Shown one piece after another: positions 1 to 64,000 of a stretch of 64,000 bases of DNA (the stretch's first letter is position 1; every line of letters starts with the position of its first letter). The stretch lies in assembly GCF_003591035.1 (NCBI RefSeq), contig NZ_QYUO01000001.1, positions 1,116,001 through 1,180,000 on the forward strand, written 5' to 3'. The DNA is from Noviherbaspirillum saxi (GTDB taxonomy: Bacteria > Pseudomonadota > Gammaproteobacteria > Burkholderiales > Burkholderiaceae_D). The position numbers and the translations under genes were made by a program. The notes under the pieces were generated by a model. That model worked only from the letters and a program-made list of their open reading frames with translations. It was not told the origin of the DNA and made no database searches.

Positions 1-35
1 ATGTTGCAAGTTCCGCTTTTGTCGAGGGGATAAAG

Positions 36-785
36 ATGTCTAGAAAAGTCATGTTGATTACCGGCGGCAGCCGCGGCATCGGCGCCGCCACCGCCCAGTT
101 GGCGGCAACGCGCGGTTATGCGGTATGCATCAGTTATCTGCGCAACCGGGACGCCGCCGACGAAGTGGTGCGGGCCATCGAGAATTCGGGCGGCGAAGCG
201 ATCGCGACTCAGGCCGACGTATCGTCGCAGGACGATGTGATCAGACTGTTCGAATCGGTCGACCAGACCCTGGGGTCCATCACTGCGCTGGTCAACAACG
301 CCGGCATACTCGAACACCATATGCGCGTCGAGGAAATGGATGCCGGCCGCCTGAACCGTATTTTTGCCACCAATGTCACCGGCAGCTTTCTCTGCGCGCG
401 TGAAGCGGTGCGTCGCATGTCGACCGCGCGCGGCGGCAACGGCGGCGCGATCGTCAATGTGTCGTCGGTCGCGGCCCGCCTCGGCTCGCCGAATGAATAT
501 GTCGACTATGCGGCGTCCAAGGCGGCAATCGACGCCATGACCATCGGTCTGGCCAAGGAAGTCGCAACTGAAGGTATCCGCGTCAATGCGGTGCGACCCG
601 GCGTGATCTATACCGAGATCCATGCCAGCGGCGGCGAGCCCGGACGGGTCGACCGCGTGAAGGACGCAGTACCGATGAAACGCGGCGGCGATGCGGTCGA
701 AGTGGCGAATGCCATTCTCTGGCTGCTGTCGGATCAGGCTTCGTACACCACGGGCGCCTGTATCGACGTGGCCGGCGGGCGATAA
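36..785 (+). CDS. SDR-family NAD(P)-dependent oxidoreductase
   Basis: A 249-residue classical short-chain dehydrogenase/reductase. The N-terminal cofactor motif TGGSRGIG lies at about residues 9-16, NNAG at 87-90, the catalytic Ser in NVSS at about 143-144, and the YxxxK pair at Tyr158/Lys162, so the active site is complete. The C-terminus ends in the usual D-V-A-G-G form of FabG-like members. ATG 36 follows a GAGGGG ribosome site at about 24-29. These are cytosolic enzymes reducing or oxidising small carbonyl compounds; substrate cannot be told from sequence. An AraC regulator begins 9 nt downstream, suggesting co-transcription. Confidence 0.9.
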   Translation: MSRKVMLITGGSRGIGAATAQLAATRGYAVCISYLRNRDAADEVVRAIENSGGEAIATQADVSSQDDVIRLFESVDQTLGSITALVNNAGILEHHMRVEEMDAGRLNRIFATNVTGSFLCAREAVRRMSTARGGNGGAIVNVSSVAARLGSPNEYVDYAASKAAIDAMTIGLAKEVATEGIRVNAVRPGVIYTEIHASGGEPGRVDRVKDAVPMKRGGDAVEVANAILWLLSDQASYTTGACIDVAGGR

Positions 786-794
786 CCCAAGTAG

Positions 795-1586
795 ATGCCG
801 CACCCCGCGCAGTCCATCACGGAGCAACGCCACGCCAGCATGTATCTGTGGCATGGGCACGCGCTGGTCATCGGTCCGGGAATCGACTCGACGCCACACG
901 CGCATTTTGCGGTGCAGCTCACATTGGGTATCGACCGTCCTTTCCGCGCCCGGCTCGGACCGGACCAGAACTGGATCGAAACCCGTGCAGCCGTGTTTGC
1001 GCCTAACCAGTTTCATCAGATCGATTGCGGCGGCGACATGCTCGCTCATCTGCTGGTCGAACTGCCGCAGCGCCAGCAGACGGTTGCCACTGTCCTGCCC
1101 GCGCAATTCGATGCATTACCGCACTTTGCGCCAGTTCGCGCGGCAATCGATTCGGCGAAAGAGGGTACGCTCGATGCCGAGCTTGCCCGTGAGACTGCCC
1201 AGCAATGGCTCAATTGCGCGATTCCGCAGGCCCTGGTTCCGGCCGGCTTCGACCCGCGAATCGCAACAGTGCTGGACTGGATAGGCGCCAATCCCGGACA
1301 GGAGCCTAGCGGCGCATCGCTGGCCGACATGGTGCATTTATCCGAAAGCCGCTTTACCCACTTGTTTCGCCAGCAGACCGGCATGTCGCTCTCGCGCTAT
1401 CTGTTGTGGACGCGCTTGCTGGGTGGGGTTGCGGCGGTAGCGCGCGGCGAAAACATGACCAGCGCCGCCCACTTCGCGGGCTTCGCTGACCTTGCGCACA
1501 TGAGCCGCAGCTTCCGCAAAACTTTCGGCGTCGTCCCGTCGGAACTGCAAAAAATGACGATTGCGTTCAAGCAGAACGCCGCATGA
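795..1586 (+). CDS. AraC-family transcriptional regulator
   Basis: A 263-residue protein with a variable N-terminal sensing half (it opens with HASMYLWHGHALVIGPG-like cupin strands) and an AraC/XylS double helix-turn-helix in about the last 100 residues. The second HTH carries the family pattern HFAGFADLAHMSRSFRKTFG, followed by the usual P-S-E-L. It is probably a DNA-binding activator or repressor for the preceding dehydrogenase or an unlinked target; the effector is unknown. ATG 795 lacks a clear ribosome site, and ATG 841 is a possible alternative start that would shorten the protein by about 15 residues. Confidence 0.85.
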   Translation: MPHPAQSITEQRHASMYLWHGHALVIGPGIDSTPHAHFAVQLTLGIDRPFRARLGPDQNWIETRAAVFAPNQFHQIDCGGDMLAHLLVELPQRQQTVATVLPAQFDALPHFAPVRAAIDSAKEGTLDAELARETAQQWLNCAIPQALVPAGFDPRIATVLDWIGANPGQEPSGASLADMVHLSESRFTHLFRQQTGMSLSRYLLWTRLLGGVAAVARGENMTSAAHFAGFADLAHMSRSFRKTFGVVPSELQKMTIAFKQNAA

Positions 1587-1649
1587 CGCACTAAGATGAT
1601 TTTCAGAACGGCCCTGCAAAAAGCCGTCGCATTCATCAAGGAGACTGTC

Positions 1650-2093
1650 ATGGAAACTGTAGCGCAACGTCAGATTCATAGCCTGCTGGCAAAGTATGGC
1701 GAGAGTCATCTCAATCACACCAATGAGTTGATCCACTTCATCTGCATTCCAGCCATTGTGTTTTCCTTTCTCGGCATGATCTGGGCGCTTCACCCGTTGG
1801 CGGCGATAGCGGTGACAGTCGTGTCCCTGTTGTACTACTTCCGCCTGTCGGTACCGTTCGCACTCGGCATGCTGCTGATGTCGGGCGCCATGCTGTGGAT
1901 GCTATCGGTACTCTCGCAAGACCAGGTGCTGAAGGTGTCGCTCGCGGTGTTCGTGGTGGCCTGGATAGGGCAGTTCATCGGACACAAGATCGAAGGCAAG
2001 AAGCCGTCGTTTTTCGACGACCTGCGCTTTTTGCTGATCGGCCCGCTATTCGTGCTGAGCTTTCTGTACCGCCGTTTCCATATCGCCTATTGA
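1650..2093 (+). CDS. DUF962/Mpo1-like membrane protein
   Basis: A 147-residue protein of the DUF962 family, whose yeast member Mpo1 is a 2-hydroxy fatty acid dioxygenase of the alpha-oxidation pathway. Seen here: the N-terminal YGESHLNHTN box with the conserved His residues, then LIHFICIP and three or four hydrophobic membrane segments, and a C-terminal IGHKIEGKKPSFFDDLRF-type motif that is typical of the family. ATG 1650 is preferred over the upstream in-frame ATG 1596 because AAGGAG (1638-1643) sits 6 nt before it. The function in bacteria is unproven; fatty-acid oxidation is inferred from the yeast homologue. Confidence 0.85.
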   Translation: METVAQRQIHSLLAKYGESHLNHTNELIHFICIPAIVFSFLGMIWALHPLAAIAVTVVSLLYYFRLSVPFALGMLLMSGAMLWMLSVLSQDQVLKVSLAVFVVAWIGQFIGHKIEGKKPSFFDDLRFLLIGPLFVLSFLYRRFHIAY

Positions 2094-2106
2094 GGCGTAA
2101 TTCAAG

Positions 2107-3135
2107 ATGAAGATTGCAGTCTTTGGCGCCGGCTCGATCGGTGTCTTTGTCGGTGCGTCGCTATCGGCGACCGGGGCCGATGTCGTGCTGATCGGACGCG
2201 CTTCCATGGGCGCGCGTATCGCCCGGCATGGCGTCACGCTCACTGACTTGCACGAATGGGAAGCGCGACTTCATCCTTCCAGCCTGACATATTGCGAAGA
2301 TCCGTCCGCTCTTGCCGATGGAGAGCTTGTCCTGGTCACGGTGAAGAGCGCGGATACGCAAGCCGCGGCACAGGCGATTCGCGCGCACGCCAAGCCCTCG
2401 GTGCTGGTGCTCAGCCTGCAAAACGGAATAGGCAATGCGGATTTGCTGCGCAAAGAACTCCCGGGAGTTGCCGTCATCGGTGGCATGGTGCCGTTCAATG
2501 TCGTGCAGATGCCGGAGAGCCGCTTTCACCGAGGCACCGAAGGCGAACTGATGGTGGAAGCGTCGCCATCCCTGTCGCGCTGGCATGCGGATTTCGCCGC
2601 CGCGCGCCTGCCGTTGATGGAGCGCGAGGATTTTCTTGCGGTCCAGTGGGGCAAGCTGCTGCTGAACCTCAACAATCCGGTCAATGCGCTGTCGGACTTG
2701 CCGTTAAAGGCTGAACTGTCGCAACGCGCCTATCGACGCTGCCTGGCCTTGCTGATCGATGAAGCGCTGGCTGTGCTCAAGGCTGCCGGCATCAAACCGG
2801 CGAAGCTGGGGCGCGTCGCCCCGCACCTGTTGCCCACCGTATTGCGGCTTCCGGATTTTCTGTTCCTGCGCCTGGCCGCGGCGATGCTGCGCATCGACCC
2901 GGAAGCGCGATCCTCCATGTGGGAAGACTTGAAAGCCGGACGCAAGACAGAGATCGATTACCTGAATGGCGCCGTGATACGCCTGGGACAGGCGCAAGGG
3001 CTGGATACGCCGGCGAACGAACGCATGGTGGCGCTGGTCCATGTTGCCGAAAAACGAGGGGATTGCCGGCTGGACGGCGCATCACTGCTCGCAGCGCTGT
3101 CCAACGGCGGCCAGGCGCTTACTCCGGCTTCATGA
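2107..3135 (+). CDS. Ketopantoate reductase family protein (PanE/ApbA)
   Basis: A 342-residue member of the 2-dehydropantoate 2-reductase family, which uses NADPH to make pantoate for coenzyme A synthesis. The nucleotide-binding GAGSIG is at residues 7-12; the catalytic-region pattern GKLLLNLNNPVNAL lies near residue 180, and the C-terminal helical domain holds a family-type Glu/Ser segment (RSSMWEDL, TEIDYLNG). It is longer than E. coli PanE (about 300 residues), as is common for paralogues of uncertain substrate in Burkholderiales, so a dedicated pantoate role is not certain. Starts 13 nt after the DUF962 gene. Its 3' end overlaps the convergent TetR gene by 17 nt. Confidence 0.85.
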   Translation: MKIAVFGAGSIGVFVGASLSATGADVVLIGRASMGARIARHGVTLTDLHEWEARLHPSSLTYCEDPSALADGELVLVTVKSADTQAAAQAIRAHAKPSVLVLSLQNGIGNADLLRKELPGVAVIGGMVPFNVVQMPESRFHRGTEGELMVEASPSLSRWHADFAAARLPLMEREDFLAVQWGKLLLNLNNPVNALSDLPLKAELSQRAYRRCLALLIDEALAVLKAAGIKPAKLGRVAPHLLPTVLRLPDFLFLRLAAAMLRIDPEARSSMWEDLKAGRKTEIDYLNGAVIRLGQAQGLDTPANERMVALVHVAEKRGDCRLDGASLLAALSNGGQALTPAS

Positions 3136-3706
3136 CATTCCATGCCGCCTCGGCAAATATTTCGCGATAGGCCTTGATGTCGGTTTTTGCGCGGCCCGAC
3201 AGCCACAGACGCGCATAGTCGTGCGCCGGTCCGGTCATCAGTGAGCCTAGCACTTCCACCGGCAAGGCTTTCAGTTTGCCGGTGTCCAGGTAAGGCCGAA
3301 ACCATTCCAGCACTTCAGCCACATGGGCACGCGTGCGTTCGCGCACGTCGGTCGCCATCTCGTTTCGGGCCAGCGCGCCACGGCTATAGAGTACGAACCG
3401 CGCCTTTTCCGGATTGGCCGATACCCAGTCGACATAGGCATAGGTAATGGCCTTGACGCCGTCCTGCGCGGTGGTCGCTGCCTCCAGCAATTGCTGCTGG
3501 TAGGCATGATGCTCTTCCAGCGCTGCGGTATAGAGCGCCGCCGCGATGCTCTCCTTGTTGCCGAAATGATGGTACATGCTGCCGACGCTGGCTTGCGAGC
3601 GTTCGCGGATCATGTCTATCGTCGTCGCTTCGATGCCGTGCTCGGTGAAGCATGCGAGTGCAGCATCCAGGATTTCCTGTTTCCTGCTTTTCTTGGTGTC
3701 CGTCAT
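3119..3706 (-). CDS. TetR/AcrR-family transcriptional regulator
   Basis: A 195-residue TetR-type repressor. The N-terminal HTH (about residues 10-55) shows the family pattern ATTIDMIRERSQASVGSMYHH followed by F-G-N-K-E; the rest is a helical ligand domain. It is divergent from two hot-dog thioesterase genes, and the intervening DNA contains two overlapping palindromes (3722-3751), so autorepression and control of the thioesterases is the natural reading. The likely inducer would be an acyl compound, but this is inference from neighbours only. Confidence 0.9.
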   Translation of the reverse strand: MTDTKKSRKQEILDAALACFTEHGIEATTIDMIRERSQASVGSMYHHFGNKESIAAALYTAALEEHHAYQQQLLEAATTAQDGVKAITYAYVDWVSANPEKARFVLYSRGALARNEMATDVRERTRAHVAEVLEWFRPYLDTGKLKALPVEVLGSLMTGPAHDYARLWLSGRAKTDIKAYREIFAEAAWNVMKPE

Positions 3707-3721
3707 GATGAACTCAATTGA

Positions 3722-3751
3722 CTAGAATAATGTTCTAGAATAGTATTCTAG
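3722..3751. promoter_or_regulatory. Tandem overlapping palindromes, likely TetR operator
   Basis: Two 17-bp palindromes share their CTAG: CTAGAATAATGTTCTAG (3722-3738) and CTAGAATAGTATTCTAG (3735-3751). The second is perfect apart from its central base. They begin 15 nt upstream of the TetR start and about 85 nt upstream of the first thioesterase, which is the usual place for an autoregulated divergent operator. Confidence 0.75.
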
Positions 3752-3834
3752 TGCGGTTGCTGCGGAAGGTAGAAAACCGCACCTTACCGCGTCCCGGACG
3801 CGGCGGCAAACGGAACTGGCTACAGGAGAGAGGC

Positions 3835-4269
3835 ATGAATCAGACACTGGCGATGTACACGCAGATGGGCAATGAAAGCTTCAGCAAGGCAGTTACCAAT
3901 TTCGCCCCGTATTTTTCAACGATAGATCCGACCTTTGTCGCGTTGCGACCGGGTTATGCGGAAGTCAGGTTTTCCAATCGCAGGGAAGTCCATAACCACA
4001 TCGGTACCGTGCACGCTATTGCCTTATGCAATGCCGCGGAACTGGCGGCCGGCACCATGACTACCGTGTCCATTCCGGAAGGACGGCAGTGGATTCCAGT
4101 GGGGATGAATGTGCAGTATCTTGCCAAGGCAAAAACCGACATGCGCATCGTCGCGGATGGTGCGGCTGTCGATTGGGAACAGGCCGGTAATGTGGAAGTT
4201 CCGGTGGATGCTTTCGATACCGAAGGTAAGCGCGTGTTTACCGCACGCATCACGATGAATCTGAAGTAA
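3835..4269 (+). CDS. Hot-dog fold protein, DUF4442/PaaI-like thioesterase
   Basis: A 144-residue single hot-dog domain protein. The pattern HNHIGTVHAIALCNAAELAAG at about residues 55-75 corresponds to the central helix of DUF4442/PaaI-type thioesterases, which hydrolyse acyl-CoA thioesters in the cytosol. ATG 3835 follows ACAGGAGAG (about 3822-3830); an upstream GTG (3751) would start inside the operator palindrome and is rejected. It forms a pair with the second thioesterase 16 nt downstream. Substrate unknown. Confidence 0.8.
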   Translation: MNQTLAMYTQMGNESFSKAVTNFAPYFSTIDPTFVALRPGYAEVRFSNRREVHNHIGTVHAIALCNAAELAAGTMTTVSIPEGRQWIPVGMNVQYLAKAKTDMRIVADGAAVDWEQAGNVEVPVDAFDTEGKRVFTARITMNLK

Positions 4270-4285
4270 TCGGAAGGAAACCGCG

Positions 4286-4765
4286 ATGAATCTCTTGCTG
4301 CGCATGCTGTATGTGCTTGTGCTGTCATGTTTCAGGGAACGCTTGCCGGCGAATGCGCTGATCAGCCGGTTGCGCCTGCGGACCCTGCCGAATGATCTGG
4401 ATATCAACCTGCACATGAACAATGGGCGGTATCTGACGATCTGCGATTTGAATCGGGTTGACCTGTTCATTCGTTCCGGGCTGGCGAAGCTGATGCTCAA
4501 GCGCCGGTGGATGCCGGTAATCGCGGAACACACGATGACTTACAAGAAGCCGCTGAAGCTGTTCGATGCGTTTGAAGTATCGCTGACGGTGACGCACTGG
4601 GACGAGAAGTTCTTTTACATGACGCATACCTTCATGGCCAGCGACCGCGTGGTGGCGATAGGTACGTCGAAGGGCGTGATACTGTCGCGTCAGGGTGTTG
4701 TGGATCCGCTGACGGTGATGCGGGCTGTGGAAGAGTCGCGCGGGATAGTTAGTACGGTGGTGTGA
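4286..4765 (+). CDS. Acyl-CoA thioesterase-like protein (THEM6/4HBT type)
   Basis: A 159-residue hot-dog protein with a hydrophobic N-terminal helix (LLLRMLYVLVLSC) and the signature DLDINLHMNNGRYL near residue 45, matching the THEM6/YbgC-like thioesterase group. GGAAGGA (4272-4278) precedes ATG 4286. It is probably membrane-associated and co-transcribed with the preceding thioesterase under the TetR regulator. The reaction (acyl-CoA hydrolysis) is inferred from the fold, not from a proven catalytic residue set. Confidence 0.8.
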   Translation: MNLLLRMLYVLVLSCFRERLPANALISRLRLRTLPNDLDINLHMNNGRYLTICDLNRVDLFIRSGLAKLMLKRRWMPVIAEHTMTYKKPLKLFDAFEVSLTVTHWDEKFFYMTHTFMASDRVVAIGTSKGVILSRQGVVDPLTVMRAVEESRGIVSTVV

Positions 4766-4793
4766 GGTTGAGATAGCGATTCACCGTAGGGCT

Positions 4794-4831
4794 CCTTCCC
4801 CCTTGCAGGGGCGCCCGGCGTAGGGGGAAGG
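4794..4831. terminator. Hairpin between convergent genes
   Basis: Ten-base perfect arms CCTTCCCCCT (4794-4803) and AGGGGGAAGG (4822-4831) separated by 18 nt lie between the convergent thioesterase and htpG genes. There is no T-run, so this may be a transcript-end stabilising hairpin rather than a true intrinsic terminator. The remaining DNA to 4977 holds nothing recognised. Confidence 0.5.
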
Positions 4832-4977
4832 GATTTAGTGGTCTTGCCAACTTGCGAGTAGTGATCATCTGATTACAGGGAATGTCAGGGCAGGAGTGGA
4901 TATCAATACCATCGCCTTTTAAGCTGATCCCTGCCCCAGTCAAACGCCAAACTTAGACGTTTCCCGCACTACCGTAC

Positions 4978-6891
4978 TTACTTCCCAGCCATCCCCAACA
5001 ACATCTCATTCAGCCGCTTCACAAACCCGGCCGGATCCGCAAGATTGCCGCCCTCGGCCAGCGTCGCCTGATCGAACAGGATGTGCGCCCAGTCGTTGAA
5101 CTTAGCTTCTTCATACTTCAATCGCTGAACCAGCGCATGATCCGGATTGATTTCGAGAATAGGCTTGGACTCAGGCGCATTCTGGCCGGCGGCCTTCAGC
5201 ATGCGCAACAGGTTGCCCGACAGTTCATGCTCGTCCGCGACCAGACAGGCCGGCGAGTCGGTCAGGCGGAAGGTCACGCGCACATCCTTGGCCTTGTCGG
5301 ACAGGGCGGTCTTCATCTTTTCGACCAGTTCCTTGTATTGCGATTCGGTCTCTTCATGCTGCTTCTTCTCGGCTTCGTCTTCCAGCTTGCCGAGGTCGAG
5401 ATCGCCCTTGGCGACGGAGGCCAGTTCCTTGCCGTCGACGTCCTGCAGGAAGGACAGCATCCATTCATCGACGCGGTCGGTCAGCAGCAGGACTTCGACG
5501 CCTTTCTTGCGGAAGATTTCGAGATGCGGGCTGTTCTTGGCCGCCGCATAGTTGTCGGCGGTGACGTAGAAGATCTTGTCCTGACCTTCCTTCATGCGGC
5601 CGATGTAGTCGGCGAACGACACCGTTTGCGCATCGCTGTCGTTGTGCGTCGATGCAAAACGCAGCAGTTTGGCGATGCGTTCCTTGTTTCCCTGATCCTC
5701 GCCTATGCCCTCCTTGAGCACCTGGCCAAACTCGGTCCAGAATGTCGCATACTTGTCCTTCTGCTCCTGCTCGTCGTTGTTGGCGAGTTCTTCGAGCAGG
5801 CCCAGCACGCGCTTGGTCGAACCTTCACGGATCACCTTGACGTCGCGCGATTCTTGCAGGATTTCACGCGAGACGTTCAGCGGCAGATCGGCCGAGTCGA
5901 TCACGCCCTTCACAAAGCGCAGATAGACCGGCATCAGCTGCTCGGCATCGTCCATGATGAAGACGCGCTTCACATACAGCTTGATGCCGCCGCGCTTGTT
6001 GCGGTCCCACAGATCGAAGGGTGCGCGCGTCGGAATGTACAGCAGCTGGGTGTATTCGCTGCGGCCTTCGACGCGGTTATGGGTGTAGGCGAGCGGGGCT
6101 TCGAAGTCGTGCGAAACGTGTTTGTAAAACTCTTCGTACTGTTCCGGCGTGATGTCGGATTTGCTGCGCGACCACAGGGCGCTGGCCTGGTTGACGGTCT
6201 CGAACTCGTCCTTGACGACGGTTTCCTTTTTCTCTTCGTCCCATTCTTCCTTCTGCATCAGGATGGACAGTGAAATATGGTCGGAATACTTGCGGATCAC
6301 CGACTTCAGCTTCCAGACCGACAGGAATTCGTCTTCGCCTTCGCGCAGGTGCAGCGTGATGTCGGTGCCGCGCGATGCCTTGTCGATGGATTCGACGCTG
6401 AAGTCGCCTTCTCCGCCCGATTCCCAGCGCACGCCCTGATCGGCCGGAAGGCCGGCACGGCGGCTGTCGACCGTGATACGGTCGGCGACGATGAAGGCGG
6501 AATAGAAACCGACGCCGAACTGGCCGATCAGCGCCGCATCCTTCTGCTGGTCGCCCGACAGCCTGGAAAAGAATTCCTTGGTGCCCGACTTGGCGATGGT
6601 GCCGAGGTGCTCGATCGCCTCTTCGCGGCTCATGCCGATGCCATTGTCGGAAATGGTGATGGTGCGCGCCGCCTTGTCGAACGTGACCTTTATCTTCAGG
6701 TCGCCGTCGTTCTCGAACAGCGCATTATTGTTGATCGCTTCGAAGCGCAGCTTGTCCGCCGCGTCGGACGCGTTGGAGATCAGTTCGCGCAGAAAGATTT
6801 CCTTGTTGGAGTACAAGGAGTGAATCATCAATTGCAGCAGTTGCTTGACTTCCGCCTGAAAACCCAGGGTTTGCTTTTCGGCTACGACCAT
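4978..6891 (-). CDS. htpG: Chaperone protein HtpG (Hsp90)
   Basis: A 637-residue bacterial Hsp90. The N-terminal GHKL ATPase motifs are clear: [23 protein letters not shown] and [11 protein letters not shown]. The middle domain has SREILQ and the C-terminal dimerisation domain is complete, so full length is present. It is an ATP-dependent cytosolic chaperone acting late in folding with the DnaK system. Start at 6891 (MVVAEKQT) is preferred over 6909 because GAGG sits 7 nt upstream. A sigma-32 type promoter lies about 100 nt upstream (6992-7019). Confidence 0.97.
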
Positions 6892-6991
6892 TTTTACCTC
6901 GAAATTCAATTGAAAAAAGTGTCACGGTCAACCGGCGACCCGAGCGCTTCAATGCGCGCAGCCAGGCCATGCCGGTATGACAACTCCTGCG

Positions 6992-7019
6992 AGTTGGGGA
7001 CACTTTCTCCGATTTCAAG
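6992..7019 (-). promoter_or_regulatory. Sigma-32 heat-shock promoter of htpG
   Basis: On the minus strand CTTGAAA (7019-7013), a 13-nt spacer and CCCCAACT (6999-6992) match the RpoH consensus CTTGAAA-N13/14-CCCCATNT with one mismatch at the -10. The predicted start is near 6985, leaving a leader of about 95 nt before htpG. Confidence 0.8.
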
Positions 7020-7034
7020 GCTTTGAGGGCAAGC

Positions 7035-8492
7035 CTAGCCGAGTTCACGCTCAAAAAAGCGCAATACCGCAATATCGCTGGTCGCGGCAACATTGATCCG
7101 CATCCGGGTCGACGGCAGCTGGCTGGGCGAAAACAGGCTGCCGGGCGCCAGCAGGATGCCTTGCTGCAGCGCCTTTTCGGTCAGGACGTTGGTATCGCGG
7201 CCGGTATCGGCCCAGACGAACATGCCGGCCGGCGAAGTGATATCGAGCTTGAGGCCGACCCGCTCCAGCTGCTTCAGCGTCTTGTCGCGGACGCTGTCGA
7301 GCTTGCTGCGCAGGCGGTCGACATGCTTGCGGTAATGGCCTTCGGACAGGATTTTGTAGATGATGCGCTCGCCGATATCCGACGTGGTCAGCGTGGACAG
7401 CATTTTGCGGTCGGACAGCTGCTTGGCCATGTCTTCGGACGTGGCGATGAAGCCGACCCGCAGGTTCGCCGCCAGGGTTTTCGAAAAACCGCCAAGATAA
7501 ATGACCCTGTTCAACTGGTCCAGCGAAGCAATGCGCGTCGCGGGCTGGACCGCGCTGCCGGGGTGCAGGTCGCAATACACATCGTCTTCAACGATGGTGA
7601 AGTCGTGCTGCTCGGCGATCTTCAGGATTTGAAATGCCTTGGCCGCCGACAACGAGGTGGAGGTCGGATTGTGCAGGACGGAATTGATCACATACAGCTT
7701 GGGTTTGTGCAGCGCGGCCAGTTCCGCCAGCCTGGCGATATCGGGGCCATCCGGCAGGCGTGGAATGCCGACCACCTTGGCGCCAAGAGTGGCAAAGGAG
7801 CCGAACATCAGGAACCAGGCAGGGTCGTCGACAAAGATCGTATCGCCCGGTTGCGCGAAATGGCGTGCCACCAGATCCAGCCCCTGCGTGATGCCCGAGG
7901 TGGTGACGATCTGGTCGGGGGTGGCCGCGATTTCCAATTCTGCCAGTTTGAGTTGAAGCTGTTGGCGGAACGGAATGGAACCCTGCGGATTGCCGTACTG
8001 AAGCAACAGGTTCTGATTCTGACGGCTGATCGCACGCAAGCCGTTCGCGATCAGTTCGCCATCCAGCCAGTCGCTCGGCAGCAGGCCGGAACCGGGTGTA
8101 TGTTGCGTCGGATGCTGACGAAACATGTTGCGCACCAGCCAGACCACATCCAGGCTTTTCGGCACCGCTTCGACCGGCAGGACGTTGCCTCCGGCCGCAA
8201 TGATCGGCGAGCGTTCCCGCACATAAAAGCCGGACCCGCGCCGCGATTCCAGGAAACCCTTTGCCACCAGCCGGTCGTAGGCTTCGACCACGGTGAACCT
8301 GGACACGCGATGCGTCTCGGCAAATTGCCGGATCGATGGCATGCGCGCGCCGTTGCGCAGCAGCTTGTCGTCGATCCGCGCTTCGATCGAACGCACGATC
8401 TGGTCGACCAGCGATTCGCCGCCTTCGCGGGACAGTGCCTGTGGAGTGGCGACGCTGAGTGAGGTTTTACGCGAGTTGGCTGTATTGGTCAT
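7035..8492 (-). CDS. MocR-type GntR/aminotransferase transcriptional regulator
   Basis: A 485-residue PLP-dependent MocR regulator: a GntR winged-helix at about 28-95 (RMPSIRQFAETHRVSRFTVV, then RGSGFYV) fused to a fold-type I aminotransferase domain. The PLP residues are present: SVLHNPTS (Asn275), EDDVY (Asp303) and GGFSKTL (Lys338), so it probably binds PLP through Lys338. MocR proteins normally control an adjacent divergent gene; here that is a threonine dehydratase-like gene and a LysE exporter, suggesting amino acid sensing. The ligand is unknown. Confidence 0.9.
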   Translation of the reverse strand: MTNTANSRKTSLSVATPQALSREGGESLVDQIVRSIEARIDDKLLRNGARMPSIRQFAETHRVSRFTVVEAYDRLVAKGFLESRRGSGFYVRERSPIIAAGGNVLPVEAVPKSLDVVWLVRNMFRQHPTQHTPGSGLLPSDWLDGELIANGLRAISRQNQNLLLQYGNPQGSIPFRQQLQLKLAELEIAATPDQIVTTSGITQGLDLVARHFAQPGDTIFVDDPAWFLMFGSFATLGAKVVGIPRLPDGPDIARLAELAALHKPKLYVINSVLHNPTSTSLSAAKAFQILKIAEQHDFTIVEDDVYCDLHPGSAVQPATRIASLDQLNRVIYLGGFSKTLAANLRVGFIATSEDMAKQLSDRKMLSTLTTSDIGERIIYKILSEGHYRKHVDRLRSKLDSVRDKTLKQLERVGLKLDITSPAGMFVWADTGRDTNVLTEKALQQGILLAPGSLFSPSQLPSTRMRINVAATSDIAVLRFFERELG

Positions 8493-8524
8493 CTTGCCGT
8501 GACAGTGTTAAGGATTATTTGCGT

Positions 8525-8546
8525 AACTGTACTGGTACTGTATTGG
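8525..8546. promoter_or_regulatory. 11-bp tandem direct repeat, probable MocR operator
   Basis: AACTGTACTGG (8525-8535) is followed head to tail by TACTGTATTGG (8536-8546), nine of eleven bases matching. The repeat lies midway between the divergent MocR regulator and the dehydratase. Direct-repeat operators are known for MocR proteins such as PdxR and TauR. Confidence 0.6.
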
Positions 8547-8599
8547 TTTTGTCGTTTAGGATAGTCCAACCTTCCCTGAACTGCAACCGAGAGCCAGCC

Positions 8600-9592
8600 A
8601 TGACCCTGCCTTTGCCCGATCGCGAACAACTCGAAATGACGGCTCGCATCGTGTACGACGCCATGCCTGCGACGCCGCAGTATTCATGGCCGTTGCTGAA
8701 CGAAGCGCTCGGTACGGAAGTGTGGGTCAAGCATGAAAATCATACGCCGACCGGCGCATTCAAGGTGCGCGGTGGCCTGGTATACCTGCATGAACTGGCC
8801 CGGCGGTCGCCACATGTGCGTGGCGTGATTTCGGCAACGCGCGGAAACCATGGCCAGTCGGTGGCCTTCGCCGGCCGCCGTCACGGCTTGCAGGCGACCA
8901 TTGTGGTCCCGCGCGGCAACAGCAAGGAAAAGAATGCCGCCATGCGCGCATTGGGCGCGAACCTGATCGAGCATGGCAATGAGTTCCAGGAAAGCCGCGA
9001 ACACGCGATCCAACTCGCCGAGATGCAGCGGCTGCACATGATTCCTTCCTGTCATCAGGATCTGGTCTATGGCGTCGCCACTTACTGGATGGAGTTGTTG
9101 TCGGCGCAGCCGGATCTCGATACTGTATTCGTCCCGATAGGACAGGGTTCCGGCATCTGCGGCGCGATTGCCGCCCGCCACGCGCTGGGCTTGTCGACCC
9201 GTATCATCGGCGTCGTTTCCGCGCATGCGCTCGCCTACAAGCTGTCTTATGAACAGAAGCGCAAGCTGGAGTCCCCGGTCACCACGGTGACGGCGGACGG
9301 CATGGCTTGCCGTGTGCCGGACGAGGCATCGCTGGCGTGGGTTACGCGTTATGCCGACGACATTGTCGCGGTCACCGATGACGAAGTCGAAGAAGCCATG
9401 CGGCTCTACTACCTCGCAACGCATAACGTTGCCGAAGGCGCCGGCGCTGCGGCACTTGCTGCCGCCATGCAGATGAAGCAGCAACTGGCCGGCCGCAAGA
9501 TCGGCGTCCCGCTCTGCGGCGGCAATGTCGATCATGACCAGTTCGCCCGCATCCTGAACAGACAACAACGCTGTCCCCAACCGCTCTCCTGA
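8600..9592 (+). CDS. Threonine/serine dehydratase-like PLP enzyme
   Basis: A 330-residue fold-type II PLP enzyme resembling threonine dehydratase and serine racemase. NHTPTGAFKVRG near residue 50 supplies the Schiff-base Lys, ATRGNHGQSVAFAGR the phosphate/substrate loop, and PLCGGNVD near the C-terminus the family glycine-rich end. It lacks the ACT regulatory domain of biosynthetic IlvA, so a catabolic deaminase (2-oxo acid plus ammonia) is likely. ATG 8600 is chosen because longer frames run through the promoter. LysE starts 9 nt after its stop, indicating an operon under the MocR regulator. Confidence 0.88.
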   Translation: MTLPLPDREQLEMTARIVYDAMPATPQYSWPLLNEALGTEVWVKHENHTPTGAFKVRGGLVYLHELARRSPHVRGVISATRGNHGQSVAFAGRRHGLQATIVVPRGNSKEKNAAMRALGANLIEHGNEFQESREHAIQLAEMQRLHMIPSCHQDLVYGVATYWMELLSAQPDLDTVFVPIGQGSGICGAIAARHALGLSTRIIGVVSAHALAYKLSYEQKRKLESPVTTVTADGMACRVPDEASLAWVTRYADDIVAVTDDEVEEAMRLYYLATHNVAEGAGAAALAAAMQMKQQLAGRKIGVPLCGGNVDHDQFARILNRQQRCPQPLS

Positions 9593-9601
9593 GGAACCGC
9601 T

Positions 9602-10192
9602 ATGGAATCCCTGCTGCCGCTCGCACTCTTCGCATTCGTCTCGTCGATCACCCCTGGGCCAAACAACATCATGCTGACCTCGTCGGGCATTCTGTTCGGC
9701 TTTCAGCGCTCGATCCCTCACATGCTCGGCATCACCGTCGGCTTCGGCGTCATGCTGGCGCTTTGCGCGGCGGGCATCGGCAGTGTGATTCTTGCCGTTC
9801 CGGCGATTCATATTGTGCTTAAGGTACTGGGTTCGGCTTATCTGCTTTATCTGGCCTGGCAACTGCGCAGCATGGCGTTCCGCCAGGACCAGCAGGGCAG
9901 CGCCAGGCCAATGTCTTTTTTCGGTGCCGCGCTGTTCCAGTTTGCCAATCCCAAGGCATGGGTGATGGCGATCACCGGCGCTTCCGCCTTCCTGCCGCTG
10001 GTGCAGCCGGTATGGTTTGCCATCCTGCTGTTTTGCACGGTGTTTTGTGCAATCAATCTTCCCTGCATCGGCTTGTGGGCCGGTACCGGTGCCGCACTGC
10101 GCCGCTATCTCGCGCAACCGCAGTGGCAGCGCCTGTTTTGCGCGGTGATGGTACTGCTTACGATTTACTCCGCTATTGCTATCTGGCTGTAG
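9602..10192 (+). CDS. LysE-family amino acid exporter
   Basis: A 196-residue inner-membrane protein with about six hydrophobic segments and the family N-terminal signature SSITPGPNNIMLTSSG. LysE/RhtB proteins export amino acids such as lysine, threonine or homoserine. GAGGAA (9591-9596) overlaps the end of the dehydratase gene, so translation may be coupled. With the dehydratase and MocR regulator it probably removes excess amino acid; substrate is not determined. Confidence 0.92.
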   Translation: MESLLPLALFAFVSSITPGPNNIMLTSSGILFGFQRSIPHMLGITVGFGVMLALCAAGIGSVILAVPAIHIVLKVLGSAYLLYLAWQLRSMAFRQDQQGSARPMSFFGAALFQFANPKAWVMAITGASAFLPLVQPVWFAILLFCTVFCAINLPCIGLWAGTGAALRRYLAQPQWQRLFCAVMVLLTIYSAIAIWL

Positions 10193-10250
10193 ACCACTAC
10201 TGCGCGGCTTGCTTGCGAGGACCGAAGACTAAGCATGCAACCGTCCATAA

Positions 10251-10282
10251 CCCGTCATCCTCGCGCAAGCGGGGATGACGGG
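10251..10282. repeat. REP-like palindrome (CCCGTCATCC type)
   Basis: CCCGTCATCC (10251-10260) and GGATGACGGG (10273-10282) form ten-base perfect arms around a 12-nt loop. This resembles the widespread proteobacterial CGTCATCC/GGATGACG palindromes and may act as the end of the LysE transcript. No other copy was noticed in the window. Confidence 0.5.
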
Positions 10283-10401
10283 GCAGAGTGGCAAGAAGGA
10301 ATAACTGCCGGCGGCCGCAGGCAAATGCCGCAAGTTTAGAAACTTAGAAACACTATTTATTCCGCATGCCAGTGCACCACGGATGAGATGAGGAAAACAC
10401 T

Positions 10402-11283
10402 ATGAATGCAACGATGACGCAGGAAAGCCGTGGCATGTGGCTGGGCCTGGCCGGGGTCGCGATCTTTAGCCTGACCTTGCCGTTCACCCGCATGGCGGTG
10501 GCTGAACTCAACCCGGTGCTGGTGGCATTGGGCAGGGCGGTCGTTGCCGCGATCGCATCGGCTGCCTTGCTGTGGTGGATGGGTGCACCGCGTCCGACAA
10601 CGGCGCAATGGCGCGCACTGGTCATCACTTCGCTCGGCGTGGTAATCGGTTTCCCAGTGTTTACCTCGATCGCGATGCGCTACGTACCGGCGTCGCACGG
10701 CGCGATCGTGATCGGCATCCTGCCGCTTGCCACCGCGCTGTTCGGTGCGCTCCGCTTCGGCGAACGGCCATCGATGGGATTCTGGATTGCAGCCCTGGTC
10801 GGCAGTGCGCTAGTCGTCGGTTTTGCGCTGTGGCAGGGCGACGGAGAGTTCCATGTCGCCGATCTCGCGCTGTTTGCGGCAGTCATCGCCGCTGCAATGG
10901 GTTATGCGGAAGGGGGACGCCTGTCGCAGTCCATGGGCGGCCAGCAAGTGATTTCCTGGGCCCTGGTGCTTTCCATGCCGGTATTGCTGCCGGTCACGGT
11001 ATGGCTGGTCTGGACTTATGGGCTTGATGCGTCGCCGAAGGCATGGATAGGATTCGGCTATGTGTCGCTATTTTCGATGTTTATTGGGTTCTTCTTTTGG
11101 TATAAAGGGCTGGCCCTCGGCGGCATCGCCAGGGTTGGGCAGGTGCAACTGTTGCAACCTTTCCTGACCTTGCTGGCTGCGGCCTTGATGCTCGGTGAAG
11201 CCCTGGATGCGCGCAACTTTCTGTTTGCGATTGCGGTAATTGCGGTCGTCGCGGTCGGCAGGCAAATGGGCGTCCGGCGCTGA
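10402..11283 (+). CDS. EamA/DMT-family transporter
   Basis: A 293-residue inner-membrane protein with about ten transmembrane segments arranged as two EamA repeats, the second beginning near residue 150. Drug/metabolite transporter superfamily members export amino acids, nucleotides or toxic compounds. GAGG precedes ATG 10402. It stands alone; the flanking LysE and RidA genes suggest amino-acid related export, which is inference. Confidence 0.9.
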   Translation: MNATMTQESRGMWLGLAGVAIFSLTLPFTRMAVAELNPVLVALGRAVVAAIASAALLWWMGAPRPTTAQWRALVITSLGVVIGFPVFTSIAMRYVPASHGAIVIGILPLATALFGALRFGERPSMGFWIAALVGSALVVGFALWQGDGEFHVADLALFAAVIAAAMGYAEGGRLSQSMGGQQVISWALVLSMPVLLPVTVWLVWTYGLDASPKAWIGFGYVSLFSMFIGFFFWYKGLALGGIARVGQVQLLQPFLTLLAAALMLGEALDARNFLFAIAVIAVVAVGRQMGVRR

Positions 11284-11337
11284 GCGGTAGAATTGCCGTC
11301 TTTTTCATCCCCGCCAATCCTTTTTTCGGAGACCATC

Positions 11338-11796
11338 TTGTCCTACTACGACAAACTGAAAGCCCTCAATATCGAACTGCCGGCCGTCGCCGCGCCCGCA
11401 GCCGCCTATGTGATGTTTGCACAAACCGGCAACACCGTCTTCCTGTCCGGCCATATCGCCAAGAAGGACGGCAAGCCATGGGTGGGCCAGCTTGGCAAGA
11501 ACATGTCGACCGACGAAGGCAAGCAGGCCGCGCGCGCCGTGGCGATCGATCTGATCGCCACCTTGCAGGCAGCCTGCGGCGGCGATCTCAATCGCGTCAA
11601 GCGCATCGTCAAGGTGATGAGCCTGGTGAATTCGACCGCGGAATATACCGAGCAGCACCTGGTCACCAATGGCGCGTCCGAACTGTTCGGCGAAATCTTC
11701 GGCGAGCAGGGCAAGCATGCGCGCTCCGCATTCGGCGTGGCGCAAATTCCCTTGGGAGCCTGCGTTGAAATCGAACTGATCGCCGAACTTACCTGA
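11338..11796 (+). CDS. RidA/YjgF/Rid-family protein
   Basis: A 152-residue Rid-superfamily protein of the longer subgroup that opens SYYDKLKALNIELP. The conserved Arg is in HARSAFGVAQIPLGACVEIE near the C-terminus, as needed for 2-aminoacrylate/imine deaminase activity. Start is TTG 11338 with CGGAGA (about 11327-11332) upstream; the in-frame ATG at 11293 would add residues not found in the family. RidA-type enzymes hydrolyse reactive enamines released by PLP enzymes such as the dehydratase and aminotransferase nearby. Confidence 0.88.
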   Translation: MSYYDKLKALNIELPAVAAPAAAYVMFAQTGNTVFLSGHIAKKDGKPWVGQLGKNMSTDEGKQAARAVAIDLIATLQAACGGDLNRVKRIVKVMSLVNSTAEYTEQHLVTNGASELFGEIFGEQGKHARSAFGVAQIPLGACVEIELIAELT

Positions 11797-11830
11797 TTCT
11801 TTTTATCCCAACCCGCATCGAGGAGCATTC

Positions 11831-12661
11831 ATGATCCAGCGCCGTTTTCGCCAAGTCGACGTCTTTACCGCCGTGCCTTACCTGGGCAATCCGGTCGCCG
11901 TCATCCTCGATGGTGATGGCTTGACGACGGAACGCATGCAGACCATCGCGCGCTGGACCAATCTGTCCGAAACGACTTTCGTTTGCTCCCCCACCGATCC
12001 CTCGGCCGATTACCTGCTGCGTATTTTTTGTCCAACCAATGAAATGCGTTTTGCAGGGCATCCGACGATAGGCAGCGCGCATGCCTTGCTGTCGTCCGGA
12101 TTCATACCAAAGCAGGCCGGTACGCTGGTGCAGCAATGCGGGGTAGGGCTGGTACATCTGCAGACCGACGACGATGGCATTGCGATCGCGTTGCCGCCAG
12201 CTCTGATGACGCCGGTAGACGCCGCCACGCATAGGGAGGTCGAAGAAGCGATCGGCGCACGCCTGCTGGAAGCCCCCGTCATTGTCGATATCGGTGTCGA
12301 ATGGCTGACCGGGCAGGTTGCAAGCGGCGAAGCCTTGCGCGCTTTGAAGCCGTCGATGGATGGTATGGCTGCAATAGCCAGGCGCGTCGGCGCCAATGTG
12401 AACATGTTCGGGCTGGACGGCGATACGGTGGAAGTCCGTTCATTCGCCCCGAATGAAAGCACGCCGGAAGATCCGGTCTGCGGCAGCGGCAATGGCGCGG
12501 TGGCGTACTACCTGCGCGAGCGTCGCGGAACGGTCGATTACCATGCGCGTCAAGGTCGCTGCGTCGGGCGCGACGGCCACATCCGCGTCAGCCATGACAA
12601 GGACACCATCTGGCTCGGCGGCCAGGCGGTCAATTGCATTGAAGGCATGATCCAGGCGTAA
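11831..12661 (+). CDS. PhzF-family isomerase/epimerase-like protein
   Basis: A 276-residue member of the PhzF/YddE family with a diaminopimelate-epimerase fold. Seen: RQVDVFTAVPYLGNPVAV at the N-terminus, the catalytic Glu in LSETTFV near residue 45, CPTNEMRFAGHPTIGSAH, and PEDPVCGSGNGA near the C-terminus. PhzF isomerises dihydro-hydroxyanthranilate in phenazine synthesis, but no phenazine genes are present and most homologues have unknown substrates. GAGGAG (11819-11824) precedes ATG 11831; it is 34 nt after RidA and probably in one transcript. Confidence 0.9.
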   Translation: MIQRRFRQVDVFTAVPYLGNPVAVILDGDGLTTERMQTIARWTNLSETTFVCSPTDPSADYLLRIFCPTNEMRFAGHPTIGSAHALLSSGFIPKQAGTLVQQCGVGLVHLQTDDDGIAIALPPALMTPVDAATHREVEEAIGARLLEAPVIVDIGVEWLTGQVASGEALRALKPSMDGMAAIARRVGANVNMFGLDGDTVEVRSFAPNESTPEDPVCGSGNGAVAYYLRERRGTVDYHARQGRCVGRDGHIRVSHDKDTIWLGGQAVNCIEGMIQA

Positions 12662-12862
12662 TGCAGATTCGGCGCGGCCGGCTGATTCTGTCGCAATGAT
12701 CGGAATCGGAACCGGGAGCGCGTCGCATGCACTACAATCTCAACTCCGGCCGGCATCTATCCGATGCTGTTCTGATAAAAGTCTGCCACGAGCGGACCTT
12801 CATAAGGTGAATGGTCGTTGCGACAACGTGAAGACATTTGCCATCAACCAAGCGAGACCAGT

Positions 12863-14056
12863 ATGAAAATGGAAAATCCAACCCCGATCCAATGGCAATT
12901 CTCCGAGCGCGCTCAACAGCTGCAAAGCTCCGCAATCCGTGAAATCCTGAAGGTGACCGCGCGTCCCGAAGTCATCTCTTTCGCGGGTGGATTGCCTTCT
13001 CCCGAAACCTTCCCGGTCGAGCGCATGCGCGCCGCCTTCGACAGCGTTCTGGTCAAGCAGGGCAAGGTAGCGCTGCAGTACGGACCGACCGATGGTTACG
13101 GCCCGCTGCGGGAATGGATTGCTAATTCCTTGTCCGGCGACGGTGTCAAGATCGTGCCCGAGCAGGTGTTGATGGTGTCCGGTTCGCAGCAAGGCCTGGA
13201 CCTGCTGGCAAAGGTGCTGGTCGATGAAGGCAGCAAGGTACTTGTCGAGACGCCCAGCTATCTCGGCGCGCTACAGGCATTTTCCGTTTATCGCCCCGAA
13301 TTCGTCTCGGTGCCGACCGATGAGAACGGCCTGTTGCCGGATCGCCTGGACGACATCGGCAAGGGTGCGCGCCTGCTGTATGCACTGCCCAATTTTCAGA
13401 ATCCCACCGGCCGCACGATGCCGGTCGAACGCCGCATCGCGCTGGTAGAAGCCTGTGCCCGCCTCGGCCTGCCATTGATTGAGGACGACCCGTATGGCGC
13501 ATTGTGCTATCGTGGCGAACCCCTGCCCAAGCTGCTGGGAATGAACCCGAACGGCGTGATTTACATGGGTTCGTTCTCCAAGGTGCTGACGCCGGGTATT
13601 CGCCTCGGCTACGTGGTCGCGCCGGTACCGCTGATCCGCAAGCTTGAGCAAGCCAAGCAGGCGGCCGATCTGCACACTGCGACGCTGACGCAAATGGTGG
13701 TGTATGAGGCAATCAAGGATGGCTTCCTGACCGAACACATTCCGACGATCCGCAAACTGTATGCAGACCAGTGCGACGCAATGCTGGCCGCATTGACGGA
13801 ATTCTTCCCGCCGTCCGTCACCTGGACCAAACCCGAGGGCGGCATGTTCATCTGGCTGACACTGCCCAAGCATATCGACAGCATGAAATTGCTCGATGAA
13901 GCGATCGAGCAACTGGTCGCCTTCGTGCCGGGCGCACCGTTCTATGCGAATGCGCCGGAACACAATACCCTGCGTCTGAGCTTTGTGACTGTGCCGCCGG
14001 CCAAGATTCGTGAAGGCGTTGAGAAGCTCGGCAAGCTGATCGCCGCGAAACTGTAA
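12863..14056 (+). CDS. PLP-dependent aminotransferase (2-aminoadipate/LysN-like class I)
   Basis: A 397-residue fold-type I aminotransferase. Landmarks are SFAGGLPSPETFP near the N-terminus, YALPNFQNPTGRTM with the PLP-contacting Asn, EDDPYG, and GSFSKVLTPGIRLGY with the Schiff-base Lys. It lacks the GntR domain and resembles LysN/2-aminoadipate and aromatic/branched-chain aminotransferases, transferring amino groups between amino acids and 2-oxoglutarate. ATG 12863 starts the conserved region; the ribosome site is weak. An intrinsic terminator follows at 14077-14107. Confidence 0.88.
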   Translation: MKMENPTPIQWQFSERAQQLQSSAIREILKVTARPEVISFAGGLPSPETFPVERMRAAFDSVLVKQGKVALQYGPTDGYGPLREWIANSLSGDGVKIVPEQVLMVSGSQQGLDLLAKVLVDEGSKVLVETPSYLGALQAFSVYRPEFVSVPTDENGLLPDRLDDIGKGARLLYALPNFQNPTGRTMPVERRIALVEACARLGLPLIEDDPYGALCYRGEPLPKLLGMNPNGVIYMGSFSKVLTPGIRLGYVVAPVPLIRKLEQAKQAADLHTATLTQMVVYEAIKDGFLTEHIPTIRKLYADQCDAMLAALTEFFPPSVTWTKPEGGMFIWLTLPKHIDSMKLLDEAIEQLVAFVPGAPFYANAPEHNTLRLSFVTVPPAKIREGVEKLGKLIAAKL

Positions 14057-14076
14057 TTGGCCTTTGCATCGGCTGT

Positions 14077-14107
14077 AAAAGCGCTCCGATCATGGAGCGC
14101 TTTTTTT
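14077..14107 (+). terminator. Intrinsic terminator of the aminotransferase gene
   Basis: AAAAGCGCTCC (14077-14087) and GGAGCGCTTTT (14094-14104) form an 11-bp stem with a 6-nt loop, followed by T residues to 14107. Confidence 0.92.
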
Positions 14108-14256
14108 CATTGTGACTTTTGCTACAAACCTGTCCAGACCCTGTTCGGGAGCGTGTTGTATAAAGGAATAATCTTTAAATTGCTTATAGAAAACCAATGG
14201 CTTGAGGCAATTGTTTTGCTAGACTCGGTTCACCGGCAAGCATATTTCCAGATTGA

Positions 14257-16209
14257 ATGAATTTCTACGGCACCAGCGGCAACGATAATCTTACCGGCTC
14301 CACGGGCGATGACATGCTATCGGGAGGGAGCGGCAACGATACGCTGGACGGCGGCGCCGGCAATGATGAGCTGTATGGCGGCAGCGGTAATGATTTTTAT
14401 ATCATTCGCGACCGTTTCGATTTCGTCTACGACTCGAGCGGTACTGACAGTGGAATCATCTATGCGGATTTCTACAAGGCCGATGCGGACGTTGAAGGCT
14501 GGACCTGGGCAAGCGGCGTGCAAAAGCTGCCTTACTGGATAGATTCCATGCTACCGGGAAGCGCGTCGAGCTTTACTCCTCTGCTGGGCGGCAGCAAGAC
14601 GATTTATTTCTGTTTTCCCACTGTAGCGCCGGCGCATTTTTCTTCAAGCGACGCTAGCGGATTCAGGGCATTCACCGCGCAACAGCAGGCATTTGCGAAA
14701 CAAGCCTTTGCCTATATCTCCAGCGTCATCGGTATCCAGTTCGTGGAAACGAGCAATCCGGCTGCGGTGAACACCATGGTGCTTGCCAATAATATCCAGT
14801 CCGGGTCGGCCGGGTATGCCTACTATCCCTTCGACGATTACCAGGGCAGTGATGTGCTGCTCAACCATACCGGCAGCAGCGCACGCAATCTGACCCCGCA
14901 AGCCGGCGATTATTCCGCGTTGACGCTCATCCATGAGTTGGGGCATGCACTGGGACTGAAACATCCTTTCAAGGAAAGCGATTCGATCGGCAGCAGCAGC
15001 GACGGTCCTTTCCTGTCTGCGGCGGAAGATTCGTCGCAATGGACTGTCATGAGCTATAACAGCCGGCCGGCGGAATACAACCTGCTCTACTCGCCATTCG
15101 ATATCGCCGCGTTACAGTATCTGTATGGACCAAGCACCGCGCAGACCGCGGACAATGTCTACACGCTGAGCGCCACGGCGCCCAACTTCATCTGGGATGG
15201 CGGCGGCAACGACAGCATCGATGCAAGCAGCATGACCCAGGGCCTTACCTTGTATCTTGAACCGGGTTACCACGGCTATGTCGGATCGCAATCCGCGCTG
15301 ATGTCTTCGGCAGGTCAGGTGACCGTCAATTTCGGCACGGTGATCGAAAACGCGAGAGGCGGTTCGGCCGTCGACACGATTATCGGCAACGGCGCAGCCA
15401 ATCATCTCTACGGCAATGGCGGCAACGACACACTGAGCGGCGGCGCCGGAAACGATATCCTCGAAGGCGGCGACGGCGATGACAATTTCATTGGTCTGTC
15501 CGGATGCGACGTCATTTATGGCGGAAACGGTTCCGACACGCTGTCGCTGGCTTCCGGCATCACGCAGGTACAGGTGCTGAAACTGCGTAACGATGCGCTG
15601 ATGGTGAGCGACAACAATGGCAACGTGAACGTGTGCCGCAACGTCGAACAGATCCAGTTTGCAGATGGCGCGCTCGGAGCCAGCGCATTGAGCGCGACCG
15701 GTAACCTCGACGCTATTCTTGGGCAAATCTATGTGGCGGCTTTCCGCCGTGCGCCTGAAACCGAAGGTTATAACTATTGGTCGCAGGATGTGGCCGCCCG
15801 CGGCTATGCGGCGGTTGCCGAAACGATGTTTTCGCTGGATATTGTCAAGGTGATCTACCCAGTTGCAATGACGGCAAGCCAGTTCGTCACCGCCATCTAC
15901 AACAACGTCTTCGACCGTGCTCCTGATGCGCAGGGCCTCGAATTTTGGATAGGGCATCTCGCCTCACGATCGCGCGGACAACTGGTGATCGATATGACCA
16001 ATGCCGCCCTTACTACGGCCGATGGAACCAGCGGCAAGGACTTCTTTCAGAACCGGCTCGACTGGTCGCTATATGCGGTCAGTTATCAAAGCGAGCAACA
16101 GCGTGAAATGACGCCTGACCATCTCACGATGGTGACGAACAGCGTCAATGCAGATGCATCGACGCTGTTGACATTGATCGGGCAGGGCGAAAGCGGAATC
16201 GCCTTGTAG
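14257..16209 (+). CDS. RTX serralysin-type metalloprotease with DUF4214 tail
   Basis: A 650-residue secreted zinc protease. Domain order: N-terminal RTX nonapeptides (residues 4-48, GGSGNDTLDGGAGND type), peptidase M10B domain with HELGHALGLKH (His226, Glu227, His230, His236) and the Met-turn VMSYNS (Met265), a second RTX block (about 377-430), then a DUF4214 module (about 480-590). No N-terminal signal peptide is seen, so type I secretion is expected; no ABC/MFP exporter genes adjoin it. RTX repeats bind calcium outside the cell. Preceded by AT-rich DNA (14110-14256). An RTX block at the N-terminus is unusual for serralysins. Confidence 0.9.
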   Translation: MNFYGTSGNDNLTGSTGDDMLSGGSGNDTLDGGAGNDELYGGSGNDFYIIRDRFDFVYDSSGTDSGIIYADFYKADADVEGWTWASGVQKLPYWIDSMLPGSASSFTPLLGGSKTIYFCFPTVAPAHFSSSDASGFRAFTAQQQAFAKQAFAYISSVIGIQFVETSNPAAVNTMVLANNIQSGSAGYAYYPFDDYQGSDVLLNHTGSSARNLTPQAGDYSALTLIHELGHALGLKHPFKESDSIGSSSDGPFLSAAEDSSQWTVMSYNSRPAEYNLLYSPFDIAALQYLYGPSTAQTADNVYTLSATAPNFIWDGGGNDSIDASSMTQGLTLYLEPGYHGYVGSQSALMSSAGQVTVNFGTVIENARGGSAVDTIIGNGAANHLYGNGGNDTLSGGAGNDILEGGDGDDNFIGLSGCDVIYGGNGSDTLSLASGITQVQVLKLRNDALMVSDNNGNVNVCRNVEQIQFADGALGASALSATGNLDAILGQIYVAAFRRAPETEGYNYWSQDVAARGYAAVAETMFSLDIVKVIYPVAMTASQFVTAIYNNVFDRAPDAQGLEFWIGHLASRSRGQLVIDMTNAALTTADGTSGKDFFQNRLDWSLYAVSYQSEQQREMTPDHLTMVTNSVNADASTLLTLIGQGESGIAL

Positions 16210-16265
16210 CGACGGCATCGCTCGCCGGGAAACGCGGATGAGTGGTCCCGGGAGACCTTACTGCA

Positions 16266-16283
16266 GCCGGAACCGTTTCCGGC
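16266..16283. other. Short hairpin between convergent protease and parC genes
   Basis: GCCGGAA (16266-16272) pairs with TTCCGGC (16277-16283) around CCGT, between the stop codons of the two convergent genes. There is no T-run, so a terminator role is only suggested. Confidence 0.35.
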
Positions 16284-16291
16284 CGGATCCG

Positions 16292-18601
16292 CTAGTTCGG
16301 CGCCAAGCCGGCAGGTTTGATCTTCGATTCCAGCGCCTTGCCCTTGCGCGCACGCTTGCCTATATGAGCCGCGAGTTCGTTCGCCGTCAATCGGACGTCC
16401 TGCGCCTTGCCGGCGCGTCCGGTACCGGACACTGTCACGCCTTTCTGGCTGATCGCTTGCGCCGCCAGGAGCTTCTCGTTCTTCTCCAGCTCCATCAGGA
16501 TCACGCCGCGACCGCCACCCGACAGGGTCTTGATCTCGTCCATGCCGAATACCAGCAGCCGTCCCTTTTCGGACAGGCAGGCAATCGCGCTTGCATTGTC
16601 TGCAATCGTGCGCGGCGCGAGCGGCTCATCGCCATCTTCAAGAGTAATGAAGGCTTTGCCGGCCTTGACGCGGCTGACCATGTCGCCGGCCTTGGTGGTA
16701 AAGCCGTAGCCGGCGGTGGACGCGAGCAATAGCGCAGTCTCTGCCGGGCCGACGAAGTAGTGCAGCAGGCGCGTGCCGCTGGCCAGTTCGATCAGCGTGG
16801 TAACGGGTACGCCGTCGCCGCGCGCACCCGGCAGCGCAGTGACGGGCACGGAGTAAATCCGGCCGTTCGAGCCGAAAGCAAGCAGGGTATCGACGGTCCG
16901 GCATTCAAAGGTGCCGTACAGGTTATCTCCGGCCTTGAAGGTGAACTGCGCCGGATCATGGCCGTGTCCGGTACGTGCGCGCACCCAGCCCTTTTGCGAG
17001 ATCACCACGGTGACCGGTTCGTCGATGACTTTCTGTTCGACGCTGGCCCGTTCCGCTTCCTTGATCAGGGTACGGCGTGCATCGCCAAACTGCTTGGCAT
17101 CGGCTTCGATTTCCTTGATCACCAGTTTTTTCATCGACCCGGGATTGTCGAGCAGGTCGTGCAGCGATTCCTTTTCCTTGCGCAGCTCGTCCAGCTCCTG
17201 CTGGATCTTGATGGCTTCCAGCCTGGCGAGCTGGCGCAGGCGGATTTCCAGGATGTCTTCGGCTTGACGGTCGGATAGCTTGAACGCCTGCATCAACGCC
17301 GGCTTTGGCTCGTCCGATTCGCGGATGATCTTGATCACCTTGTCGATGTTGAGCAAGACTGCTTCGCGGCCTTCCAGGATATGAATCCGATCGTCGACTT
17401 TTCTGAGTCTGAACTGGGTGCGTCGGGTGATCGTCGCAAAACGGAAGTCTATCCATTCGCGCAGAATGTGGCCGAGACCCTTCTGGCGTGGCCGGCCGTC
17501 GCCGCCTATCATCACCAGATTGATCGAACTGCCGGTCTCCAGTGAGGTATGGGCCAGCAGGATATTCATGAATTCTGTCTGGTCCTGGTTCTTCGACTTC
17601 GGCTCCAGCACCAGCCGCACCGGTGCATCCTTGCCCGATTCGTCGCGCACGGTGTCGAGCACCGACAGGATCATCTGCTTGGTCGCGAGCTGTTCCGGTA
17701 ACAGCGATTTCTTGCCGACCTTGACCTTGGGATTGGTCAGTTCCTCGATTTCTTCGAGGATTTTCTGCGACGATGTACCGGGTGGCAGTTCGGTTACGAC
17801 CGCTTGCCACTGGCCGCGCGCGAGGTCTTCGATTTTCCAGCGTGCGCGCACCTTCAGCGTGCCGCGACCGCCTTCATACATTTCCGAGATTGCCGATGTC
17901 GGCGTGATGATTTGCCCGCCGCCCGGAAAGTCCGGTCCGGGTATGAACTCCATCAATTCCGCATGGCTCAGCTTGGGATTGCGGATCAGCGCGACGGCGG
18001 CTTTTGCCACTTCGGTCAGGTTATGAGACGGGATCTCGGTTGCCAGGCCGACCGCGATGCCGGATGCACCATTCAACAGGACAAAGGGCAGGCGCGCCGG
18101 CAGCAGCTTCGGCTCTTCGGATGTGCCGTCATAGTTCGGGGTGAAGTCGACGGTGCCCATGTCGATTTCATCGAGCAGCAGCCGCGAGATCGGCGTCAAG
18201 CGCGCTTCGGTGTAGCGCATGGCCGCCGCGCCATCGCCGTCGCGTGAACCGAAATTCCCCTGGCCGTCGATCAGCGGATAGCGCAGTGAAAAATTCTGCG
18301 CCATACGCACCAATGCGTCATATACCGACTGGTCGCCGTGCGGATGCAGTTTGCCCAGCACGTCGCCGACCACCGCCGCGGATTTGCGCGGTTTGGCGGT
18401 CGAGTTCAGTCCGAGTTCGTTCATTGCATACAGGATGCGGCGCTGTACCGGCTTCTGGCCATCGCTGACATCGGGCAGCGCCCGGCCCTTGACCACCGAG
18501 ATCGCATAATCGAGGTAAGCGCGCTCGGCAAAGGTCGCCAGCGTCAGCGCCTCGCCGTCACCGGACGGCATCTCATCAAACAGGTTGGCTTGTTCAATCA
18601 T
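16292..18601 (-). CDS. parC: DNA topoisomerase IV subunit A
   Basis: A 769-residue type IIA topoisomerase A subunit, which with ParE decatenates daughter chromosomes using ATP. The active-site Tyr lies in [13 protein letters not shown] near residue 125, the quinolone-determining region [17 protein letters not shown] precedes it, and the C-terminal beta-pinwheel is present. It has the ParC rather than the GyrA form: partner parE is upstream and the protein is shorter than GyrA. It is the third gene of parE-transglycosylase-parC, starting 12 nt after the transglycosylase stop. Confidence 0.95.
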
Positions 18602-18613
18602 TGTTGTCTGTGT

Positions 18614-19390
18614 TTATTCGAGTGCGGACACCGGCATGTTGCGGCGTCCGGGAATGGTCATGTGAATGCGTTTTGCCGTGGGAAGCGCGCCCGTCAGTTC
18701 GCCGGCCAGCGATGCAATTGCAAGCGTTTGCGCGCTTGGCTTGTACAGCTGGTAGAACTGCTTGACGATCTGCACGTAGTTGCGCGTCTCGGGGTAGGGC
18801 GGAATCGCATTCTTGTACTTCTGCACCGCGCCTTCGCCGGCGTTATATGAAGCGATCACCAGTTCAGGTTTTTCCGGAAACAGTTTGTGCAGGTCGCGCA
18901 AATAGCGCGCGGCCAGGCGGATGTTGGTTTTCGGATCGGTCAGTTTTTGCTCGATGCTGCGCTTGCGGTCGCCCTGCAAGCCGTAGCGCTCGGCGGTGGC
19001 AGGCATGATTTGCATCAGGCCGATGGCACCTTTGGGAGATACGGCCAGAGCATTGAACCCCGATTCGGCGGCCATGACTGCCTTGAGCATGGCCGGATCG
19101 AGCGAGAACTCCTGCGCTGTCTCGTGCACCAGAGTTTCGACTTTCTTCAGCCCCGGATGGCGCGAAAGGTAGCCCGACAGCGGTGTATGTACAGCTTGCG
19201 CCGGCATCGGCGCAAGCTGGGCGGTATCGAAGGACGTGCCTCCACGCAGAAAAAGCTGATAACGCTCGTCGATTTTTTCGGTCGAGAAATGCGCGATGCC
19301 CTCTGCATCGATATAACCGTAGACATCCGCGCGCGCGGACAATGCGGCGAACATCATGCACAGGGCAACGAGCAATCTCATCGGGCGCAT
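18614..19390 (-). CDS. Lytic transglycosylase (SLT domain) with DUF4124-like N-terminus
   Basis: A 258-residue exported protein. A signal peptide (MRPMRLLVALCMMFAALSARA) precedes a DUF4124-like segment (YGYIDAEGIAHFSTEK) and a family 1 SLT domain: the catalytic Glu in KAVMAAESGFN, then GAIGLMQIMPATAERYG and YNAGEGAV. Such enzymes cleave peptidoglycan glycan strands with 1,6-anhydro product in the periplasm. Start 19390 is 5 nt beyond the parE stop; longer frames would overlap parE. Its place between parE and parC suggests co-expression with chromosome decatenation. Confidence 0.9.
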   Translation of the reverse strand: MRPMRLLVALCMMFAALSARADVYGYIDAEGIAHFSTEKIDERYQLFLRGGTSFDTAQLAPMPAQAVHTPLSGYLSRHPGLKKVETLVHETAQEFSLDPAMLKAVMAAESGFNALAVSPKGAIGLMQIMPATAERYGLQGDRKRSIEQKLTDPKTNIRLAARYLRDLHKLFPEKPELVIASYNAGEGAVQKYKNAIPPYPETRNYVQIVKQFYQLYKPSAQTLAIASLAGELTGALPTAKRIHMTIPGRRNMPVSALE

Positions 19391-19394
19391 GGAA

Positions 19395-21383
19395 TCAGAT
19401 ATCGGCTTCCGCTTCGTTGCCGTGCTCTTCCAGCCATGCACGGCGGGCAGCGGCTTCGCCCTTGCCCATCAACATGTTGAAGCGCGATTCCGATGCAGCA
19501 AGGTCGAAGTCGCCCAACGCAACGGGCAGCAGACGCCGGGTATCCGGGTTCATCGTGGTTTCCCACAATTGCTCGGCATTCATTTCGCCCAGGCCTTTGA
19601 AGCGCGAAATGCTCCATCCGCCATCCTTCACGCCATCCTTGCGCAGCTTGTCTTCGATCGCTTCCAGTTCGCCGTCGTCCAGTGCATACAGTTTCTGCGC
19701 CAGTTTCTTGCCGCGCGCCGGCGCATCGACACGATAGAGCGGAGGCCGTGCGACACAGATATGGCCGCGTGCGATCAGTTGCGGGAAATGCTTGAAGAAC
19801 AACGTCAGCAGCAGAACCTGGATGTGCGAGCCGTCGACGTCCGCATCGGACAGGATGCAGATCTTGCCGTAGCGCAGGCCGCTCAGGTCGGGTGTGTCGT
19901 TCGCCCCATGCGGGTCGACACCGATCGCCACCGCGATGTCGTGAATTTCATTATTGGCAAAGAGGCGGTCGCGTTCGGTTTCCCAGGAATTGAGGACCTT
20001 GCCGCGCAAGGGCAAGATGGCCTGAAATTCCTTGTCGCGTCCCATCTTGGCGGAACCGCCGGCCGAGTCGCCCTCGACCAGGAAGATTTCGTTGCGCGAG
20101 ACATCGTCCGATTCGCAGTCGGTCAGTTTGCCGGGCAATACCGCCACGCCAGAGGATTTCTTTTTCTCGACCTTTTGCGCCGAACGCAGGCGCGACTGGG
20201 CTTGCTTGATGACCAGGTCGGCCAGTTTCTTGCCATAGTCGACATGGTGATTCAGCCATAGCTCCAGCGCCGGCTTGGTATAGGTCGAGACCAGGCGCAC
20301 GGCATCGCGCGAATTCAGTCTTTCCTTGATCTGGCCCTGGAACTGCGGATCGAGCACCTTGGCCGACAGCACAAAGGAAACGCGTGCGAACACGTCTTCG
20401 GGCAGCAGCTTCACGCCCTTGGGCAGCAGCGAATGCATTTCGACGAAGCTCTTCACCGCGCCGAACAAGCCGTCGCGCAGGCCGGCTTCATGGGTGCCGC
20501 CGGCCGGTGTCGGAATCAGGTTTACGTAGGATTCGCGCACCACATTGCCGTCTTCAGTCCAGGCAACGACCCAGGCCGCGCCTTCGCCTTCGGCAAAGCC
20601 TTCCGCGTCGGCGCCCGCATACTGCTGGCCTTCGAACAGCGGGATCAGCGGCTCCGCATGCGAAGCCTGGGCCAGCGATTCGATCAGATAGCCGCGCAAG
20701 CCCTGGTCGTACTGCCAGGTTTGCGTGTCGCTGTTCTTTGCGTTGATCAGCGTGACTTTCACGCCGGGCAGCAGCACCGCTTTCGAGCGCAACAGGCGCT
20801 GCAGTTCAGCGGCCGGAATGATGGCGGAGTCAAAATATTTGGGGTTCGGCCAGACGGTGACGCGGGTGCCGGATTTCTTTTCATCCTTGGCCAGCGGGCG
20901 CGATTTCAGTTTCTGTACCACGTCGCCATCGGCGAACGTCAGCTGGTGCAAGCCGCCCTCGCGCCAGACCATGATTTCCAGTCGTGACGACAGCGCATTG
21001 GTGACTGACACGCCGACCCCATGCAGGCCGCCGGAGAACGAGTATGCGCCGCCGGAACCCTTGTCGAACTTGCCGCCCGCATGCAGGCGGGTGAAGACGA
21101 TCTCAACGGTGGGTACCTTCTCTTCGGGATGCGGGCCGACCGGGATACCGCGTCCATCGTCTTCCACGCTGACGCTGCCGTCGGTGTTGAGGGTGACGAC
21201 GATATTCTTGCCATGGCCGCCGAGCGCTTCGTCGGAGGCGTTGTCGATGACTTCCTGGATGATGTGCAACGGATTTTCGGTGCGGGTGTACATGCCCGGC
21301 CGCTGCTTCACCGGTTCAAGGCCCTTCAGGACCCGGATTGATGATTCGCTGTAATCGGAGGCAGAGGATTTTTTAGTTGCCAT
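19395..21383 (-). CDS. parE: DNA topoisomerase IV subunit B
   Basis: A 662-residue GHKL ATPase subunit. Landmarks: EVIDNASDEALGGHGKNI, DDGRGIPVGPHPEEK, GGLHGVGVSVTNALS, then the TOPRIM motif LVEGDSAGGSAKMGRD and DADVDGSHI, ending in PLYRVD and RFKGLGEMNAEQLWETTMNP. This is the E. coli ParE size class rather than the longer GyrB. It heads the parE-SLT-parC cluster on the minus strand. Confidence 0.95.
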   Translation of the reverse strand: MATKKSSASDYSESSIRVLKGLEPVKQRPGMYTRTENPLHIIQEVIDNASDEALGGHGKNIVVTLNTDGSVSVEDDGRGIPVGPHPEEKVPTVEIVFTRLHAGGKFDKGSGGAYSFSGGLHGVGVSVTNALSSRLEIMVWREGGLHQLTFADGDVVQKLKSRPLAKDEKKSGTRVTVWPNPKYFDSAIIPAAELQRLLRSKAVLLPGVKVTLINAKNSDTQTWQYDQGLRGYLIESLAQASHAEPLIPLFEGQQYAGADAEGFAEGEGAAWVVAWTEDGNVVRESYVNLIPTPAGGTHEAGLRDGLFGAVKSFVEMHSLLPKGVKLLPEDVFARVSFVLSAKVLDPQFQGQIKERLNSRDAVRLVSTYTKPALELWLNHHVDYGKKLADLVIKQAQSRLRSAQKVEKKKSSGVAVLPGKLTDCESDDVSRNEIFLVEGDSAGGSAKMGRDKEFQAILPLRGKVLNSWETERDRLFANNEIHDIAVAIGVDPHGANDTPDLSGLRYGKICILSDADVDGSHIQVLLLTLFFKHFPQLIARGHICVARPPLYRVDAPARGKKLAQKLYALDDGELEAIEDKLRKDGVKDGGWSISRFKGLGEMNAEQLWETTMNPDTRRLLPVALGDFDLAASESRFNMLMGKGEAAARRAWLEEHGNEAEADI

Positions 21384-21714
21384 TCAAGTGAAAACGCCAA
21401 AGATACGATTATTTCCGGAGGGAATGTATTTAAACATAAGTCCCAGCATTCTAGAGCCAATCTAGAGCCAATTCAGTTCGACCTGCTCAGCCCGAAACGG
21501 CATAGACAAAAAGCTGTATAAGTGTACAGGTGTCGCTGTGTCTGACCAAGGCTATCTTGGGGATAAACCAAAGATTTGCAACATTGGAACTACAGCCCAT
21601 GGCTGCCGTCATTAACGTTGGCGCGGGTTGCAGTCAGCCAGGTATTGAACTTTTTCATTCCTGTAAGAAATTTCAGTAGTACTACGACATGAAATATTTA
21701 TAGAATGACATGCC
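21384..21714. other. Intergenic region between divergent parE and pseudo-receiver gene
   Basis: This 331-nt AT-richer stretch must hold the promoters of both divergent genes. It contains an 11-bp tandem duplication CTAGAGCCAAT (21451-21461 and 21462-21472). No gene or further structure was recognised. Confidence 0.5.
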
Positions 21715-22545
21715 ATGTCGAATTCCATTTTTCCCTTTGCAGTGCGCTTGATCGGCTTTTCCGATGAGGAAACCGGCAGTTTCGACCTTGCGTTCGGCAG
21801 GCAGGAGGGAAAAGGATACGGCTATTTTCGTCTCGCGGAAGACAATCTTCAGGATCCTGACATGTATGTGGTCAATGCGGATCAACTGAAGGCCATGATT
21901 ACGCTCGCTGATCTGCGTGCCAGCGAAGTGCGGCCGGCGTTGCTGGTCGGCAATCCACAAATCGATCTTTCGCATCCGCGCATTCCCCACCCAATTGTCT
22001 GGAATGTACTGTTTGCCGCCTTGGATGAGTTGGTTGAAAAACGGGCCGATGCGCTTTCCCGTCTGGAAGCGTCCGACATCGTGATCGTGCCGGAACGGCG
22101 TCGTCGCCATCGTCTCGATATCGACCTGACCGTCCCGGCCGAATACGAAAAAATGCGCGCAAAAATCCCGGAAGACGGCGCCGTCTTGATCGTCGACAAG
22201 AATACGGCTTCCCGCGATTACCTGTCGGATCTGCTGTCGCGCCAACAAGTGCCGGTACTCTGGGCCGGCGATGAATTGAGCGCAGTGGAACTGTGCAAGA
22301 AGCAATCGATCGCCGTCGTGATGATCAATACGTCAACCCCGGGCGTGGATCCGTATCGCTTGTGCTGGGGGGTCAAGGAAAAAAATTCCCCGGTAAAGAT
22401 CAGCGTGATCCTTCTGGTCAGCAAACCCTTCGAATACGACGCGGAGCAGGCGCGCTACGTCGGCATCGAAGGTTTTCTGAACAAGCCGCTGGCCAGCCAT
22501 CACCTGATCACCGTACTGAAGAAATTCCTGCCCCGGGGCCGCTGA
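21715..22545 (+). CDS. Hypothetical protein with degenerate response-regulator receiver domain
   Basis: A 276-residue protein. Residues 1-150 match no family I recognise. Residues about 155-272 have a CheY-like order: an acidic start (LIVDKN, Asp161), the phosphoacceptor strand VVMINTSTPGVD where Asn205 replaces the usual Asp, the Ser236 in LLVSKPF, and Lys257 in GFLNKPL. The canonical phosphoacceptor is therefore missing, pointing to a phosphorylation-independent pseudo-receiver. No kinase is adjacent, and the gene stands alone, convergent with the VWA gene 22 nt downstream. Confidence 0.7.
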   Translation: MSNSIFPFAVRLIGFSDEETGSFDLAFGRQEGKGYGYFRLAEDNLQDPDMYVVNADQLKAMITLADLRASEVRPALLVGNPQIDLSHPRIPHPIVWNVLFAALDELVEKRADALSRLEASDIVIVPERRRRHRLDIDLTVPAEYEKMRAKIPEDGAVLIVDKNTASRDYLSDLLSRQQVPVLWAGDELSAVELCKKQSIAVVMINTSTPGVDPYRLCWGVKEKNSPVKISVILLVSKPFEYDAEQARYVGIEGFLNKPLASHHLITVLKKFLPRGR

Positions 22546-22567
22546 CAAACTGCCGGCTCGGGCACAG

Positions 22568-23737
22568 TTACTTGCTCAACAGCCGCATTCCACGCTCCAG
22601 GCCTTCGATCGTGACCGGGAACATCCGGTTGTTCATCAACTGCCGGATGACCGAGATCGATTGCCGGTATTGCCACAAGCCTTCCGGCTCCGGATTGAGC
22701 CAGATGAATTTCGGGAAGGTGCTGGTGAATCGCTGCAGCCATTCGGCGCCCGCTTCTTCGTTGTTGTATTCGACCGAGCCGCCCGGCTGCAGGATCTCAT
22801 ACGGGCTCATGGTCGCGTCGCCAACGAAAATCAGCTTGGTATCCGGCGTGTACTTGCGCAGGATATCCCAGGTCGGAAAGCGTTCCGCATGCCGACGCCG
22901 GTTGTTCTTCCACAGGTAGTCGTACACGCAGTTATGGAAGTAAAAAAATTCCATGTTCTTGAATTCCGTCTTCGCGGCAGAAAACAATTCCTCGGTACGG
23001 GCGATGTGGTCGTCCATGGTGCCGCCGACATCCAGCAGCATCAGCACCTTGATATTGTTCTTGCGCTCGGGCTGCATCTTGATATCGAGGTAGCCGGCAT
23101 TGTTGGCGGTAGCGCGAATCGTATCGTCGAGCGCAAGCTCTTCCTCGGCACCTTCGCGCGCGAACTTGCGCAGGCGACGCAGCGCCACCTTGATATTGCG
23201 TGTGCCCAGTTCGCGTTCGTCGTCGTAGTCGCGATAGGCGCGCGCTTCCCACACTTTGACCGCCGAACGGTTGCCGCCTTCGCCGCCGATCCGTATGCCT
23301 TCCGGATTCTGGCCGCCGTTGCCGAACGGCGAAGTGCCGCCGGTACCGATCCATTTGCTGCCGCCTTCGTGGCGTTCCTTTTGTTCCTTCAGCAATTCCT
23401 TCAGCCGGTCCATCAGCTTGTCGTAGCCGAACTTCTCGATGGCGGCTTTCTGCTCCGGCGTGAGTTCGCGCTCCATGCGCTTCTGCAGCCATTCGAGCGG
23501 GATTTCAGGATGCTTTTCAAAGATCGCGTCGATGCCGCGGAAGTATAGTCCGAATGCCTTGTCGAACTTGTCGTAGTGCGCCTCGTCCTTGACCAGCGTG
23601 GTACGCGACAGAAAATAGAAATCGTCCAGCGAAGGACTGATCACATTCTCTTGCATGGCTTCGAGCAGGATCAGGAATTCCTTGATCGAGACCGGAATCT
23701 TGGCATCCTTGAGGGTAAAGAAAAAGTCAATCAGCAT
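22568..23737 (-). CDS. VWA domain protein, CoxE-like
   Basis: A 389-residue protein with an N-terminal CoxE-type helical region (LIDFFFTLKDAKIPVSIKEF) and a C-terminal von Willebrand A domain beginning at VLMLLDVGGTMDDH, a MIDAS-like metal site, followed by IFVGDATMSPYE. These proteins act with MoxR AAA+ ATPases as chaperones for metallo-enzyme assembly or complex remodelling. AGGAG lies 6 nt before ATG 23737, and the gene overlaps the GNAT gene by 11 nt. With the moxR gene upstream it forms a MoxR-VWA pair. Confidence 0.88.
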   Translation of the reverse strand: MLIDFFFTLKDAKIPVSIKEFLILLEAMQENVISPSLDDFYFLSRTTLVKDEAHYDKFDKAFGLYFRGIDAIFEKHPEIPLEWLQKRMERELTPEQKAAIEKFGYDKLMDRLKELLKEQKERHEGGSKWIGTGGTSPFGNGGQNPEGIRIGGEGGNRSAVKVWEARAYRDYDDERELGTRNIKVALRRLRKFAREGAEEELALDDTIRATANNAGYLDIKMQPERKNNIKVLMLLDVGGTMDDHIARTEELFSAAKTEFKNMEFFYFHNCVYDYLWKNNRRRHAERFPTWDILRKYTPDTKLIFVGDATMSPYEILQPGGSVEYNNEEAGAEWLQRFTSTFPKFIWLNPEPEGLWQYRQSISVIRQLMNNRMFPVTIEGLERGMRLLSK

Positions 23738-24332
23738 GGGAAGCTCCTGCCTCAAGTTTGAACTGCAGGTTGGTTTTCACGCCCGGCCATTCATTGCGGA
23801 TGATGCTGTACACCACGGTGTCACGTACGCGGCCGTCGGCCATGATCATATGATTGCGCAGTATGCCATCGAGCTTGGCGCCGAGGCGCTCGATTGCGGC
23901 CTGCGAGCGTTTGTTGAACCAGTCGGTGCGGAACTCGACCGCGATGCAGTCAAGCTGCTCGAATGCATGCGTGAGCAGCATCAGCTTGCATTCGGTATTG
24001 ATGCCGCTGCGCTGCATGCTCTTCGCATACCAGGTACCGCCGATTTCGACGCGTCGATTTACAGCATCGATGTTCAGGTAGCGTGTGCTGCCGACGATGC
24101 GTCCGCTTGCCTTGTCGCGTACCGCGAAAGGAAATGCCGAGCCGCGGTCGCGCAGGTCGAGCAATTGCGAGATGTAGGCGCCGACCGCTTCGGGGCTCGG
24201 TACCGTGGTAAAGAACAACTTCCACAGTTCGCCGTCTTGCACCGCAAGCCTGATCTCTTCTTCATGCTGCGGGCCGAGCGGCTCCAGCGTCACATGGCGA
24301 CCTTCAAGCCGGACCTGTTCGACAAAGTTCAT
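23727..24332 (-). CDS. GNAT-family N-acetyltransferase
   Basis: A 201-residue RimJ/RimL-type acetyltransferase: N-terminal LEGRHVTLEPLGPQHEEE, central RIVGSTRYLNID, IGGTWYAKSMQRSGINTE at the acetyl-CoA region, and NKRSQAAIERLGAKLDG. The canonical R/Q-x-x-G-x-G/A pyrophosphate loop is weakly represented. Probable acetylation of a protein N-terminus or small molecule. It sits between moxR and the VWA gene and overlaps the latter by 11 nt, so all three are probably one transcript. Confidence 0.88.
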   Translation of the reverse strand: MNFVEQVRLEGRHVTLEPLGPQHEEEIRLAVQDGELWKLFFTTVPSPEAVGAYISQLLDLRDRGSAFPFAVRDKASGRIVGSTRYLNIDAVNRRVEIGGTWYAKSMQRSGINTECKLMLLTHAFEQLDCIAVEFRTDWFNKRSQAAIERLGAKLDGILRNHMIMADGRVRDTVVYSIIRNEWPGVKTNLQFKLEAGASHAD

Positions 24333-24351
24333 GGGCGGCTACCTTGTTCTT

Positions 24352-25206
24352 TCAACGGTTGGTGCGCGACATGAAGACCAGGCGCTCGAACAGATGCACG
24401 TCCTGCTCGTTCTTGAGCAGCGCGCCATGCAGCGGCGGCACGATGCTTTTCGTATCCTTGCTGCGCAGCGCTTCGGCAGGGATGTCTTCAGCCAGCAGCA
24501 GCTTCAGCCAGTCGAGCAGTTCCGATGTGGAGGGTTTTTTCTTCAGACCGGCGACTTCGCGCACTTCATAAAAGGTTTGCAGCGCCTGTGCCAGCAGATC
24601 CTTCTTCAGATCCGGGAAGTGCACATCGACGATCTGCTGCATCGTGTCCTTGTCCGGGAATTTGATGTAGTGGAAGAAGCAGCGGCGCAGGAAGGCGTCC
24701 GGCAATTCCTTTTCGTTATTGGACGTAATGATCACCAGAGGGCGATTCTTTGCCTTGACCATCTCGCGCGTTTCGTACACATAGAATTCCATGCGATCCA
24801 GTTCGCGCAGCAAGTCGTTCGGGAATTCGATATCGGCCTTGTCGATTTCATCGATCAGCAGCACCACTTGCTCGTCGGCGGTGAAAGCCTGCCACAGCAC
24901 GCCCTTGACGATGTAATTGTGGATGTCCTTCACACGCTCATCACCGAGTTGCGAGTCGCGCAGGCGCGATACCGCATCGTATTCATACAGGCCCTGCTGC
25001 GCCTTGGTCGTCGATTTGATGTGCCACTGCAGCAGCGGCATGCCGAGGGCAGCCGCGACTTCTTCGGCCAACATGGTCTTGCCGGTGCCTGGCTCGCCCT
25101 TGATCAGCAAGGGACGCTGCAACGTCAATGCGGCATTGACCGCGAGCTTCAGGTCGTTAGTTGCAACATAATTTTGGGAACCTTCAAAGCGGGAATCTTG
25201 TCGCAT
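24352..25206 (-). CDS. MoxR-family AAA+ ATPase
   Basis: A 284-residue AAA+ protein with Walker A GEPGTGKTM near residue 38, Walker B LLIDEIDKADIEFPNDLL, sensor 1 ITSNNEKELPDAFLRRC and an AAA lid. MoxR proteins pair with VWA proteins to activate or assemble complexes in the cytosol. It is the first gene of the moxR-GNAT-VWA operon, 19 nt before the GNAT gene, and is divergent from the PF10136 membrane protein. Confidence 0.93.
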   Translation of the reverse strand: MRQDSRFEGSQNYVATNDLKLAVNAALTLQRPLLIKGEPGTGKTMLAEEVAAALGMPLLQWHIKSTTKAQQGLYEYDAVSRLRDSQLGDERVKDIHNYIVKGVLWQAFTADEQVVLLIDEIDKADIEFPNDLLRELDRMEFYVYETREMVKAKNRPLVIITSNNEKELPDAFLRRCFFHYIKFPDKDTMQQIVDVHFPDLKKDLLAQALQTFYEVREVAGLKKKPSTSELLDWLKLLLAEDIPAEALRSKDTKSIVPPLHGALLKNEQDVHLFERLVFMSRTNR

Positions 25207-25318
25207 AGCGTGGTGAAGTCAAGAAGAAGAAAGAATAAGTATAAGCGAGAACGCACCGCCCGGCAGAAAGCCTGCCGTAAGCCGAATTTGCACACTTTTC
25301 CTATTAAATAGCTACTGC

Positions 25319-27454
25319 ATGAAAATTTCCCTGATGAAGTTGCGGGTGATCTGGCGTCGCTTCCGACGCTCTTCACCCGAGCACAATGAACACCATCTCC
25401 GATATGTCGCGCAAATCCAGGCCTTGATGCGCCGCGCCAACCCGTTCGCTTCATGGAATGAGCGCGCCAACTGGATGATCGATCTCGCGGAATGGCTGAG
25501 GCGAGCGCCGGCGCATTCTCGCCAGGATGCCGACGTATGGCAACGGGTCCGATACCAGCGGATACGCTTCCTGCTCGACTGGCTCGACAGGAATCGCGAT
25601 ACGAAAAGGGTAGTGCAGACCACTCTGCAAAAAACGCTGCGAGAGGCGGTCGGACCGGAACTGTTCTGCGCGACAGGTTTGCCGCGCGAACCGGCATTTT
25701 TCAGCGAACTATGGGAACGCGTGATCCGGTTGGCGTTGCCGCGGCCGCCGGGTCAGCAAGACCTCTCCACACTCTTCACGGCGATGTTTCCACGCGCTGC
25801 GGATGCCGACTGGCTGCTCGGCCTGGAGCAGGAAGACCTGACGCGCATCTGGAAGCTGTGTGCCGACGATGCGATTACACATAATTATCGCCAGCAGATC
25901 GACGAAGCCTTGACCTATCTGACGTCGATGATCATTGCCGTCGGCATCAGCTCCGAGTTTCGCCAGCGGCTGGAACCGCGCATGCCCTTGCAGGCGACGC
26001 CTTTTTTGGCCTTGCGGCGTGAACTGGAAAAATATCTGCTTTCCGGGACATACGACGAAGCTGCCTTGCGCAGCGTGCGCATGCTGATTGCGGTATGCCA
26101 GGCCCAAACCGATCGCATCTACGCGCATCTGGATGAATATGGCGTCTCAGTGAGCCTGGTCTATCGGGTCGAACGCATGCGCGCCCAGCTTGCACGGATG
26201 GCTCGGCTGCTCGACCTGCGTGCGGCGCCGCCGGGTGAGGAAGGCGCGGCGCAAGTTCATTCCCTCCTGGCCGATCTGATCGACTCCCATCATCATCGGT
26301 CCTCGGTGCATGGTCTGGTCAGTCGCAGCTTTTCCCTGCTGGCGCGCAAGATGGTCGAGCGCAATGCCGATCACGGCGAGCATTACATTGCGCGCGACCG
26401 CACCGAATATCGTGCCATGCTGACGGCGGCCATGCGCGGCGGCGCTCTTACTGCATTGACCGTATTGGTAAAGGGAGTGCTTCCTTCCGGTGGTGCCGCG
26501 CGTTTCTTTGAGGGCGCATTCGCATCGCTCAATTATGCGACGAGCTTCCTGCTGATTTCGGCCGTCGGCGGTACGCTGGCAACCAAGCAGCCGGCGATCA
26601 CGGCGCCTGCACTTGCGGCACGCATGCAAGCGCTGGATACAGTGGAAGGCTTGCGCAAGCTGCTGCAGGAAATCGCCTATCTGCTGCGCTCCCAGGCTGC
26701 CGCCATTTTTGGCAATCTGGTCGCCGTCATCCCAACCATGCTGATGATTTCGGCGGCCTTCATTTTTCTGGCCGGTGTTCCGGTCATGCCGCCCGCCAAG
26801 GCGGTGGCCGCGATCCAGGGATTGTCGCTGGTTGGCCCCACGCCCTTGTTCGCCGCCTTTACCGGCATCCTGTTATGGCTGTCGAGTCTGATGGCGGGCT
26901 TTGCCGATAACTGGTTCGCCCTGCGCAACATGCGCGAAGCGATTGCCCATCACCGTCGGCTGGTACATGCGCTTGGACCGGCCCGGGCCGAGCGCTGTGC
27001 AAAATGGGTTGAAAGCGGCGTGGCCGGAGTGACCGGTAATATTTCACTGGCCCTGTTGCTCGGAATGTCGCCTGTGCTCGCGCAGTTCTTCGGCCTGCCG
27101 CTCGATGTCCGGCATGTGACACTTTCCACCGGAACTCTTACCGCAGCAGTTTCCAGTCTCGGATGGGGCGCCTTGCTGACGCCCGAGACCTGGCTGGCGA
27201 TCTGTGGCGTTTTGCTGATCGGGTTGCTCAACGTCGGTGTCGCATTCGCCTGTGCGCTGGCTCTTGCCTTGCGTGCACGGGATGTTCCGCGCCGATTGCA
27301 GCGCCTGGTATTTCGAGCGGTGCTGCGGCGCTTTACCGCCACACCATGGCTATTCCTGTTTCCAGAGCGACGCGACGACAAGATGCCGGTCGCGCCGGAA
27401 CCTCGCGTTGAGGAGGCGCCATCGGAGCGTCGGCGTACCGGATCGGATCGCTAG
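25319..27454 (+). CDS. Membrane protein of the PF10136 'site-specific recombinase' family
   Basis: A 711-residue protein resembling the family named from gonococcal Gcr. Residues 1-370 are soluble and helix-rich; the remainder has several transmembrane segments (for example LVAVIPTMLMISAAFIFLAG and GILLWLSSLMAGFADNWFAL). Nothing resembling a tyrosine or serine recombinase active site is visible, so the family name is probably historical and I would treat the function as unknown. The TAG stop (27452-27454) lies inside the left terminal repeat of palindromic element A copy 1, so its natural C-terminus may have been altered by the insertion. Confidence 0.75.
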   Translation: MKISLMKLRVIWRRFRRSSPEHNEHHLRYVAQIQALMRRANPFASWNERANWMIDLAEWLRRAPAHSRQDADVWQRVRYQRIRFLLDWLDRNRDTKRVVQTTLQKTLREAVGPELFCATGLPREPAFFSELWERVIRLALPRPPGQQDLSTLFTAMFPRAADADWLLGLEQEDLTRIWKLCADDAITHNYRQQIDEALTYLTSMIIAVGISSEFRQRLEPRMPLQATPFLALRRELEKYLLSGTYDEAALRSVRMLIAVCQAQTDRIYAHLDEYGVSVSLVYRVERMRAQLARMARLLDLRAAPPGEEGAAQVHSLLADLIDSHHHRSSVHGLVSRSFSLLARKMVERNADHGEHYIARDRTEYRAMLTAAMRGGALTALTVLVKGVLPSGGAARFFEGAFASLNYATSFLLISAVGGTLATKQPAITAPALAARMQALDTVEGLRKLLQEIAYLLRSQAAAIFGNLVAVIPTMLMISAAFIFLAGVPVMPPAKAVAAIQGLSLVGPTPLFAAFTGILLWLSSLMAGFADNWFALRNMREAIAHHRRLVHALGPARAERCAKWVESGVAGVTGNISLALLLGMSPVLAQFFGLPLDVRHVTLSTGTLTAAVSSLGWGALLTPETWLAICGVLLIGLLNVGVAFACALALALRARDVPRRLQRLVFRAVLRRFTATPWLFLFPERRDDKMPVAPEPRVEEAPSERRRTGSDR

Positions 27455-27614
27455 TGTAGTGTTTCACGTCGATTGAGACTTATAAAAGTGATGGATTTCG
27501 CGGCGAATCGAGGCGCACACCGCAGCAATAGCGAGCTATTGCGAGGATGTGCAACGAAGAGTCGGCGTGAAAGACGCACTTTTATGTCTCAAGAAGAGTG
27601 AAACACTACACTAG
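27451..27614. repeat. Palindromic MITE-like element, type A copy 1
   Basis: A 164-bp element with perfect 17-bp terminal inverted repeats CTAGTGTAGTGTTTCAC and its complement at the right end. The centre is a perfect hairpin GCAATAGC-GA-GCTATTGC (27525-27542), and GCAACG starts 17 nt beyond the central GA. TA dinucleotides at 27452 and 27612 flank a 158-nt interior. Differs from copy 2 (29299-29462) at two bases. Its left end supplies the stop codon of the preceding gene. The DNA from 27615 to 27863 holds no recognised gene. Confidence 0.9.
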
Positions 27615-27863
27615 ATCAGCCCCGGGGCGCCGCGTCATCTGTCGACGTGGACTCCCCGGGAGTCTTAATGTAGAATTAAACGGTTTTGGTGCGTGAAAGC
27701 AACAACCGACTGTATCAGCGGCCGCGCTCAAAGTTTATCCGTCAGCGATTCGACCGGCGCAATCCGCGAACCAGCTCCCAACCGGCCTTGGTGCTGTTGC
27801 CGGGACCGGCCGGATCCCTTGCGGATAAGTTTTGAAAATTCGTATTAATAATCCCCAGCTATC

Positions 27864-28184
27864 ATGAAAAAACTCTTTGCGCTTCTCGCGCTTGCGGGTG
27901 TTGCAAACCTCGCCGCTGCAGCGGATGTGGTCGGCAACGCCAAGGCGGCGGAAAACAAGGTGGCCATGTGTATCGGCTGCCACGGCATTCCCGGATACAA
28001 GGCGACCTTCCCCGAGGTATATCAAGTGCCAATGATAGGCGGTCAGACCGCAAAATACATTGAGAGCGCGTTGAATGCCTACAAGAAGGGCGAGCGCAAG
28101 CACCCCAGCATGCGCGGCATCGCAGCCGGTCTGTCGGACCAGGATATCGCCGACGTCGCGGCGTACTACGCTCAGCAGAAATAA
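27864..28184 (+). CDS. Periplasmic c-type cytochrome (class I)
   Basis: A 106-residue exported cytochrome. A signal peptide ends near LAAAA, the haem site is CIGCH and the probable axial Met is in HPSMRG. It resembles cytochrome c4/c553-type domains that carry electrons in the periplasm to terminal oxidases or other acceptors. It is followed 10 nt later by a second small cytochrome, so the pair is probably an operon and could function as a dihaem unit in two polypeptides. Confidence 0.9.
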   Translation: MKKLFALLALAGVANLAAAADVVGNAKAAENKVAMCIGCHGIPGYKATFPEVYQVPMIGGQTAKYIESALNAYKKGERKHPSMRGIAAGLSDQDIADVAAYYAQQK

Positions 28185-28194
28185 GAGGGAATCG

Positions 28195-28539
28195 ATGATG
28201 AAAATGATTTTCGCAGGCGCAGCCGTATTGCTGTCGCTGAACGCATTTGCCGGCGGCAATATTGACGCCGGAAAGGCCGCCGCAGAGAAATTCAATTGTG
28301 CAGCCTGCCACGGCAAGGACTACAACACCCCGATCGATCCGAGCTATCCGAAACTCGCCGGTCAGCATAAGGATTACCTTGAGCAGTCCTTGATTTCCTA
28401 TAAGCGCGGTGGTGATGGTGCCAATGGCCGCGGCAACGCGATCATGGGCGCACAAGCCAAACCGCTCTCGCGTCAGGACATCCAGAACATCGCCGCCTAT
28501 CTGCATAGCCTTCCGGGAACACTGGTACTGCGTAAGTAA
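28195..28539 (+). CDS. Periplasmic c-type cytochrome (class I)
   Basis: A 114-residue exported cytochrome with signal peptide (MMKMIFAGAAVLLSLNAFA), haem motif CAACH and likely axial Met in GNAIMGAQA. ATG 28195 (or 28198) follows AAGAGGGA; longer frames run through the preceding gene. It is paralogous in layout to the upstream cytochrome. A strong intrinsic terminator at 28568-28597 ends this two-gene transcript. Confidence 0.9.
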   Translation: MMKMIFAGAAVLLSLNAFAGGNIDAGKAAAEKFNCAACHGKDYNTPIDPSYPKLAGQHKDYLEQSLISYKRGGDGANGRGNAIMGAQAKPLSRQDIQNIAAYLHSLPGTLVLRK

Positions 28540-28567
28540 TAACCAGGACGCAGCTTCTATGCGATAC

Positions 28568-28597
28568 AAAAAATGCCACGCTAGTCGTGGCATTTTT
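28568..28597 (+). terminator. Intrinsic terminator after the cytochrome pair
   Basis: AAAAATGCCACG (ending 28580), loop CTAGT, and CGTGGCATTTTT (28586-28597) form a 12-bp stem ending in a T-run. Confidence 0.92.
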
Positions 28598-28757
28598 GCG
28601 TTATGGCGATCCGATTCGGTTCGTCATACTCTAATGCTTCAAGTCTGCGCATTCCGGTTGAACACTGCACCTGCAAAGAAATCCAAGACTGTAGTCAGGC
28701 AGGCTGTCTCTGTTCACGACCGCCTGATACTTCACTCGCGGACGCAAGGAGGCAACG

Positions 28758-29264
28758 ATGAAACTGGATGAACTCAAGCAAGGATTGTCGTCATTCTGGG
28801 ATTCCATGGCAGAAGGGTGGCAACACATGCGACAGTCTGCCTCCACTGCACTGACTCGCTTCAAGCCTGGCGAAGCTACAAGTCTGCCTGTGAAGAGCGA
28901 TGTTGACGACGCTTTCTTCATTCCATCCGGAACATGGTCCATGCTGGGCGGCGACATGTTCGAAGATGAGCGGCGTGTCGTGGTACGCCTTGAAATCCCG
29001 GGTCTGGACAAGAACGATTTCGTAATCGACGTGCAGGACGGTACATTGGTCGTCAGCGGAGAAAAACGCTTCGAGCGCGAAAGCACCGAGGGGCGCTATC
29101 GCGTACTGCAATGCGCATATGGCAGCTTCCGCAGGGCATTTCCCTTGTCTGTCGCGGTGCTGCCCGAGCAGGCGCAAGCCAGTTACAAGAATGGTGTGCT
29201 GCGCGTCGAATTGCCGAAGGCCAGCATGGAAGCGCCGCGCAAGACGTCGATCAAGGTAGAGTAA
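28758..29264 (+). CDS. Hsp20/alpha-crystallin family small heat-shock protein
   Basis: A 168-residue small heat-shock protein: the alpha-crystallin domain runs from about residue 72 to 160, with VVVRLEIPGLDKNDFVIDV, the L-V-V-S-G-E-K-R strand and the family C-terminal NGVLRVELPK. These form oligomers that hold unfolding proteins for DnaK/ClpB. AGGAGG precedes ATG 28758. It ends 34 nt before palindromic element A copy 2. Confidence 0.93.
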   Translation: MKLDELKQGLSSFWDSMAEGWQHMRQSASTALTRFKPGEATSLPVKSDVDDAFFIPSGTWSMLGGDMFEDERRVVVRLEIPGLDKNDFVIDVQDGTLVVSGEKRFERESTEGRYRVLQCAYGSFRRAFPLSVAVLPEQAQASYKNGVLRVELPKASMEAPRKTSIKVE

Positions 29265-29298
29265 TTTCGGCGACTGTATGCCGGAAAACGCGAGTCGC

Positions 29299-29462
29299 CT
29301 AGTGTAGTGTTTCACGTAGATTGAGACTGATAAAAGTGATGGATTTCGCGGCGAATCGAGGCGCACACCGCAGCAATAGCGAGCTATTGCGAGGATGTGC
29401 AACGAAGAGTCGGCGTGAAAGACGCACTTTTATGTCTCAAGAAGAGTGAAACACTACACTAG
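29299..29462. repeat. Palindromic MITE-like element, type A copy 2
   Basis: A 164-bp element differing from copy 1 (27451-27614) at only two positions and in the same orientation. It has the same 17-bp CTAGTGTAGTGTTTCAC terminal inverted repeats, central hairpin GCAATAGC-GA-GCTATTGC (29373-29390) and flanking TA. Its right end supplies the TAG stop of the minus-strand DUF1841 gene. Confidence 0.9.
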
Positions 29463-29881
29463 CGTCGTTTGACGCACTCGATATACGTGGCGCCATCCGG
29501 CGGCAAGCCGCTGCGCTGCGAATTCCAGATCATTTCACCCAGGCATTCCATCATTTCATGGTGGGCGTCATGTTCGGAGCCAAGCCGCTGCGCCAGGCTA
29601 AGAAAGGCGGAGCGAATGCCGGGCGGCTGGTCGATCGATATCTGCTCGGCGATCGACAAATGCATGGATAGATGGAGAAAGGGATTGCTTTGACCGCGCT
29701 CCACCGAGTAATCCGCCGCCAGGGCAGCTTCGGTATCTCCAAGTGCGTCAGCATATTCTTCGTGTTGCAGAATCCAGTCACGCGCGATCGCTTCGAGCGG
29801 AGTCAGAATTTCCCCTGAATGAACCTTGCGAAAGGTTTCGCAAAAGAAGCGTCGAACATCGTGCTGTGAAGGAGTGAACAT
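29459..29881 (-). CDS. DUF1841 family protein
   Basis: A 140-residue helical protein of the DUF1841 family, frequent in beta- and gammaproteobacteria and of unknown function. Family features seen are an N-terminal FTPSQHDVRRFF, EAIARDWILQHEEY and the conserved NPFLHLSMHLSIAEQ. No signal peptide or membrane segment. The stop codon at 29459-29461 lies inside the right terminal repeat of element A copy 2, so the C-terminus (ending CVKRR) may have been set by that insertion. Confidence 0.85.
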   Translation of the reverse strand: MFTPSQHDVRRFFCETFRKVHSGEILTPLEAIARDWILQHEEYADALGDTEAALAADYSVERGQSNPFLHLSMHLSIAEQISIDQPPGIRSAFLSLAQRLGSEHDAHHEMMECLGEMIWNSQRSGLPPDGATYIECVKRR

Positions 29882-29971
29882 CGGCGGTGTTTCGGAAGGG
29901 CGGAAAGCTTCATTGTATCGTCTGCGGCTGCCCGATGATGACAGCGGCTATACAGTCAGGACGATAGGACT

Positions 29972-30622
29972 CTAAATCCCCTTTTCCGGTAACGGTGTCT
30001 TGTCCTTGTATTCGCATAAATCGGCAATGATGCAATTCCAGCACTGCGGCTTGCGCGCAATGCAGGTGTAGCGGCCGTGCAGGATCAGCCAGTGATGCGC
30101 ATCGTGCCGGAAATCCGTCGGGATGAACTTGAGCAGCTTGCGTTCGACCTCGTCGACGTTCTTGCCGGGGGCGATATTGGTACGGTTCGAAACGCGAAAG
30201 ATGTGGGTGTCGACCGCAATCGTCGGTTCGCCGAATGCGGTGTTCAACACTACGTTCGCGGTCTTGCGGCCTACACCGGGCAAGGCTTGCAATGCTTCGC
30301 GCGAGCGCGGGACTTCGCCGTTGTGCTGCTCGATCAGCAAGCGGCAGGTTTCAATCACATTCTTCGCCTTGGTGCGGTACAGCCCTATGGTTTTGATATA
30401 GCTTTCGAGCTCTTCCGCTCCCAGCGCATGGATCGCTGCCGGCGTGTTTGCCACCAGATATAGCCGCCGTGTTGCCTTGTTGACCGATACGTCGGTTGCC
30501 TGTGCCGACAGGATCACCGCGATCAGAAGTTCGAAGGGCGTTGTGTACTCCAGTTCGGTGGTCGGCTGGGGATTCGCTTGGCGGAAGCGTTGGAAGATTT
30601 CCAGACGTTTTTCGGCGTTCAT
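29972..30622 (-). CDS. nth: Endonuclease III
   Basis: A 216-residue DNA glycosylase/AP lyase that removes oxidised pyrimidines in base excision repair. Seen: the HhH motif [14 protein letters not shown] with the catalytic Lys, the Asp in [11 protein letters not shown], and the C-terminal [4Fe-4S] cluster Cys set C-x6-C-x2-C-x5-C ([17 protein letters not shown]). ATG 30622 overlaps the rnfB stop by four bases (ATGA), so it is translationally coupled to that gene; the upstream in-frame extension lies within rnfB. Confidence 0.95.
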
Positions 30623-31401
30623 TGCTTGTCTTTGGCTTGTTCGTCGAGCTTGCTGTTGACTTCCGCTACCTGCTTGCGCACCGCAGGCGACAGATCTGCA
30701 CATGTCGCCGTATCGGGTGCCGGCGTCGCAGCCATTTTTTCTTTTTGCAGGCGGGCGCGCTCCATAGCGGCCTGGATGATGGCTTTTTTCCGTTCCTGAG
30801 CCGCTTTTTCTTCAGGGTTTGGCGCCGCCTCGGCTTCCACTGTTTTCAGTTTCGCGGCAGCTTTGGCTGCGAGTCGCGCATCGTTTTCTTCCTTTTCGCG
30901 CCGCAGGCGAAACATGTGAAAGCGATGCCTTTCGCGCGCCGCATCGGCCTCTGCGCGCGACCATGCTCCCCATCCGCTCTTGCCCGGTGTGACATCGACC
31001 ATGGAAATGCAGTCGACCGGACAGGGGGCTACGCACAGGTCGCAGCCGGTACACAGGTTGGCAACGACAGTGTGCATTTGTTTTGCCGCGCCAGCAATCG
31101 CATCGACCGGGCAAGCCTGGATGCACAAGGTACAACCGATGCACAAGGCATCATCGATCACCGCGACCGGGCGGACGCGTTCAACCCCGTTGATCGGATT
31201 CAGCGGAATGACGGGTTTGCCGAGCAGATTTGCCAGACGGGCAACGCCTTCGATACCACCCGGCGGGCATTGATTGTAGCCGGCGGTACCGGCCGCAATT
31301 GCCTCGGCATAGGGGCGGCATGCGGGATAGCCGCACTTCGTACATTGCGTTTGCGGCAGCAGGTCTTCGATCTGATCGGCGAGAGCGTTGGAGGAGGGCA
31401 C
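30619..31401 (-). CDS. RnfB/RsxB-type iron-sulfur electron transfer protein
   Basis: A 260-residue protein with an N-terminal Fe-S (DUF/FeS) domain ([19 protein letters not shown] ... CPPGG), two [4Fe-4S] ferredoxin motifs ([16 protein letters not shown] and [16 protein letters not shown]) and a Lys/Ala-rich charged tail rich in coiled-coil. It resembles RnfB, but lacks the N-terminal membrane helix and the other Rnf subunits are absent here, as usual in betaproteobacteria. Start is GTG 31401 without a strong ribosome site. Linked to nth, it may feed electrons to its cluster, which is inference. Confidence 0.85.
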
Positions 31402-31459
31402 GGCAGGGTTATGCAGGAAAAAACAGGATTATCCCGGTAAAACGGCGCGTCCACAAACG

Positions 31460-31491
31460 AAAAAGCCGTTCACCTTCACGGCGAACGGCTT
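31460..31491 (-). terminator. Intrinsic terminator downstream of phaZ
   Basis: On the minus strand AAGCCGTTCGCC (31491-31480), loop GTGAA, GGTGAACGGCTT (31474-31463) and a T-run to 31460 form a 12-bp stem with one mismatch, 20 nt beyond the phaZ stop. Confidence 0.88.
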
Positions 31492-31511
31492 GATGCGGGC
31501 GAAGACGCGGA

Positions 31512-32747
31512 TCAGGCGTTGGCGCGGATGAACTCGCCGATCTTCGGGCAAATCACTTCACGCCAGCGACGGCCCGAGAAAATGCCGTAATGACCGCATT
31601 TGGGTGCAGTGAAATGCTGCTTCTTGTCTTTGGGGATGTTTGCGCAGAGATCATGCGCGGCTTGTGTCTGGCCGGTACCGGAAATGTCATCCAATTCGCC
31701 TTCGATGGTGAACAAGGCGACATTTTTGATATCTTGCGGACGTACCAGCTTGCCTTCGACTTCCCAAGTGCCTTTGGGCAACCGGAACTCCTGGAAAACC
31801 GTCTTGATGGTTTCCAGATAATATTCGGCCGGCATGTCGAGCACGGCATTGTATTCATCGTAGAACTTGCGATGCTCTTCAGCCGACTCGTTGTCGCCTT
31901 CGCGCAGATGCATGTAGAAATCCCAATGGCTTTGCGCATGGCGGCTCGGGTTCATCGCGACGAAACCTGCATGCTGCAGGAAGCCAGGGTAGACCTTGCG
32001 CCCGAATGCCGGATAGTTGGCCGGCACGCTGTAGATCACCTTGGTCTCAAACCAGGAAAACGGCTTTTCGGTTGCCAGGTTGTTGACCTGGGTCGGAGAC
32101 TTGCGGGGGTCGATAGGGCCGCCCATCATCGTCATCGTTTTCGGCAGCTTCGGATCATTGGCACTGGCCATCAGCGAGATGGCGGCAAGAACCGGTACTG
32201 TCGGCTGGCAAACCGAAATGACATGCACATCAGGGCCGAGGCGGCGGATGAAATCCTGTACGTAGTAAATGTAGTCATGCAGATGAAACGCGCCTTCGCT
32301 CATCGGCACCATGCGTGCATCGGTCCAGTCGGTGATGAAAACGTCATGTTCCGACAACAGGGCGCGTACGGTATCGCGCAGCAGGGTGGAATGATGGCCG
32401 GAGAGCGGAGCGACCAGCAGCACGGTGGGCTGCTTCAGATTGGCGAATTGCTTGTCGCTCAAGTCTTTCTTGAAATGGATGAGTCGGCAGAACGGTTTCT
32501 GTTCGGCGATTTCTTCAAATACGCCAACCGATTTACCGGCGACGGGCACGGTCTTGATGCCGAATTCCGGTTTTTCGTAATCTTTGCCGAGGCGATAAAG
32601 TAGTTCGTAACCAGCCGCTATGCGCTGTGCATAGGGTGTATGCGCGAGAGGCGAAACTGGATTGGTAAAGAGCTTGGCCGAGGCTTCCGCCCATTGAATG
32701 AGCGGGTTCAGGAAAGTCCGATTCAACTCGTGAAATTGATAAAGCAT
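31512..32747 (-). CDS. phaZ: Intracellular polyhydroxyalkanoate depolymerase
   Basis: A 411-residue alpha/beta-hydrolase of the intracellular PHB depolymerase family (PhaZ1 of Cupriavidus type), which mobilises polyhydroxybutyrate granules. The lipase-box position reads VISVCQPTVPV with Cys as nucleophile instead of Ser, as in that family; a His occurs in PKCGHYGIFSGRRWR near the C-terminus. No signal peptide, as expected. Start at 32747 is chosen because GAGG lies upstream; a 5-codon longer start exists at 32762. It implies PHB storage in this organism. Confidence 0.92.
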   Translation of the reverse strand: MLYQFHELNRTFLNPLIQWAEASAKLFTNPVSPLAHTPYAQRIAAGYELLYRLGKDYEKPEFGIKTVPVAGKSVGVFEEIAEQKPFCRLIHFKKDLSDKQFANLKQPTVLLVAPLSGHHSTLLRDTVRALLSEHDVFITDWTDARMVPMSEGAFHLHDYIYYVQDFIRRLGPDVHVISVCQPTVPVLAAISLMASANDPKLPKTMTMMGGPIDPRKSPTQVNNLATEKPFSWFETKVIYSVPANYPAFGRKVYPGFLQHAGFVAMNPSRHAQSHWDFYMHLREGDNESAEEHRKFYDEYNAVLDMPAEYYLETIKTVFQEFRLPKGTWEVEGKLVRPQDIKNVALFTIEGELDDISGTGQTQAAHDLCANIPKDKKQHFTAPKCGHYGIFSGRRWREVICPKIGEFIRANA

Positions 32748-33380
32748 AGTGGCCTCGTTCAAATGGTACCGGTGTCGCTAGATTCTGCAGTGAAATTTTC
32801 CGTGCTGCAATGCATCAACAACAATTTTTAGGTGTTTCTGTAAAAAAAGATGAGGCGGTAAATGTCGTACTCGTTTCTTTGTCAAGCAATTAAAGTTGGG
32901 ACGGGAAACATCATTTCGAACTCTGCTCCTTTCCATAAAGTAACATAGCTTGAAAGCCTGCAGATACAAGTTTTCCGTATCGTTTTCGCTTTACGACAAA
33001 CGACCTCACTGCAATGCACATAGGCGCCATGCAGTTTATTTAAGACCTATAAAGCGGCTGTCAATGTGATCTTCTACAGAGCAGCGGCATTTCCCGCTCC
33101 GCATGTCACTAAACGACGCAATATCGCAACACGGTGTATCGGTAAAGCACTACTTGATGAAAATTGCGGCTCTGACATTTGCCTTGCAACCAAAACCCAG
33201 CATAAGTTATGCCAACTTTTATCCAAGGCGTTGAACGCTCTTTTTCAGCTATTTATGCGCTTTTTCTTCGCTTGGCTGCGACATTAGACGATAATGTTGC
33301 GGTTTCGGTATCGGCCGGGTAAAGGCGTTAGCAAAGTCAATGTAATTTTTACTTCCATGATGTTCGCGGCAAACCAACAT
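32748..33380. other. Long AT-rich intergenic region
   Basis: About 630 nt between divergent phaZ and the copper operon, visibly lower in GC than its neighbours. It must hold both promoters. An inverted repeat ACATTA-GACGA-TAATGT (33281-33297) is the only structure noticed. No convincing gene or RNA was recognised. Confidence 0.5.
33281..33297. promoter_or_regulatory. Inverted repeat upstream of the copper operon
   Basis: ACATTA (33281-33286) and TAATGT (33292-33297) flank GACGA; the symmetry extends imperfectly outward to GCGACATTA/TAATGTTGC. It overlaps a possible -10 box GATAAT (33290-33295), so it could be an operator, but no regulator is assigned. Confidence 0.4.
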
Positions 33381-33716
33381 ATGAAAATTAGGGTGTGGGC
33401 AGCAATCTTCATGCTGCTCATTCAGGCATTGCTGCCTTCCTTGATTCAGGCTGCTCCGAACTCAGGCTCGCTGGTCGAAATCTGTACCGCATTCGGCATC
33501 AAGAAAACAACGGTTTCCGAAGACGGTTCATCATCCTTTTCAAGCAATCCCTGTCCGATTTGCAACTTTGCGGACGCGTTTGCTTTGCCGGACGCTGCGC
33601 CGGCCATGCACGCGCCCACAGGTATTGCCAGGGCCTGTATTGCACCGATATCCACCGGTTACTCGCCGCACCCCATACTTTCACTGCATTTACGCGGTCC
33701 GCCCGCGACTCTCTGA
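33381..33716 (+). CDS. cruR: DUF2946 upstream ORF, CruR-type copper-responsive regulator
   Basis: A 111-residue DUF2946 protein with an N-terminal hydrophobic signal-like segment, a conserved Cys35, the CPIC motif (Cys58, Cys61) and a C-terminal RGPP (105-108) just before the stop. In Bordetella pertussis the DUF2946 protein CruR senses copper through its CXXC while being translated, and a C-terminal RAPP arrest motif governs Rho-dependent termination before the TonB receptor gene. Here the same order holds, with 227 nt between the stop and the receptor ATG. The start is uncertain: ATG 33357/33360 are alternatives, and 33294 would overlap the inverted repeat. Confidence 0.75.
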   Translation: MKIRVWAAIFMLLIQALLPSLIQAAPNSGSLVEICTAFGIKKTTVSEDGSSSFSSNPCPICNFADAFALPDAAPAMHAPTGIARACIAPISTGYSPHPILSLHLRGPPATL

Positions 33717-33943
33717 CTGGCAGTTGGCAAGCTCGTGTGCGGGTCGCGCTTCGATCTTGCGCATTACGTTTTCGACACACTGCCAAAGCCTTAACGAATT
33801 GACTGATATTCCGACGTTTGCGGAATGTCGGTTCCGCGTCATTTTGCTGGAACCCGGCGCGACAATTTCAATCCTTTCAACGACGTCTTGCTGCGCTGGT
33901 TGGCTCGGCGGGGCTTGTTGATGCTCAGTCTGAGTGTGGGCAC

Positions 33944-36262
33944 ATGCGTGATTCTATAAATCCTTCCCTTCGGCGGCAGCGGCGCTGCCTGCTGGTCTTT
34001 TCCATTTCTCCCTTATTCGTGGCGTCCGGATGGGCGCAAGGTATTGCCACTGAAAGAGCGCTGGAGCCGGTCACGGTTACCGCAACGCGTTCTCCCTTGG
34101 ATCCGAATCTTCCGACCACGACGGAAAGCAGGACAGCGCAACAGTTACGTGAACAGAATTTCGTCAATGTGGAAGATGCGCTGCGGTATATGCCGGCGAC
34201 GACTATCCGGAAACGCTATATCGGCGACCGCAATTCACTGATAGGCGGTCGCTCTTCGAGCGAGCTGCAGGCGCCGCGCGGTCTGGTGTATGCCGATGGC
34301 TATCTTGTCTCTCAGTTTCTCGGTCAGTTCAATGCACCGCGCTGGAACGTCGTTGCTCCGGAAGAACTGGCACGCATCGATGTGTTGTATGGGCCTTTTT
34401 CCGCGTTGTATCCGGGAAACTCGATCGGCACCACGGTAGTCATGACTACCCGTCAGCCCAAGCAATTCGAGGCATCTGCGCGCGTTCAGTACTTTACGCA
34501 AGACTTCGATGACGCCGGTTTTTCCGGGACTTATAGCGGCCATCAGGAAAGCGCATGGTTGGGGAACAAGAATGGCGACTGGAGCTATACGATCAGTGCC
34601 AATCGGCTCAAAAACAAAAGCCAGCCCATGCAGTATGTGACCCTGCAAACGCCGGCAACGGCGCGTGAAATTGCGGCAGCGGGTGTTATCCCAGCAGTAA
34701 CCGGGGCGGTGGCTTCCACCGATCCCACCGGAAAACCCTGGTACCTCGCCGGTCCTATCGGCAGTGCAATCGAAGACAGCACCCAGGAACAGGTGAAGCT
34801 CAAGCTCGGCTACGATTTCACGAGCACGCTTTACGGAGAAGCCCTGTACACCTATTGGCATAACGACAGCCGGCGCAGCGGCGCAAGCATCTTGCGCGAC
34901 GCGGCTGGCAATCCGGTGTACTCCGGCGTGGTGTCGATTGCCGGCACTCCCTATAACCTGCCGGCCAATGCCTATTCGCCGCAAAACGTGGAAGAAGGGC
35001 ATGGCATGTTCGGCTTCACGCTCAAGACGCGTCACAAGACAGGCTGGAATGCTTCTGCCGTCGCAACGATCTACGACATTACTACCGATCTGACGCGCAG
35101 TGCGACCACCGCACCGCCCCTTGCATTGTCTGGCGGGCCAGGCACCTATGCCGACAACAGCGGCACCGGGTGGAAGACACTCGACCTGCAAAGTACCTAC
35201 ACGCCGGCGCTGGGCGAGGCGCATGCGATTGCGCTTGGCTACCACGTCAATCGTTATGACTTGCAGAACCGCACATCGGCAACTGTCGATTGGCGCAATG
35301 CCGGCCCGGCCAACAGCCTGTCCGCATTCGCCGGCAAGACCAGCCTGCAAGCCCTGTTTGCCCAGGATACCTGGAAGATCTCATCGCAATGGCTAAGCAC
35401 TCTCGGCGTGCGCTATGAGGAATGGAAGGCGATGGAAGGCCGGCGAGAGAATGCGTCAGCGGTCGTGCCTTATGCGGACCGTAAGGAAAGCGCGTGGTCG
35501 CCCAAAGCCTCGCTGTCGTATATGCCGGGTGGAGATATCGTCGTGCGGGCATCGGTTGGCAAGGGTGTGCGCTTCCCGACCGTCGCGGAGCTGTTTCAGG
35601 GCTCCATCGTCGGCAATGTCCTGGTCAACAATAATCCGTTGCTGCAGCCGGAGAGTTCGCTGGCGAAAGAGCTGAATGTGGAAAAGGGATTCGGCTGGAA
35701 TGAAATTGCCGGAACCTTGCGCGCATCGATATTCGAAGACGATATTCACGACACCATCCTCAGCCAGACCAATACCCTGGTTTTTCCCAATATCACCAAC
35801 ATCCAGAACATCGATCGCGTGCGCACACGAGGCATCGAATTCTCGGGCAACCTCAATGACTTCCTGCTCAAAGGCCTGGAGTTGACGGGAAACATCACTT
35901 TTGCCCGTTCCGTCATTCTGGAAAATACCAACAATCCGGCAAGCATAGGCAAAAAATGGGTGCGCGTGCCGCGCGTTCGTGCCAATCTGATTGCAAGCTA
36001 TCGTGCGGGTGAACAATGGCTGGCCAGTGTCGCACTCCGTCATTCAGGCCGTCAGTACAATAATCTGGATAACAGCGACATCAATCCGAATACCTATGGC
36101 GGTACGTCCAGCTATACGGTGTGGGATGCCAAGGCGCGCTACCGCATCAACAAGCAGCTGGAGGCTTCGTTCGGTGTGAACAACCTGTTCGACAAGAAGT
36201 ACTACGTGTTTCACCCTTATCCGGGCCGCAGCCTGTTTGGAGAATTGCATGCAAGCTTTTAA
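33944..36262 (+). CDS. TonB-dependent outer-membrane receptor, probable copper-regulated
   Basis: A 772-residue outer-membrane receptor. A signal peptide (ending ASGWAQG) precedes a TonB-box-like LEPVTVTATR, a plug domain (NVEDALRYMPA, GPFSALYPGNSIGTTVVMTT) and a 22-strand barrel whose last residues are ELHASF with terminal Phe, as required for BAM assembly. It matches BfrG-type receptors in copper-repressed operons headed by DUF2946. The substrate is probably a copper complex, inferred from context. ATG 33944 starts the signal peptide; the next gene overlaps its end by 14 nt. Confidence 0.88.
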   Translation: MRDSINPSLRRQRRCLLVFSISPLFVASGWAQGIATERALEPVTVTATRSPLDPNLPTTTESRTAQQLREQNFVNVEDALRYMPATTIRKRYIGDRNSLIGGRSSSELQAPRGLVYADGYLVSQFLGQFNAPRWNVVAPEELARIDVLYGPFSALYPGNSIGTTVVMTTRQPKQFEASARVQYFTQDFDDAGFSGTYSGHQESAWLGNKNGDWSYTISANRLKNKSQPMQYVTLQTPATAREIAAAGVIPAVTGAVASTDPTGKPWYLAGPIGSAIEDSTQEQVKLKLGYDFTSTLYGEALYTYWHNDSRRSGASILRDAAGNPVYSGVVSIAGTPYNLPANAYSPQNVEEGHGMFGFTLKTRHKTGWNASAVATIYDITTDLTRSATTAPPLALSGGPGTYADNSGTGWKTLDLQSTYTPALGEAHAIALGYHVNRYDLQNRTSATVDWRNAGPANSLSAFAGKTSLQALFAQDTWKISSQWLSTLGVRYEEWKAMEGRRENASAVVPYADRKESAWSPKASLSYMPGGDIVVRASVGKGVRFPTVAELFQGSIVGNVLVNNNPLLQPESSLAKELNVEKGFGWNEIAGTLRASIFEDDIHDTILSQTNTLVFPNITNIQNIDRVRTRGIEFSGNLNDFLLKGLELTGNITFARSVILENTNNPASIGKKWVRVPRVRANLIASYRAGEQWLASVALRHSGRQYNNLDNSDINPNTYGGTSSYTVWDAKARYRINKQLEASFGVNNLFDKKYYVFHPYPGRSLFGELHASF

Positions 36263-37469
36263 ACGTGGCGCCGTCATCCTGCTGGGCTTGGCTGCTGCAT
36301 GGATGTCGACTCAAGCTGCAACCGCCCAGCATCAACACGGCACGCAGCCTGCAGCAAAGGTGGAGTTGGGGACGTCTGCTGCAGTCGATCGCGAAGGCAA
36401 GCTCTGGATCGTCGGCAAGGAAGCATCCGGGCAAGCCCAATATGTATTCGTGCAGACGTCTAGCGATGGCGGAAAGACATGGTCCGCTGCGCGACGTGTA
36501 CAGCAGCATCCGGAACCTGTATCGGCCGAAGGTGAGAATCGTCCCAAGATCGCTTTCGGTGGCGGAAACGACATCTACATTACCTACACCAAGCCCTTGG
36601 ACAAACCCTATACCGGCGAAATCCGGATGGTGCGTTCGGTCGATGGCGGCAAGACCTATCTGCCGCCCGTTACCGTACATGCGAATCGCGATGTCATCAC
36701 GCATCGCTTTGAATCCCTGATTGTCGACAAGGAGGGCAGGGTATATGTCGCCTGGATAGACAAGCGCGACATGCACGCCGCGCTCGCACGCAAGCAGAGG
36801 TATGCGGGTGCCGCGCTCTACTACGCGGTGTCGGAAGATGGCGGCGCGAGTTTCAAGGGCGACTACAAGATCGCCGACCATTCCTGTGAGTGCTGCCGCA
36901 TTGCACTTGCACTCAATCCTCAAGGCCGCCCGGTCGCATTGTGGCGGCACGTGTTCGAACCCAATGCACGCGATCATGCATTGATGGAGCTGACGCCGGA
37001 TGGCAAACTGAGCACTCTCTCCCGTGCCAGCTTCGACGATTGGCGTGTGGATGCATGTCCTCATCATGGGCCGGGTCTAGCGTTTTCCGCCGACGGCACG
37101 CGTCATCAGACCTGGTTCAATGTGTCGCAAGGGGAAGGCGGCGTGTTCTATGCGAGCACGGATGCAACGGGAAAACTTGGCAAACCGCAGCGCATCGGCT
37201 CGGCACAGGCCGCGCATGCCGATGTTGCCGTACACGGTGATAACGTCGTCGTAGTGTGGAAGCAGTTCGACGGCAAAGCCACCGCTATCCTCGGGAAAAT
37301 GTCGTCGGATGGCGGCAAGGCTTGGGCGGAAACGACGCTCGCGCAAACTACGGGCGCATCCGATCAGCCGCGCCTGGTGGCGAGTGGCGCCGGCATAGTG
37401 CTGGTATGGCGCACGCAAAACGAAGGCGTGCAAACCGTGACGGTAGACAGGAGGCAGGCATGGCGATAA
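36249..37469 (+). CDS. Exported BNR-repeat (sialidase-like fold) protein with Cys/His clusters
   Basis: A 406-residue periplasmic beta-propeller protein. A signal peptide (to about ATAQ) is followed by BNR Asp-boxes SSDGGKTW, SVDGGKTY, SEDGGASF and SSDGGKAW. Two unusual clusters, HSCECC (211-216) and CPHH (270-273), could bind a metal. Catalytic residues of true sialidases are not evident, so 'sialidase' is structural only. GGAGA (36239-36243) precedes ATG 36249, overlapping the receptor gene; the following gene overlaps by 10 nt. Placement suggests a role in copper acquisition, which is inference. Confidence 0.8.
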   Translation: MQAFKRGAVILLGLAAAWMSTQAATAQHQHGTQPAAKVELGTSAAVDREGKLWIVGKEASGQAQYVFVQTSSDGGKTWSAARRVQQHPEPVSAEGENRPKIAFGGGNDIYITYTKPLDKPYTGEIRMVRSVDGGKTYLPPVTVHANRDVITHRFESLIVDKEGRVYVAWIDKRDMHAALARKQRYAGAALYYAVSEDGGASFKGDYKIADHSCECCRIALALNPQGRPVALWRHVFEPNARDHALMELTPDGKLSTLSRASFDDWRVDACPHHGPGLAFSADGTRHQTWFNVSQGEGGVFYASTDATGKLGKPQRIGSAQAAHADVAVHGDNVVVVWKQFDGKATAILGKMSSDGGKAWAETTLAQTTGASDQPRLVASGAGIVLVWRTQNEGVQTVTVDRRQAWR

Positions 37470-37942
37470 AAGCGCGTAATCTCGTGGCAAGCTTGCTGCT
37501 GGCAACAACGGCGGCAGCGGCACACGCTGCGACGATCCAGGCTTTCGAGCCCGATACGCTTGAGCGGATCGTCGCACAGCAAAAAGGCAAGGCCTTTGTC
37601 TTCGTGGTCTGGTCGCTTGACTGCGAATACTGTCAGGCGAGCCTGAAAACGCTGAGCCAGGAAAAGCGCAAGCGCAAGGATTTGCAAGTAGTCACGCTCG
37701 CCACCGATCCGGTAGCAGATCCGCAGGCGGTCGCGCTGATGAAAAAGAAACTCGAATCCGTCGGCATGAGCGCCAATGCCTGGGCATACGGCAATGCGCC
37801 GCCCGAGCAACTCAGATATGCGCTCGACCAGAAATGGCATGGTGAAAAGCCACGCAGCTACTGGTTCAATGCCAGGGGCGAACGGGTCGCCTACTCTGGA
37901 GTTATTACCGCGGAAACCATTGCGAAAATGACAGCGCGTTGA
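37460..37942 (+). CDS. Exported thioredoxin-like protein (CEYC motif)
   Basis: A 160-residue protein with signal peptide (ending AAAAHAA) and a thioredoxin-fold region: WSLDCEYCQ at residues 51-59 (Cys55, Cys58) replaces the usual WCGPC of thioredoxins, and PRSYWFNARGERVAYSG matches the cis-Pro end of TlpA-like proteins. It likely handles a disulfide or a metal on a periplasmic partner, plausibly the Cys-rich BNR protein. AGGAGG (37449-37454) precedes ATG 37460, overlapping the BNR gene. Last gene of the copper operon. Confidence 0.82.
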   Translation: MAIKARNLVASLLLATTAAAAHAATIQAFEPDTLERIVAQQKGKAFVFVVWSLDCEYCQASLKTLSQEKRKRKDLQVVTLATDPVADPQAVALMKKKLESVGMSANAWAYGNAPPEQLRYALDQKWHGEKPRSYWFNARGERVAYSGVITAETIAKMTAR

Positions 37943-37955
37943 CCGGTGGGGGAGG

Positions 37956-37986
37956 GCGCACGTGGTCAGCGGCGCTCGGCGTGCGC
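37956..37986. other. Hairpin downstream of the copper operon
   Basis: GCGCACG (37956-37962) and CGTGCGC (37980-37986) give seven perfect pairs with a 17-nt loop, 14 nt after the thioredoxin-like gene. There is no T-run. Confidence 0.4.
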
Positions 37987-38104
37987 GTAACCCCGCATTG
38001 CGACATCGCCCGGCAGGGGGAAGGATTTGCGATTCGCTGCTTGCCAAAAGCCATGAATTCCTGCACTATTGGTCCAACCCGGCTATAACACTGCTGAAAA
38101 ATCC

Positions 38105-38176
38105 ATGTCTTTCGCACGCTTTTACTTTTATTTTCACTTTAGCTATTCCAGCCCAACGGCGGTGGAGAAGCGGTAA
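38105..38176 (+). CDS. Phe/Tyr-rich leader peptide of the aroG attenuator
   Basis: A 23-codon ORF, ATG 38105 to TAA 38174-38176, whose centre reads FYFYFHFSY: five Phe and three Tyr within the first fourteen residues. Such control-codon runs are the hallmark of ribosome-mediated attenuation (pheA and trp leaders). It precedes a DAHP synthase gene, the first step of aromatic amino-acid synthesis, and overlaps the antiterminator segment GGCGGT (38158-38163). A TATAAC box (38084-38089) or TTGCCA-N17-CACTAT (38041-38069) could be the promoter; the ribosome site is weak. Confidence 0.8.
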   Translation: MSFARFYFYFHFSYSSPTAVEKR

Positions 38177-38237
38177 GCGCACGAAATAAAAGAGCCAAAC
38201 CGAATCCTAGAAAAACCGCCAGTGATGGCGGTTTTTT
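38158..38237 (+). terminator. aroG attenuator: antiterminator and intrinsic terminator
   Basis: The terminator stem is AAAAACCGCCA (38211-38221), loop GTGA, TGGCGGTTTTT (38226-38236), with a further T at 38237. The left arm ACCGCC (38215-38220) can pair instead with GGCGGT (38158-38163) inside the leader ORF. A ribosome stalled at Phe/Tyr codons leaves 38158-38163 free to form this antiterminator; one that reaches the stop (38174-38176) covers it, allowing termination. This is the classic two-state layout. Confidence 0.8.
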
Positions 38238-38276
38238 CATTTGTACAGTTTTAAAACTTTTTACTGGAGAAGAAAC

Positions 38277-39338
38277 ATGCCGCGCACCGACGACTTACGC
38301 ATCCGAGAAATGAAAGAACTGATTCCGCCTTCACATCTCATCCGCGAGTTTTCTTGCAGCGAGCATGTCGCCACCACGGCCGCGAATGCGCGACTGGCGT
38401 TACATCGCATTTTGCATGGGCAGGATGACCGGGTCATGGTCGTGATCGGCCCTTGCTCAATCCACGACACCAAGGCTGCGATGGAGTATGCGCGCCGCCT
38501 GGTCAAGGAGCGTGATCGCTTTGCCGGCGAACTCGAAATCATCATGCGCGTGTATTTCGAAAAGCCACGTACTACAGTTGGCTGGAAAGGCTTGATCAAC
38601 GATCCGTACATGGATAACAGCTTCCGCATCAATGATGGTTTGCGCATGGCGCGCGAGCTGCTGATGAACATCAATGAACTCGGTCTGCCGGCAGGCACGG
38701 AATTTCTCGACGTGATCAGCCCGCAGTATGTGGCCGACCTGATCAGCTGGGGTGCGATCGGCGCACGCACCACCGAATCGCAGGTCCACCGCGAACTCGC
38801 ATCCGGCTTGTCTTGCCCGGTCGGCTTCAAGAACGGCACCGACGGCAATATCAAGATTGCAGTCGATGCAATCAAGGCGGCATCGCAACCGCACCATTTT
38901 CTCTCCGTCACCAAGGGCGGTCATTCGGCCATCGTCTCCACTAGCGGCAACGAAGACTGCCATATCATTCTGCGCGGCGGCAAGGCGCCGAACTATGACG
39001 CGGCGAGCGTTGACACCGCCTGCAAGGAAATCGCCGGAAACGGTCTCGCATCGCGCCTGATGATCGACGCCTCGCACGCAAACAGCTCGAAGAAGCCCGA
39101 GAACCAGGTGCCGGTATGCGCCGACATCGGAAAGCAGATCGCTGACGGCGATACGCGTATCGTCGGCGTGATGATCGAATCGCACCTCGTCGCGGGTCGC
39201 CAGGATCTGGTACCGGGCAAGGAACTCACCTATGGTCAATCGGTGACTGATGGCTGCATCGACTGGGAGTCCAGTGTCAAGGTGCTCGAAGGGCTGGCGG
39301 AAGCGGTCAGGCAGCGTCGCTTGCAGGAACGCGATTAA
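38277..39338 (+). CDS. aroG: 3-deoxy-7-phosphoheptulonate (DAHP) synthase, class I
   Basis: A 353-residue class I alpha DAHP synthase that condenses phosphoenolpyruvate and erythrose 4-phosphate, the entry to the shikimate pathway. Family signatures include MVVIGPCSIHD, ARTTESQVHRELASG, GFKNGTDG and DASHANSSKKP. It is similar in size to the E. coli Phe- and Tyr-sensitive enzymes; which amino acid inhibits it cannot be read off here. GGAGAAG precedes ATG 38277. The upstream Phe/Tyr leader and attenuator strongly suggest control by charged tRNA-Phe/tRNA-Tyr. Confidence 0.93.
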   Translation: MPRTDDLRIREMKELIPPSHLIREFSCSEHVATTAANARLALHRILHGQDDRVMVVIGPCSIHDTKAAMEYARRLVKERDRFAGELEIIMRVYFEKPRTTVGWKGLINDPYMDNSFRINDGLRMARELLMNINELGLPAGTEFLDVISPQYVADLISWGAIGARTTESQVHRELASGLSCPVGFKNGTDGNIKIAVDAIKAASQPHHFLSVTKGGHSAIVSTSGNEDCHIILRGGKAPNYDAASVDTACKEIAGNGLASRLMIDASHANSSKKPENQVPVCADIGKQIADGDTRIVGVMIESHLVAGRQDLVPGKELTYGQSVTDGCIDWESSVKVLEGLAEAVRQRRLQERD

Positions 39339-39355
39339 TATCGCCGTGCGATTGA

Positions 39356-39391
39356 GGCTGCGGATCGCGGAAACAATAGCGGTCCGCAGCC
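39356..39391. terminator. Hairpin between convergent aroG and the retropepsin gene
   Basis: GGCTGCGGA (39356-39364) and TCCGCAGCC (39383-39391) give nine perfect pairs with an 18-nt loop lying between two convergent genes. No T-run was seen, so it may work as a weak bidirectional terminator. Confidence 0.5.
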
Positions 39392-39430
39392 CAGCGTCTG
39401 CTGATGATGGAGACGGAAAGAGTCAGACGC

Positions 39431-40063
39431 TTAAAACCGCTTGGTCAACGTCATCTGCTCACCTTCGCGACGCATTTCGGTGCGGTTAAGGAACGACATG
39501 CCAAGCAGGATGATGGGCAGTCCCTGCTCCTGCACAACGGCGTCCACCTGGTTGAGTTCGATGTCGCCGACCTTGACCGTATTCAGCTTCACGCGATAGG
39601 CGGGGACTGCGCCGTTGGCCGTGTTGAGGTAAGCGACTTGTCCTTTGCGGTAATCGATGCCAAGTCGCACCGCATCGGACGCCGGCATGGCGATCATCGT
39701 CGCGCCGGTATCCAGCAACATGCGTACGCTGCCGCCATTGATCTGACCCGGAACCATGTAATGTCCACGTCCGTCGGCCTGCAGCGTCACGCTGGCACGG
39801 CCGGTTGACGACGAATTGCGGTTCACATGCTCGCCGATCGAGATCGTTTGGCGCTTGCCGTTGGCTTCAATCGTCGCCGACGACTCGGTCGCACTGACCA
39901 ATCGCATTCCCTCTGTAATCGTGGCCCCGACCGAAAAGGTCTTCGGCGATCCGCCATCGATGACGAGTACCGCCTTGTTCGGAAACAGACCGACAACGCT
40001 GACGTCGGCCGCCTGGGCGAATGCTGTGCAACAGAAGAGACCGGCAAGGAAAGTCGAGCGCAT
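39431..40063 (-). CDS. Retropepsin-like aspartic protease (clan AA, TIGR02281 type)
   Basis: A 210-residue exported protein with signal peptide (ending AQA) and a C-terminal retropepsin-like domain carrying the single aspartic motif MLLDTGATMIAMP near residue 116, followed by the flap-like region and GMSFLNR. Retropepsins act as dimers, each providing one DTG; here a periplasmic protease is predicted. The N-terminal domain is not recognised. It is a single-gene unit, convergent with aroG. Confidence 0.85.
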   Translation of the reverse strand: MRSTFLAGLFCCTAFAQAADVSVVGLFPNKAVLVIDGGSPKTFSVGATITEGMRLVSATESSATIEANGKRQTISIGEHVNRNSSSTGRASVTLQADGRGHYMVPGQINGGSVRMLLDTGATMIAMPASDAVRLGIDYRKGQVAYLNTANGAVPAYRVKLNTVKVGDIELNQVDAVVQEQGLPIILLGMSFLNRTEMRREGEQMTLTKRF

Positions 40064-40240
40064 GAGCTGGTGACGGCAAATTGAGTGAATGAATCTGGCG
40101 GCTGGCGCCGAACCTGCTCAAAGAATAGCATTAACTCTTGCCCATCAACAACTCGATCCAACGGACAATAATTTGCCGCCGTGTTCATTTCTGACTGGCT
40201 GACGAATGCCGGCCATGCCGGAAATGTTTGTCCTATCCGG

Positions 40241-40726
40241 TCAATCGCGGAAATTATTGAATTCCAGTGGTAGCTCGCTCACTTCCTTGCGCAGCAGTGC
40301 CATTGCCGATTGCAGGTCGTCACGCTTGGCGCCGGTAATGCGCACTGCATCGCCCTGAATGCTGGCCTGGACTTTCATCTTGCTGTCCTTGATGATGCGG
40401 ACGATTTTCTTGGCCGCATCCGACTCGATGCCCTTGCGGATCTTGATGACCTGCTTCACCTTGTCGCCGCCGATTTTTTCAACCTTGCCAATATCAAGAA
40501 AACGGACGTCGACATTGCGCTTGACCATCTTTCCGGTCAGGACGTCGCGTACCTGACCGAGCTGGAATTCGCTGTCGGCATAGGCGGTCAGTTCATGTTC
40601 CTTTTGTTCTACGCGGGCATCGCTGCCCTTGAAGTCGAAGCGGGTGGTGATTTCCTTGTTCGACTGATCGATGGCATTCTTGACTTCAATGATATTGGCT
40701 TCGGAAACGACATCAAATGACGGCAT
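40241..40726 (-). CDS. yajQ: YajQ-family nucleotide/cyclic-di-GMP binding protein
   Basis: A 161-residue YajQ/UPF0234 protein: [20 protein letters not shown] at the N-terminus, DFKGSD, and the C-terminal [17 protein letters not shown] are diagnostic. Family members in Xanthomonas bind cyclic di-GMP and affect transcription factors; others bind GTP or tRNA. Start 40726 is chosen because residues upstream are not family-like. Stop is at 40241, and it is divergent from murB. Confidence 0.93.
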
Positions 40727-40881
40727 GGCTATTCTTTCTTGCGATATATATGAGGATGTATAACCCGGCGGCGTAGTGATTTTTTTATTGCGCGCAGACT
40801 TGTCATGCTGAAAACACCGGCTCATTCTAGCTGACAAAAAATCGGGTGGCTAGATTCGCGACCCTCTATAATTTCAGCCCT

Positions 40882-41910
40882 ATGACTGCAGCGCTTCCTA
40901 TCCGGCACAATTTTCCCCTCAGGCATTTGAATACCTTCGGTATCGATGCGCAGGCTCACGCCTATCTTCCGGTCACATCGAACACCATGCTCGACATCAT
41001 ACGGCGCGATGCGCAATGGTCGACCATGCCACGCCTGGTATTGGGAGGCGGCAGCAATCTCATACTGACCGGCGACTATCCCGGTCTGGTGCTGCATATG
41101 GCAACCCAAGGCATAGCAGTGATTGCTGAAGACCAGCGGTTCACTTACGTGAAGGCGGCGGCCGGCGAGAACTGGCATCGCTTCGTATTGTGGACGCTGG
41201 ACCACGGCATGGGCGGGCTGGAAAACCTGTCACTGATTCCGGGAAGCGTGGGGGCTGCGCCTATCCAGAACATCGGCGCCTATGGGGTTGAAATCAAGGA
41301 CTGCTTCCATGCATTGACAGCCTATGATTTTAAGAGCGGCGAGCTGCTGACTCTCAACGCTGCCGATTGCGGTTTTGCCTACCGCGACAGCATCTTCAAA
41401 CATGCATTTCGCGATCGCGCCGTCATCCTTGACGTGACGTTTGCGTTGCCTAAGCAATGGCAAGCGAATCTGCAGTATGCCGATGTCGCGCAGGAGCTTG
41501 CTTCAAGCGGCATTGCAACGCCGAGCCCGTCGCAAGTCAGCGACGCGGTGATTGCCATTCGCGCACGCAAATTACCCGACCCTGCCAAGATAGGCAATGC
41601 CGGAAGTTTCTTCAAGAACCCGGTCGTATCCAGGGAGCAGCGCGATGCATTGCTGACGCAGCATGCGCAATTGGTCAGCTATGCGCAGGCCGATGGTACA
41701 TTCAAGCTGGCGGCCGGTTGGCTGATCGATCAGTGCGGCTGGAAGGGCAAGACGCTCGGCGCAGCTGGCGTCTATGAAAAGCAGGCTCTGGTGCTGGTCA
41801 ATCGCGGCGGTGCGAAGGGCAGGGATGTGACCAGACTGGCAGAGGCGATCCAGGCGGATGTGATGGCACGTTTCTCAGTGAGGCTTGAGCCCGAGCCCGT
41901 ATTCGTATGA
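40882..41910 (+). CDS. murB: UDP-N-acetylenolpyruvoylglucosamine reductase
   Basis: A 342-residue FAD/NADPH enzyme that makes UDP-N-acetylmuramate in the cytosolic stage of peptidoglycan synthesis. Seen: NTFGIDAQAH, LGGGSNLILTGDYPG, LIPGSVGAAPIQNIGAYG in the FAD-binding domain, and NAGSFFKNPVV with the catalytic Ser, then LIDQCGWKGKTLG. It is of the type I (E. coli) form. ATG 40882 starts the conserved region. A strong bidirectional terminator follows. Confidence 0.95.
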   Translation: MTAALPIRHNFPLRHLNTFGIDAQAHAYLPVTSNTMLDIIRRDAQWSTMPRLVLGGGSNLILTGDYPGLVLHMATQGIAVIAEDQRFTYVKAAAGENWHRFVLWTLDHGMGGLENLSLIPGSVGAAPIQNIGAYGVEIKDCFHALTAYDFKSGELLTLNAADCGFAYRDSIFKHAFRDRAVILDVTFALPKQWQANLQYADVAQELASSGIATPSPSQVSDAVIAIRARKLPDPAKIGNAGSFFKNPVVSREQRDALLTQHAQLVSYAQADGTFKLAAGWLIDQCGWKGKTLGAAGVYEKQALVLVNRGGAKGRDVTRLAEAIQADVMARFSVRLEPEPVFV

Positions 41911-41942
41911 ACCGCCTTGCTGCATGATTGGTATAAGAATGT

Positions 41943-41974
41943 AAAAAAGGGCAAGCCTGAGCTTGCCCTTTTTT
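41943..41974. terminator. Bidirectional intrinsic terminator
   Basis: AAAAAAGGGCAAGC (41943-41956), loop CTGA, GCTTGCCCTTTTTT (41961-41974). Fourteen perfect pairs, with T-runs on both strands, between convergent murB and ppnP. Confidence 0.95.
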
Positions 41975-42004
41975 GTTTTCATCTCCCGCCGAGGGGACAG
42001 AATT

Positions 42005-42325
42005 TTACGCAGCTACAAAGTGGCAAACGTAATCCAGCGTTTCCAGCGTTTCGATATCGAAGCTGGAATTGCCTGGCACATTGAAGCTCTGGCCGCCTTC
42101 ATAAGTGTTCCATGCCTCTTCACCCTTGAGACGAATGCGGCATTTGCCGGCATTCAGTTCCATCACTTCCGGTGCGCCGGTATTAAAGGTCAGCGAGGAC
42201 GGAAAAATCACGCCTATGGTTTTCTTGGTGCCGTCCGCGAACAGAACGGAGTGCGAAACGCACTTGCCGTCGAAGTAGATGTTGGCTTTCTTGACGACGG
42301 AAACGTTGTCGAATTGTGTGCTCAT
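42005..42325 (-). CDS. ppnP: Pyrimidine/purine nucleoside phosphorylase (DUF1255)
   Basis: A 106-residue small cupin of the PpnP/YaiE family, which phosphorolyses several nucleosides to base and ribose 1-phosphate in the cytosol. The family pattern [32 protein letters not shown] is present, with the C-terminal [12 protein letters not shown] and Y-V-C-H-F end. Start at 42325 (MSTQFDNV) is the family start. It follows argG by 31 nt on the minus strand and may share its transcript. Confidence 0.9.
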
Positions 42326-42356
42326 GGTGTCGTGTCTGATGTTGAAATGGTTTTCG

Positions 42357-43754
<1,398 letters not shown>

Positions 43755-44669
43755 TTAATTGAGTTTGCCCAGGACCAGGTACTCAAGCAGCGCCTTCTGC
43801 ACGTGCAAACGGTTCTCGGCTTCGTCCCACACCACCGATTGCGGGCCGTCGATCACTTCGGCGGCGACTTCCTCGCCACGGTGCGCCGGCAGGCAATGCA
43901 TGAAGAGGGCGTCGGCATTGGCGCGCTTCATCTTCTCGGCGTCGACGATCCAGCCGTCGAAGGCTTTCAGTCGCGCCGCGTTTTCTTCTTCGTAGCCCAT
44001 GCTGGTCCAGACGTCGGTGGTCACGAGATCCGCGCCCGCGCACGCATCGGACGGATTGGCGAAGAAGGTGTAATTACTGTTGCCCGATGCAACCAGCGAC
44101 TGGTCGATTTCGTAGCCCTTCGGCGTCGAGACGTTGACATGGAAGCCGAAGATCTGCGCTGCCTGCAGCCAGGAGTAGAGCATGTTGTTGGCGTCGCCGA
44201 TCCACGCGACAGTCTTGTCCTTGATGGAGCCGCGATGCTCGATATACGTGAACACGTCGGCCAGCACCTGGCAGGGATGATGTTCATTGGTCAGGCCATT
44301 GATGACCGGTACGCGCGAGTGGCCGGCAAAGCGATCGATGATGTCCTGCCCGAAGGTGCGGACCATGATGATGTCGCACATGCGGGACATGACCTGTGCC
44401 GCATCTTCTACCGGTTCGCCGCGGCCGAGCTGGCTGTCGCGGGTGTTCAGGTAGATCGCCGCGCCGCCGAGCTGATGCATGCCGGCCTCGAAGGACAGGC
44501 GGGTCCGCGTCGAGTTCTTTTCGAACACCATCACCAGAGTGCGGTCGAGCAGCGTGTGGTGCGGCTCGTAATTCTTGAATTTGCGCTTGATGATTCGGCT
44601 ACGTTCGATCACGTAGTCGAATTCATCAAGCGTAAAGTCAGAAAACTGCAGGAAGTGTTTGATAGCCAT
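43755..44669 (-). CDS. argF: Ornithine carbamoyltransferase (anabolic)
   Basis: A 304-residue transferase making citrulline from ornithine and carbamoyl phosphate. The carbamoyl-phosphate motif STRTRLSFE is at about 53-61, HPCQVLAD at about 130-137 and the catalytic-loop HCLPAHRG near the C-terminus. MAIKHFL at 44669 is the family start. It is followed by argG. The leader between rsgA and argF has a hairpin GGCGGCA/TGCCGCC (44680-44710). Confidence 0.96.
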   Translation of the reverse strand: MAIKHFLQFSDFTLDEFDYVIERSRIIKRKFKNYEPHHTLLDRTLVMVFEKNSTRTRLSFEAGMHQLGGAAIYLNTRDSQLGRGEPVEDAAQVMSRMCDIIMVRTFGQDIIDRFAGHSRVPVINGLTNEHHPCQVLADVFTYIEHRGSIKDKTVAWIGDANNMLYSWLQAAQIFGFHVNVSTPKGYEIDQSLVASGNSNYTFFANPSDACAGADLVTTDVWTSMGYEEENAARLKAFDGWIVDAEKMKRANADALFMHCLPAHRGEEVAAEVIDGPQSVVWDEAENRLHVQKALLEYLVLGKLN

Positions 44670-44679
44670 AAATGGAAAC

Positions 44680-44710
44680 GGCGGCAAGTGCTTGGTTGGC
44701 TCCTGCCGCC
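44680..44710 (-). other. Hairpin in the argF 5' region
   Basis: GGCGGCA (44680-44686) pairs with TGCCGCC (44704-44710) around a 17-nt loop. It lies between the rsgA stop and the argF start, so it could end the rsgA transcript or lie in the argF leader. There is no T-run. Confidence 0.4.
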
Positions 44711-44791
44711 GGATGGTTGTAAGCCGTTCAATTATAAGAGATTTTCTGTCGAAAGGATAACAGACCGGTATCCTGGTCGGTACCTTGTAGC

Positions 44792-45694
44792 TTAGTAAAG
44801 CTTCTGCGAAGACTCATGCACCAGCTGTTGGTAAAGAGCATGACGCAGCGGCACAATCTCGCCCGATTCGACTGCTTCCAGCACGGCGCAACCCGGTTCG
44901 TTCAAATGATGGCAGTTGTAGAACTTGCAATTTCCCAGGCGTGGTCCGAACTCGAGGAATGCTCTTTCCAGCATGCCCTCGGTCAGGTGATACAGCCCGA
45001 ACTCCTGGAATCCCGGTGAATCGATGATGGCGCTGTGGTCGTCAATGGCGAACAGGCGGGTGAAGGTCGTGGTGTGCTTGCCGGAATCAAGTGCCGCGGA
45101 AATTTCGCGCGTCGCCAGCTCGGCGTCCGGAACCAGCAGGTTGATCAACGACGACTTGCCCATGCCCGACTGTCCAATGAGAATCGTCGATTGACCGTCC
45201 AGCAAAGGCTTGAGCGTTGCGCAAGTCTGCTCGGGGTTCCTGCGGGCCGACACCTCATGGATCGGATAACCGAGCCGTGCATACATGCCCAGGCGCTCGC
45301 GGGTTTTGGGCAGCAGCTCCGTCACATCGACCTTGTTGAGGATGATGTGCGCATCGATGCCGCCCGCTTCGGCGGCTACCAGGGCGCGCGATACCAGATC
45401 GTCCGAATAGCCTGGCTCGGTCGCAACCACGATAAACAGCTGGGTCACATTGGCTGCAAGCAGTTTCGATTTGTATTGGTCGGAGCGATAGAGCAGGGTT
45501 TTGCGCTCGCCGATCGACTCGATCACGCCCTGATTGGCCGAAGTCTTTTTCAGTTCGACCATATCGCCTACCGCGACATCGCTTTTCTTGCCTCGCGTGA
45601 CGCACTGCAATTTTTCATCGCCTGCCTGCACCAGGTAATGCCGTCCATGTGCGGCGATCACGGTGCCGGTACCGCATGCTCCTGCTACTGTCAC
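44792..45694 (-). CDS. rsgA: Ribosome small subunit-dependent GTPase A
   Basis: A 300-residue circularly permuted GTPase acting in late 30S ribosome maturation. The order is G4 (LNKVDVTE), G1 (GQSGMGKSS) and G3 ([10 protein letters not shown]), diagnostic of RsgA, with an N-terminal OB domain and a C-terminal zinc site C-x-F-Y-N-C-H-H-x4-P-G-C. Start is GTG 45694, overlapping the PCD stop; the family start is close by. Third gene of an M48-PCD-rsgA transcript. Confidence 0.95.
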
Positions 45695-46041
45695 TGCGCG
45701 GCTTGCCGGTAGATCGCGTCCAGCTTCGCGGCGCTGATGAAATCATTTTCCGAAATGCCGCCGCGTCCTCCATTGACGGAATGCGTATCGAACTTCGCGA
45801 CGCAGCGGTTGTAGGTGATAATCAATTCCGGATGGTGGTCGTCGGCATGAATCACGTAGGCAATTGCATTCACGAACGCCAGCGTCTGGTAATAGTTCTT
45901 GAATGCAAAGGTCTTGACGACCTTGCCATCCTGCAGCGCCCAGCCGTCGACGGCGGCAAGGTGCTCGGTGATTTCGGCTTCGGTAAGCGCGGTTTCGGTA
46001 TGCCGGCCTCGTTTTTGAATCAGTTCTGCAGCGGTGACCAT
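45691..46041 (-). CDS. Pterin-4a-carbinolamine dehydratase
   Basis: A 116-residue PCD/DCoH-type enzyme that dehydrates 4a-hydroxytetrahydrobiopterin, supporting phenylalanine hydroxylase. The active-site pattern [17 protein letters not shown] carries the characteristic His pair. It sits between an M48 protease and rsgA, sharing four bases with the latter, so its role may be housekeeping rather than tied to a hydroxylase, none of which is seen here. ATG 46041. Confidence 0.92.
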
Positions 46042-46051
46042 GATGAATTCC

Positions 46052-47311
46052 TTATTGGCTGGCGAGTAGATGTTGGATGCGCACGCTCGCCGGCGGATGC
46101 GAATCGTAGAAGGCGGAATGCAAGGGATCCGGCGTCAGCGTGGATGCGTTGTCTTCGTACAGTTTGACCAGGGCCGATACCAGATCGTTGGCATCGGTGT
46201 ATTGGGCGGCGAAGGCGTCCGCCTCGAATTCGTGCTTGCGCGATGTGATCGATGACAGCGGCGAAAACACGAAGGTAAAGACCGGCAAGACAAGCATGAA
46301 CAGAATCAGGGCCATCGCGTCGTTATTTCCCAGCAGCATCGGGTCGACGCCAAGTCCGGTGTAGAACCAGACCTGCGTTTTCAGATAGCCGAGCAGTGCC
46401 AGGAAGGCGAGCGATATCGCGAACATCACCACGATGCGCTTGACGATATGCTTGAGCTTGAAATGCCCCAGTTCATGGGCGAGCACCGCTTCAATTTCCT
46501 GCGGCCCCAGGCGGGCAAGCAGAGTGTCGAAAAACACGATGCGCTTGGCCGCGCCAAAGCCGGAAAAATAGGCATTGCCATGCGCGCTGCGCTTGGAGCC
46601 GTCCATCACGAACAGGCCCTTGGACGCAAAACCGACACGCTGCATCAGGCCTTCGATGCGCGCACGCAGGCTTTCATCCTGCAGCGGCGTGAACTTGTTG
46701 AACAGCGGCGCAATGACAGTCGGGTAGAGCACCAGCATCAGCAACTGGAAGCTGATCCACACGATCCACGCATAGAGCCACCACAGATCGCCGGACTTGT
46801 CCATCAGCGTCAGGATCACCCACACCAGCGGCAATCCGATTACGACGCCGACGACAGTGTTCTTGATGAGATCGGTGATGAATAGACGCAATGTCATCTT
46901 GTTGAAGCCGAATTTTTCTTCCAGCACAAATTGCTTGTAATAGTCGAAAGGCAGCTCGATCAGCGCGGAAATCAAACCGAAACTGGCGAGCAGGGCAAGC
47001 TGGTATCCCATGCCGGGACCGGTGAGCTTGAACAGGCTGACCGACAGCCACTGGAGACCGCCAAACAGCGTGAAGCCGATCAGCACGATGGTATTGACCA
47101 TCAGAGTGATCATGCCCAGCTTGGTCCGGGCGACCGTGTAATCGGCCGCTTTCTGGTGTGCATACAATGGAATCTTTTCCGCAAATTCGGCCGGAACCGC
47201 AGCGCGATGGGCCAGCACGTGACGGATGTGCCGCGAGCCAAGCCAGAAGCGCAGTAGCACGGTAAGTCCGAGGAAGCTGACGAACAAGACGGAAAACGCA
47301 AATGAAGACAT
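46052..47311 (-). CDS. M48-family zinc metalloprotease (Ste24-like)
   Basis: A 419-residue inner-membrane protease with several transmembrane segments and the zinc motif HELGH in [13 protein letters not shown], plus the third ligand in [11 protein letters not shown]. It resembles CAAX protease Ste24-type family members. Start at 47311 gives the hydrophobic N-terminus; its start region is 42 nt from the divergent orn gene. First gene of the transcript with PCD and rsgA. Its physiological substrate is unknown. Confidence 0.9.
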
Positions 47312-47353
47312 GCTGTGCCTGTGAGAAAATGGCGGTTTACCAAGGAACAAATT

Positions 47354-47947
47354 ATGTCACAAGCTACTGAAACCAATACCAATAACAGCACCGGCGCAAA
47401 CGTTCGCCCGAATGAATTCAATCTGGTCTGGGTCGACATGGAAATGACCGGACTGGACCCCGACTCCGACCGCATCATCGAAATTGCGGTGATCGTCACC
47501 GACTCCAATCTGAATGTCCTGGCCGAGGGCCCGGTGTTTGCAATTCATCAACCCGATGAAGTGCTGGACAAGATGGATTCCTGGAACAAGGGCACGCATG
47601 GCCGTTCGGGGCTGATCGATCGCGTCAAGGCTTCCACCGTCACTGAAGCCGATGCAGAGGCAGCGCTTATCGAGTTTTTGAAGCGCTACGTGCCCTCGGG
47701 CAAGGCGCCGATGTGCGGAAATTCGATCTGCCAGGACCGTCGCTTCATGGTGCGCGGCATGCCCAAGCTGGAAGCGTTTTTCCATTATCGCAATCTCGAT
47801 GTGTCGACGCTCAAGGAATTGTGCAAGCGCTGGAAGCCCGAGATCGCGTCCGGTTTCAAGAAGCACCAGAAACATACCGCCCTGGCCGACATTACCGAAT
47901 CGATCGAGGAACTGCGCTATTACCGTGAGCATTTCATCAAGGTTTGA
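47354..47947 (+). CDS. orn: Oligoribonuclease
   Basis: A 197-residue DEDDh 3'-5' exoribonuclease that degrades RNA dinucleotides. Motif I is [12 protein letters not shown], motif II contains [10 protein letters not shown] and motif III the [14 protein letters not shown]is-Asp pair. The N-terminal 20 residues (Asn/Thr rich) extend beyond the E. coli enzyme. AAGGAAC precedes ATG 47354. It is divergent from the M48 protease gene, with a 42-nt gap. Confidence 0.96.
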
Positions 47948-48057
47948 ACCGCCTGCGAGTTGTCTTCCTGTTCATCGGCTTTTGGCATGACTACGCCGGA
48001 TTCGACTTCGGGTCCGGGAGCCGGTAAACTTCAGTCCCCTTTTTTCAAAGCCGAAAC

Positions 48058-49725
48058 ATGGCCTCCGCTCCAGATACACCGTCGACCGAAGCGCTCGACG
48101 TCACCCCCGACACCCGCAAGGTTCCGACCGAACTGATCGCCAGGGAGGTCGCACGCCGTCGTACCTTCGGCATTATTTCCCACCCGGACGCCGGTAAAAC
48201 CACGCTGACCGAAAAGCTTTTGCTGTTTTCAGGCGCGATCCAGCTTGCCGGTACCGTCAAGGCACGTAAAAGCGGCCGCCATGCGACTTCCGACTGGATG
48301 GAAATCGAAAAGCAGCGCGGCATTTCGGTTGCCAGTTCCGTCATGCAGTTTGAATACCGCGACCATGTGGTCAATCTGCTTGACACGCCGGGGCACCAGG
48401 ATTTTTCCGAGGATACCTATCGCGTGCTGACGGCGGTGGATTCGGCGCTGATGGTGATTGACGCCGCCAAGGGCGTCGAGGAGCAGACGATCAAGCTGCT
48501 GAACGTCTGCCGCATGCGTGCGACGCCCATCCTGACGTTCATGAACAAGATGGACCGCGAGACGCGCGATCCGCTGGAATTGCTGGATGAAGTCGAATCG
48601 GTGCTGAAGATACAGTGCGCGCCGGTAACTTGGCCTATCGGCATGGGCAAGAATTTCCGTGGCGTCTACCATCTGTTGCGTGACGAAATCCTGTTGTTCA
48701 AGGCAGGCGAGGAACGGGCCGACCAGGAGTTCGAAGTCATCAAGGGCATCGACAATCCGCGTCTGACGGAAATGTTCCCGCTGGAAATCGAACAGCTGAA
48801 AATGGAAGTGGAACTGGTGCACGGTGCTTCGCATCCGTTCGACCTCGACGCTTTCCTGGCCGGTACCCAGACCCCGGTATTTTTCGGCTCGGCGATCAAT
48901 AACTTCGGCGTGCGCGAGATTCTCAACGCGCTGCTCGACTGGGCGCCAGCCCCGCGTTCGCGCGATGCTTCCGTGCGGGCTGTCGAGCCGGTCGAAGCGC
49001 CGTTCTCGGGCTTCGTGTTCAAGATCCAGGCCAATATGGATCCCGCCCACCGCGACCGGATTGCATTTCTGCGCGTCTGTTCCGGGCGTTTCGAACGTGG
49101 CATGAAAGTCAAGCACCTGCGCCTGAACCGCGAAATCAAGGTCTCTAGCGTGGTCACCTTCATGGCGTCCAGCCGCGAACAGGTGGAAGAAGCTTATGCC
49201 GGCGACATCATCGGCTTGCCCAACCACGGCAACATGCAGATCGGCGACAGCTTCTCTGAAGGCGAATTGCTGCAGTTCACCGGCATTCCGTATTTTGCGC
49301 CGGACTTTTTCCGTTCGGTACGCATTCGCAATCCGCTCAAGATCAAGCAGTTGCATAAAGGCTTGCAGCAGCTGGGCGAAGAAGGTGCGGTGCAGGTGTT
49401 CAAGCCGGTGCATGGCGGCGACCTGGTATTGGGCGCGGTCGGCGTGCTGCAGTTTGAGGTGGTCGCCAGCCGCTTGCTGAATGAATACGGCGTCGATGCG
49501 GTGTTCGAGGGTACAAGCATCAGCAGCGCCCGCTGGATTTCCAGTGACGACAAGAAGGCCCTGGCTGACTTCGAGAGGTCGTCGGCCGGCGCCAATATTG
49601 CGTTCGACGCGGCAAACAACATGGCTTATCTGGCAACGTCCGGTGTCAATCTCAAGCTGACGCAGGAACGCTGGCCGCAATTGACCTTCCACGCAACCCG
49701 CGAGCATGCGGTAAAGGTCGGCTAG
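48058..49725 (+). CDS. prfC: Peptide chain release factor 3
   Basis: A 555-residue translational GTPase that recycles RF1/RF2 after termination. G1 is [16 protein letters not shown]3 [13 protein letters not shown] and G4 MNKMDRE, followed by an EF-G-like domain II and III. The roughly 25-residue N-terminal extension is longer than in E. coli. The frame closes at TAG 49723-49725 and is followed by a strong terminator. Confidence 0.96.
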
Positions 49726-49808
49726 TGACTCACTAGAAAATAAGGCCGGCAGTCGTCAGGCTGTTCACGGTGAGAGTGCATGACAGACGTGGCATGCACC
49801 TGGTTTTC

Positions 49809-49850
49809 ATAACAGTGCCTTGTTTACTGCAAGGCACTGTTATTTTAAGA
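49809..49850 (+). terminator. Intrinsic terminator of prfC
   Basis: ATAACAGTGCCTTG (49809-49822), a 7-nt loop and CAAGGCACTGTTAT (49830-49843) form 14 perfect pairs followed by TTTT. Confidence 0.92.
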
Positions 49851-49897
49851 GCAAGCTTTATTTCCTGGCGAAATTTTGCGTGTTCCCTACAGATATT

Positions 49898-50058
49898 TAG
49901 AGCGCTTTCGTCCTGACTATACCGTCAATCCCGGGCGATTTGCTTGCGGCACTGCGTTGCGCCTCCTTGCCATGGCTCGCCATGTCGCGTCGCCACGCCT
50001 TGTTCCGCAAGCAAATCGCCTCGGGCTTGCCTGATCCACTCAGGACGAAAGCGCTCTA
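49898..50058. repeat. Palindromic MITE-like element, type B
   Basis: A 161-bp element with perfect 19-bp terminal inverted repeats TAGAGCGCTTTCGTCCTGA and its complement (50040-50058). Internal GCGATTTGCTTGCGG pairs with its exact complement near 50010, and the centre is CATGGC-TC-GCCATG (49971-49984). On the minus strand GCAACG begins 17 nt from the central dinucleotide, as in types A and C. TA at 49898 and 50057 bound a 157-nt interior. The rest of 49726-50254 holds only the prfC terminator. Confidence 0.85.
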
Positions 50059-50254
50059 GTATTTCCCTTCTATATACGGGGGAATAGGCGGACCTTGAAG
50101 ATGCGTTTGAGGTAAATCAAACAGGCCGAAAGGCCACCGCCTATACTCTCCCAACGTTTTAAATCCTGCCATTTTCGCAATTATTTGATGCGTCGAAGCC
50201 GGCACGCTTCTCGCTCCATCTTTGCTATTGCGCTCCAACAGTCAAAGGATATGC

Positions 50255-50836
50255 ATGCTTACTGCAACCTACGCCACTATTGCCATCGCTACCGAACAGG
50301 ACAAAACCCGCAACATGCTTTGCCGCCTGCAGCAATACGTCGAGACGGCGTGGAAGAGTCTGCACAATCTTGATCTTGCCTTTCTGGATACGGCATTCGG
50401 CAAGCTCACTCAATTCGACCGCTATTTCCGCTCGCGCAAGATCGACTTGTACCTGATTCCTACATTGCAAGGAGTCAACAGGGAAGCCGACATCATCATC
50501 ACCGAGATCGCGGGAAGCAGTTCGAAAGCGGGCAGCGTACTGCGTTCTGTCGGCGAGCAGCTGGGGAGCGTTTTCGAATTCCGCAGCGCCAAGGCGAATG
50601 AGTTATTCCATTCCATGTATATGTATTGCCGTCATGTGTCGGTGCGTATCGAGAGGGAAGAGAAAGAACTGCTGCCGCTATCGCGCAGGCTGCTTTCCGT
50701 CGACCAATGGTTTTCGATTGCTGCACAATTTCTTGCCGATGATGCAACCGGCCCGGGCAATCGGCATGGCCATGCTATAGGATCGTCTTCATCGTCTTCC
50801 TCCAGGAGCTCCCGCTCCACTATCAATCTGCATTAA
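50255..50836 (+). CDS. Hemerythrin-like helical protein with lost metal ligands
   Basis: A 193-residue helical protein. The stretch from about residue 125, REEKELLPLSRRLLSVDQW, matches the HHE hemerythrin C-terminal pattern (E-E-E-L-x-P-L-A-E-R-L-L), but the His residues that bind iron in the first helices are missing, so a di-iron site is unlikely. The C-terminus is Ser-rich (GSSSSSSSRSSRST). AAAGGA (50244-50249) precedes ATG 50255. Fold assignment is inference. It stands alone and shows no signal peptide. Confidence 0.6.
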   Translation: MLTATYATIAIATEQDKTRNMLCRLQQYVETAWKSLHNLDLAFLDTAFGKLTQFDRYFRSRKIDLYLIPTLQGVNREADIIITEIAGSSSKAGSVLRSVGEQLGSVFEFRSAKANELFHSMYMYCRHVSVRIEREEKELLPLSRRLLSVDQWFSIAAQFLADDATGPGNRHGHAIGSSSSSSSRSSRSTINLH

Positions 50837-51009
50837 GTCAGCATTAACAACGCTTCTCTCACTACCTGACTGAATCGTACTGACGTTCGGTTCAGTCAAG
50901 GCATGTACGCCGCGCGTAATTGATCGTGCTTTGTTCGCGGGTGTTTCTGCGCTTGCATAGTCATGTGTTTCTTGGCATGGTGTGGCCCATGATTTCAATC
51001 AGGTCACGC

Positions 51010-52347
51010 ATGCCCAAGATGCTCAAGTTCACCCGGTTTTCCCTGCGCGATTTTCTGGTCGCTGCGGGACCGGCTGCCGTCGCCGTGCTGGCGACCTGCC
51101 TGCTGGCTTACTGGCTCGTCGATCCTTCGCCTCCGTCCAGCGTGACGCTGGCCACCGGTCAGGACAACAGTGCTTATCAGGCATTAGGAAAACAATATGC
51201 GGGCGCGCTGGCCAAGGTGGATATCCGAGTCGTGCAGCAGCCATCGCTGGGTTCGCAGGAAAACCTGCAGCGCCTGAAAGACCCGGCGTCGGCCGTCGAT
51301 ATCGCATTCGTTCAGAGCGGTTCGACCGAGCATGAGGAAGCCGAGCGTGTCGGTTTGGTGTCGCTTGGTAGTCTATTCACAGAACCGGTATGGCTTTTCC
51401 TTCGCAACGGCCGGAATGTGAGCAAACTGAGTCAGTTGAAAGGCATGAACATCAACGTCGGTCCGGAGGGTACCGGCGTGCCCAGTCTGTTCAGAAAAAT
51501 CCTCTCGGTCAACGGCGTTGAAGCCATGGAGCTGAAACTTGGGGCACTGGAAGATACCCCGGCAACAGTGGAATTGCTCGCCGGCCGTATTGATGGCCTG
51601 GTATTCAGTTCGGCTCCCGATGCGCCGCTGATTCAGATGCTCTTGCAAACTCCGGGAATCAAGCTGTTCGACTTTGCCCAGGCCGAGGCCTACACCCGCC
51701 GCTTTCCCTTCCTGTCGCATGTAGTGTTGCCAAGGGGGATTGTCGATCTTGGTCGTGATCTGCCGCCGAAGGACTATCATCTGATCGCGCCGACCGCGAC
51801 GCTGGTGGCCAAGGAAGATCTGCATCCCGCGCTGATTAACCTGTTCGTACAGGCGGCATCGAACATTCATGGAAACGCCGGCTGGTTTAACAAAAAGCAG
51901 GAATTTCCCACAGCGAGCTATACCGAGATTCCGGTATCGCCTGTCGCACAAAAATTTTACAAGGATGGGCCGCCGCTGCTGCAGCGTTATCTGCCGTTCT
52001 GGCTCGCTAATTTCTTTGAGCGCATGTGGGTAGTGGTGGTCGCGCTGGGTGCGCTGATCCTGCCGTTGTCGCGGATTATCCCTCCGTTGTACGTCTGGAA
52101 AGTGCGTTCGCGCGTGTACCGCTGGTATGGGCAGTTGCGCGCGGTCGAACAGGCGATCGAAGAGGTGGCGCCGGAAAAGCAGGCCGAAGTTTATCCCGCA
52201 CAGCTGCAGCGTCTCAACGATATCGAAGAGCGCGTCAACCGGATTTCGATACCCTTGTCATTCGCGGACGAGCTCTATGGGTTACGCAGTCACATCAACT
52301 TTGTACGCCGGCGCGTCGCCGGCTTGATGCGCAGCGAGGCACAGTAG
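51010..52347 (+). CDS. TAXI-family TRAP-type solute-binding protein
   Basis: A 445-residue protein of the TAXI group. A membrane anchor (FLVAAGPAAVAVLATCLLAYWLV) is followed by the ligand-binding fold: TLATGQDNSAYQALGKQYA, DIAFVQSGS, NINVGPEGTGVPSLFRKIL. A second membrane helix (VVVVALGALILPLSRIIP) and a charged coiled-coil follow at about 345-440, an extension not found in simple TAXI binding proteins. No TRAP permease genes adjoin it. ATG 51010 gives the anchor. Its stop is directly followed by palindromic element C. Confidence 0.85.
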   Translation: MPKMLKFTRFSLRDFLVAAGPAAVAVLATCLLAYWLVDPSPPSSVTLATGQDNSAYQALGKQYAGALAKVDIRVVQQPSLGSQENLQRLKDPASAVDIAFVQSGSTEHEEAERVGLVSLGSLFTEPVWLFLRNGRNVSKLSQLKGMNINVGPEGTGVPSLFRKILSVNGVEAMELKLGALEDTPATVELLAGRIDGLVFSSAPDAPLIQMLLQTPGIKLFDFAQAEAYTRRFPFLSHVVLPRGIVDLGRDLPPKDYHLIAPTATLVAKEDLHPALINLFVQAASNIHGNAGWFNKKQEFPTASYTEIPVSPVAQKFYKDGPPLLQRYLPFWLANFFERMWVVVVALGALILPLSRIIPPLYVWKVRSRVYRWYGQLRAVEQAIEEVAPEKQAEVYPAQLQRLNDIEERVNRISIPLSFADELYGLRSHINFVRRRVAGLMRSEAQ

Positions 52348-52509
52348 TAATACCAATCCCATGCCATAACGCGCCATGACATTGCGTCTTTTTCCGCCTG
52401 GCGGCGTTGCACTCGTCGTCAATAGCTCGCTATTGACTCCTCTTGCGCCTTGCCAGTCGAAAAAATCCATCAATGTCATCCGGCACCTTATGACATGGGA
52501 TTGGTATAA
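52348..52509. repeat. Palindromic MITE-like element, type C
   Basis: A 162-bp element whose ends TAATACCAATCCCATG and CATGGGATTGGTATAA are inverted repeats at 15 of 16 positions; it is flanked by TAA. The centre CAATAGC-TC-GCTATTG (52420-52435) is the same stem as type A, and CGTTGC (52405-52410) is 17 nt from the centre. It begins directly after the TAG stop of the TAXI gene and lies before a convergent rhodanese gene. Confidence 0.82.
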
Positions 52510-52557
52510 CTCGCCCACACCTGAAAGAGCGCAAGACGATGCACCCGGTTTGCCTTT

Positions 52558-53010
52558 TCAAGCGCCGATCCAGGGAAGCCCGGCCTTGCACCATCCCCCT
52601 TGGGTCTTGCGGTGACCGTCTGCATCCTTGTCGCCTTCAAAGCCTTCCAGGACGTCAAAGGAATTCGCATAGCCGTGCTCGGTCGCCATTTTTGCGGCAT
52701 AGCGCGAGCGCACGCCGGACCGGCACAGGAACAGAAGCACATCGTCCTTGTTTGCTGTTTTTTCCAGTTCCTCGATGAAGGCGGGGTTTTGCACGCCGCC
52801 CGGATAGGTGTTCCATTGCACAGCCGCGTGCTGGTTTTCCGGCACGGCCACGCGGCCAACCCAGTCCCGTTCTGCATTCGTGCGTACGTCAACTACCTTG
52901 GCCTTGGGATTTGCCTGAAGTAGCGCAAAGGCTTCAGCTGGTGTGACGGCGCCTGCGTAAGGAAGCTTGTTTTCCTGCCCGCGTGCGCGGGCCTTGCCTA
53001 GTATGTCCAT
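52558..53010 (-). CDS. Rhodanese-like domain protein
   Basis: A 150-residue single rhodanese domain (sulfurtransferase) with VVDVRTNAERDWVGRV and the active-site loop LFLCRSGVRSR, where the Cys carries the persulfide. A C-terminal extension GHRKTQGGWCKAGLPW is typical of the small group with GDKDADGH linkers. Cytosolic, with no signal peptide. Divergent from glnA with a 417-nt intergenic region between them. Confidence 0.9.
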   Translation of the reverse strand: MDILGKARARGQENKLPYAGAVTPAEAFALLQANPKAKVVDVRTNAERDWVGRVAVPENQHAAVQWNTYPGGVQNPAFIEELEKTANKDDVLLFLCRSGVRSRYAAKMATEHGYANSFDVLEGFEGDKDADGHRKTQGGWCKAGLPWIGA

Positions 53011-53096
53011 GACTGCTTAAAAAAGAGGTGAATGAATGATCAATATTTTATATTGGACTTCGGACCAATCGTCTTAGATCCTGAAATGTCCATAGA

Positions 53097-53113
53097 CGCA
53101 CAAAAACGGTGCG
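53097..53113. promoter_or_regulatory. NtrC-like binding site 1 upstream of glnA
   Basis: CGCACAAAAACGGTGCG has the GCAC...GGTGC dyad of the NtrC consensus TGCACTATTTTGGTGCA. It is about 175 nt upstream of the sigma-54 promoter, a usual enhancer distance. Confidence 0.6.
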
Positions 53114-53166
53114 TTATTGTGCGAGTGAAGAAGCGAAACGTCCAAAAAGGTGCGTTAGGTAAATTT

Positions 53167-53183
53167 CGCACCGATTTGGTGAG
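53167..53183. promoter_or_regulatory. NtrC-like binding site 2 upstream of glnA
   Basis: CGCACCGATTTGGTGAG matches the dyad GCACC-N5-GGTG strongly and lies 106 nt upstream of the -24 element. Confidence 0.65.
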
Positions 53184-53288
53184 TGGGGGGGTTGCTTAAA
53201 CGCTAGCAAATTAGTTTCAACTTCGCACTATTTCCGTCAATTAGCATGCATCACGACGGTGCGCAGGGTTTGTGATTTCTCAAGTTGA

Positions 53289-53304
53289 TGGCATGGAATC
53301 TGCT
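53289..53304 (+). promoter_or_regulatory. Sigma-54 promoter of glnA
   Basis: TGGCATGGAATCTGCT has the required GG (53290-53291) and GC (53302-53303) with ten bases between. The predicted start is near 53315, leaving a leader of about 110 nt before glnA. Confidence 0.75.
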
Positions 53305-53427
53305 ATCATTCCGGGCTGAGTTCTGGTCGCACTTCGATGTGTACCGCGGCTTCGTTTGACCGCGAACACCGTCGGCTCAAATCAACCACATAAACAAGTA
53401 TCACTTTGCTCATCTTAGGAGATTCGC

Positions 53428-54843
53428 ATGGCACGTACGGCCGCAGAGGTCTTGAAGTTGGCGAAAGACAACGAAGTCAAATTCGTTGATTTTCGTTTTG
53501 CAGACACCCGGGGCAAGGAACAACACGTTACTGTTCCTGTTTCGCAGTTTGGCATGGATAAATTCGACTCGGGCCACGCCTTCGACGGTTCCTCGATCGC
53601 CGGTTGGAAGGGTATCGAAGCTTCCGACATGCTGCTGATGCCGGATCCGAACACTGCCAACATCGACCCCTTCATGGAAGAAACCACACTGTTCATGCAG
53701 TGTGACGTCATCGAGCCGTCCGATGGCAAAGGCTACGATCGCGATCCGCGTTCCATCGCCAAGCGCGCCGAAGCCTATCTGAAATCGTCCGGCGTGGGCG
53801 ATACCGCCTACTTCGGCCCGGAACCCGAATTCTTCATCTTCGACAGCGTACGCTGGAAGATCGACATGTCCGGCTGCTTCGTGAAGATCGATTCCGAAGA
53901 AGCTTCCTGGACCACAGGCGAAAAGCTCGAAGGCGGCAACACCGGCCACCGTCCGACCGTCAAGGGCGGCTACTTCCCGGTTCCTCCGGTCGACAGCTTC
54001 CAGGACATGCGTTCGGAAATGTCCCTGATCCTCGAAGCCATGGGCATCCCGGTTGAAGTTCACCACCATGAAGTTGCTGGCGCCGGCCAGAACGAACTCG
54101 GCACCAAGTTCTCGACACTGGTCGAGCGCGCCGACTGGACACAGAACATGAAGTATGTGATCTGGAACGTTGCTCACACCTATGGCAAGACGGCGACTTT
54201 CATGCCGAAGCCTATCGTTGGCGATAACGGTTCGGGCATGCACGTGCACCAGTCCGTCTGGAAGGACGGCCAGAACCTGTTCGCAGGCGACGGCTACGCC
54301 GGCCTGTCCGACTTCGCGCTGTACTACATCGGCGGCATCATCAAGCACGCACGCGCGCTGAACGCGATCACCAACCCGGGCACCAACTCGTACAAGCGTC
54401 TGGTTCCTGGCTACGAAGCACCGGTCAAGCTGGCTTACTCGGCTCGCAACCGCTCCGCATCGATCCGTATTCCGCACGTTGCCAATCCGAAGGGCCGTCG
54501 CGTTGAAGCGCGCTTCCCGGATCCCCTGATGAATCCATACCTGGGCTTCTCCGCACTGCTGATGGCAGGTCTGGACGGCGTGCAGAACAAGATCCACCCG
54601 GGCGAAGCAGCTTCCAAGGACCTGTACCATCTGCCGCCGGAAGAAGACAAGCTGATCCCGACCGTGTGCTCCTCGCTCGATCAAGCGCTTGAGTACCTGG
54701 ACAAGGACCGTGAGTTCCTGACCCGCGGTGGCGTGTTCAGCGATTCCATGATCGATGCCTACATCGAGCTGAAAATGCAGGAAGTCCAGCGCTTCCGCAT
54801 GACGACGCATCCGATCGAATTCGATATGTACTACTCGCTGTAA
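53428..54843 (+). CDS. glnA: Glutamine synthetase, type I
   Basis: A 471-residue dodecameric GSI that makes glutamine from glutamate and ammonia. Seen: [18 protein letters not shown], the metal-binding GPEPEFF and [22 protein letters not shown] loop, and the adenylylation loop [10 protein letters not shown] (Tyr near residue 397), which marks the GlnE-regulated beta type. GGAGATTCGC precedes ATG 53428. NtrC-like sites and a sigma-54 promoter upstream place it under nitrogen control, with ntrBC downstream. Confidence 0.97.
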
Positions 54844-54868
54844 TCCGCGATTCAAGGTAAATGTTGTG

Positions 54869-54898
54869 AAAAAGGGAGGCTTCGGCTTCCCTTTTTTG
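54869..54898 (+). terminator. Intrinsic terminator of glnA
   Basis: A stem of about ten pairs closed by a TTCG tetraloop (AAAGGGAGGC ... GCTTCCCTTT) followed by T residues, 26 nt after the glnA stop. Confidence 0.9.
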
Positions 54899-55006
54899 TT
54901 CTGTGGAACTGTTGTGCTATAAGACGTTCTGAGTACGAATGTTTGTAAAGACCTGTTTCTTCGCCTAAACTAAGAAGCACCTTTACTGTTTCCATGCAGA
55001 AAGATT

Positions 55007-55501
55007 ATGAAACAACTCATTGTTGGCCTGTTGACCATTGGGGCTATGGCAGGGCAGGCGCATGCACAAAGCGAAGTGTTTCTTTGCGTCGATGATTTCG
55101 GCAAGAAGGAATACAAGAACACTGGCACCACCAAGGGATGCAAAAAGATCGACTTGCCGGGTATCACGATGATTCCCGCACCAGCATCCGTGCGCAAACC
55201 GGTTGTGCAGACCGCCGCCGCCAAGCCGGCGAATTCCCCCTCGGACTTTCCGAAAGTCGATGGCGATACGCAAAAGACACGCGACAACGATAGACGCCAG
55301 ATTCTTGTCGATGAAATGAAGAGTGAAGAGCAGAAGCTTGCGAATCTGAAAAAGGAATTCAATAACGGTGAACCGGAGCGCCGCGGCGACGAGCGCAACT
55401 ACGCGAAATACCAGGAGCGGGTTTCGGTCATGAAGGATGACATCGGCCGTACGGAAAAGAATATCGACGCGCTCAAACGCGAGATCGGCAATCTAAAATA
55501 G
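55007..55501 (+). CDS. Exported DUF4124-like coiled-coil protein
   Basis: A 164-residue protein with signal peptide (ending AHAQ). Residues 22-50 (SEVFLCVDDFGKKEYKNTG ... CKKI) resemble the DUF4124 beta-hairpin with two Cys; a Pro/Ala linker follows, then a charged coiled coil from about 90 to 164. Such a protein is common between glnA and ntrB in betaproteobacteria but has no known function. A terminator-like hairpin at 55535-55557 separates it from ntrB. Confidence 0.8.
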   Translation: MKQLIVGLLTIGAMAGQAHAQSEVFLCVDDFGKKEYKNTGTTKGCKKIDLPGITMIPAPASVRKPVVQTAAAKPANSPSDFPKVDGDTQKTRDNDRRQILVDEMKSEEQKLANLKKEFNNGEPERRGDERNYAKYQERVSVMKDDIGRTEKNIDALKREIGNLK

Positions 55502-55534
55502 TCGAGCGCGCTGCGGGTATGACGCTTGCATGAC

Positions 55535-55566
55535 AAGGGCCGCATATTGCGGCCCTTTATATTTTT
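55535..55566 (+). terminator. Intrinsic terminator between the DUF4124-like gene and ntrB
   Basis: AAGGGCCGCA (55535-55544), loop TAT, TGCGGCCCTT (55548-55557), followed by TATATTTTT. Ten perfect pairs; it overlaps the extra upstream start of ntrB, so the true ntrB start lies after it. Confidence 0.82.
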
Positions 55567-55574
55567 GGACCACT

Positions 55575-56648
55575 GTGAAAACAACTCGAAACACCTTCGA
55601 CGGCCTGGACCTGCTGTCGTCCGCCGTCATCATTCTCGATGCGGAAAGCCGGATCACCTATGCCAATGCGGCCGCCGAAAACCTTTTTGAAAGTTCGGCC
55701 AAGGCGCTCGTCGGGCACAAGCTGGAAGAGCTGTTCCTCAACGGTAGCCACCTGTCGGAAATCTTCCATGAAGCGGTCCAGCACCGCTTTGCGGACAAGC
55801 GGCTGGACCTGACGCTGGAGCGCGCCGGCCGCGAATCGCTGCAGGTCCATGTCATCGTCACCGCGCTCGACAATCCGGTGACGCCTGTCCTGATCGAGTT
55901 GCGCGAGAACGTGCAGCAGCTCAAGCTCGATCGCGAAGAGCGGCTGCTGGATCAGAGTCAGGCCAACAAGGAATTGATCCGCAATCTGGCGCATGAAATC
56001 AAGAATCCGCTCGGCGGCATACGCGGCGCTGCGCAGCTGCTCGAATTCGAATTGCCGGAACGGCAGCTGAAAGAGCTGCGCGAATATACGCAGGTCATCA
56101 TCAAGGAAGCCGACCGTTTGCAGACGCTGGTGGACCGTCTGCTTGCCCCGCACCGTCGGCCGCATATCGTCGGCGACGTCAATATCCATGAAGTTTGCGA
56201 GCGTGTGCGCAGCCTGATCATGGCCGAATTCCCGACCGGCCTGACGATCAGGCGCGACTACGATTTGTCGGTTCCGGAATTCCGGGGCGACAAGGAGCAG
56301 CTGATTCAGGCCGTGCTCAACATCACGCACAACGCCGCGCAGGCACTATCGGATCGCATGAAAGCGGGCGATGCACTCATCACCTTGCAGACGCGCGTCG
56401 CGCGACAGGTCACGCTGGCGAAGATACGTTACAGGCTGGCATTAGACTTGCATATTATCGACAATGGACCGGGCATCCCCCCCGACATCCAGGACCGCAT
56501 CTTCTATCCCTTGGTTTCGGGACGCGAAGGGGGTAGTGGATTGGGCCTGACACTCGCGCAGACATTCGTGCAGCAGCATATGGGCGTGATCGAGTGCGAG
56601 AGCAGGCCGGGATGTACCGACTTCAGGATACTGATACCGCTGCCTTGA
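55575..56648 (+). CDS. glnL: Nitrogen regulation sensor histidine kinase NtrB
   Basis: A 357-residue cytosolic sensor kinase: N-terminal PAS domain (about 10-115), DHp with the phosphorylated His in NLAHEIKNPLGG, and an HATPase domain with NITHNAAQA, IDNGPGIPP and GGSGLGLTLAQ. Under PII control it phosphorylates NtrC when nitrogen is short. Start is GTG 55575, just past the terminator; the ATG at 55530 falls before the hairpin and is rejected. ntrC follows by 28 nt or more. Confidence 0.92.
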   Translation: MKTTRNTFDGLDLLSSAVIILDAESRITYANAAAENLFESSAKALVGHKLEELFLNGSHLSEIFHEAVQHRFADKRLDLTLERAGRESLQVHVIVTALDNPVTPVLIELRENVQQLKLDREERLLDQSQANKELIRNLAHEIKNPLGGIRGAAQLLEFELPERQLKELREYTQVIIKEADRLQTLVDRLLAPHRRPHIVGDVNIHEVCERVRSLIMAEFPTGLTIRRDYDLSVPEFRGDKEQLIQAVLNITHNAAQALSDRMKAGDALITLQTRVARQVTLAKIRYRLALDLHIIDNGPGIPPDIQDRIFYPLVSGREGGSGLGLTLAQTFVQQHMGVIECESRPGCTDFRILIPLP

Positions 56649-56676
56649 ACACCGGGCCGGGTTTGACCAATGTCTC

Positions 56677-58254
56677 ATGACGCAGGATGCACAAGAAAAT
56701 ATGAAGCCGATCTGGATTGTCGATGATGATGAATCAATTCGCTGGGTACTAGAGAAAGCGCTGGCCCGCGAAAATCTCGCTACGAAAAGCTTCTCCAATG
56801 CGCGCGAGGCGCTCGATGCGCTGCAGACCAGCGTGCCGCAGGTGCTGGTGTCCGATATCCGCATGCCGGGCGAGTCAGGGCTCGAACTGCTGCAAGCGGT
56901 CAAGGCCAAGCATCCCGGCCTGCCGGTTATTGTCATCACTGCCTTCTCTGACCTCGATTCGGCGGTCGCCGCGTTCCAGGGTGGCGCATTCGAATACCTC
57001 GCCAAGCCTTTCGATATCGACAAGGCCGTCGAGCTGATCCGGCGTGCGCTGGAAGAAAGCCTGCGGGAATCAGGCGTCGAACAGGCGGCAGCCGAAACAC
57101 CCGAGATTCTCGGGCAGGCGCCGGCCATGCAGGATGTGTTCCGCGCGATAGGCCGGCTGTCGCAATCCAATGTGACCGTGCTCATCACCGGCGAATCCGG
57201 CACCGGCAAGGAACTGGTCGCCCGTGCATTGCACAAGCACAGCCCGCGTGCGACGCAACCCTATATTGCGCTCAATACCGCAGCGATTCCAAAAGACTTG
57301 CTCGAGTCGGAGCTGTTCGGGCATGAACGCGGTGCGTTCACCGGCGCGCAGGCGACACGGCGCGGCCGCTTCGAGCAGGCGGAGAACGGCACGCTCTTCC
57401 TCGATGAAATCGGAGACATGCCGTTCGACCTGCAGACGCGCTTGCTGCGCGTGCTGTCCGACGGCCATTTCTATCGTGTCGGCGGACATCAGCCGCTCAA
57501 GGCAAATGTCCGTGTCATCGCTGCAACCCATCAGAACCTGGAACAGCGCGTCAAGGAAGGCTTGTTCCGCGAAGACTTGTATCACCGGCTCAATGTCATC
57601 CGTCTGCGTTTGCCCAGCCTGCGCGAACGGCGTGAAGATATTCCCTTGCTGACCCGGCATTTCCTTGCGCAGAGCGCCAAGCAGCTCGGCGTCGAGGCCA
57701 AGCGCATGTCGGACAGCGCCATGCATTTTCTCGCCAGTCTCGACCTTCCCGGCAACGTCCGGCAACTCGAGAATCTCTGCAACTGGATCACCGTCATGGC
57801 GCCCGGACAGACCGTCGAGGTCAAGGATATGCCGCATGACTTGACCCATGGACAGGAATTTTCCACAACGCCGGTGGCCTTGTCGTCTGCCCCCGCCGCC
57901 ATGCCAATGCCGATGATGTCGGCTACGGCCGAGAATTCTTCGGCCAGCAGTCCAGAGTCGAATTTTCCGGCCTTTCCTCAATCCGCACCACCAGTCAATG
58001 GTCATGCCAATGCGGTGGCCGACAAGGCTGGATGGATTGCCTTGCTGGAGTCCGAGGCCGCGCACATGCTTGCCGCCGGGCAGCCTGAAGTCATGGACGC
58101 CCTGGGTCGCCAATTCGAATCCGCCCTAATCAAGACAGCGCTCAAGCATACGCATGGTCGCAAGAACGATGCCGCTATACGACTCGGCATCGGTCGCAAC
58201 ACCATTACACGCAAGATCCATGAACTTGGCATAGACGGCGCCAAGGAAGAGTAA
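56677..58254 (+). CDS. glnG: Nitrogen regulation response regulator NtrC
   Basis: A 525-residue sigma-54 activator: receiver domain with phospho-Asp in [16 protein letters not shown]+ domain with [18 protein letters not shown], the GAFTGA loop ([11 protein letters not shown]) and GDMPFD, and a C-terminal Fis-type HTH ([21 protein letters not shown]). A low-complexity linker ([19 protein letters not shown]) of about 70 residues lies between AAA+ and HTH, longer than in E. coli. [10 protein letters not shown] at 56701 is an alternative start. Probably recognises the sites upstream of glnA. Confidence 0.95.
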
Positions 58255-58268
58255 CCGACCTTGTCACA

Positions 58269-58294
58269 GGACGGCGTATTTGATAGTGCCGTCC
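58269..58294 (+). terminator. Hairpin downstream of ntrC
   Basis: GGACGGC (58269-58275) and GCCGTCC (58288-58294) give seven perfect pairs with a 12-nt loop, 15 nt after the ntrC stop. There is no clear T-run. Confidence 0.5.
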
Positions 58295-58493
58295 CGTGCA
58301 GCAGTTCCCGGAAGTATTTCGCATCGGCAAGTACCCTTACGAATTGAAACCTTCTTCACGCATGCTCCAAATCGGGCACCTTTGCGCACCGGCATGAAGC
58401 TTTACAAATCGCAAGGCACCAGGATGTTGCAGGTAATACAGTAGTCCTATCGGTCTGTTATTCCCATGTAATGCATCCAGGTACTCTGCTTTT

Positions 58494-59774
58494 GTGAAAC
58501 GCCGCTTCCACCTCATTCACCTTGGAGCCGCAGTGCTTCTTACACTGGCGGCGACACTGCTTGCGGTGAACCTGGCCGAGGGCGAGAAACGCATCGAAAC
58601 GCGGGTGGAAAGTCTTTACGGCGTTACCGATGCGCAGTACCTGCGCTCCATGGGCGTGCTTCTCGGGCCAACCATCATCGAGGGCAATTCGGTTCAGCAT
58701 CTGGAAAATGGCATTGAAATCTTTCCAGCGATGCTGGAAGCGATTCGCTCCGCGCGCAAGACCATTACCTTTGAAACCTATATTTATTGGTCCGGCGATG
58801 TCGGCAAGCGTTTTGCCGAAGCGCTGCGCGAGCGTGCCCAGGCTGGCGTCAAGGTGCATGTGCTGCTCGACTGGATAGGCAGCGCGAAAATGGATGAATC
58901 GCTGCTGGAAGAAATGCGCCGGGGCGGTGTCGAGGTCGAACGCTATCACGAGCCGCACTGGTATAACCTGGCGCGCTTGAATAACCGAACCCACCGCAAA
59001 CTGCTGGTGGTCGACGGACTCGTCGGCTTTACCGGTGGCGTAGGCATTGCCGACCAGTGGGATGGCGACGCGCAGGACAAGGAGCATTGGCGCGACTCGC
59101 ATTTCCGCGTGCAGGGACCGGCCGTATCCGAGTTCCAGGCGGTGTTTCTCGACAACTGGATCAAGGCGACCGGGCGCGTGCTGCATGCGGAGGATTACTT
59201 CCCCAAGATCGACAATGCCGGCACGATGCCGGCGCAAATGTTCAGCAGTTCGCCAACCGGCGGCAGCGAAAGCATGCATCTCATGTACTTGTTATCGATT
59301 GCATCGGCGCAGAAATCGATTCTGCTGTCGAGTTCCTATTTCGTTCCCGATGAATTGGCGCTCAATGCACTTTCTGCCGCCGCGAAGCGTGGCGTCAAGA
59401 TCAGGATCATCACGCCGGGCGAAAAAATCGACGCGAGTGTCGTGCGGCGCGCGTCACGGGCGCGTTGGGGACAGTTGCTGGAGGCAGGCATCGAGATCTA
59501 TGAATACCAACCGACAATGTTTCATTGCAAGATCATGATCGTGGATGGATTTCTCGTGTCGACCGGTTCGACCAATTTCGATAACAGGTCGTTTCGTCTG
59601 AACGACGAGGCCAACCTGAATATTTACGATGCGGGCTTCGCGGCTGAAATGACGAAAGAGTTCGAACAGGATGTGATGAAGGCGCGTCGCGTCACGCTGG
59701 AACAGTGGCGCAATCGGCCATGGAATGAAAAGCTGATGGAGCACGCATCTTCGCTGTTAGGCAGCCAGCTCTGA
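58494..59774 (+). CDS. Cardiolipin synthase-like phospholipase D protein
   Basis: A 426-residue membrane-anchored protein with an N-terminal helix (AAVLLTLAATLLAV) and two HKD motifs: HRKLLVVDGLVGFTGG and HCKIMIVDGFLVSTGSTNFD. It matches the ClsB/ClsC-type group (cardiolipin synthase from phosphatidylglycerol). GTG 58494 is the likely start; the ribosome site is weak. No neighbouring lipid genes. Assigning one substrate among Cls paralogues needs comparison with all copies. Confidence 0.85.
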   Translation: MKRRFHLIHLGAAVLLTLAATLLAVNLAEGEKRIETRVESLYGVTDAQYLRSMGVLLGPTIIEGNSVQHLENGIEIFPAMLEAIRSARKTITFETYIYWSGDVGKRFAEALRERAQAGVKVHVLLDWIGSAKMDESLLEEMRRGGVEVERYHEPHWYNLARLNNRTHRKLLVVDGLVGFTGGVGIADQWDGDAQDKEHWRDSHFRVQGPAVSEFQAVFLDNWIKATGRVLHAEDYFPKIDNAGTMPAQMFSSSPTGGSESMHLMYLLSIASAQKSILLSSSYFVPDELALNALSAAAKRGVKIRIITPGEKIDASVVRRASRARWGQLLEAGIEIYEYQPTMFHCKIMIVDGFLVSTGSTNFDNRSFRLNDEANLNIYDAGFAAEMTKEFEQDVMKARRVTLEQWRNRPWNEKLMEHASSLLGSQL

Positions 59775-59798
59775 CGGCTGTCAAGGCAGGTTTGCCAT

Positions 59799-59984
59799 TC
59801 AGGACTGCCGGCGCGGATAACCTTCTGCCGTGATCCGCGTCCACACCTGTGCTTTTTCTTCTTCAGTCATGAACACCCAGTTTGCCACTTCGGCAACCGT
59901 ACGACCGCACCCGCGGCAGATATCATCGAAGGTGGTAGAACAAACGGCAACACAGGGCGTGTCAGGGCGGGAAGGTTTTTGCAT
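59799..59984 (-). CDS. DUF1289 family protein
   Basis: A 61-residue small protein: PCVAVCSTTFDDICRGCGRTVAEVANWVFMTEEEK is the DUF1289 pattern, with four Cys (C-x3-C-x7-C-x2-C) that probably bind zinc or an Fe-S cluster. Function unknown. Start is 59984 because upstream residues are not family-like. It overlaps nothing and is convergent with the cardiolipin synthase-like gene and divergent from the GST gene. Confidence 0.85.
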   Translation of the reverse strand: MQKPSRPDTPCVAVCSTTFDDICRGCGRTVAEVANWVFMTEEEKAQVWTRITAEGYPRRQS

Positions 59985-60023
59985 AGAATAGAGGTCCCAA
60001 ACCACCAATGATAGGGCAAAACC

Positions 60024-60665
60024 TTGTACCAGCTCTACTACTATCCCGGTAACGCGAATCTCGCGCCACACATGCTGCTCGAAGAATTGTCAGTTCCGTA
60101 CCAGCTGGTGCTGATTGACCGGGACAACAATGCGCACAAAGGCAAAGAATATTTGCGGTTGAATCCGACCGGGCGTATTCCCGTGCTGGTTGATGGCGAC
60201 CTGGTGCTGTTTGAAACGGCGGCCATTTGTCTCCACCTGGTAGATCGGCATCCTGAAGCCGGGCTGGCGCCGGCACTCGGCACGGCTGAACGTGCGCATT
60301 TCTACAAGTGGCTGATGTATCTGACCAATACCTTGCAAGCCGAGTTGCTCACCTATTTCTACCCTGAGCGGCTGGCCAGTAGCGAGGCTGGTGCCGCAGA
60401 TGTCAAGCAGCATGCTGAACAACGGGTAAGTGCGATGCTGGACCTGCTTGACCGGACGCTGGCTGAGCACGGTGGGCCTTATCTGCTTGGCCAGCAGTAT
60501 ACGGCGGTGGATCCCTATCTGATGATGTTGTCGAGGTGGACCAGGATGATGATGCACCCGGCGCGCAATCGCACACATCTTGGCCGCTTCCTGCAGCGGA
60601 TGGTGGAGCGGCCAGCCGTCATGCGCGCATTCGAGCAGGAAGGTTTAAGCGAGCCGTTGTTTTAA
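60024..60665 (+). CDS. Glutathione S-transferase family protein
   Basis: A 213-residue GST with an N-terminal thioredoxin-like half (YQLYYYPGNANLAPHMLLEE, then NPTGRIPVLVDGDLVLFETAAI) and an all-helical C-terminal half. The ETAA Glu-Thr pair contacts glutathione. These cytosolic enzymes conjugate or reduce electrophiles. Start is TTG 60024, with AGGG upstream, since no in-frame ATG precedes MLLEE. It is not linked to prpR. Confidence 0.88.
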   Translation: MYQLYYYPGNANLAPHMLLEELSVPYQLVLIDRDNNAHKGKEYLRLNPTGRIPVLVDGDLVLFETAAICLHLVDRHPEAGLAPALGTAERAHFYKWLMYLTNTLQAELLTYFYPERLASSEAGAADVKQHAEQRVSAMLDLLDRTLAEHGGPYLLGQQYTAVDPYLMMLSRWTRMMMHPARNRTHLGRFLQRMVERPAVMRAFEQEGLSEPLF

Positions 60666-60672
60666 TCCCGTT

Positions 60673-62325
60673 TCATCGCGGATCATCTCGACTCAGGCGA
60701 CGCCACAAGGTAGTACGGCTGATCCCTAGATGTTTCGCGGCGGCTTCCCGGTTGCCGCCAAAGCGCGCAAGTACCGTGTGAACCGTTTCCGAATAGCTAG
60801 CCGGCAAGGGCGGTGATGATGCGTTGTCCAGCGTCACGGCCGTTGGCCGAAACGCTGGCGCAGCCGTCGGACTTGAAACGGAAACCAGTTCAGGCGCGAC
60901 CGCCGTAATGAACCCCGGCGACAAGGCCTGCAGCGGTTCCGCTGCAAGAAACAGGGCCACGCGCTCCATCAGATTGCGCAACTCGCGCACATTGCCCGGC
61001 CACGTATAACTGGCCAACAGCGGCACACAGGCGAGAATTTCCGCGTGCAGATTCGCATGCGGCCGCGTGCCCAGCGAAGCCAATGCGTTTTTCAATCCCC
61101 ATTCGGCCAGCGATGCCAGGTCTTCCGTGCGCTCGCGCAGCGGAGGCAGCGTCAGGCGCAGTACGCCGAGCCGGTAGAACAGGTCAGCCCGAAAGCGTCC
61201 ATCGCGCACGCGCTGGTCGAGATCGCAATGCGTGGCACTGATGATGCGCACATTCACCGCGATCGGGCGGGTGCCGCCGACGCGAACCACTTCCCGTTCT
61301 TCCAGTACGCGCAACAGACGCGTCTGCAATTGCAGCGGCATCTCGCCGATTTCATCGAGGAACAGCGTGCCGCGATTGGCGGCTTCGAACAAGCCGGCAT
61401 GGCCTCCACGCCGCGACCCGGTAAACGCGCCTTCTTCATAGCCGAACAATTCCGACTCAAGCAGGGATTCGGCCACCGCGCCGCAATTGATTGCAACAAA
61501 CGGTTGGCGCGCGCGCTGGCTTTCGCGGTGGATCGCCTGGGCTGCAAGCTCCTTGCCGGTGCCGGTTTCACCGTGGATCAGTACGGTCGCCGGGGATTTG
61601 GCAAATAATTCGATCGAGTGGCGCACCGCCTGCATCGCCGCGGAGTCGCCGCGCAAGTCGTTCAATCCATGCTTGGCGCGCAAGGCATCGGCAAGCGGAT
61701 TGGCGCGCGCCCGTCCGGATTCGAGCTGCGTGAAACGTGCCAGTTCCAGCGCGTCTTCGAAGGCTTGCCGTATCGATGCCGCCGAGTACACGAAAACACC
61801 TGCAAGGCCGGCTTCTTCCGCCAGATCGGTGATCAGTCCGGCGCCGACGATGGCCTTGATGCCTGCGGCCTTGAGCTCATTGATCTGCGCGCGCGCATCT
61901 TCTTCGGTCACATAGGTGCGTTGCACGATTTGCAGACCGAAAGTGGTCTGGAATTCGACCAGTTCCGGCATCGGCTCCTGATAGGTGATCAGACCGATTG
62001 CCGAGGTGATCTTGCGCGCCCGGGCTAGTGCCTGCATGACATCGAAACCGCTGGCTTTGGCAATGACGACGGGCAGCGATAAACGCCCCTTCAGGTAAGC
62101 CGCGTTCGAGCCGGCGGCAATGACCGCATCGCAGCGCTCGGTTTCCATGCGTTCACGAATATGGCGTACCGCGTCTTCGAAGCCGAGATTGATCGGTTCT
62201 ATGCTGGCCCGATCGTCGAATTCCAGCGTGATATCCCGAAACAGGTCGGATAAACGCGAGATGGCCACGGTCCAAATGACCGGTTTCTCATTCGGATCGG
62301 GTAAGGGATGGCTGCGCGGTCTCAT
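60673..62325 (-). CDS. prpR: Propionate catabolism sigma-54 activator PrpR
   Basis: A 550-residue enhancer-binding protein: an N-terminal PrpR_N sensor domain (about 20-200) expected to bind 2-methylcitrate, AAA+ with [15 protein letters not shown], the GAFTGS loop and [17 protein letters not shown], and a C-terminal Fis HTH ([19 protein letters not shown]). Divergent from prpBC. ATGTTTCA repeats overlap its start and the intervening DNA, so it probably activates prpBC and controls itself. Confidence 0.93.
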
Positions 62326-62373
62326 GTTTCATGTTTCATTGCGATGTTTCAAGTGTAACGTGGATTGAAACAT
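62324..62373. promoter_or_regulatory. ATGTTTCA repeat array, likely PrpR binding sites
   Basis: ATGTTTCA occurs at 62324-62331, 62331-62338 and 62344-62351, with the inverse TGAAACAT at 62366-62373 forming an inverted pair with the last. A further inverse copy is at 62508-62515, downstream of the sigma-54 promoter. The motif overlaps the prpR start. Confidence 0.6.
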
Positions 62374-62467
62374 GGCTGCTCAGATATTTTTCAGATTACC
62401 TTTTCTTTAATCTATAACATATTGATTTTTAATAAAAATAAAAATATTCTGCAAAAACTTTCCTGTG

Positions 62468-62483
62468 TGGCACACCGCTTGCA
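62468..62483 (+). promoter_or_regulatory. Sigma-54 promoter of prpBC
   Basis: TGGCACACCGCTTGCA matches the sigma-54 consensus TGGCAC-N5-TTGCA exactly, with GG and GC ten bases apart. Transcription should start near 62494, about 40 nt before prpB. Confidence 0.92.
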
Positions 62484-62532
62484 ATAAGGAGGCAGCATGC
62501 AAACTCATGAAACATCTCAGGAAGGTAAAAAC

Positions 62533-63423
62533 ATGACTGTCCAATCCGCTGGAGCAGCGTTTCGTCAGGCCGTAAAGGAAGAATCCCCGCTGCAAGTCGT
62601 CGGCGCAATCAATGCCAACCACGCTCTGCTGGCCAAGCGCGCCGGTTACCGTGCAATCTACCTGTCCGGCGGCGGCGTCGCGGCCGGCTCGCTCGGTTTG
62701 CCCGATCTCGGCATTTCCAATCTCGACGACGTTTTGACCGACGTGCGCCGCATTACCGACGTTTGCGACCTGCCATTGCTGGTCGACGTCGATACCGGAT
62801 TCGGCTCTTCCGCATTCAATGTCGCACGTACGGTCAAGTCCATGATCAAGTTCGGCGCGGCCGCCATCCACATTGAAGACCAGGTCGGCGCCAAGCGCTG
62901 CGGCCATCGTCCCAACAAGGAAATCGTCAGCAAGCAGGAAATGGTCGACCGCATCAAGGCCGCTGTCGATGCGCGTACCGATGAAAACTTTGTGATCATG
63001 GCACGCACCGATGCGCTCGCGGTCGAAGGACTGGAAGCTGCGCTTGATCGTGCCCAGGCATGCGTGGAGGCGGGTGCCGACATGGTGTTCCCGGAGGCGA
63101 TCACCAAGCTCGAAATGTACAAAACGTTCGCGGACGCAGTGAAGGTGCCGGTGCTGGCGAACATCACCGAGTTCGGCGCAACGCCGCTGTACACGGTCGA
63201 ACAGCTCAAGGCCGTCGACGTGGGACTGGTGCTGTATCCCTTGTCCGCCTTCCGCGCGATGAACAAGGCTGCCGAGAACGTGTACAACGCAATTCGTCGC
63301 GACGGCACGCAGCAGAATGTGGTCGACACCATGCAGACCCGGATGGAACTGTATGACCGCATCAATTATCACGACTTCGAGCAAAAGCTCGACGCGCTGT
63401 TTGCCCAGCAAAAAGCCAAATAA
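62533..63423 (+). CDS. prpB: Methylisocitrate lyase
   Basis: A 296-residue enzyme splitting 2-methylisocitrate to pyruvate and succinate, the last step of the 2-methylcitrate cycle for propionyl-CoA. The catalytic loop Cys is in KRCGH (residues about 122-126) and DVDTGFG and MARTDA are present, as in the isocitrate lyase superfamily. ATG 62533 follows GGAAGG. prpC starts 52 nt downstream. Confidence 0.95.
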
Positions 63424-63475
63424 CTTAGTAACGCCTAGTAATACGCAAGATTATTTTTGATCCAGGAGACTTTTA

Positions 63476-64000
63476 ATGAGCGAACAACAAGCCGCAGGCT
63501 TCAAGCCCAAGAAATCGGTTGCACTGTCCGGCGTTACCGCCGGCAATACCGCCCTTTGCACAGTAGGCAAGACCGGTAACGACCTGCACTATCGCGGCTA
63601 TGACATTCTCGACGTGGCGGACACTTGCGAGTTCGAGGAAATCGCCCACCTGCTGGTGCATGGCAAGCTGCCGAACGCAGCCGAACTGAAAGGCTACAAG
63701 GCCAAGCTGAAATCGCTGCGCGGTTTGCCGGCCAATCTGAAGGCAGCCCTTGAGACGCTGCCCGCTTCCTCGCACCCCATGGATGTGATGCGCACCGGTG
63801 TGTCGGTGCTCGGTTGCGTGTTGCCCGAAAAGGATGACCACAACACACCGGGCGCGCGCGACATCGCCGACCGCCTGATGGCATCGCTGGGTTCGATGCT
63901 GCTGTACTGGTACCACTTCAGCCATAACGGCAAGCGGATCGAAGTCGAAACCGACGACGAATCGATCGGCGGCCACTTCCTGCATCTGCTGCATGGCAAG
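63476..64000 (+). CDS. prpC: 2-methylcitrate synthase (partial, window end)
   Basis: The first 175 codons of a citrate synthase-fold enzyme; the C-terminal half lies beyond the window. NTALCTVGKTGNDLHYRGYDI at the N-terminus, FEEIAHLLVHGKLP and HPMDVMRTGVS match PrpC, which joins propionyl-CoA and oxaloacetate. CAGGAG precedes ATG 63476. Its position after prpB and prpR confirms methylcitrate cycle identity over citrate synthase GltA. Confidence 0.93.
   Translation, partial: MSEQQAAGFKPKKSVALSGVTAGNTALCTVGKTGNDLHYRGYDILDVADTCEFEEIAHLLVHGKLPNAAELKGYKAKLKSLRGLPANLKAALETLPASSHPMDVMRTGVSVLGCVLPEKDDHNTPGARDIADRLMASLGSMLLYWYHFSHNGKRIEVETDDESIGGHFLHLLHGK

Follow-up and report, generated by a model that had tools for sequence, protein, structure and literature searches.

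A covarying hairpin core shared by MITEs with different ends in Noviherbaspirillum saxi and other bacteria

MITEs are usually classed by their ends, as the debris of one IS. Correia or NEMIS elements of Neisseria are long stem-loops of about 107 to 155 bp with TA termini, a target duplication, and terminal repeats of ~24 bp (PMC2229807). The preliminary description likened the elements analyzed here to them, and the likeness holds for size, TA ends, stem-loop fold, target duplication, and terminal repeats, whereas Correia elements are described as a single family with its own ends; the available part of the source names an IHF site for the 155-bp form and mentions no core common to other ends (PMC2229807). 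ERIC and RUP likewise are small MITE-like repeats that fold back and have TA at their ends, but they are single families, for which the same partial text mentions no cross-end core (PMC2229807). REP sequences, as presented in the available sections of PMC3733652, are also palindromic, extragenic, present in many copies, and taxonomically broad; they are, however, palindromes of 20 to 40 bp that are tagged by GTAG or CGTC and go with a tyrosine transposase (RAYT), and REP identity was rejected on size, tag, and ends, since the present elements measure 160 or 270 bp and have terminal repeats and target duplications. IS630-derived MITEs resemble our types A and J in combining a TA target with the ends of a full IS630 in the same genome, but the interior here is not IS derived and is common to MITEs with other duplications. 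A MITE of Polaromonas JS666 is cited in the accessible portion of PMC10969869, and a record of this organism holds a core-pattern match (L336), whose arms span only 124 bp. We found no report of a core common to different MITE ends in the open-licence PMC literature, outside which most of the subscription literature lies, and an earlier report may exist.

The window, a 64,000-nucleotide stretch of the N. saxi genome, contains four elements of 162, 162, 161, and 162 bp, within the typical MITE size of <500 bp and bounded by terminal inverted repeats. Two of them are type A and have their cores on the + strand: A1 at 27452..27613 (162 bp including the terminal TA target bases), with its core at 27490..27576 (covariance-model match C1:1143490-1143576), and A2 at 29300..29461 (162 bp including terminal TA), with its core at 29338..29424 (match C1:1145338-1145424). 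The core reads on the - strand in element B, located at 49898..50058 (161 bp including terminal TA; core at 49933..50022, match C1:1165933-1166022), and in element C, located at 52348..52509 (core at 52385..52471, match C1:1168385-1168471). All four had been recognized beforehand, with the A coordinates one flanking base too wide at each end, and they are exactly the covariance-model matches of the window at E<=1. TA had been assigned to the ends of all four, which is correct for A and B; C is flanked by a 3-bp TAA (52348-52350 and 52507-52509; family rule TNA), and its terminal TA is therefore part of a 3-bp duplication. Inspection by eye confirmed that GCAACG begins at the 17th base past the central GA in A, B, and C and that A and B match at 15 of 19 bases. 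The central GA/TC dinucleotide is present in A, B, and C, but other copies have loops GG, GGT, CAT, and others, so GA is no rule.

All of the elements are long, imperfect hairpins. Their parts are a stem formed by the terminal repeats, another stem, an asymmetric internal loop, and, at the apex, a short hairpin. The strands of the internal loop are near-invariant, reading CAAGGCGC on one side and GCAAC..nG on the opposite side. Of the 99 loci in alignment A3, which was itself adjusted to the model, 71 were picked by a pattern that fixes these boxes, and near-invariance is also seen in 36 rows not chosen by the pattern. Around the loop strands, the core helices drift in sequence but stay paired through compensatory changes. 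Such changes affect 21 of 23 pairs. Compensatory cells number 76 within this genome versus 25.5 after shuffling and 805 versus 274 outside it (129 distinct cores; score, 0.649 versus 0.170). Both arms of B and of C change together. Two size classes can be defined, one of about 165 bp with one core and the other of 270 bp with two facing cores (31 + 31 of 74), and in 15 of 80 loci, two facing cores are separated by 103 to 108 bp. Core and ends show almost no coupling: the core barely follows end class (0.573 versus 0.562), with a slight link detectable (reached in 4 of 300 shuffles).

The covariance model was built from 15 cores, 5 of which are copies of A, B, or C and thus by design not independent of them. 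At least 112 core matches at E<=1e-3 and at least 123 at E<=1 were identified in the 6.5-Mb genome; these counts are lower bounds, since 150 of 4,590 candidates were scored, and the 112 probably include one assembly duplicate at contig ends. This whole-genome search shows the shared core to be more than a product of chance. The matches are borne on about ten end types. DNA searches, with 40 candidates scored for each type, located at least 8 full and at least 2 diverged copies of type A, at least 34 places spanning at least 136 of the 161 bases of type B, and at least 23 places spanning at least 155 of the 162 bases of type C, plus partial ones. Excluding the probable assembly duplicate, 57 cores lie on the + strand and 54 on the - strand (n = 111), by which a replication-strand bias was rejected; GC skew at 30 loci was too noisy for placing origins. 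Of the 66 copies of A, B, and C that simple ORF calls place between two ORFs, 26 have convergent and 7 have divergent neighbors, with 12 in ++ and 21 in -- arrangement. Some elements adjoin one another. At L168, a G element next to a C fragment had the look of a nested insertion, but it is flanked by TAA and TTA and so does not make a clean case. Ends without a core also occur (L184 to L186). Rfam gave no match in the window and, at six element loci (E<=1), two matches under gathering scores, neither of them within the element of L014; a known Rfam family was rejected, as none matched at gathering score.

Target duplications of several kinds support the putative insertion of these elements. 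The duplication is TA for types A, B, and D, TNA for types C, F, and G, and TTAA for type E, and in 20 of 21 copies of type C, the two sides have the same N. It is absent or differs in 5/25 copies of C, 5/35 of B, 3/10 of A, 2/9 of F, 2/16 of G, 1/5 of D, and 1/5 of E. The C site lacks the element in all 11 scorable same-genus relatives, at the level of gene order rather than base exact because the relatives are 70 to 85% identical, and at the B site, intergenic lengths among relatives are too variable to reveal presence by length.

Types A and J have full-length IS counterparts: the genome carries two complete IS630 elements with ends of these types. A degenerate IS630 copy has a single B-like end, and its second end was not found. 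No autonomous partner was detected in the genome for C, E, F, and G, the search for E, F, and G covering the regions next to PF13358 and PF01609 matches, and no full C-type transposon was seen among end pairs 0.8 to 3 kb apart. For an IS5-type partner of E, F, and G, the flanks of nine PF01609 matches in this genome yielded no matching end pair, with terminal repeats computed at five of the nine; the IS5-like origin of these types was judged against the IS5 end sequence. The proposal that these are nonautonomous MITEs moved by several transposases is supported by the differing duplications, the empty C site (gene-order level), and the IS630 elements with A and J ends, "several" resting on the two IS630 elements, which differ in their ends, and on the different duplications of other types. 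The scope exceeds that of the preliminary description: this genome has about ten end types, and the core recurs in other phyla.

Of 274 genomes of the class, 86 contain the core, this one included, and its copy number in same-genus relatives is patchy, ranging from 0 to 87. It is multicopy in records of Streptomyces, Acidimicrobiales, Acidobacteria, and Planctomycetota. Within a set of 27 preselected genomes, 25 have a core match at a genome-wide E<=0.01 and two, Crossiella and one deltaproteobacterial MAG, have none at that threshold, meaning that isolated pattern matches do occur. Carriage by phages or plasmids was rejected, since one F-type core matched no phage record and one plasmid record (Mitsuaria, 75.7% identity) at E<=0.01; the exact core pattern is present in 35 IMG/VR stretches.

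The presence of the same core between different ends suggests a mobile hairpin not tied to a single transposase. Overall, the best explanation is probably one fold-back MITE superfamily with a shared, selected core and ends moved in trans. Its most secure part, a superfamily mobilized in trans, is likely. The ends would be moved by whichever DDE transposase fits: IS630 would move A and J, and probably B, and an IS5-like enzyme would probably move E, F, and G. The core would be the shared and selected part, one strand of which probably folds, either as DNA, single stranded or cruciform, in the course of transposition or replication, or as RNA, and the folded strand would aid the spread or persistence of the element. 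That a selected fold acts for the element itself seems about evenly balanced between true and false. The ends may have been exchanged over time, one arm altering and the other being rewritten to match, because hairpin arms can template each other; length would therefore stay constant while ends change, a scheme we put forward tentatively. We are similarly hesitant about a further reading, in which the selfish unit proper is the core, a folded nucleic acid that depends on no one transposase and encodes no protein, borrowing IS630, IS5-like, and other transposases in one- and two-core forms across several phyla. If so, either strand of the two-core form would present the core in the active direction, and the core would pass between lineages of ends.

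Could the core instead be a functionless passenger, a hairpin repeatedly caught between unrelated ends by nested insertion and deletion? The near uncoupling of core and ends, the adjoining elements such as G beside the C fragment at L168, and the coreless ends at L184 to L186 are all in keeping with such capture, but an inert captured piece would not be expected to combine near-invariant loop strands with compensatory changes in 21 of 23 pairs, nor to fall into two narrow size classes, making this reading unlikely. It is somewhat less probable still that the hairpins, although spread by transposition, are kept for the host as transcript 3' ends, RNA processing sites, or chromosome sites. The patchy copy number among same-genus relatives (0 to 87), the lack of orientation bias (57 + and 54 -; 12 ++ and 21 --), and the C site empty in 11 relatives at the gene-order level argue against a host-serving role, even though the folds are very stable and, by simple ORF calls, 26 of 66 A, B, and C copies lie between convergent genes and 7 of 66 between divergent ones. 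Chance or convergence of GC-rich palindromes would draw on the shortness of the boxes and the GC-rich genomes, and weak matches (about 26 to 35 bits; preselected loci, 12-genome scope) may include chance ones. Yet the copy numbers (at least 112 matches; 86 of 274 genomes), the covariation inside and outside this genome, and the match in 25 of 27 preselected genomes at a genome-wide E<=0.01 contradict it, and chance origin was rejected as extremely improbable.

Under the superfamily explanation, one covarying structure is common to MITEs with many ends and several duplications, against the usual filing by ends, and it occurs in records of Pseudomonadota, Actinomycetota, Acidobacteria, Planctomycetota, and others. 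This sharing makes it testable what role a folded interior plays in a successful MITE and how transposon ends change with both arms still matched. The analysis also yields a covariance model of these repeats, a class without a match in Rfam 15.

The window, part of contig C1 (C1:1116001-1180000) in a 6.5-Mb assembly of three contigs, contains two near-identical type A elements (A1, 27452-27613, and A2, 29300-29461), one type B element (49898-50058), and one type C element (52348-52509). The family name Oxalobacteraceae, for the presumed host family, is taken over from the preliminary description. Folded end to end with RNA parameters, A, B, and C reach -84.0, -99.7, and -93.4 kcal/mol, respectively. 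The TAG stop of a 711-aa plus-strand ORF (25319-27454) comes from the left end of A1 (27452-27454), the TAG stop of a 140-aa minus-strand ORF (29459-29881) comes from the right end of A2 (29459-29461), and C lies directly 3' of the stop of ORF 50920-52347 (stop/element junction, 52345-52350). A lone B-like end with 3 mismatches is present at 29955-29974, ~0.5 kb past A2, and a search gave no partner end. A 70-nt inverted repeat (83%; 57387-57456 and 61303-61372) has arms 3.8 kb apart, perhaps belonging to two related genes.

The core first noticed in these four elements proved common in the genome. R1, a covariance model built from 15 cores of A, B, and C, gave at least 123 matches at E<=1 and at least 112 at E<=1e-3 when 150 of 4590 candidates were scored, and ~40 of the 123 belong to none of the three types. 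Whole-genome DNA searches found at least 8 full and 2 diverged, partial copies of type A, at least 34 places covering at least 136 of the 161 bases of type B, and at least 23 places covering at least 155 of the 162 bases of type C, plus partial ones; these are lower bounds because 40 candidates were scored per search. L056 and L057, C copies that share the same flanks and lie at the two ends of contig C2, are probably one copy in an assembly overlap. Further end types were read from 60 fetched stretches around the non-A/B/C matches and some others: D (TAGTGGGTCACTTGGC), E (TTAAGGCTACGCTGAATAAGTCC), F (TTA-GGCGCCGCGCAGGAATAAGTT), G (TNA-GGAATGTGTACGGAATAAGTT), J (AGTGTCCTGAGTTGTTAGTTCG), and K (TAGAGCAGTTTGAGTG). 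In types H and I, a second core, seen by eye, comes after the first, and both cores were matched by the model at C2:79441-79645 only. Three derivatives without a core (L184, L185, and L186) have B ends 76 bp apart or C ends that abut each other, in short palindromes.

When the A, B, and C interiors are aligned, common strands flank a variable apical hairpin on both sides. Within the genome, in an alignment of 17 cores from the further end types, pairing holds in 85.4% of 390 cells, compensatory cells number 76 (25.5 after shuffling), and the covariation score is 0.507 versus 0.159 shuffled and at most 0.114 slid, a test that favors the proposed structure because the structure was drawn from the same sequences. 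Across other genomes, we fitted 130 cores, drawn from 99 loci, to a second covariance model, R2, leaving out one near-copy (L193) and 9 of 80 named loci, some of them weak, to stay within 100 sources. Here 88.3% of 2907 cells pair, double changes occur in 21 of 23 pairs, compensatory cells number 805 versus 274 shuffled, and the covariation score is 0.649 versus 0.170 shuffled and at most 0.109 slid; this alignment leans to the model, being fitted to it, with 71 of the 99 loci chosen by pattern. The 36 non-pattern rows, which also lean to the model because it found them, read C 36, A 35, A 36, G 36, G 36, C 36, G 34, C 34 in the 5' loop strand and G 34, C 33, A 36, A 36, C 36, G 30, C 33, C 21, G 36 in the 3' loop strand. 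Because the helices are free in their letters but keep their pairing, and the loops keep their letters, the alignments suggest that selection acts on the core as a folded strand of one polarity.

Clear terminal repeats were found in 74 of 95 named loci with room for them, spanning 150-189 bp in 31, 260-289 bp in 31, and other lengths in 12. Of 80 loci, 15 hold two cores at a spacing of 103-108 bp, always + then -; in this form, each strand would offer one core in the selected polarity. An Oxalobacteraceae MAG stretch (L284, 3795-4336) carries five direct-tandem cores ~118 bp apart. Among 49 cores with a classed end, long elements being counted up to twice, the long and short forms hold 14 and 5 cores, respectively, with TAGTG-type ends, 17 and 2 with RGRRCNTGTT-type ends, and 2 and 9 with GG-type ends. 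Loci of one end class share a core identity of 0.573, versus 0.562 for loci of different classes, a difference reached by 4 of 300 label shuffles; the link between core and ends is therefore weak, and perhaps real. The two arms of type B agree at variable positions (0.897 versus 0.716 shuffled, best shuffle 0.863; 13 distinct arm pairs among the 25 copies retained from 30), as do those of type C (0.877 versus 0.574, best shuffle 0.787; 17 distinct pairs among the 19 copies retained from 29), an agreement favored because copies with less than 60% matched arms were excluded. That arms change together within families suggests one-sided end change, in which one arm would be altered first and the opposite arm then corrected to match.

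An additional piece of 14-16 nt, GGGG(G/C)CGCCGAG or its reverse complement, is present in some copies of types B, C, F, and I in this genome, at varying positions and in both orientations. Its carriers include L030, L052, L157, L160, L174, and L182; it is doubled in tandem in L069 and L182, and related pieces are present in L154, L161, and L183. All 38 occurrences of the exact 12-mer in 246,555 bases of this genome's loci lie inside elements, judged by context, and an exact search found none in the window. The piece might fold into a small hairpin whose loop reads TCGGC.

The ends differ in their target sites. Among 25 type C copies located via their ends, the 3-base flanks are identical in 20, and 21 have TNA on both sides, with N equal in 20 of these and complementary in none (shuffle p about 1e-5, the smallest value the test can give). 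TNA flanks both sides in 15 of 16 type G copies (N equal in 14) and 8 of 9 type F copies (N equal in 7; shuffle p 0.13, because T dominates N). For type E, both flanks are TTAA in 4 of 5 copies; for B, A, and D, both are TA in 30 of 35, 7 of 10, and 4 of 5 copies, respectively. In the window, C is bracketed by a plus-strand ORF that ends at 52347 and a minus-strand ORF with its 3' end at 52558, 212 nt apart. Both genes were found in 11 of 12 same-genus genomes searched, at distances of -8 to 65 nt in all 11. At the B site, the relatives lack the core and the distances are 161 to 513 nt versus 496 nt here. No core was detected at E<=0.1 in 23 relative loci; both own cores were. At C, absence with short spacing points to an empty site at the level of gene order; the sites are not exact to the base, because the relatives are ~70-85% identical.

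Full insertion sequences sharing the ends, which the preliminary description proposed to look for, were recovered for types A and J. Ten of the genome's 19 DDE_3 matches fall in full elements of two kinds, each present in five copies. The first is 1162 bp long, and its ends TAGTGTAGTGCTTTCG and TAGTGTAGTGCTTCG match type A and best resemble the diverged A copies L132 and L163; the second is 1166 bp long (1151 in one copy), and its ends TAGTGTCCTGAGTTAGAA match type J. One protein from each scores 277.8 and 265.9 bits against NCBIfam IS630 (cut-off, 100). Both IS630-family elements (L340-L344 and L346-L350) appear intact. A degenerate IS630 copy bears one B-like end, and a search for the other was empty. 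For C, E, F, and G, no such end pair lies near any of the 9 PF01609 matches in this genome; E, F, and G are presumably IS5-like, judging by their flanks and by the ends of IS5.

The core extends well beyond this genome. R2 matches 86 of 274 genomes of the class at E<=1e-4, this one included, with at most 18 candidates scored per genome; the other 188 had none. R1 matches 19 of 40 genomes at E<=0.01, again including this one; same-genus relatives have between 0 and 87 matches. The exact core pattern occurs at 120 or more loci in named genomes, and the first 80 all match R2 at E<=0.01, in part by construction because the pattern fixes the boxes. Of 27 genomes behind pattern loci, 25 match at E<=0.01, which is no measure of prevalence because they were preselected. 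They include Streptomyces NBRC 110028 (44 matches), Acidovorax A1169 (61), and MAGs labeled Acidimicrobiales (49), Acidobacteria (48), and Planctomycetota (53), MAG labels that may be wrong; Crossiella and a delta-proteobacterial MAG have zero matches at this threshold. Element ends differ in Streptomyces NBRC 110028 (CTAGTGCCGCGTCAGCC) and the Acidimicrobiales MAG (CTAGTGGTGTGTCGTGGG), and Acidovorax A1169 elements have J-like ends.

MITEs are a known kind of element in bacteria. We found no report of a MITE core common to different ends in the open-licence literature, a scope outside which most subscription papers fall; as far as could be checked, one structured core common to many ends, target duplications, and phyla is new. 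By simple ORF calls, 66 of the 69 loci of types A, B, and C are flanked by two ORFs, which are convergent in 26 cases, tandem in 33, and divergent in 7, and core orientation is uninformative (57 + and 54 - among own-genome matches). That the core is a selfish unit tied to no single transposase, borrowing transposases and spread across phyla, is a possibility we regard as less likely than not. Between a host role and one in the movement or upkeep of the element itself, we favor the latter, because copy number is patchy among relatives.
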